A stretch of DNA of 22,949 bases. It comes from Oribacterium sp. Lineage in GTDB: Bacteria; Bacillota_A; Clostridia; Lachnospirales; Lachnospiraceae. Shown piece after piece: positions 1-22,949 of the stretch; the first letter of the stretch is position 1; each line of letters begins with the position of its first letter. Made by a program: the position numbers and the translations under genes. The notes under the pieces are model-generated. The model was not told where the DNA came from. It did not search any database and saw only the letters and a program-made list of their open reading frames with translations. Location: positions 1 through 22,949 of the forward strand of contig JAGAXP010000252.1 in NCBI GenBank assembly GCA_017940955.1, written 5' to 3'.

Positions 1-122
1 CAAGCTGATTTGCTGAGATGAATTTGTTGCAAATGACATAAACTATACCTCCAACAGATCCTATCTCTATTATACTATTTAGAAAAGGTAATGTATTAGG
101 TTTTCAAGGTTCTAGCGCCCCA

Positions 123-169
123 TTTGTCGGGCGACTCATATAATGATGATGTAGTTTGTCTGGCGATTA
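123..169. repeat. Short direct repeat pair next to a small hairpin
   Basis: TTTGTCGGGCGA and TTTGTCTGGCGA (11 of 12 identical) lie about 34 bp apart just beyond the 3' end of the 196-residue gene. The first copy also pairs with GCGCCCC at about 115-121 to give a GC-rich stem in an AT-rich setting. On the minus strand no clear T-run follows, so it is at best a weak terminator. The rest of positions 1-166 shows no convincing gene. Confidence 0.3.
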
Positions 170-757
170 TCTGTAACGTCTAACATGTGTCTTTGCCTTC
201 AGCATAATATCAATCAATCTAAAGTTTCCTATTCCGACAAATTCAATGACAGGCTCTGCTATGAAAAAATCGGACGCCTTACAGTTATCATAAATTTCAT
301 CGAAATCACAGCATTCTTCCTGAATCTTTAAAAAGTCCTGATCAGACAATACTATTGAAAATGAGTTTTCCAAATAATTTTTGATAGCCGCAAACATCAA
401 CTCAGAACCAAGCTCGATGGTCAAATAACTAAGGTCATCTCCATAAGTAGGATAACTCCATCCCATCCCGCTCATATGCGTTGATTTTTTGCCTCCAGTG
501 TACTCATTTTCAAGAAAATCTGTTACTGTCTGGTCTAAAGATACATAACCATCTTCAACCAGGATACCCGAGTGGTCGTACTTATTGCCATCAGATTTCC
601 ATACATAGTGTTCTATTGGCGATTCAATATATTTTCGTATTTCTCGAATCAGCCGAGCACGGATAAAGTTTTTGCGTTCTTCAAAAAAACTGTTAACATA
701 TTCGGCAATTTCTTCTACGTGGGTATTTATATACTCGATATATAGTGAGTTTTCCAT
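167..757 (-). CDS. Hypothetical protein, 196 aa
   Basis: I do not recognise this protein. It is a soluble, mixed alpha/beta sequence with an N-terminal helical stretch (about residues 1-45, rich in E, R and K) and no signal peptide or membrane segment. The middle contains a Gly/Tyr-rich part (about 88-108, with MSGMGWSYPTYGDD). The C-terminal third is helical and acidic and carries a Cys-Cys pair near residue 148. The ATG at 757 is preceded by AAAGGAT and, a little further up, GAGG. It stands alone: the next gene upstream (vapC) ends about 210 bp away, and that gap contains an imperfect inverted repeat. It could be an accessory or immunity-type protein, but nothing in the sequence proves a function. 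Confidence 0.7.
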   Translation of the reverse strand: MENSLYIEYINTHVEEIAEYVNSFFEERKNFIRARLIREIRKYIESPIEHYVWKSDGNKYDHSGILVEDGYVSLDQTVTDFLENEYTGGKKSTHMSGMGWSYPTYGDDLSYLTIELGSELMFAAIKNYLENSFSIVLSDQDFLKIQEECCDFDEIYDNCKASDFFIAEPVIEFVGIGNFRLIDIMLKAKTHVRRYR

Positions 758-878
758 ATCCTTTATTACCTCTTTTGCACATTTTTGAAGTATCTTGAAT
801 ATGTGTCTACTGCTTCTGTTGATACCTCAATAGTATTAATTTGCCGTACATTCGGATTCAATTAGTCTTAATATGCTT

Positions 879-942
879 AATATATTAGCAAACATATATT
901 TGAGTGACAATATCAAAATGGCACGTAGTTTGCCTAATATAT
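879..942. repeat. Imperfect long-loop inverted repeat
   Basis: AATATATTAGCAAAC (879-893) is mirrored by GTTTGCCTAATATAT (928-942), with one extra C in the right arm and about 34 bases between. It lies between vapC and the 196-residue gene. No T-run follows either arm, so a regulatory or protein-binding role is more likely than a terminator. Confidence 0.35.
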
Positions 943-965
943 GGAAACTATCATTCAATCCAATT

Positions 966-1352
966 CTAAATCTTTAGGCCTTCAACCCGGGCAAATTCTC
1001 TGACATTTTTTGTTACCAGAGTGTAAGCAAACGACTGAGCATGGCCTGCTATCATCATGTCGAGAGGACCTATCGGGGTTCCTTTTTTCTCAAGATTAGC
1101 TCGGATTTTTCCATAGTAATTTGTGGCATCGACATCAAAATCCATTATTTCAATATTTGCAAGCATAAGGGAAAGTGCCAGTCTGTACTTCTCAACTACT
1201 GTGCTCTTTTCTACACCATGTACCAATTCTGCATATGTTACAGATGAAATACAGATTTCGGATGGTTCATGTTTCTGTAACTCCTGAAATACTTTCTCCG
1301 GTTTATGCTTGATCGCATAAATGCAAATGTTGGTATCCAACATATATCTCAT
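966..1352 (-). CDS. vapC: VapC-type PIN-domain ribonuclease toxin, slightly truncated
   Basis: A 128-residue PIN-domain protein, the toxin of a type II toxin-antitoxin pair. Family members are Mg2+-dependent RNases that cut tRNA or rRNA. The N-terminal MLDTNICIYAIK places the first catalytic acid at D6; E42 (TYAELVHG) and D98 (IGPLDMMIAGHA) are the next two, and the C-terminal part ends REFARVEGLKI. The start overlaps the end of vapB by four bases (ATGA), so the two are translationally coupled. Right after the stop, the same frame reads Asn-Trp-Ile-Glu and then a second stop. Since VapC proteins commonly end in GLKIENW, the TAG looks like a GAG-to-TAG change that removes about five residues. 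The catalytic core is intact, so the toxin may still work. Confidence 0.88.
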   Translation of the reverse strand: MRYMLDTNICIYAIKHKPEKVFQELQKHEPSEICISSVTYAELVHGVEKSTVVEKYRLALSLMLANIEIMDFDVDATNYYGKIRANLEKKGTPIGPLDMMIAGHAQSFAYTLVTKNVREFARVEGLKI

Positions 1353-1579
1353 AGCTCTTCACGCTCCTGTACCGGATTCTCCGTGCGGCTATCTGACATG
1401 AAATCATCAGAAAACATATCTATTGCCTTCTTAAAGGAATCCCAATTATTTGTCTTTGGAAATAAAAGAACTATATCTCCAATTTTATTGACCATTACTT
1501 CATCGGATGTAAAGCGATATTCCTTCGGCAGTCTTACTGCCTGACTTCTTCCATTTTCAAATACTTTTGCAGTCATCAT
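1349..1579 (-). CDS. vapB: VapB-type antitoxin (AbrB-like)
   Basis: A 76-residue antitoxin that should bind VapC and repress its own operon. The N-terminal MTAKVFENGRSQAVRLPKEYRF is the swapped-hairpin (SpoVT/AbrB) DNA-binding fold typical of VapB/MvpA-type antitoxins; the acidic C-terminal half would wrap the toxin. I chose the ATG at 1579, where AGGTG lies about 6 bases upstream and the protein starts at the conserved MTAK. A GTG at 1588 is a possible earlier start that adds three residues. A second ATG follows at once at 1576. The 22-bp palindrome just upstream fits autoregulation. Confidence 0.88.
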   Translation of the reverse strand: MMTAKVFENGRSQAVRLPKEYRFTSDEVMVNKIGDIVLLFPKTNNWDSFKKAIDMFSDDFMSDSRTENPVQEREEL

Positions 1580-1606
1580 AATAAACACCTACCTTTCCTG
1601 TGATTA

Positions 1607-1628
1607 GGTATATATCGTGGTATATACC
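1607..1628. promoter_or_regulatory. Palindromic operator of vapBC
   Basis: GGTATATA, six bases, then TATATACC: perfect 8-bp arms starting about 28 bp upstream of the vapB ATG. TATATA-like -10 sequences lie inside the palindrome, so VapB or VapBC bound here would block the promoter, as is usual for this class. Confidence 0.65.
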
Positions 1629-1673
1629 AAAGCAAGCATCATCATAAAACTCTTATGAAATTCCTTTTTTTTC

Positions 1674-1703
1674 ACAAAAAAACAGCCACGCATGTGTGGC
1701 TGT
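1674..1703 (-). terminator. Intrinsic terminator of the parM operon
   Basis: ACAGCCAC (1682-1689) pairs with GTGGCTGT (1696-1703) around a six-base loop. Read on the minus strand, the stem is followed by a run of seven T. It lies 32 bp past the stop of the acidic-protein gene. Confidence 0.85.
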
Positions 1704-1734
1704 ATCACGCGTTAATCAGGAGGATTATACGCTC

Positions 1735-2202
1735 TTATTCGTCTTCAAATTCATCTTCAATTAAATCCATGTCATCATCGTCGTCATCAGAACTGAAGTC
1801 ATCGTTAATGGTGCCATCATCCTTTAAGTCATACATGGACTTAAACTCATCTCCGAGATTTGAACTCATCGATTCTATGACTTCGAATTTTGCACGCTGC
1901 TTGTCTCCGTTTGGCACAGCAACCTCGCCGTTCATAATTTTTGCAATCTGGACTATACGATTGTCCTTATCTGTGAACTCATATCCCATTGTTCTTGGAG
2001 CAAGTCCGTTCCATGCATAACCTTCCATATCTCTTCCATCACCATCATTGGCATCAATATAGCTTGCATATTTTGTTTTCTCATCGTCATCGTAAAGTGC
2101 AGCTACAAAAACAAAAGGGATTCTGGCTCTGTTACAGAGTATCCGTATCTCCTCAAGTTTATTTTTGATGTGTTTCTCGAATTCTTGTCTCTTATCGTAC
2201 AT
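1735..2202 (-). CDS. Acidic-tailed small protein of the partition operon, 155 aa
   Basis: I do not recognise the family. The N-terminal 60 residues look folded and helical (basic helix, then a hydrophobic strand RIPFVFVAALYDDDE). The centre contains YAWNGLAPRTMGYEF. The last 25 residues are almost all Asp, Glu and Ser, with a run of six Asp, so the tail is disordered and strongly negative, like a DNA mimic or a protein-binding tail. It lies third after parM and parR in the same direction, but a 150-bp gap with its own TTGACG/TAAAAT promoter separates it from parR. The ribosome site right before the ATG is poor (G-run 13 bases away), while a short leader ORF ends just inside this gene. A role beside ParMR is inferred from position only. 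Confidence 0.75.
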   Translation of the reverse strand: MYDKRQEFEKHIKNKLEEIRILCNRARIPFVFVAALYDDDEKTKYASYIDANDGDGRDMEGYAWNGLAPRTMGYEFTDKDNRIVQIAKIMNGEVAVPNGDKQRAKFEVIESMSSNLGDEFKSMYDLKDDGTINDDFSSDDDDDDMDLIEDEFEDE

Positions 2203-2245
2203 GTTTTTTCTTTTTCCCCCACTCGTTTTGGAAGTCCTTCAGCAT
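2192..2245 (-). CDS. Possible 17-codon leader ORF before the acidic-protein gene
   Basis: Encodes MLKDFQNEWGKKKKHVR. It has a good GGAAG ribosome site (2254-2258) eight bases before its ATG. Its TAA lies just past the start codon of the 155-residue gene, so the two overlap by 11 bases. The downstream gene lacks a close ribosome site, which fits translational coupling or re-initiation. It is too short to be sure from sequence alone. Confidence 0.35.
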   Translation of the reverse strand: MLKDFQNEWGKKKKHVR

Positions 2246-2280
2246 ATTGATGACTTCCTTTTGATTTGAATTCCCATCAG

Positions 2281-2309
2281 ATTTTACTCATAACATAATA
2301 CCGCGTCAA
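2281..2309 (-). promoter_or_regulatory. Internal promoter for the acidic-protein gene
   Basis: On the minus strand TTGACG (2304-2309) and TAAAAT (2281-2286) stand exactly 17 bp apart, a near-consensus sigma-A promoter in the 150-bp gap after parR. Transcripts would start about 30 nt before the 17-codon leader ORF. Confidence 0.55.
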
Positions 2310-2352
2310 TATATTACTGACAGCAGTATGTAGTCGTACATATAGTTTCGTT

Positions 2353-3225
2353 TTAACAATTCGCATTAAAGAATCCATCGTATATATCTTGTGCTTCATC
2401 CTGGTCGAAATCAGTGCTCTTATTGTTTTCGGCAATGGTTTCTGTAACACTTGTGTTTGCTGTAGTAGTTGTTTTAGGTGAATGTATAAGAGTATCATCA
2501 TTATTTATACTTTCTCTGATTTCTTTCAGATATTCATCAAGCATTCTACGGCCTTCTTCCAGATAAGCCTCGCTGTGTTCAACGTTTTCCTCTAAAGATT
2601 CATCGGAAACGATCTTCACATCTGCTTTAGGTTTTGAAGAATTATCTGAGAATTTACGCTTATCATTTGTTTCTTTACCCGAAACTAGTTGATTGATATG
2701 TGGAATATCTGATTTTGACAGTGCTTTTTCATTTGTTAGTTCAATGATATTTTTAGTATCTATGTTAATCTCGACGTTCTGACTTACAGTCTTGTCCTCT
2801 GTCTGATCGCAGAATGTGCTTTTTTTCCACCTTCTTTTTATTTTCTTCCCGCTTTCTTCCATAATATCCTTAGGAAAATCAACATATCTTTCATCAGTGG
2901 TTTCGATTGGTTTTTTGTTATAGAATACGTAGTCACGGAAAAGACATATGTGTTCCTTAAGGATGAATTTTAAACATTCATTGCGATATCCGGGTGTTAT
3001 CCCATTTACATAGTCTATTAGTTCGTCATCATTTATACCCAATGTAAAACGGGTTCTTATAGGACATTCTCCCTCTCTTTTTTGTGGCATACCGAACTGA
3101 AGAGGAATTTTCTTAATATCTGCATACAGTGCATCGAGAAATATACTTGCCGAAACATTATAATTAGTAAATAGTTCTACCAGAACATGGTCACCATTAT
3201 CATGTAGTCTAATCGGTAGGTACAT
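2353..3225 (-). CDS. parR: ParR-like centromere-binding adaptor, unusually long (290 aa)
   Basis: The probable DNA-binding partner of the actin-like ParM just upstream. Residues of about 55-110 (RFTLGINDDELIDYVNGI, then RNECLKFILKEHI) have the strand-helix-helix pattern of a ribbon-helix-helix domain as in ParR. From about residue 125 onwards the protein is charged, low in hydrophobics and probably disordered, ending in an acidic helix with DEAQDIYDGFFNANC that could be the ParM-contact peptide (inference from the R1 system, where the ParR C-terminus touches ParM). ParR proteins are usually about 50-120 residues, so this is very long. I chose the ATG at 3225, which overlaps the parM stop as TAATG and has AAGGTG six bases upstream; a GTG at 3234 is the alternative. 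No sequence search was possible. Confidence 0.6.
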   Translation of the reverse strand: MYLPIRLHDNGDHVLVELFTNYNVSASIFLDALYADIKKIPLQFGMPQKREGECPIRTRFTLGINDDELIDYVNGITPGYRNECLKFILKEHICLFRDYVFYNKKPIETTDERYVDFPKDIMEESGKKIKRRWKKSTFCDQTEDKTVSQNVEINIDTKNIIELTNEKALSKSDIPHINQLVSGKETNDKRKFSDNSSKPKADVKIVSDESLEENVEHSEAYLEEGRRMLDEYLKEIRESINNDDTLIHSPKTTTTANTSVTETIAENNKSTDFDQDEAQDIYDGFFNANC

Positions 3226-4415
3226 TAGGCACACCTTGCTTTCCTTTTCCGTTGTGATGTTAATTGATTGAAGTAATATCCCCTGACATTAGAATATGTC
3301 ATGCCGATGTTTGTGTTTTCATCTCCACGTATGAGTTTAATGTCCATTTCGGCAAAATACTCTCTAATGTAGGATTCCCATGCAGCTGCGGTTCCGCCTG
3401 TGATTACGATATACTTATAATTTGAGAAATCGAATGTATTTGTCACCTGTTCCATTGCCTCAGTGCATATTTCTCTACTGGCTTCCTGGAGTAAATCTGT
3501 AAAATCTTCGGACTTTATCACAGGTGGTCTTCCTTTGACTCTTTTACATACTCTTACTTTTCCGGTTTCAAGGCAGTTCTGCATAGCAGAAGCCCTGAGC
3601 TTCACCCCAAATTTTTCTTTTATCTTTTCGGATGTTTTTTTAAGTACTGAATTCATTGAGAATTTTGTAAAAGATTCCTTATTGGAAATGGATCTTTCGG
3701 TTATTTCAAAGAAGTCAAGTGTCCCATATCCGATATCAAGAATGGCTCCGTTTTCGGAAAATGTCTTGATAAGGCTGTCGAGATTTCCATTATCGTCAAC
3801 CATAAGGTTCATAAGAGTACCTTTTGGCTGTGACATAACATCAACGCAACCACTTGTAAGCTCGAAATCAAACTGTACATACTGACCGGTCTCTGAAACT
3901 TTAAGCGAGAATCTATGCTTGCCTACGAATGCATCCTTTATAAGCTCTGTATCCTCCTCGATGTATGCAGGTGGGAGTCCTGTCTGAATTGCAATGGTGC
4001 CATTAAGATCTTTTGGTTCACGGTATCCGTTATGAATAAGTGCGAGACCTATGGCTGTCTCCAAAGAGATTCTAAACATTGTGGTGTGATACCTGTATCT
4101 CGATACAAGCTCTCCATCACAATCATTGGTATCTGACTGGCTTACAAGCGCCTGGGCTGTTTTTCCAACTCGCCAGATGTGCCTTGTTTCTGCATCCCGA
4201 TACAATATTTCTTCAGGACTTAACGAACCGCTCAGCATTTCCGGATTTACTCCTAAATCTTTTGCATAGTATGGTGTGCAGAATACACCGCTTTCACAAT
4301 ATGTCTTAACTCCGGAGTAGCCTATATCCGTAGCAATGATAGTAACACCCGGAACGGATGGGTTGTTAAGAGGTTTAAATTCTGTTCTTGTCTGGTAATC
4401 TTTTGCTGTAATCAT
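3225..4415 (-). CDS. parM: Actin-like plasmid segregation ATPase (ParM/StbA-type)
   Basis: A 396-residue actin-fold ATPase, which would polymerise into filaments that push DNA copies apart. The actin-family motifs are in order: phosphate-1 DIGYSGVKTY (about 30-39), the connecting stretch NGTIAIQTGLP (about 138-148), phosphate-2 LDIGYGTLDFFEI (about 226-238) and the adenosine motif VITGGTAAAW (337-346). It is a little longer than R1 ParM (320 residues), with a basic tail (QRKRKARCA). The ATG at 4415 has GAAAGGGG upstream. It leads a tightly coupled operon with parR. Upstream lie a TTGTTA/CATAAT promoter and two 11-bp repeats that flank it, like a small parC. MreB and Alp-type actins are alternatives, but the coupled ParR-like gene favours partition. 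Confidence 0.85.
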   Translation of the reverse strand: MITAKDYQTRTEFKPLNNPSVPGVTIIATDIGYSGVKTYCESGVFCTPYYAKDLGVNPEMLSGSLSPEEILYRDAETRHIWRVGKTAQALVSQSDTNDCDGELVSRYRYHTTMFRISLETAIGLALIHNGYREPKDLNGTIAIQTGLPPAYIEEDTELIKDAFVGKHRFSLKVSETGQYVQFDFELTSGCVDVMSQPKGTLMNLMVDDNGNLDSLIKTFSENGAILDIGYGTLDFFEITERSISNKESFTKFSMNSVLKKTSEKIKEKFGVKLRASAMQNCLETGKVRVCKRVKGRPPVIKSEDFTDLLQEASREICTEAMEQVTNTFDFSNYKYIVITGGTAAAWESYIREYFAEMDIKLIRGDENTNIGMTYSNVRGYYFNQLTSQRKRKARCA

Positions 4416-4447
4416 ATGTATTTATCCCCTTTCGATAAAAGATAAGC

Positions 4448-4488
4448 TTTTCTGATAATTTAATTATGGAAGGGGATTTTTCAGATAA
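4448..4488. promoter_or_regulatory. Two 11-bp direct repeats around the parM promoter (candidate parC)
   Basis: TTTTCTGATAA (4448-4458) and TTTTCAGATAA (4478-4488) differ at one base and are exactly 30 bp apart, about three helical turns. They sit on each side of the -10 box, one touching the -35. A degenerate third copy, CTTTCGATAA, lies at about 4429-4438. R1 parC is built from 11-bp repeats on both sides of its promoter, so these are good candidates for ParR binding, though few in number. Confidence 0.5.
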
Positions 4489-4491
4489 CAA
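4463..4491 (-). promoter_or_regulatory. Promoter of parMR
   Basis: On the minus strand TTGTTA (4486-4491), 17 bp, CATAAT (4463-4468) within CCATAATT, 48 bases before the parM ATG. The -10 block and geometry match the promoters at 9641, 15621 and 18723, but the -35 is closer to normal consensus. Confidence 0.6.
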
Positions 4492-4669
4492 AAATCCTGC
4501 ACATATTAGAGGTATGAGAAGGATCAAATTGTTTCAGACAGTAGCATAATAAACTGAAATTTTTAAACATTCAGTTTTGCCCCTTTTTTTCACATATTTT
4601 CATGGATCCATAAGGTTTTATATACTTTACATATAATCTACAAAACAACAGTAAAACCTAAATAGCTAA
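4492..4669. other. Divergent intergenic region with inverted repeats
   Basis: This is part of the 354-bp space between parM and the 661-residue gene. No gene is seen. It holds two inverted repeats: AAACTGAA (4551-4558) with TTCAGTTT (4570-4577), and AGGTTTTA (4613-4620) with TAAAACCT (4652-4659). Neither is followed by a terminator-like T-run in a useful direction. They may be part of the centromere or operators. Confidence 0.35.
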
Positions 4670-4701
4670 GTGACATTTTTATAATGATTCTGTGTTATAG
4701 T
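4670..4701 (+). promoter_or_regulatory. Promoter of the 661-residue gene
   Basis: GTGACA (4670-4675) is a near -35 box, and TGTTATAGT (4693-4701) forms an extended -10 (TG, one base, TATAGT). The start codon lies 68 bases downstream, with AAAGGAG as ribosome site. Confidence 0.45.
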
Positions 4702-4769
4702 ATAAACATATGATATACGTGCCTATAAAATTGTTCAATTAATTATATAAAGTAAAGGAGCATACCTAT

Positions 4770-6755
4770 ATGGCTATAAAGATAAGAAAATATTCTGGTT
4801 ATTCTGGGGAACCTAGTATTACGAAAAATATCTTATGTGAAGCATATATTTCGCGACGTGATCCGTTCATATTAGCGGTATGCCCACATTGTGGGATTGA
4901 GCAGATTGCTCGATGGGAAAATTATCAAATTTCTTATTTTGCTCGTCGTGCCACAGGCTATGATGGCGATTGCGAAGCACTAAAAGAAAATAAAAAATTA
5001 AAATTACCAACATCTATTTATGCCAAAACTAAAAAAAGAATATTTAACGAGATCACCCAGTTTTTTTCTCCCAATGGTTTTATTTGCGAGTGTTGTGGGC
5101 ATTCCCTTAGCATGGAACCTGGTTATTTATATTCTTCATGTGGAAAATTTTTTGAAGATAACAATAAGAGTTTCCCAGAAGTGTATACAAATCGCGATGA
5201 TGATTATGCGATTCATAATTTAAAATATGTAAATCAAGAAAAATATGAAGCATATAAATGCAAAAAGCCATACGGTGGCAAAATAGATGATGACCAATTC
5301 ATATATACCAACAATTCACTAGCATATGAATTCTGTGAAAAAAATAACATTCCTCATACTCACGATGATAAAACTAGAAATTACATGGAGGAAGGCAGGA
5401 TAGTCACAATAGGAAAGAAAATACTTAGTGGAGATGACTCATATAGCGATAGCTATCACCTTACTGTCGATGAAACATTTGAATTGCTCCGTTTTTACAG
5501 AAAAAAGATGATGGAGATTGAGTCCAAAGAACAAATTAGCATCTTAATTAAAGAGCGTATTGAATTGGCAGAAAATACGGTACTAAAAGACCATGGAGAA
5601 CCTTCTGGCGAAACAAGTTTTCTTAAAAAATATCTTTATAACCTCATTCAAATTGAGACAAATATTGTTTCTCTCTCTGAACGATTGCCTGTACTTTATT
5701 TTACTGAGAAAGAAGCCAGTCGCTTAATATATCAAGTACTAAACTCAAATAGAGAAGAAAAAGTCCTTACAGAGGCCAATAAAAACCTACAAGAAGCAGA
5801 AAGATATTTATTAGTATGTAAGGAGAATGATGATGGATGGCTAGATTATTATAATAAGATCATGGAGAATTACGTTGAAGAACCAATGCCAGAAAAACCG
5901 GAGGAACCAAAAAAGCCAGAGTTAAAAAAGCCAGGATTATTTAATAGAAAAAAAATAGAAGCTGAAAATGCAAGTAAAATATCGGCATATGATACTGCAG
6001 TCGCAGAATGGAAGCTTGCACTGAATAATTATTCCAAAGAGATAGAAAGAATTCAAGAACATAAAGCCAACAAGATGAGTGAAGCAAGGTTGGAGGCAAA
6101 AAACAAAGCAAAATCAGATCATCTTAACGATGTAGAAAGTGCTCAAAGGTTATTAGAAAAGGCTAAGGAGGATCTTGAAAAAGCTAAAACTGAATTAGAA
6201 GAAAAGAATATAGTCCTTCACGAGCCATTGCCAGATAATATTTGGGAACAGGATGTTAATCAGGCAGAAGAAATGCTAAAAAAGTGCATCGATGCCAGAG
6301 TAGCATATGAGAGTATGAATGTTGTTTTTCCAAAGTATCGTAATCTAATAGCATATTCGTCATTTTATGAGTACTTAGAATCTGGAAGGTGCGAAACGCT
6401 GAGTGGTGTGAATGGAGCCTACAATTTATATGAATCTGAACTAAGGCAGAATATGGTGATCTCACAGCTCTCAAAAGTTCTTACGTCCATGGAAGAGATT
6501 AAGGCTAATCAATTCATGGTATATAGTCAACTATCGCGCATGAATTCCAGCCTTGTAAGTCTGAATAGTTCAATGAACAAAGCAGTGTCTTCTCTTGCAA
6601 AAATTGATGCCAATATCAAAAGTATCGATGATTATACAAAGCAGATTGCACATAATACAGAAGTGACCGCTTATAATACAGCGGCAACGGCATATTATTC
6701 AAAAATTAATGCCGAACTTACTAAATCTCTGGGTTATCTTATTGCATTGAAATGA
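4770..6755 (+). CDS. Zinc-finger and coiled-coil protein of unknown function, 661 aa
   Basis: I do not recognise a named function. Near the N-terminus CPHCG (C38, C41) and CECCG (C106, C108, C109) look like two halves of a zinc-binding site. Residues of about 240-500 are mostly charged helix and probably coiled coil, interrupted at about 375-400 by a Pro/Lys-rich linker (repeated KPEEP/KKPEL) and GLFNRKK. The C-terminal 90 residues (about 575-661) have few charges, are rich in Ser, Asn and Ala with heptad-like spacing (LSRMNSSLVSLNSSMNK), and end in KSLGYLIALK; this could be a membrane- or filament-contact helix. No signal peptide. ATG at 4770 has AAAGGAG nine bases upstream. It is transcribed alone, away from parM, and ends at a strong terminator. 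A structural or scaffold role is only a guess. Confidence 0.8.
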   Translation: MAIKIRKYSGYSGEPSITKNILCEAYISRRDPFILAVCPHCGIEQIARWENYQISYFARRATGYDGDCEALKENKKLKLPTSIYAKTKKRIFNEITQFFSPNGFICECCGHSLSMEPGYLYSSCGKFFEDNNKSFPEVYTNRDDDYAIHNLKYVNQEKYEAYKCKKPYGGKIDDDQFIYTNNSLAYEFCEKNNIPHTHDDKTRNYMEEGRIVTIGKKILSGDDSYSDSYHLTVDETFELLRFYRKKMMEIESKEQISILIKERIELAENTVLKDHGEPSGETSFLKKYLYNLIQIETNIVSLSERLPVLYFTEKEASRLIYQVLNSNREEKVLTEANKNLQEAERYLLVCKENDDGWLDYYNKIMENYVEEPMPEKPEEPKKPELKKPGLFNRKKIEAENASKISAYDTAVAEWKLALNNYSKEIERIQEHKANKMSEARLEAKNKAKSDHLNDVESAQRLLEKAKEDLEKAKTELEEKNIVLHEPLPDNIWEQDVNQAEEMLKKCIDARVAYESMNVVFPKYRNLIAYSSFYEYLESGRCETLSGVNGAYNLYESELRQNMVISQLSKVLTSMEEIKANQFMVYSQLSRMNSSLVSLNSSMNKAVSSLAKIDANIKSIDDYTKQIAHNTEVTAYNTAATAYYSKINAELTKSLGYLIALK

Positions 6756-6828
6756 TAAATACATTTAATGCTGAACCTCCTTGCTTTGATTGTTTTTTTT
6801 TGCAACCAGGAGGACGGTTGTAATCCAA

Positions 6829-6864
6829 AAAAAGAGGTCTTTGTGTGAAGAAGACCTCTTTTTT
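6829..6864. terminator. Bidirectional intrinsic terminator
   Basis: AAAAGAGGTCTT (6830-6841) pairs perfectly with AAGACCTCTTTT (6851-6862) around a nine-base loop, with a T-run on both strands. It stops the 661-residue gene from the left and the surface operon from the right. Confidence 0.9.
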
Positions 6865-6950
6865 CATATTGCAATGACTCATTAATTAATAAAAAGTTTT
6901 GTTCATTTTTGAGATTTTTTCTCAGAAAATTTTTGGGGGTTTACCATCAC

Positions 6951-8177
6951 TTAAATATTACCTGCAGTATTTTCAGCCAGTATCTTCTTTTCTTTTATCT
7001 TTCTTGTCACAATGATAGATATAAGTCCTGCGACAAGAACGAGAGGTATAGTTGTGGCAATAGGTCTCTCAGTGAAGGATTCAATAACTGCACTGTAAGC
7101 TGCCGTAATGGTACCAACTACGGAATCGAGAACGCCTAAGAGACCGCCTCTTGACTGAGCGACTGTTGGATCAACTGTGTAGGTGGCATTTGTGACCATG
7201 GTGTACAGAGTATTACCTTCCGGGAATTCTTCTGTGTATGTGCATCTCCATGATTTTTCCGGCATAGCGGGGAGAGGTACGTCTGCTTCATAAATAGCCT
7301 TTATGTCCTTTACGTACTTTCTGCCCTTTGCAACAGCATTTCTCATGGTGTTTCCGTTAACCATGTATGCTTCACCGTCCCACTTTATGGATTCGATCTC
7401 ATAAGCCTTTGTGCTAAGGTCGAGCATCTTTAAGAATTCGTCCTTATACTTGATAAGTTCTGCATCTGCCGGTATTTCTATTCCGTTAAGGTTAAATACG
7501 TTTGCATCGCCGTAGCCTGATACTGTTATGGGGAATTCAAAGTCGTTGTCCCAGTATTCTTTAAGTACCTCTCCTTTTACAAGGTCGAGGGTAGCTTCAA
7601 ATTCCTTACCGGATGCTTTATCAGACATTTCTATAACCGTTTTTTCAGGAACTTTAACTTTATCTTCTACAGATGTGTATGTGACCTCTGTAGACTTATG
7701 CTCTTTTCTGTCTTTAACAGCTCCCTCAATCAGAGTTTTAGATGTGAGGTTATACTTAACGCCTTCTTCGAAAATTGAAGGGAATGGCTGGTTAGATTCG
7801 TTTGTCTCTTCGCCAAGAAACGTATCAGTAACTATTGTCTTTACAAGCGGCTTTACTGTTTCCTGTGATATAAAGGTTGGAGTTTCAGTATTGCTTACTA
7901 TGAATGGTATGTCATTAATAAGAACCGGCTCATCCAGTATTTCCTTTGGATCTTTTTCTTTATCGAATGTGGTGTATACGGTTTTCTGTTCAAATGAATG
8001 TGTGATTCTGTTTACAGAAACCTTTGAGGTATCGAAACTCGCAGCCTTTTCCAGTTCGCTATAGCGTTCTGCGGTGTTTTTAACTTGATTGTTTGTATTA
8101 GCCTGGGCTGTCAGAGTTCCTGATAAGCTACTTACAGCTATTGCTCCAACTGATAAGAATGTCACTAATTTACGCAT
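6951..8177 (-). CDS. Exported membrane-anchored surface protein, 408 aa
   Basis: No family recognised. The protein starts with a signal peptide (MRKLVTFLSVGAIAVSS, probable cut after TAQA near residue 27). A beta-rich, Thr/Val/Lys/Glu-rich extracellular region follows. Near the C-terminus are a weakly hydrophobic Gly/Ala-rich stretch (LLGVLDSVVGTITAAYSAV) and a true membrane segment (IATTIPLVLVAGLISIIV) followed by a Lys/Glu-rich cytoplasmic tail, so it is probably held in the membrane with its bulk outside. I placed the start at the ATG at 8177 because it gives a clean signal peptide and has GGTGAAGG upstream; an in-frame start at 8255 would put 26 extra residues before it. The gene overlaps the upstream TasA-like gene by eight bases, so both are made together and may form one surface complex. 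Confidence 0.78.
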   Translation of the reverse strand: MRKLVTFLSVGAIAVSSLSGTLTAQANTNNQVKNTAERYSELEKAASFDTSKVSVNRITHSFEQKTVYTTFDKEKDPKEILDEPVLINDIPFIVSNTETPTFISQETVKPLVKTIVTDTFLGEETNESNQPFPSIFEEGVKYNLTSKTLIEGAVKDRKEHKSTEVTYTSVEDKVKVPEKTVIEMSDKASGKEFEATLDLVKGEVLKEYWDNDFEFPITVSGYGDANVFNLNGIEIPADAELIKYKDEFLKMLDLSTKAYEIESIKWDGEAYMVNGNTMRNAVAKGRKYVKDIKAIYEADVPLPAMPEKSWRCTYTEEFPEGNTLYTMVTNATYTVDPTVAQSRGGLLGVLDSVVGTITAAYSAVIESFTERPIATTIPLVLVAGLISIIVTRKIKEKKILAENTAGNI

Positions 8178-9591
8178 TTCCTTCACCTTTCTTTTTCTTT
8201 CCACTAAATAAAAGTCCAAGGAATCCAAAAATTGAGATACCTCCAAGCATTGCAAACGGGAACACGTCTCCGGTCTTATAGTTTCCGGCTATGTCTCTGT
8301 CAGCACCCTTAACGTCTTCACCATCTCTGAATGCGTAGTAGATACCGTCTTTTCCTAAAAGTGATGCATCATTTGAGGTGAGCTTGTTTCCCTTTGAATC
8401 CTTTGCCCCTGGTCTGTAGTTTGCCTTTATATCACCTATTACCTGTGAGATTGAGTCTGAGAAGGGGAGATTCTGGATGATTGAGGGAATCTCTATAGGT
8501 CTGTCCACTCCGAGTACTGACGGACCGTTGGGATCATATGTATTAAAGTCAGTTCCGGGACTACCGCTGCCTCCGGATCCACCACTTGTAGTATTATTAG
8601 AATAAATATCCCATGAAACAGAGTAATCCTGCATCATCGTAGAGTTAGGCATATTCTTATCAACTAAAAGAGTTACTAAGTACTCCTGGAATCTGTCCTT
8701 GCCAATTATGCCGAGGTTTATGTCTTTTTCTAAGTCATCACCGTAAAGAGGGCCCGAATAAACAACTTTTTCATCAGTGCCTTCGGTGCTTAAACGTTTT
8801 ATTTCAACGTTTATCCATTTATTTAAGGAAGTATCTTTATCATTGTTGTCAGATGAAAGTCTGATAGAAATAGGTCTGTTATACTCATTCTTGATGGTAA
8901 TTTTCTCTGAAACAGTATCTCCAGGCATGAGAGATCGGAAATTCTTGAAAAGATCGTTTGACTCATTCATCTCACCATCTTCTATGTCCTCAAAAGTAAT
9001 ATGGAAACCTGAATCACCTGAATCAGATCTTACGGAATCACCAAAAGATGCGTGGGACTGTATTTCTACATCACCCCATGGGGATGTGGATGTGAAGTCA
9101 GGAGTAAAGTTTGCAGACTGCACGGCATCAGCATCAACGCTCACTGATACGGGAACTCCAGTTGACTCGGGGAATTCTGGCATTACAAGGCTGGTACAGA
9201 AATCGGTAAGAGAACCGGTCTTAACGGGTTCTGTGTAATACCAGTAATCACCCTGCTTTACCCATTTATCGCTTACACCTCTAAGCATACTGTCATCAAC
9301 ACCATCAAATTCGCCGGTGTATTTGAGCTTTAATCTTATATAAGCCGGTGATAAGTCATTCTTTACGCTTACGATATACGATACTTCTTCCGTAGGGTGC
9401 AGACTTACTTCATATGGATCTACTCGGTTCCCGCTTTCGTCCAGCATCTTCTGTTCCAAACCTATCTGGATTCCACCAGTCTTAAGGATTGCATCTACTG
9501 TGCCGGCGTATGCAGGGGCACTTCCAGGTATTCCCATCATGGAAAGGCAGAGAGCTGTAGCAGCAAGTTTTACTGCAATATTTTTCCTCAT
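8170..9591 (-). CDS. TasA/camelysin-like exported surface protein with sortase-like tail, 473 aa
   Basis: A secreted or wall-linked protein. The signal peptide is MRKNIAVKLAATALCLSMM with a cut near APAYA-GT (residue 29). Residues of about 30-175 fit the TasA/camelysin (SipW-exported) beta-sandwich pattern: HPTEEVSYIVSVKNDLSPAYIRLKL, then KQGDYWYYTEPVKTGSLTDF, then DADAVQSANF. A second, related module begins with LMPGDTVSEKITIKN (about 222-236). A Gly/Ser-rich linker (about 340-352) leads to a C-terminal domain and ends NYKTGD, a hydrophobic stretch and KKKKGEGNA, a layout like an LPxTG wall-sorting tail but without the Leu-Pro. TasA-type proteins form biofilm fibres; a fibre or adhesin role here is inference. 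It leads a two-gene operon from the shared ACTAAT/CATAAT promoter. Confidence 0.7.
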   Translation of the reverse strand: MRKNIAVKLAATALCLSMMGIPGSAPAYAGTVDAILKTGGIQIGLEQKMLDESGNRVDPYEVSLHPTEEVSYIVSVKNDLSPAYIRLKLKYTGEFDGVDDSMLRGVSDKWVKQGDYWYYTEPVKTGSLTDFCTSLVMPEFPESTGVPVSVSVDADAVQSANFTPDFTSTSPWGDVEIQSHASFGDSVRSDSGDSGFHITFEDIEDGEMNESNDLFKNFRSLMPGDTVSEKITIKNEYNRPISIRLSSDNNDKDTSLNKWINVEIKRLSTEGTDEKVVYSGPLYGDDLEKDINLGIIGKDRFQEYLVTLLVDKNMPNSTMMQDYSVSWDIYSNNTTSGGSGGSGSPGTDFNTYDPNGPSVLGVDRPIEIPSIIQNLPFSDSISQVIGDIKANYRPGAKDSKGNKLTSNDASLLGKDGIYYAFRDGEDVKGADRDIAGNYKTGDVFPFAMLGGISIFGFLGLLFSGKKKKGEGNA

Positions 9592-9640
9592 CTTTAAAAC
9601 TCCTTCTATGAAAAATAATTCTTGTATGTTCTACTCAGTA

Positions 9641-9669
9641 ATTATGGGAAGTCTTTTTTACGTATTAGT
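9641..9669 (-). promoter_or_regulatory. Shared-type promoter of the TasA-like operon
   Basis: On the minus strand ACTAAT (9664-9669), 17 bp, CATAAT (9641-9646) in CCATAATT, 50 bases before the start codon, with an A-rich block (TTATAAAAAT) just upstream. It is one of three copies with the same two hexamers and the same spacing. Confidence 0.65.
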
Positions 9670-9703
9670 ATTTTTATAAGAAATTTTCAGAAAATTGTGC
9701 CCC

Positions 9704-9746
9704 GTTTCATGAGGTACCGCCTAAGGCTAAGCAAAAGAGCCGAAAC
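9704..9746 (+). other. Nested hairpin element of unknown role
   Basis: GTTTC (9704-9708) pairs with GAAAC (9742-9746), enclosing GGCT (9725-9728) with AGCC (9738-9741) and a GGTACC. It lies in the 262-bp divergent gap between the TasA-like operon and the 9854 gene. I see no match to a riboswitch I know. Confidence 0.3.
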
Positions 9747-9775
9747 ATAATTATGGCTTTTCTGTATTTCTGATC

Positions 9776-9793
9776 TGGTTTAAAATTAAACCA
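9776..9793. promoter_or_regulatory. 18-bp palindrome, candidate operator
   Basis: TGGTTTAA, AA, TTAAACCA: perfect 8-bp arms about 60 bases before the 9854 start codon and just upstream of a TAAAAT -10-like sequence. It is well placed for repressor or activator control of the two plus-strand membrane-protein genes. Confidence 0.5.
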
Positions 9794-9853
9794 AGATTAA
9801 AATATGGAACGTGAAAACTAAATTAGTAAACAATATTTCTGGAGGGGCAAATT

Positions 9854-10630
9854 ATGAAAAAGCTAAATATAACCCCTATATTTGCAGTGCTTGACATTGT
9901 TCTCTTGGTGGTAATTCTGATTTCCCTTAGACCTTCTAAGGATAAAGTGATCGAGGAAAGTTTATCGGAAAGTAAATATGAAAGTATTGATGAAACAGAG
10001 GATTTTAATTCCGGTATTACAGATACGGAATATGAAACTCCTGTTGAGACAAATATGGAAGAAACCGTCATAACGGAGGAATTCGATCCTGTTGAAGAAA
10101 CCGGCCAGGCAGAAACGACTGAGGACTATTGGCTAAATCCTGGCACGGAAACGGAAGGATCCACTGAAAAGAGTATCCGAGACCTCTCTTCTTTCGATAC
10201 CCATGATCTTCCGCATATAAAAGATTTCAAATGGGTCACAGTAGAAGTCCTGAGCGGAGAACTCCCCTCAGAAGCTGAAAAGATAAGCTTTGAAGACTCT
10301 TTCGGTGGATGGAAATGTTATATCATCGATGATGCGACCGAAATGGAAAGGCTTGCCAACGTGGAAATCAGCGGAACGCTCGAGGATCTTGAACTAGGTA
10401 TTGACTGGTATTACATAAGAAGAGGCGGAAAAGGCGGGGAAAACTATGAAGATACCACAGAGGACTCCGTTTTTCGTGGCTATGTAAATGGCAACGGCGA
10501 TATCGAAGCAGAGGGCCAAGGAAAGATCCGCATGACGGATATCTTTACGATCGGCGACCATATGTATGCATCCGGAAAGTTACACTGGCCGGATGGAATC
10601 GTAGGATACCTGTTCCTTGTGAGACCGTAA
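9854..10630 (+). CDS. Single-pass membrane protein with acidic linker, 258 aa
   Basis: No family recognised. An N-terminal membrane segment (about residues 8-26, IFAVLDIVLLVVILISL) preceded by KK suggests an anchor with the rest outside the cell. Residues of about 30-115 are very rich in Glu, Thr, Ser and Asp, a typical disordered spacer. The C-terminal 130 residues form a compact beta-rich domain (WVTVEVLSGELP, FGGWKCYIIDD, MTDIFTIGDHMYASGKLHW). The ATG at 9854 has GGAGGGG six bases upstream. Twelve bases separate it from the next gene, which is also a single-pass membrane protein, so the two are one operon and may act together outside the membrane. An 18-bp palindrome lies upstream. Confidence 0.8.
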   Translation: MKKLNITPIFAVLDIVLLVVILISLRPSKDKVIEESLSESKYESIDETEDFNSGITDTEYETPVETNMEETVITEEFDPVEETGQAETTEDYWLNPGTETEGSTEKSIRDLSSFDTHDLPHIKDFKWVTVEVLSGELPSEAEKISFEDSFGGWKCYIIDDATEMERLANVEISGTLEDLELGIDWYYIRRGGKGGENYEDTTEDSVFRGYVNGNGDIEAEGQGKIRMTDIFTIGDHMYASGKLHWPDGIVGYLFLVRP

Positions 10631-10642
10631 GGAGGAAGAAAT

Positions 10643-13105
10643 ATGGCAAACTTCTGCAAAAATTGTGGTTCAAAAATTAATCCGGGAGCCAAATTCTGCG
10701 ATAATTGCGGACAGCCTGTATCTCCCACTACGGACATAAATGATCGGAGAAATGTAGGAAACACAGGTTCTTCAGCATTTCCAAATGTTTCAGACAGTCC
10801 AATATATACAAATAATATGAGAAGGATTCAGCCGAATCCTGGTCGTAGACCGAACAATAAAAAACCTTTTGATATAGTGCTTATCGGAATATTTGTAGCG
10901 GAACTTTTAATAGTCTTGTTCTGGCATCCTGGCTTGTTGCTTTCAGGAAATAAAACTCCTAAAGAGGAAGAAAAGAAAATCGTGACACAGAAGGATGTAC
11001 CTGTGGTCGTAGATTCTATGCGTTCTAATACTCTGAAGCTTGAGAAAACATGTGTAAGTTTTGGAGATACAGAGACCGGAAATGCAGTTTTGACACCTGA
11101 TCTTTTCGATATTAGTGAATCAGGAGATACACAGATTTATAATCTTGCTTTTACAGAGATTCCCAAGGAGCCGTTTACGCTTGAAATGGAAGTCCCGCAG
11201 CCGGCAGAGGGAGAAGCATATACCTGCCAACTTGGAATTCCTGTCAAAGACAATAAAGGGAAAGAATATTTTGAAACGATTCCAGTTAAAACACAATGGG
11301 AAAATGGCAAAGTTAAAGCAAGTGTTTCCTTGGACGGAGTCGATGATTATCTTTCAAACATAAGCTATGACGCTGGCGGTGAGATGACGGCAATCTGTAT
11401 AAACCGGATGGAAGAATTAGCAAAAGACATCACTTTAGCTAATACATTATCTACCGGGTTAGCCCGTGCTGGAAAGCTTGGTGCTGCCGTAATATTCTAT
11501 TTTTCAAAAGAGCAGACCATATCGTCACCAAATGGACGTTTTCTTCTTCATATTCCAGATAAGTACTTTGATGAGACCAATACAGAGAAAGATAAGGTGT
11601 ATATGGAAGATGCAGAGAATTATAGTGCTGATATGGAAGAAATATATAACTACTATGCCACGAATTATGATGTTAAAAAACGTACATACTGGCCAATGGA
11701 TGTATACTTCGATCAATTAAGTGATAGTGTGGCCCTTTTTGATCCGCTAGGTATAACTATTGGGGGTCGATTTGGGTATGACGGTATCGATCATGGTTTT
11801 ATGAAAATCAATGTAGAGTACCTTAAGACCGGATATAAACGTACAAAAAACACTGAATTAGTTGGCAAAAATGGAAATAAAGTAAAAATTAAAAATTTAA
11901 ATCTTAACGTAACGAAACTTTATGGCGCTTTTGCTCATGAAATGTTCCATTTTGTGCAGCGCTGTTATGTGGATTCTGGTGGCACTCAGAGATGGTTTGA
12001 TGAGTCAAGCGCAGCATACTTTGATTCGCTCTTCACCGGAAAAAGAAATGATTTTCAGTTGGAAGAAAACTATAAAGCTGAATGGCAGGATCAATTTTCT
12101 GTTAAAACAAATGATTCCACGACTTGGGGAAGAAAATACGGTAGGATGCCGGTATTTTGCTATATGATGAAGCGTAATAAAGATTCCCTAAAGCGGGCTT
12201 ATGAATTTCTTCGGGATACCGGAGGCTACACAGATTGGAAAAATGTGTTTGAGTATGCGATGGGAACGACAATGGCACCGTTTGTAAGAGCATACTTTCA
12301 GGCACTGGTAACGAAGGGAACACTGTATTCGAAATATAATACTCCATGGGAAATATATAAAGGCCCAATCAGCAGAGATGATAACCAGCAAAAAATAGAT
12401 ATGGCTGCATGGAATGAGCTTCGTTATACGGAAATAATAAAAGACATTGAACCGACAGATGAAGAACAGAAAAACAGTGAATTGACAGGAAAATACACTA
12501 TTCCGGCATACGCTGCAAGATTTGTCATCCTTGACACATCAGAACTCCCTGATGAGGATGTTACTTTGAAAGTATCGCTTAAAACTCCTTCTGTTGATGG
12601 AACACTTTATAAAATCGAGGGAGATTCCTATGACAAGGTTACATATAATGAGATCCCATCAGAGAAAGAAACCCGCATGGCTGTTAAAAAAGGTGACAAA
12701 CTACTGCTCATGCTTGTAAATGAGAAAGATAGTGATTGCTATGGAAGGGTCACGTACAGTCTGGAGAATATCAATATCACGTCATTCATCGGACACTGGT
12801 CTGAGGAAGATAAGGATGTTCCATTGCAAATAATTATTACAGACTATTTTGTAAGAAGATATTATGCAAATTATGATGATCTGAATACAGTGCGTGCTTT
12901 TGATACGGGTGAACGTGAAATTATTTCTTATGAAGTGAATGGAAATGAGCTTAGCATTATCGTGCATCTTCAAAAACAACAAGATTGGGTTAGATCTAAA
13001 TGCAGATTTCGGTTGAAAGATAAAGATCATTTGGAAGTTTTCTGGGGGTATGATGCAGATAATGTTACTCCTTCATATACCATGATCCGCGTTCCATCAA
13101 AATAG
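10643..13105 (+). CDS. Zinc-ribbon, membrane-anchored HExxH metallopeptidase-like protein, 820 aa
   Basis: The N-terminal FCKNCGSKINPGAKFCDNCG (C5, C8, C19, C22) is a zinc ribbon common in Firmicute membrane proteins. A Pro/Asn-rich linker and one membrane segment (about 76-100) follow, so most of the protein should lie outside. In the middle, HEMFH (H432-H436) and, 18 residues later, the Glu of WFDESSAAY (E454) form the zinc-binding set of a gluzincin-type peptidase; catalytic E433 is present. Two beta-rich parts follow, the last (about 710-820, starting SFIGHWSEED) resembling a small lipocalin-like barrel. The start has GGAGGA upstream. The neighbouring 258-residue protein may be its partner or substrate. 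The peptidase call rests on the motif and its setting and has not been tested by a profile search. Confidence 0.78.
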   Translation: MANFCKNCGSKINPGAKFCDNCGQPVSPTTDINDRRNVGNTGSSAFPNVSDSPIYTNNMRRIQPNPGRRPNNKKPFDIVLIGIFVAELLIVLFWHPGLLLSGNKTPKEEEKKIVTQKDVPVVVDSMRSNTLKLEKTCVSFGDTETGNAVLTPDLFDISESGDTQIYNLAFTEIPKEPFTLEMEVPQPAEGEAYTCQLGIPVKDNKGKEYFETIPVKTQWENGKVKASVSLDGVDDYLSNISYDAGGEMTAICINRMEELAKDITLANTLSTGLARAGKLGAAVIFYFSKEQTISSPNGRFLLHIPDKYFDETNTEKDKVYMEDAENYSADMEEIYNYYATNYDVKKRTYWPMDVYFDQLSDSVALFDPLGITIGGRFGYDGIDHGFMKINVEYLKTGYKRTKNTELVGKNGNKVKIKNLNLNVTKLYGAFAHEMFHFVQRCYVDSGGTQRWFDESSAAYFDSLFTGKRNDFQLEENYKAEWQDQFSVKTNDSTTWGRKYGRMPVFCYMMKRNKDSLKRAYEFLRDTGGYTDWKNVFEYAMGTTMAPFVRAYFQALVTKGTLYSKYNTPWEIYKGPISRDDNQQKIDMAAWNELRYTEIIKDIEPTDEEQKNSELTGKYTIPAYAARFVILDTSELPDEDVTLKVSLKTPSVDGTLYKIEGDSYDKVTYNEIPSEKETRMAVKKGDKLLLMLVNEKDSDCYGRVTYSLENINITSFIGHWSEEDKDVPLQIIITDYFVRRYYANYDDLNTVRAFDTGEREIISYEVNGNELSIIVHLQKQQDWVRSKCRFRLKDKDHLEVFWGYDADNVTPSYTMIRVPSK

Positions 13106-13126
13106 TAAATGAAATCTGATACAATA

Positions 13127-13172
13127 AATATTGAAAGAGGGCTGTCATGTGAGATAGCCCTCTTTCAATATT
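13127..13172. terminator. 17-bp perfect hairpin between convergent genes
   Basis: AATATTGAAAGAGGGCT (13127-13143) and AGCCCTCTTTCAATATT (13156-13172) pair perfectly around a 12-base loop. It lies between the convergent peptidase-like gene and the InlB-like gene and probably ends both transcripts. T-runs are short, but the stem is long. Confidence 0.8.
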
Positions 13173-13185
13173 GTTTCAGAAAAGA

Positions 13186-15567
13186 TCAATAGTTATAATT
13201 CAGCGTCAGCTTCTTGTCCTTCATTCCGTTCGTTGTTCGGATAGAAATCTCGTTTGTTCTCTTAGCTGTACCGAAGTATCCAAGCTCATCGTTAGGGATG
13301 ATCTCTGCGTCATCACTACTATTGCCACCATTACCATCATCACCGCCTGATGGGTTATCGTCAGGCTCCCGATCAGTGTTACGGATCTTCTTCCACTGTG
13401 CGCGGAGTGTAACTGACTCTGTAAGGTCTGTTATTGTTGCCCCGTTCTTGTAGAATGTACCGAACATGTCCTGCTTTGTGGTGTACCATCCAACGAAGCT
13501 GTAACCATCCTTTACAAATCCATTCTGAGGGAGTGTTACGCTTTCTCCGGATTTTACGGTGATAGCATCCATTGAACCGCCTGTATGTCCGTTACCATCG
13601 AAGTTGATTGTATAAACACCATTACCCCAAGTTGCTGTAAAGGTCTTATTTCCGTATGAACCTAAAGGTACGGAAAGATCTGTTGTTGCACCTGAGATTC
13701 CTGTGCCGGTCCAGCCAGAGAAGGAGAAGCCCTTCTTTGTCGGATTCTCGATATAGAAAGTCGGAGTCTCGACATTATAGTAAAGCTTCTTATAATCAAT
13801 CCTACCGCCGTTAAGGTTGTAGGTGATTGTATAAGTGATTGGGTGTACTTCTGGAGTCTTCGTAACAGCCTGTGCCGGCATTGTGAATGTAAAGCTCTGG
13901 TTTGTATTACCGTCAGACCATTTATCAAACTTATATCCGTTTAAAGGAGTCGCCTTAAGTGTGATTGTCTGACCATAGTAATAGCTTCCTGTCACGGTTG
14001 ATCCGGATGTACTTACGCCTGTGTCCGTACCGAGAGTAAATGGGTACTTATTTCTTGTATAGTAGTACTTAAACACTCTTGAACCGTCTGCAGAGATCGT
14101 TTGTGTCTGTGTCTTAGGTGATGTGAAACCTGTATATGTCTTTACTGATGGTGTGACACTGGAATCTGATTCACCTGTTTTACTTTCAGTATCTGCCAGC
14201 GTATATCCGTTGCCGGTTACGTTTTGCTGATAGTGCTCTATCTTATATTGTGTATCGGATCTTGGTGACCACTGAGCATAATAGTTTGCGTCACCTGAAA
14301 CCTTTGTACTCGAGGCAATTTTTGTACCGTTGATTGATGAGGTATACCATCCTTTGAAGTCATAACCTTTTCTTTCTGCGGTAGGAAGTGTGCCGAGGGT
14401 AGAATCATAAGCCTTTGTCTGAGATTCTGAGCTTACAGTTCCGCCATTACCGTTAAATTTGATCGTATAGTTTATTGGACTCCATTGAGCATAGTATGTT
14501 ACATCTGAAGATGGCTGTGTATATGTTCCACCATCTGCTGTTATGAATGTACCGCCAGATGGTTCAGTATACCAACCGTTACTGTTGTAGCCTGTGCGGG
14601 TTGATTTAGGTGCCGTTTTGGTTTCATTTGGTGATCCGGTGACGGTACCTCCATCAGAACCATTGTTTCCATTAAATGTGACAGTTACCGTGTTCATCAT
14701 TTCGGCGGCTGTTGCCATATGTGAAGACTCCCACAGTATTTTGTCATAATACTCACCTTTGGATTTTGTGGCGCCTTCAGCATATCCAACAACATAGAAC
14801 ACAGGGGTTAAGCCGACACCGTTCTTACCACCATTATTTATTTTTACGTCAACTGTAATATCATAGCTGTAGCCGGTAGCGTAATCTTCACCACTATATC
14901 TATGTGAAGATGTTTTGGTGAGGTTGTAGCTTATCACTTCATACTGACCACTCATTGAGTTTAAGTAATCCCTTTTTGTTTCTGTCGAGGAAGAACTTGT
15001 GCCTGAGTGCTCCCAGGTTGTTTTGGTTGAAAAGGATTTAATTCCACTTCCACTTGAAAATGTAACCTCACCGCCCTTAAGGAATGTGTATCCTGAACCG
15101 CTACTGCTTGAGTATTTTCCTCCGGAATGCCTCATTTCAGTATTAGATTTATCACGAGGGTTATTGTAACTTGTGTTGTTACCGTATACTACCTCATCAT
15201 AATAATTTGAATAATATGGTGTGATCAAACCGAATGACATGGATAAACCAGACCATCTTGACTCGTAAGTAAATGTACTATTCCAATCAGTATAGTCCGG
15301 GGTTTGTCCCGTCATTCTTACGCGGACCCAGCCAGACCCTTTATCCGATGCTGAGAATGTGAAATCACCGCCGTCATCTCTGACGCTCACGGTACTGCTG
15401 TCAAAATTAAGCGCATATGCCTTAATTGGCGATAGTATTTCGGTCAGTAAATATATCACAATGAATAATGCTATCAGCACTTTGGGTAATATATTCTTGC
15501 CTGTCATCATTCTTTTAAATATCATTCCTGGATATTTAAAATAAGATGACTTATATGCTTTGCCCAT
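13186..15567 (-). CDS. InlB-repeat surface protein, 793 aa
   Basis: A large exported protein. The N-terminus has a basic start and one hydrophobic stretch (about 28-46), with a possible signal-peptidase cut at IKAYA-LN (residue 53). About 240 residues of Ser/Tyr/Gly-rich beta sequence follow. Then come repeats of the InlB B-repeat/List_Bact_rpt type, each with a GY-x-F-x-GWY core and ending in YYAQW or similar: about 300-365, 366-436, a MucBP-like unit (436-507, YKIEHYQQNV), a divergent repeat (508-575, GYKFDKWSDG), then about 576-650 and 651-725. The tail is Asp/Gly/Asn-rich and ends KKLTLNYNY, with no LPxTG and no second membrane segment. The ATG at 15567 has AGGAGG seven bases upstream. 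It is transcribed alone from the shared promoter. An adhesin or attachment role is inferred from the repeats. Confidence 0.85.
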   Translation of the reverse strand: MGKAYKSSYFKYPGMIFKRMMTGKNILPKVLIALFIVIYLLTEILSPIKAYALNFDSSTVSVRDDGGDFTFSASDKGSGWVRVRMTGQTPDYTDWNSTFTYESRWSGLSMSFGLITPYYSNYYDEVVYGNNTSYNNPRDKSNTEMRHSGGKYSSSSGSGYTFLKGGEVTFSSGSGIKSFSTKTTWEHSGTSSSSTETKRDYLNSMSGQYEVISYNLTKTSSHRYSGEDYATGYSYDITVDVKINNGGKNGVGLTPVFYVVGYAEGATKSKGEYYDKILWESSHMATAAEMMNTVTVTFNGNNGSDGGTVTGSPNETKTAPKSTRTGYNSNGWYTEPSGGTFITADGGTYTQPSSDVTYYAQWSPINYTIKFNGNGGTVSSESQTKAYDSTLGTLPTAERKGYDFKGWYTSSINGTKIASSTKVSGDANYYAQWSPRSDTQYKIEHYQQNVTGNGYTLADTESKTGESDSSVTPSVKTYTGFTSPKTQTQTISADGSRVFKYYYTRNKYPFTLGTDTGVSTSGSTVTGSYYYGQTITLKATPLNGYKFDKWSDGNTNQSFTFTMPAQAVTKTPEVHPITYTITYNLNGGRIDYKKLYYNVETPTFYIENPTKKGFSFSGWTGTGISGATTDLSVPLGSYGNKTFTATWGNGVYTINFDGNGHTGGSMDAITVKSGESVTLPQNGFVKDGYSFVGWYTTKQDMFGTFYKNGATITDLTESVTLRAQWKKIRNTDREPDDNPSGGDDGNGGNSSDDAEIIPNDELGYFGTAKRTNEISIRTTNGMKDKKLTLNYNY

Positions 15568-15620
15568 TGCTTCTCCTCCTATATTTTCGTCAATATATTT
15601 TCTCTTTTTCGTACTTTCTA

Positions 15621-15649
15621 ATTATGGGAGGGGTTCTTTTGTTATTAGT
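15621..15649 (-). promoter_or_regulatory. Shared-type promoter of the InlB-like gene
   Basis: On the minus strand ACTAAT (15644-15649), 17 bp, CATAAT (15621-15626) in CCATAATT, 54 bases before the start codon, with AAAAAAA immediately upstream of the -35. Confidence 0.65.
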
Positions 15650-15665
15650 TTTTTTTCGAGATTTT

Positions 15666-15706
15666 TTGAAAAAAAATTCTGGCTCAACCAAAAGGAGCCA
15701 GAATTT
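15666..15706 (-). terminator. Intrinsic terminator of the nhaC remnant
   Basis: AAATTCTGGCTC (15674-15685) pairs with GAGCCAGAATTT (15695-15706) around a nine-base loop. On the minus strand the stem runs into eight T. It ends the antiporter transcript just upstream of the InlB-like promoter. Confidence 0.88.
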
Positions 15707-15725
15707 GAAAAAGTTATTCTTTTGT

Positions 15726-17017
15726 TTAGCTTTTCTCATACCTTGCCGAACGTAACCTGTAAATAGGAAGTAACAAGAGATAGAATGAAGCAAATATTGC
15801 TGTTGAAGGTGCACCTACTGTGGCCAAAGGAACAGCTCCGGCTATTGACCATGGAATTAATGGTGCGATAACGACTGCTGTATCTTCCAGATCAACAGCG
15901 AGTTTATCCTTTTCTTTATATAGTCCGCTGCAAAGCTGATTACAGAGAAGGATTGTAAGGGTCTGGTTGCATGCAATTATAGCTGAACCAATTGAGGAAC
16001 AGAATAATGCAGTGAAGCGGTTAGTTTTACCGGCCAGGGAGGAAACTGAATGCTTTACGTTATCAAGGAGCCCTGTCCTATTAAAGATATCTGAATAAGA
16101 TGATGATATGCAGACTATTAATCCGCTCTTCAGCATGGAAAGCACTCCTCCACCGCTAAGCATAGAAGAAAGAGCCTCCTCCTTTGGAGTGAAACCTGTT
16201 AGTGCAGTATTTAATATCTCCATGAAAGATATATGTTGGGCAAAAAGGCAGATAGGTATTGCGGAAAGTATGCTTAGCCCCATGGCAATCTTAACATTAA
16301 CATGTAAAATGCTAAGAAGCATAATGGTGACTGCGGGCAGTACAGTGATCCATTCGAGTTTGAAGGAAATAGAAAACAGATCCTTTAGATCCATAACGGG
16401 ACCTTCAGCGGAAACTGATGAACCTATTGCAAAATATATAACGCAAGTTGCAATGAAGGTATTAAAGAAGTACGGATCATTCCGCGGATATTCTTATAGA
16501 TATCTGTACCGGTGATTCCTGCAACAAGTAATGCACTTGTTGAGACCGGAGAACATCTGTCGCCGAAAAAAGCACCGGATAAGACAGCACCTCCGGTCAG
16601 CATCGGACTTATTCCCATTGTGGAACCCATGGAGGCACAGATCACTCCCATTGTTGCCGAAGTACCAAAGGACGTTCCGGTCAGAACCGAGAGTCCGCTG
16701 TTAAGAAGAAAAGTCATAAGAAGAAAAATGGATGGTCTAATAAGGGTTGAAGCCTTAGAGACAATAAAAGGAATGGTTCCTGAAGCCCTCCAGAGTGCAG
16801 TCATCACACCTATAAGGATAAAAGTGATCAATATATTACTAACGGTTTTGATTCCTTTGATTGCCATGGATATAAGAGACTTCCAGGAAAATCCTTTATG
16901 TCTTCCGTAAAGCATAAACAAAACAAGTCCAGCTAATAGGGCATAGATTATTGAAATATTAAGCGATATACAAAGCAAAAGACTTATGCAGAATAGTCCT
17001 AGCACTAAATATTTCAT
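15726..17017 (-). pseudogene. nhaC: NhaC-family Na+/H+ antiporter, broken by a frameshift
   Basis: Two adjoining reading frames together make a full-length NhaC-type antiporter of about 430 residues, a membrane protein that swaps Na+ for H+. The first part (17017 to about 16470) carries the family's GTSFGTSATMGV and GDRCSPVSTSALLVAGITGTD segments. The second frame, entered at about 16465-16475 (reading FFNTFIATCVIYFAIG), carries the rest, including SSSYSDIFNRTG, the helices around CNQTLTILLCNQL and LIPWSIAGA. The total span is 1292 bases, one short of a whole number of codons, so one missing base explains everything. Without it translation stops at 16424 after 197 residues. No slippery heptamer is evident, so a recent mutation or a sequencing error is likelier than programmed frameshifting. 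It has its own terminator. Confidence 0.85.
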
Positions 17018-17192
17018 AAGGTTAAATCTCCATCAGTTCGAGTTATTTCCATAGTTTAATAGTAGTTAGATTATCACAAAGGATATCTGATAGAAAGAAG
17101 TCTTCTCCCTTTTCTCCATAATGCCAATATTATTTCTGAGACCTTTATGGTAATCTAAGCACATTCTTTGTTAGATCTGAGGATATATAATA

Positions 17193-17735
17193 ATGGAAAT
17201 GATTATTTTTTACTGTGTTGCCCTTATGTTTGGAGCTGTGGGAGCTTTATTCTTTTACTATCCGTTTCAACAGGGCTTCGACACAAAAGAAAAGATTTTA
17301 TATATTGCAATCGGTACTTTTTTTGCAGCATTATCTTTCTCAATGTTTACAAAGAATGCCGTAATTGGAGGAACTCTTCTATCATTATTAATGGGAGGAG
17401 TAACGCTATCGTTTGGGTTACATGAATCCTACTCTGTAATGACACACCATATAAAAACAGAGGGAAAGCTCGTAAATGTTGATAAACACCGTTCTTCAAA
17501 GGGCAGCGTTTACTATTCTCTGGACTTTAAGCTTGACGGAGAACGGGAAAAGTATACAGTTGACCATATTTCGTCCACTAAGAAATACAGAATAGGAAGC
17601 TCTTACAAGATTTTTATATCAAATCATGATCACGAAGCATATATACACCGTGCATGGTGGTTTTTTATAAGCATAATATGTATTTTTATGGGCATAGTCT
17701 GGTTTCAGCTGATACCGAAGCTTTTTTCTATGTAA
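17193..17735 (+). CDS. DUF3592-like membrane protein, 180 aa
   Basis: A small membrane protein. Two or three hydrophobic segments lie in residues 2-75 (MIIFYCVALMFGAVGALFF; IAIGTFFAALSFSMF; GGTLLSLLMGGVTLSFG). A soluble beta domain follows (about 88-145, GKLVNVDKHRSSKGSVYYSL, then KYRIGSSYKIFISNHDHEAY), and a last membrane helix ends the protein (about 152-173). The order TMs, a short G-x-V-x-x-V strand set, then a TM resembles DUF3592-type proteins, whose role is not known to me. The ATG at 17193 has GAGGA nine bases upstream. It is divergent from the nhaC remnant and convergent with the small membrane protein at 17817. Confidence 0.72.
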   Translation: MEMIIFYCVALMFGAVGALFFYYPFQQGFDTKEKILYIAIGTFFAALSFSMFTKNAVIGGTLLSLLMGGVTLSFGLHESYSVMTHHIKTEGKLVNVDKHRSSKGSVYYSLDFKLDGEREKYTVDHISSTKKYRIGSSYKIFISNHDHEAYIHRAWWFFISIICIFMGIVWFQLIPKLFSM

Positions 17736-17782
17736 TTTACAGCATGGATTGCAAGACAAGGGGAAATGGTTTTTGCTATGCG

Positions 17783-17807
17783 AAAAAAGGCTCCATAGCT
17801 GGGAGCC
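17783..17807 (-). terminator. Intrinsic terminator of the ParA-like operon
   Basis: GGCTCC (17789-17794) pairs with GGAGCC (17802-17807) around a seven-base loop, followed on the minus strand by six T. It ends the 18679-17817 operon. Confidence 0.82.
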
Positions 17808-17816
17808 CGGTAAAGC

Positions 17817-18077
17817 CTAAAATTTTAAGATACTTAACAGTATCTCTCTTGAAGAAGGATTCAGTAAAACAAGGAGCCCTAAAAATACTAGTACGAGGAA
17901 TACTGCAGAAAAAGCAATGTGTGAGATTTCCTTTATGTAGTCACTGACGCTCTTTTTCTTAACAACTATGTCATCAGTAGACCGTATCACTCCGGCTTCT
18001 TCGCTAAGTAGAAGATTTTCTTTTAACTGCTTCTCTTCTTCCTCAATCCTTGTCATTAGGATTGGCTTATATCTCAT
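17817..18077 (-). CDS. Small single-pass membrane protein, 86 aa
   Basis: No family recognised. Residues 1-48 are charged (EEEEKQLKENLLLSEE) and probably cytoplasmic; one strong membrane helix follows (about 52-73, IAFSAVFLVLVFLGLLVLL), then a short tail. The ATG lies two bases after the stop of the ParA-like gene, with GAAAGGGG as ribosome site inside that gene's end, so the pair is tightly coupled. A membrane partner or anchor for the ParA-like protein is a reasonable guess. Confidence 0.75.
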   Translation of the reverse strand: MRYKPILMTRIEEEEKQLKENLLLSEEAGVIRSTDDIVVKKKSVSDYIKEISHIAFSAVFLVLVFLGLLVLLNPSSREILLSILKF

Positions 18078-18079
18078 CT

Positions 18080-18679
18080 TTAGCCCCTTTCAACGCGCAG
18101 CATAACGGCACTCATTACCTGTTGGAAATAGTCTTCTTTGGATTCGTCCATCTGTACGAAGGGATCTGGAAAGTAGGGAGAAAAGAATGTTTCGTTCTTT
18201 TTCCGCCCCATATTTAAAAGAAGTTCTTCATTATCTCCTTCTTCAACAAAAGAAAACACGAAGAATGCTTTCTGCATTTCATTGTCACGTAGAGCATTTT
18301 CTGTTTCGACTAATTCATTTGCTTTGATACCACCAACGAGGATAGGTATTCCTCCGTGAAGAAATTCCTTTCTGTCGAATCTTTTGTCATTAACACAGCC
18401 ATGATCGATAATAAGGAAATCGAGATTTGAGCCGCCTTTCTTTATATCAATGTACTTATGCCTTGGGATCACATCTATACCCTGTACGCTTATAATTCCT
18501 GTATCTTTTTCTTCATAATCGGAATAAACGTTATTGGTGTTCTTAATGTAATTCTTGTCGTTCATTTCCATGTATGCTACATCATAGTCCATAGATTTAA
18601 TGAACCTTGTAAGCTGTACTGCCTGAGTGGTAGTTCCTATGCGGTCAATACATCCCGCAACATTAATAAAAGCAATCAT
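18080..18679 (-). CDS. ParA/MinD-like protein with degenerate P-loop, 199 aa
   Basis: The N-terminal strand and loop, FINVAGCIDRIGTTTQAVQLTRF (split here by function: strand 2-8, loop 9-18), sit where ParA/MinD ATPases have KGGxGKTT; here both lysines are missing and only Gly15 and the three Thr remain. The next strand (YDVAYMEMND) and LDFLIIDHG (the Walker B-like position), then IPILVGGIKANEL, follow the family order. The protein is shorter than typical ParA (about 250), resembling the atrophied MinD/CpaE/TadZ-like proteins found near pilus or conjugation genes. It may not hydrolyse ATP and may act as a docking protein. It is followed at two bases by a small membrane protein and starts from the shared promoter. 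The family call is by pattern, not by profile search. Confidence 0.6.
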   Translation of the reverse strand: MIAFINVAGCIDRIGTTTQAVQLTRFIKSMDYDVAYMEMNDKNYIKNTNNVYSDYEEKDTGIISVQGIDVIPRHKYIDIKKGGSNLDFLIIDHGCVNDKRFDRKEFLHGGIPILVGGIKANELVETENALRDNEMQKAFFVFSFVEEGDNEELLLNMGRKKNETFFSPYFPDPFVQMDESKEDYFQQVMSAVMLRVERG

Positions 18680-18722
18680 CTTGTCCTTCTTTCTGCTTTT
18701 TTCTCAAAATCTTACTTAAAGA

Positions 18723-18751
18723 ATTATGGGAGAAATTCTTTGCATATTAGT
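18723..18751 (-). promoter_or_regulatory. Shared-type promoter of the ParA-like operon
   Basis: On the minus strand ACTAAT (18746-18751), 17 bp, CATAAT (18723-18728) in CCATAATT, 44 bases before the start codon, with CCAAAAAAT upstream. It is the third copy with exact hexamers and spacing. Confidence 0.65.
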
Positions 18752-18780
18752 ATTTTTTGGAAAATTTTATAAATGGATAC

Positions 18781-18796
18781 TAGACCGATCGGTGCA
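18781..18796. promoter_or_regulatory. TetR operator, distal copy
   Basis: TAGACCGATCGGTGCA has a perfect ACCGATCGGT core. Its centre lies 30 bp (about three helical turns) from the second operator. It is 60-75 bases upstream of the TetR start. Confidence 0.65.
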
Positions 18797-18810
18797 AAAC
18801 GGATATATTT

Positions 18811-18826
18811 TATACCGAACGGTATA
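18811..18826. promoter_or_regulatory. TetR operator, proximal copy
   Basis: TATACCGAACGGTATA is a near-perfect palindrome (arms TATACCG/CGGTATA) sharing ACCG/CGGT half-sites with the distal copy. It ends about 30 bases before the regulator's ATG, where it would cover the promoter. Confidence 0.75.
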
Positions 18827-18858
18827 AAACTATTATTAATATGTAAAGGATTGAAATG

Positions 18859-19434
18859 ATGGGACGACCAAAGGAATTTGACCGTAAAGATGTGCTGATT
18901 AAAGCAAGGAATCTCTTCTGGAAAGAGGGATATGAAAAAGCATCTCTTGGGGACCTTCTCGAAACTATGGGAATCCATAGGAAGAGTCTTTATGATACCT
19001 ATGGGAGCAAAAAAGAGCTTTTTATAGAGGCACTTCAAAGCTACCATGATGAGGTAGCGGAGTTCATGGCAAACAAGTCAAATATCGCCAAAAACGGTAT
19101 AGATAAAATACGCTCTGTATTTGAGAGCAGTATGAAACTGGACGGTGGCCAGCAAAGGGGATGCATGATTATCAACACAGCGGCAGAAAGCTTTGAAGAT
19201 GATGCGGAAATAAGGGACTTGATCAAAAAATGGGATTTGGAGATGACGAACTCATTTTACAGTTTCCTGATGGAAGCAAAAGATGAAAAACTCATCTCCG
19301 ATGAAGTAGATTTGATGGATAGGGCAAAATTTCTGAACAATGCCTTTATAGGATTTCGTGTACAGTTAAAAATGAACCGGACAAAAAACGAGATGAACAA
19401 GCTGATCGAACAAAGCATCAGAGCCGTATGCTAA
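18859..19434 (+). CDS. TetR/AcrR-family transcriptional repressor, about 191 aa
   Basis: The N-terminal domain (about residues 3-50, MGRPKEFDRKDVLIKARNLFWKEG..., split motif) ends in the helix-turn-helix SLGDLLETMGIHRKSLYDTY. The C-terminal ligand domain includes QRGCMIINTAAE, a phrase common in the NemR/YcdC-like branch that senses reactive or small organic compounds; a Cys lies in it. Two ATGs are adjacent; I prefer 18859 (MGRPKEF), eight bases after AAAGGA, over 18856. The nitroreductase gene follows after 20 bases in the same operon, and two matching palindromes precede the gene, so it most likely represses itself and the nitroreductase until an electrophile or quinone-type ligand binds (inference). 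Confidence 0.9.
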   Translation: MGRPKEFDRKDVLIKARNLFWKEGYEKASLGDLLETMGIHRKSLYDTYGSKKELFIEALQSYHDEVAEFMANKSNIAKNGIDKIRSVFESSMKLDGGQQRGCMIINTAAESFEDDAEIRDLIKKWDLEMTNSFYSFLMEAKDEKLISDEVDLMDRAKFLNNAFIGFRVQLKMNRTKNEMNKLIEQSIRAVC

Positions 19435-19454
19435 ACAGAAAGGATGGTATATAA

Positions 19455-20309
19455 ATGATAAATAAAACCGTAGAAAAACTTCCAATAGATGTTGAGAAAA
19501 ATATCCGATCACGTGTCAGTATAAGAAACTATGAGGATAAGAATCTTACACCGGAAGATAAACGTAAATTGATGGACTTTAATGAAACGCTGACAAATCC
19601 CTTTGGTGTCCCTGTTAAGATACAGTATTTAAGCACGGGCAACGGGGCACAGAATGTCAAACTTGGAACATATGGCACGATAAAAGGTGCCAGAGATTAC
19701 CTTGCGATAACCGTTAAAGACGAACCATACAACATGGAAGCAGTCGGGTATCAGTTTGAGAATTTAGTTTTATATGCAACAGACATGGGTCTGGGAACCG
19801 TATGGCTTGCTGCAACTTTCAGTCGAAAAGATTTTGAGAATGCCATGGATATTTCAGATTCGGATTTATTTCCGTGCATAAGTCCAATTGGATATCCTGC
19901 ATTAAAAAGTCATCTGTTGGAACGCATTACTCGAAAAACTCTCGGCTCATCCGGCAGAAAGCCATGGGATACTATGTTTTTTAATGAAAATTTTGAGTGT
20001 CCATTGACAGAAACTGATGCAGGAGACTATGCTGTTCCTCTTGAGATGGTGCGTCTCGCGCCAAGTTCAACAAATGGGCAGCCATGGGTTGTTTTGAAAG
20101 AGGGAGATACCTATCATTTCTTTGCGAGGTATAAGGAAGGGGCGTCAAATGATATTGTTTTGATAAAACGTGTAGACTTAGGCATTGCTCTTTCACATTT
20201 CCATCAAAGCGCCATCAACCGCGGACTGGATGGAGTATTTGAGGAGCAGAATGTGAAGGCCAAAATCCCGAAAGACATGCATTATATTATTTCATATACC
20301 TGCAGGTAA
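19455..20309 (+). CDS. TM1586-type nitroreductase-family flavoprotein, 284 aa
   Basis: An FMN-dependent oxidoreductase of the nitroreductase superfamily, probably of the TM1586-like subgroup in which one chain carries two related halves. The N-terminal RSRVSIRNYEDKNLTPEDK (about 18-36) is the family's phosphate-binding RxSxRxY region. GLGTVWLAATFSRKDFENAM (about 112-131, split motif) is the usual NADH/FMN strand-helix. The second half opens with MVRLAPSSTNGQPWVV (about 198-213), which repeats the flavin-site theme. The natural substrate is unknown; such enzymes reduce nitroaromatics, quinones or flavins with NAD(P)H. The start has AAAGGA upstream. Position right after the TetR gene argues for ligand-induced expression. 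Confidence 0.85.
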   Translation: MINKTVEKLPIDVEKNIRSRVSIRNYEDKNLTPEDKRKLMDFNETLTNPFGVPVKIQYLSTGNGAQNVKLGTYGTIKGARDYLAITVKDEPYNMEAVGYQFENLVLYATDMGLGTVWLAATFSRKDFENAMDISDSDLFPCISPIGYPALKSHLLERITRKTLGSSGRKPWDTMFFNENFECPLTETDAGDYAVPLEMVRLAPSSTNGQPWVVLKEGDTYHFFARYKEGASNDIVLIKRVDLGIALSHFHQSAINRGLDGVFEEQNVKAKIPKDMHYIISYTCR

Positions 20310-20317
20310 CAACATAA

Positions 20318-20360
20318 AATAACGATCTTTCGTTCATTTTTTTGTTGATTTATCGTTATT
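20318..20360. repeat. 9-bp inverted repeat after the nitroreductase
   Basis: AATAACGAT (20318-20326) and ATCGTTATT (20352-20360) face each other across 25 bases that hold the first of four direct repeats. It is followed by an AT-rich run but no clean T-tract, so a terminator role is doubtful. Confidence 0.35.
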
Positions 20361-20445
20361 ATTCGTTCATTATTATGTTATTGCCTGCCATTATTCATTC
20401 ATAAAAATGTTACAATACATTGACCTTTCGTCCATTTAAATGTAG
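20330..20445 (+). repeat. Four regularly spaced 18-bp repeats upstream of the ATPase gene
   Basis: Copies start at 20330 (TCGTTCATTTTTTTGTTG), 20363 (TCGTTCATTATTATGTTA), 20395 (TCATTCATAAAAATGTTA) and 20428 (TCGTCCATTTAAATGTAG). Steps are 33, 32 and 33 bp, close to three turns of DNA, so all four present the same face. The last copy falls in the spacer of the promoter. They look like an operator array. Confidence 0.65.
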
Positions 20446-20448
20446 TAT
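20420..20448 (+). promoter_or_regulatory. Promoter of the AAA_14 ATPase gene
   Basis: TTGACC (20420-20425), 17 bp, TAGTAT (20443-20448). The spacer is almost exactly the fourth repeat (20428-20445), a classic repressor position. A TATAAT at about 20454 is a weaker alternative -10. Confidence 0.55.
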
Positions 20449-20494
20449 CTATATATAATGGTTAATTTTAATGTACGTATTAATGAGGTCATAG

Positions 20495-21790
20495 ATGAAG
20501 CGTAATATATATTCAAAACTATTAGATTGGAAAAACTCTCATGATAGAAAGCCTTTGATTTTAGATGGTGCAAGACAAGTTGGAAAGACATGGATTCTTA
20601 AAGAATTTGGTGCGAACGAATACAAAAATGTTGCATATATAAACTGTGATAAAACAATAGAAATGAAATCACTCTTTTATGATTATGATATACAACGTCT
20701 TATCCGTTCTTTTTCATCCATTACCAAAGAGACAATACTTCCTGAAACTACGCTCATAATACTTGATGAGGTACAGGAGTCTCCTCTTGCTTTAACTTCA
20801 CTCAAATATTTCGCAGAAGATGCACCTGAGTATCACATAATCGTTGCGGGGAGTCTGCTTGGTATTAAGCTACATTCCGGCACTGGATATCCTGTGGGCA
20901 AGGTCGAGGAATTAAAACTATACCCTATGACCTTTCTTGAATTTCTGGAAGCTTCCGGAAATAATGGGTTACTGGAACAGATAAAAAGTCATAATTGGGA
21001 AGAACTGGCCCCCATGTCAAAGAAACTAACTGATCTACTCCGTCAGTATTATTATGTTGGCGGAATGCCTGAAATTGTAAATAACTATTTTACTAAACAA
21101 GATCTTAAGGAAGTTCGTAAGCTGCAAAATAGAATCCTTTCAGATTATGAAAGGGATTTTTCAAAACATGTTCCTGAAGATATACTTCCAAAGGTTGTGA
21201 TGGTTTGGAATTCAATACCTTCACAATTAGCTAAAGAAAATAAAAAGTTTATATATGGTGCATTAAAACAGGGTGCAAGAGCAAAAGAATTTGAGAATGC
21301 CATTCAATGGTTAATAAATGCCGGTCTTCTACATAAGATAGTCCGCACGAACAAGATACAACGTCCACTTAAATTTTACGAAGACACTGGAGCTTTCAAG
21401 CTTTTTATCTCTGATCTTGGCTTGCTTGGTGCAATGGCTGATGTAACATCCAAGGAGATACTCACTGGAATTAATTATTTTTCTGAATACAAGGGAGCTT
21501 TTACAGAACAATTTGTTGCACAGGAACTTACAGCGCTTGATTTAAAGATTTATTACTATTCAAAGGAAAACTCACCGCTTGAAATTGATTTTATAGTACA
21601 GAAGGATGAAATATATCCAATAGAAGTAAAAGCAGAAGAAAACCTTAAATCCAAGAGCCTTCGAACAGTGTTTGAAGAAAACCAAAACCTCAAACCATGC
21701 CGTTTTTCGATGTCAGGATTTAGAAAACAAGAATGGATGGTAAACGTGCCTCTTTATCTTTCACAAGAGTGGATTAACTCTGTAGATTAA
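20495..21790 (+). CDS. AAA_14/DUF4143 ATP-binding protein, 431 aa
   Basis: A P-loop ATPase of the AAA_14 plus DUF4143 type, very common in anaerobe genomes but of unproven function. Walker A is GARQVGKT (25-32), Walker B LIILDEVQ (87-94), and VAGSLLG (about 117-123) is the usual sensor stretch. A helical middle (about 180-330, with YYVGGMPEIV) leads to a C-terminal domain with D365, E377 and K379 in a D-x11-E-x-K pattern (EIDFIV, then PIEVKA), which is the PD-(D/E)xK nuclease-like signature of DUF4143. It may be a DNA-handling or defence-type protein (inference). It stands alone, with its own promoter, four phased repeats upstream and a strong terminator. Only a weak ribosome site (GAGG, eight bases away) precedes the ATG at 20495. 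Confidence 0.88.
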   Translation: MKRNIYSKLLDWKNSHDRKPLILDGARQVGKTWILKEFGANEYKNVAYINCDKTIEMKSLFYDYDIQRLIRSFSSITKETILPETTLIILDEVQESPLALTSLKYFAEDAPEYHIIVAGSLLGIKLHSGTGYPVGKVEELKLYPMTFLEFLEASGNNGLLEQIKSHNWEELAPMSKKLTDLLRQYYYVGGMPEIVNNYFTKQDLKEVRKLQNRILSDYERDFSKHVPEDILPKVVMVWNSIPSQLAKENKKFIYGALKQGARAKEFENAIQWLINAGLLHKIVRTNKIQRPLKFYEDTGAFKLFISDLGLLGAMADVTSKEILTGINYFSEYKGAFTEQFVAQELTALDLKIYYYSKENSPLEIDFIVQKDEIYPIEVKAEENLKSKSLRTVFEENQNLKPCRFSMSGFRKQEWMVNVPLYLSQEWINSVD

Positions 21791-21797
21791 CAATTTA

Positions 21798-21842
21798 ACT
21801 CACTAATACCCACGGCTTAAGTGAGTATTAGTGAGTTTTTTG
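21798..21842 (+). terminator. Intrinsic terminator of the ATPase gene
   Basis: ACTCACTAATAC (21798-21809) pairs perfectly with GTATTAGTGAGT (21825-21836) around 15 bases, followed by TTTTT. It lies just before the convergent ADP-ribosylglycohydrolase gene. Confidence 0.88.
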
Positions 21843-21848
21843 TCAAAA

Positions 21849-22634
21849 TCACTTGTTTAAGATCATATTCAGATAATCATCCAAACACTTTTCCAGTATC
21901 TTTTCTGCATCCAGTTCACCGAACCCATGATAGAACTCTTCAGCGACACCTCCGGCAATAGCCCCGAAGGTATCAGTATCACAATTAAGGCTAATGACAT
22001 TTCTCATAAAGCTTTCATAATCTGTGCTTTCAAAGAAGCATCTCATGGCCACAGGAACGGATCCCTGACATGTTTCATTCCATTTGTATCGTGGCCGTAA
22101 CTCTTCGAGACTATAGGCTACGCTGTATTCATAGCTTTCTGGCGGATACTCACTCAATACATAGTCGTAGATTTCCTGCTTGCTCTTTCCATGCCTTGCC
22201 ATCCATATACATGTAGCTGTTACTACTGCTCCTTTAATTCCTTCAGGGTGATTATGAGAAACAGCCGCAGTAGCTTTAGCCTTCCACTGCATTTCATCAA
22301 AATCATCATAGTACTCTCCTACAAAGGAAACTCTCATGGCAGATCCATTGCCATAGCTTCCATAGGGTGTATGATCATCCCCATTTACCCAGTTATAGAA
22401 ACTTCCACCATAACCGCAATTTGGATATCTCCTGCCAACTTCTACCATAGTCTCAGTAATATCAAGCCCCTCAATGATTGCTTTCTTTATCGCAAGTGTC
22501 ATGACTGTATCATCAGTGAATCTTGCCGCAGGGTTCCTAGTCAGCGGAACCGTTTTCCAGTCATAATCTCTTATTCTTCTAAACTCATATGGAGAACCAA
22601 GTATATCTCCAATTATTGCGCCTTTAACTGCCAT
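21849..22634 (-). CDS. ADP-ribosylglycohydrolase family protein, 261 aa
   Basis: A DraG/ARH-type enzyme that removes ADP-ribose from proteins or small molecules with two Mg2+ ions. The metal and catalytic motifs are all present: GAIIGDILGSPYEF (5-18), FTDDTVMT (39-46) and, near the end, NCDTDTFGAIAGG (217-229), whose Asp219 and Asp221 complete the site. HNHPEG (127-132) and an EL-x-P-RYKW segment are also usual in the single-domain bacterial members. Length is normal. The ATG at 22634 has AAGGAGA eight bases upstream. It is a single gene facing the ATPase gene. The target is unknown; no ADP-ribosyltransferase lies next to it in this window. Confidence 0.93.
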   Translation of the reverse strand: MAVKGAIIGDILGSPYEFRRIRDYDWKTVPLTRNPAARFTDDTVMTLAIKKAIIEGLDITETMVEVGRRYPNCGYGGSFYNWVNGDDHTPYGSYGNGSAMRVSFVGEYYDDFDEMQWKAKATAAVSHNHPEGIKGAVVTATCIWMARHGKSKQEIYDYVLSEYPPESYEYSVAYSLEELRPRYKWNETCQGSVPVAMRCFFESTDYESFMRNVISLNCDTDTFGAIAGGVAEEFYHGFGELDAEKILEKCLDDYLNMILNK

Positions 22635-22751
22635 ATCATTAATCTCCTTCCATTTGCCGCTCTCCAGAGAGGCATTTCCTGATTGATGTCATAATGATAC
22701 ATTTATATGATTGAAAAATGGTAAACTCGTATTTTACCTTTTAAAATCCAC

Positions 22752-22949
22752 TTATCCCACACAGGCAAATGCCGAAAAATCAAACAGCTCACCCATTGTA
22801 TTGCTTATTTTGCTTGGTTCCATTGCTTCCTTTATCTTCCTGAGCGTTAGGTTGAAAAGGGCTGTATCTCTCAGGATATTAAGAAGTTCTGCTGTGTTTC
22901 TGGCATCATCAAGAGCGTCATGCTCTCTTCCCGTGAAGTCAATCCCTGC
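22752..22949 (-). CDS. DEDDh 3'-5' exonuclease, C-terminal part (gene runs off the window)
   Basis: Only the last 65 codons are inside the window. GREHDALDDARNTAELL is the ExoIII motif of DnaQ-like exonucleases, with the catalytic His and Asp as H-D-A-x-D-D. The helix RKIKEAMEPSK follows, and the protein ends ACVG. Such proteins trim RNA or DNA 3' ends (RNase T, KapD or DinG-like exonuclease domains); which one cannot be told without the N-terminus. About 118 bases separate it from the ADP-ribosylglycohydrolase start, enough for a separate promoter. Confidence 0.8.
   Translation of the reverse strand, partial: AGIDFTGREHDALDDARNTAELLNILRDTALFNLTLRKIKEAMEPSKISNTMGELFDFSAFACVG

Follow-up and report, generated by a model that had tools for sequence, protein, structure and literature searches.

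The stretch of DNA analyzed here (22,949 nucleotides, hereafter the window) appears to be part of a large plasmid-like element from an Oribacterium-type host, much of whose backbone would be transcribed from dedicated promoters. Two classes of motif occur in the window and in relatives of the element. An unusual spacer and -10 (A.AWCCCCTYCCATAATT) are common to both, as is the position of a purine start; the difference lies in the -35, which is an A-tract plus ACTAATA in class I and TTATCtGAA in class II. It is near certain that both motifs are promoters, and likely, on comparison of the genomes, that they are read by a sigma factor of the element's own. Taken as a whole, a large plasmid-like element with two promoter classes, their shared core read by an element-encoded sigma factor, strikes us as modestly probable. 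Class I is found mainly before transfer and envelope genes and class II mainly before genes for replication, repair, the relaxase and partition, a wider range of targets than the partition and surface proteins to which a sequence-only reading of this DNA had limited them.

The features of the window are listed here by position, with each predicted +1 placed at the conserved purine that stands 35 bases downstream of where the -35 begins:

2353..3234, minus strand: 293-aa protein in the ParR position, overlapping parM; no Pfam match
3225..4415, minus strand: ParM-like actin homologue (Pfam Alp7A_like_C, E 2.6e-7)
4463..4491, minus strand: class II promoter (TTGTTATCTGAA-AAATCCCCTTCCATAATT) of parM and the downstream gene; predicted +1 4456 (A)
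6951..8255, minus strand: 434-aa protein, secreted and with a C-terminal anchor by eye; second gene of its operon
8170..9591, minus strand: 473-aa protein, secreted and membrane-anchored by eye; first gene after the 9669 promoter; no Pfam match
9641..9669, minus strand: class I promoter of the operon for the 473-aa and 434-aa (or 408-aa) secreted proteins; predicted +1 9634 (G)
9854..13105, plus strand: variable cargo between two backbone blocks, with genes for proteins of 258 and 820 aa
13186..15567, minus strand: 793-aa protein with List_Bact repeats (Pfam Flg_new, E 1.5e-40)
15621..15649, minus strand: class I promoter of the gene for the 793-aa Listeria-Bacteroides-repeat protein; predicted +1 15614 (G)
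17817..18077, minus strand: 86-aa protein, a membrane protein by eye
18080..18679, minus strand: 199-aa protein, P-loop-like by eye; no Pfam match
18723..18751, minus strand: class I promoter of the operon for the 199-aa and 86-aa proteins; predicted +1 18716 (A)
18856..20309, plus strand: variable cargo, a TetR-type regulator and a nitroreductase

For the 434-aa protein (6951..8255), an internal start giving 408 aa may be the likelier one.

The three exact copies of ACTAAT-N17-CATAAT described in the sequence-only reading do occur, at 9641-9669, 15621-15649 and 18723-18751, each of them on the minus strand; dinucleotide shuffles average 0.01 copies, and none of 100 reached three. As that reading held, each points in the direction of the operon that follows it and has A-rich sequence upstream. 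Counted from the last base of the -10, the start codons are 49, 53 and 43 bases away. Hexamers with up to two mismatches are not enriched (7 in the window vs 5.25 expected, a count reached by 31 of 100 shuffles), and with this loose motif at chance level we used a matrix that includes the spacer instead. Its 43 columns were built from 22 of 26 sites in the nearest genome compared (G001, probably Oribacterium sp. KHPX15), the 22 being located in 8 contigs. The matrix picks exactly these three sites in the window; their scores are 46.4, 44.7 and 37.8, vs 7.7 for the best of 7 control stretches, and they are orthologues of three training sites, so the test is not fully independent. Matrix controls were 7-8 stretches, mostly around loose hexamer matches, rather than whole chromosomes, and no reversed-sequence match above 12 was seen in any contig scanned. 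The -10-to-start distances came from a run with 35 of the 43 columns, in which two control stretches scored 17.3 and 12.7 and two orphan sites 12.1 and 11.0, a poorer separation than with the full matrix.

The parMR promoter at 4463-4491 does retain CCATAATT and the 17-base spacing, with TTGTTA as its -35, as had been described, but it is not of the same type, nor a degenerate version of it: it is the only site in the window selected by the class II matrix. Its core and -35 are identical to those of a class II training site in contig C74 of G001, where the stretch before parM is identical to the window's class II promoter. Because parMR falls in a second class with another -35, the single regulon proposed to link segregation with surface display breaks down into two classes built on a common core. 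A single type for all four window sites was considered and set aside on account of the differences in -35 and leader.

G001 has about 27 class I copies, the pattern being A-tract, ACTAATA, conserved spacer, CCCATAATT and purine start. Their targets include a type IV secretion operon, the coupling protein, TraX, a sortase, signal peptidases and surface proteins, and an HTH_36/DnaD-like protein also lies downstream of a class I site. The hexamer pattern with at most one mismatch gives 26 sites in G001 vs 8 for the reversed pattern. Spacer positions 12, 14, 16 and 18 played no part in choosing the training sites, yet A is found at position 12 in 21/22 and at 14 in 22/22, and C at 16 in 16/22 and at 18 in 18/22. 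A refined pattern with at most three mismatches matches 31 times in G001 (5 reversed) and 15 times in G005 (8 reversed). With at most two mismatches, all 25 G001 sites fall in 9 contigs, about 197 kb of about 4.0 Mb, with 10 of the 25 in C74 alone, upstream of transfer and surface operons; this is the clustering that the sequence-only reading had named as support for its proposal. These putative element contigs were selected for holding sites, and some of their genes look chromosomal or like cargo.

Related genomes have almost no sites in which the spacer is conserved. Sixty-one exact hexamer matches occur in 295 genomes, and the spacer score is negative for 49 and positive for 12, which are divided among G001 (9), G005 (2) and G013 (1). 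The nine G001 sites score at least 1.2 when left out of the matrix. With both classes taken together, sites are concentrated in a small number of contigs and almost confined to G001 and G005. Orphan class I sites occur in G013 (77% complete), in which the sigma factor discussed below and close relatives of the fusion and coupling protein were not found, and one good class I-like site (C36:4828) occurs in G016 (97% complete), in which the sigma factor was not found. No exact class I or class II pattern was found in viral contigs.

The class II consensus is TTATCtGAAaWATCCCCTYCCATAATT, with spacer and -10 as in class I and a different -35. Sites of this class precede the genes for the relaxase, SSB, primase, DNA polymerase III alpha and RecJ, as well as parMR. 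A strict class II pattern has five exact matches in the 295 genomes (four in G001 and one in G005), and none reversed. The 44 core matches in G001 contigs comprise 25 class I-like sites, 15 class II sites picked by eye for training, and four in neither class (C74:41513, C25:839, C25:12361 and C49:13330). The resulting matrix gives 24 matches in 217.6 kb from 10 G001 contigs, a number that includes the 15 training sites and the class I site C35:11121, and none in reversed sequence; 168.6 kb of controls gave one match forward and one reversed. Class II sites are also found ahead of a SpaA-domain surface protein, a weak sortase match and a PcfJ-like protein. The division is not a clean one, some target functions being common to the two classes.

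Site lists for comparing the two classes were compiled by hand, with 27 class I and 23 class II sites in G001 for start codons and 44 and 31 for the purine and leader; C25:12361 was entered as class I in these lists even though its -35 is ACAAAA. A purine stands at the predicted start in 43/44 class I and 31/31 class II sites, a position not used in finding them. The motif AGT[CA]AT lies within the first 45 transcribed bases in 21 of 31 class II sites vs 1 of 44 in class I. By a loose rule, a start codon with ribosome-site-like sequence follows within 330 bases in 26 of 27 class I and 22 of 23 class II sites in G001. Rfam reported nothing at gathering threshold on the window or on L034, L117, L031, L030, L033 and L122.

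These signatures bear on whether the repeats are promoters under selection at all. They could all descend by copying from a single ancestral upstream region, or mark a recombination site that was spread along with modules. The window's homology to C74 breaks off at 9687 and restarts at 13185, and breaks off again at 18759, just upstream of a class I promoter, to restart at 20319; these ends lie 18 and 8 bases upstream of two class I sites, as copying would have it. The third site (15649), however, is inside a continuous homologous block, and flanks and non-consensus spacer positions vary among copies while consensus positions hold. Together with the start purine in 74 of 75 sites and the start codons that follow, this leaves the copied-repeat explanation very improbable. 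The cargo at 9854..13105 contains no site by either matrix.

As the reader of the shared core, we propose a divergent sigma-70-family factor of 368 aa, which would direct host RNA polymerase to it. The protein matches Pfam Sigma70_r2 (E 1.6e-5, 25.0 bits vs a cut-off of 24) and has no Pfam region 4 match; the sigma70-ECF profile spans 117-301 at 28.8 bits, below its cut-off of 42.9. Its best solved-structure match is SigB (E 0.0018), and its region 2 differs from that of housekeeping sigmas. The structure model is of moderate quality (pLDDT 67.5, pTM 0.45); among the 50 matches listed, the hits are sigma factors or sigma-containing entries that span most of the protein but give poor superpositions (TM-score 0.12-0.25 by query, rmsd 17-27). 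A second protein, of 257 aa, joins sigma region 4 (Sigma70_r4, E 5.8e-8) to an alpha-CTD (RNA_pol_A_CTD, E 6.4e-19), and may provide an alternative contact to the -35 and A-tract that selects class I.

Among the 295 genomes, strong sigma matches and close fusion copies are each found only in G001 and G005, the only two to have both factors together. In each, the sigma gene is about 6 kb from the coupling-protein gene, and one contig holds the sigma gene, the coupling protein and class I sites. The G005 fusion copy is interrupted by an in-frame TGA, and the C74 VirB4 has no close copy in G005 (best 30%). A contig of 148,877 bases is listed both for the sigma relative (P0002) and for the relative of the 199-aa protein (P0008), and the window's own element would presumably encode the sigma factor and the fusion as well. 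Co-occurrence is weak proof of reading, because the two factors and the promoters may be found together simply through being carried by the same element. The sigma gene itself has neither a class I nor a class II site just upstream. A PLSDB search with the sigma factor gave no match, and one with the fusion gave 65 records, none spanning 80%, the listed 20 of the 65 covering the alpha-CTD end; viral contigs contained no sigma relative. Matches at 22% to the sigma factor in G130 and G167 are weak and did not recur with a sigma alignment as query.

A credible if doubtful alternative is that host sigma-A reads these promoters with the help of one or two element-encoded activators or repressors at the -35 and spacer, the element's sigma factor serving otherwise. 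CATAAT is one change from TATAAT, matching 5 of 6 positions, and the 17-base spacing is standard; two -35 elements over one core fit two DNA-binding activators easily; and the sigma gene's lack of a site just before it and the orphan sites of G013 and G016 would follow as well. The -35 is ACTAAT or NNNTTA rather than TTGACA. On the other side, both classes keep their spacer bases all the way to the -10. Sigma-A prefers T at -12, whereas C stands there in 22/22 class I and 15/15 class II training sites, though the search pattern itself asked for C. The suggestion in the sequence-only reading that an alternative sigma factor or an activator may be needed stands to the extent that a non-standard reader is plausible, because the element's relatives carry a divergent sigma factor, with a region 2 unlike that of housekeeping sigmas.

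Another possibility is that the 368-aa factor alone reads both classes, the difference between them arising from other regulators or having no regulatory meaning. The common spacer, -10 and start site would be expected from this, but the -35 elements differ both in sequence and in register (ACTAATA at 0-6, TTAT at 3-6), and the leader is nearly confined to class II, so we think a single reader improbable. A fuller version of our preferred two-class reading, rather unlikely as a whole, is a conjugative megaplasmid whose sigma factor reads a core of about 50 promoters and whose fusion replaces the -35 contact at the A-tract and ACTAAT, making the two programs switchable. If this is true, the switch would be between a transfer and surface program and one for replication and maintenance, whose transcripts would share a 5' leader.

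In the usual description, conjugation genes are under repressors, activators or quorum signals at promoters read by host sigma factors. A plasmid with its own sigma factor and two promoter classes would largely run its own transcription, which could matter for the range of hosts of rumen megaplasmids and for the timing of their genes. Being long, the promoter signature would allow such elements to be picked out specifically in metagenomic DNA, and the fusion would be a neat test case for -35 and UP-element contacts.

One plasmid-encoded sigma regulon is already known, that of SigN (ZpdN), a divergent sigma-70-family factor of B. subtilis plasmid pBS32 (PMC6751061), from which two promoter classes and the fusion would set this element apart. 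SigN resembles the present case as a divergent plasmid sigma factor with its own promoter consensus and a many-operon regulon on the plasmid itself; it is described with a single consensus, control by LexA, a sigN promoter that is autoactivated, and death of the cell following DNA damage (PMC6751061). Here, by contrast, the sequence shows two classes, targets in transfer and replication, a putative sigma-4/alpha-CTD protein and a sigma gene preceded by neither class of site. The middle promoters of phage T4 (sigma appropriation by AsiA and MotA; PMC6755090, PMC2988021) are similar in that an element-encoded protein joins in promoter reading via an altered upstream contact; the T4 factors redirect host sigma, whereas here a sigma factor is encoded by relatives of the element, and the fusion is the candidate for a second reader of the -35. 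By title, the papers found on plasmid sigma factors, conjugation and Oribacterium megaplasmids included no such system beyond SigN, which does not prove absence.

The closest comparison by partition genes is with two large plasmids of rumen Clostridia, pCY360 (Butyrivibrio proteoclasticus) and pRUMAL01 (Ruminococcus albus). No sigma relative was found in either at E 0.1, an empty answer that means nothing alone, and class I hexamers with one mismatch number 1 and 0, vs 1 and 2 for the reversed pattern. Scanning 31 kb of each for class II gave one match, in pRUMAL01, at the threshold of 15.5. The window's operon has the actin-like ParM of a ParMRC-type partition operon, and this protein is 34-35% identical to the ParM of both plasmids.

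The sequence-only reading placed three exact copies of ACTAAT-N17-CATAAT ahead of operons in the window, and these are borne out: three matches are found against 0.01 expected, a number reached in 0 of 100 shuffles, and all three lie 43-53 bases 5' of a gene start in the orientation of the gene. Bare hexamers with two mismatches permitted show no enrichment in the window. The parMR promoter had been taken as the same type as the other three; its site retains both the -10 and the spacing, with TTGTTA as its -35, and we assign it to a second class. The promoters are genuine signals belonging to one type of element, as had been proposed, but they fall into two classes rather than one: class I, with an ACTAAT-type -35, and class II, with a TTAT-type -35 and the same spacer and -10 core. 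They are probably read by the predicted sigma factor of the element itself, a divergent 368-aa protein of the sigma-70 family.

In G001, the comparison genome nearest to the window (it shares 39% of the window's sampled words), ACTAAT-N16-CCATAAT with at most one mismatch has 26 sites, versus 8 with the pattern reversed. A matrix was trained on 22 of these sites, from eight contigs, and the remaining four, in three large contigs, were used as controls. In alignment, the training sites show an A-tract 5' of ACTAATA, an A at position 12 and another at 14, a C at 16 and at 18, and CCCATAATT. The window's three sites score 37.8-46.4, being orthologous to training sites and thus not independent; the maximum in seven control stretches was 7.7, and the reversed sequence of the scanned contigs gave no class I match above 12. 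Over whole genomes, a refined pattern with at most three mismatches is found 31 times in G001 (5 reversed), 15 times in G005 (8 reversed), 8 times in G013 (5 reversed) and 3 times in G016 (6 reversed). With at most two mismatches, the 25 matches in G001 all lie within nine contigs of about 197 kb together, the kind of clustering that had been suggested as a check, and 10 of them, all on the same strand, are on one contig, C74. The exact hexamer pattern matches 61 times, spread over 44 of 295 genomes; when these are scored on the spacer only, 12 are positive (nine in G001, two in G005, one in G013) and 49 negative. G016 has one further good class I-like site, with one mismatch.

A scan with only the shared core (spacer and -10) found 44 matches in ten G001 contigs and 0 in their reversed sequence, while eight control stretches gave 2 forward and 1 reversed. 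Of the 44, 25 are class I-like and four fit neither class; in the other 15, TTA or CTA then T stands at the -35 region. Alignment of these 15 gives NNNTTATCtGAAaWATCCCCTYCCATAATT, with TG at -1/+1, and the window's parMR promoter is a member of this class. The class II matrix finds 24 sites and 0 reversed in the ten G001 contigs (217.6 kb), including C35:11121, which is a class I site; 8 sites and 1 reversed in the window and its relatives (184 kb); and 1 of each in controls (168.6 kb). The strict class II pattern is matched exactly at five places among the 295 genomes: G001 has four of them and G005 has one. C74 carries no match to either matrix between about 46 and 72 kb. The parMR promoter and that of a 1050-aa SpaA-domain surface protein are 90% identical over 40 bases (window 4449-4488, C74 4271-4310), and TTATC(T/A)G occurs twice, at about -32 and about -2.

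Target genes were called from domain matches, with the remainder judged by eye.

Genes and operons behind class I and class II promoters
Class I: PrgI/TraG-ATPase operon
Class I: coupling-protein operon
Class I: TraX
Class I: sortase
Class I: two signal peptidases, one sitting behind another gene
Class I: lysozyme-NlpC/P60 protein
Class I: transglutaminase-like protein
Class I: orthologues of the window's three operons (473-aa, 793-aa and 199-aa genes, minus strand)
Class I: HTH_36/DnaD-like protein
Class II: parM (window promoter 4463-4491)
Class II: Mob_Pre-type relaxase, presumably MobV-like
Class II: SSB
Class II: DnaG-type primase
Class II: DNA polymerase III alpha (1204 aa)
Class II: RecJ
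Class II: PcfJ-like protein
Class II: SpaA-domain surface protein
Class II: sortase match, below threshold

Class I appears to tend towards transfer and envelope functions and class II towards DNA metabolism. Under a permissive criterion, a possible start lies within 330 bases for 26 of the 27 class I sites and 22 of the 23 class II sites, and some of these starts belong to doubtful short frames; for three class I sites in G005 and G013 no possible gene start was found. G001 has two DNA polymerase III alpha genes (L037:4105-7320 and L128:3747-7361), with a class II site at the 1204-aa one only.

With the final T of CATAAT taken as -7, a purine falls at +1, a position outside all patterns and matrix columns by which sites were found, in 43 of the 44 class I sites and in all 31 class II sites; T is at -1 in 26/44 and 27/31, respectively. 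Of the 31 class II sites, 21 have AGT[CA]AT no more than 45 bases from the start (20 of them at +13 to +20), versus 1 of the 44 class I sites and a background of 3%; a 7-base form, sought over a longer stretch, is at 2 of 22 class I sites. This leader element is often AAGTCATnTGGAG-like, 13-20 bases 3' of the start (e.g. L034:4989, L034:6703, L117:12944, L117:14658), and is absent from the parMR transcripts. Several class II leaders of about 90 bases have, by eye, possible hairpins followed by T runs, resembling attenuators; an Rfam scan of seven sequence sources gave no match.

The predicted sigma is encoded on C25 of G001 (21,202 bases) and C48 of G005 (20,651 bases), at a distance of about 6 kb from the gene for the coupling protein. 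It matches sigma region 2 (E 1.6e-5), and a profile comparison with solved structures also retrieves sigma factors (best E 0.0018). The AlphaFold model of the protein is of moderate quality (mean pLDDT 67.5, pTM 0.45); the best 50 of 172 structure matches are all sigma factors or sigma-containing entries, and they superpose poorly (TM-score by query 0.12-0.25, rmsd 17-27). In first and third place stand entries titled RPSB-RPOC and RPSD-RPOB; from the database names, with agreeing length, we take these to be B. subtilis sigma-B and sigma-D. Strong matches among the 295 genomes are limited to G001 and G005, and a word-based search of 5.8 billion sequences, which distant ones may escape, found six relatives at E 0.001. 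A 148,877-base contig is listed both for one of the sigma's relatives, P0002, and for P0008, which is related to the window's 199-aa protein; this suggests that the two genes lie together. On the sigma's contig, a 257-aa fusion (L126:3568-4341) combines sigma region 4 (E 5.8e-8) with an RNA polymerase alpha C-terminal domain (E 6.4e-19). Close copies are likewise found only in G001 and G005 of the 295, the latter with an in-frame TGA, and the protein search found five proteins that combine the two domains: four are close and one is distant.

At -12, every training site in either class has C, which the search pattern itself demanded, and in a profile alignment sigma region 2.4 departs from a housekeeping-type sigma at residues that we presume to be those reading -12. 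Because the -35 elements of the two classes are unlike in sequence and in register, a single region 4 would be unlikely to read both; two proteins with a matched or putative region 4 are available. The alpha C-terminal domain commonly binds where the class I A-tract lies. The simplest model we can infer is that the sigma would recognise the core common to both classes and the fusion would act at class I promoters. Sigma, fusion and promoters could, however, co-occur merely through sharing one element. Class I-like sites are also present in G013 and G016, yet no sigma was detected in these genomes; the sites may be orphan remnants, since a close coupling protein is also missing from both (G013 is 77% complete, G016 97%).

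The closest published case that we found is SigN of pBS32, described as a plasmid sigma with a regulon confined to the plasmid (PMC6751061). The present element would share the plasmid-sigma plan, but it has two promoter classes, other targets, the fusion, and no visible sign of autoregulation. In pCY360 and pRUMAL01, which have related ParM proteins, class I sites are not above background.

C74 (71.9 kb) aligns with the window as six long blocks of 91-96% identity in conserved order; it carries replication genes along with a type IV secretion operon. The homology stops at 9687 and 18759, positions 18 and 8 bases 5' of class I sites. It also stops at 4546, which is 55 bases 5' of the parMR site, whereas around the third class I site (15649) it is unbroken. 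Because homology stops near promoters and the intervening genes differ, at least some promoter-plus-operon units behave as modules of the backbone, while the plus-strand genes at 4770-6755, 9854-13105 and 18856-20309, without class I or II promoters, behave as exchangeable cargo. Between window and C74, the 473-aa gene promoter has many spacer differences, with ACTAATA and CCCATAATT identical; in the 199-aa gene promoter, C74 carries ACTTAT together with TTCCATAATT, which shows that drift also reaches consensus positions. At 15726-17017 of the window, an Na+/H+-antiporter-type gene is broken into two frames, its C74 counterpart being a single 430-aa frame. A PIN-domain protein with a small partner 5' (966-1588), resembling a VapBC-type toxin-antitoxin pair, is flanked by backbone genes. 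In the cargo block, 10643-13105 encodes an 820-aa protein with an N-terminal zinc ribbon and, by eye, a zinc-protease-like HEMFH motif.
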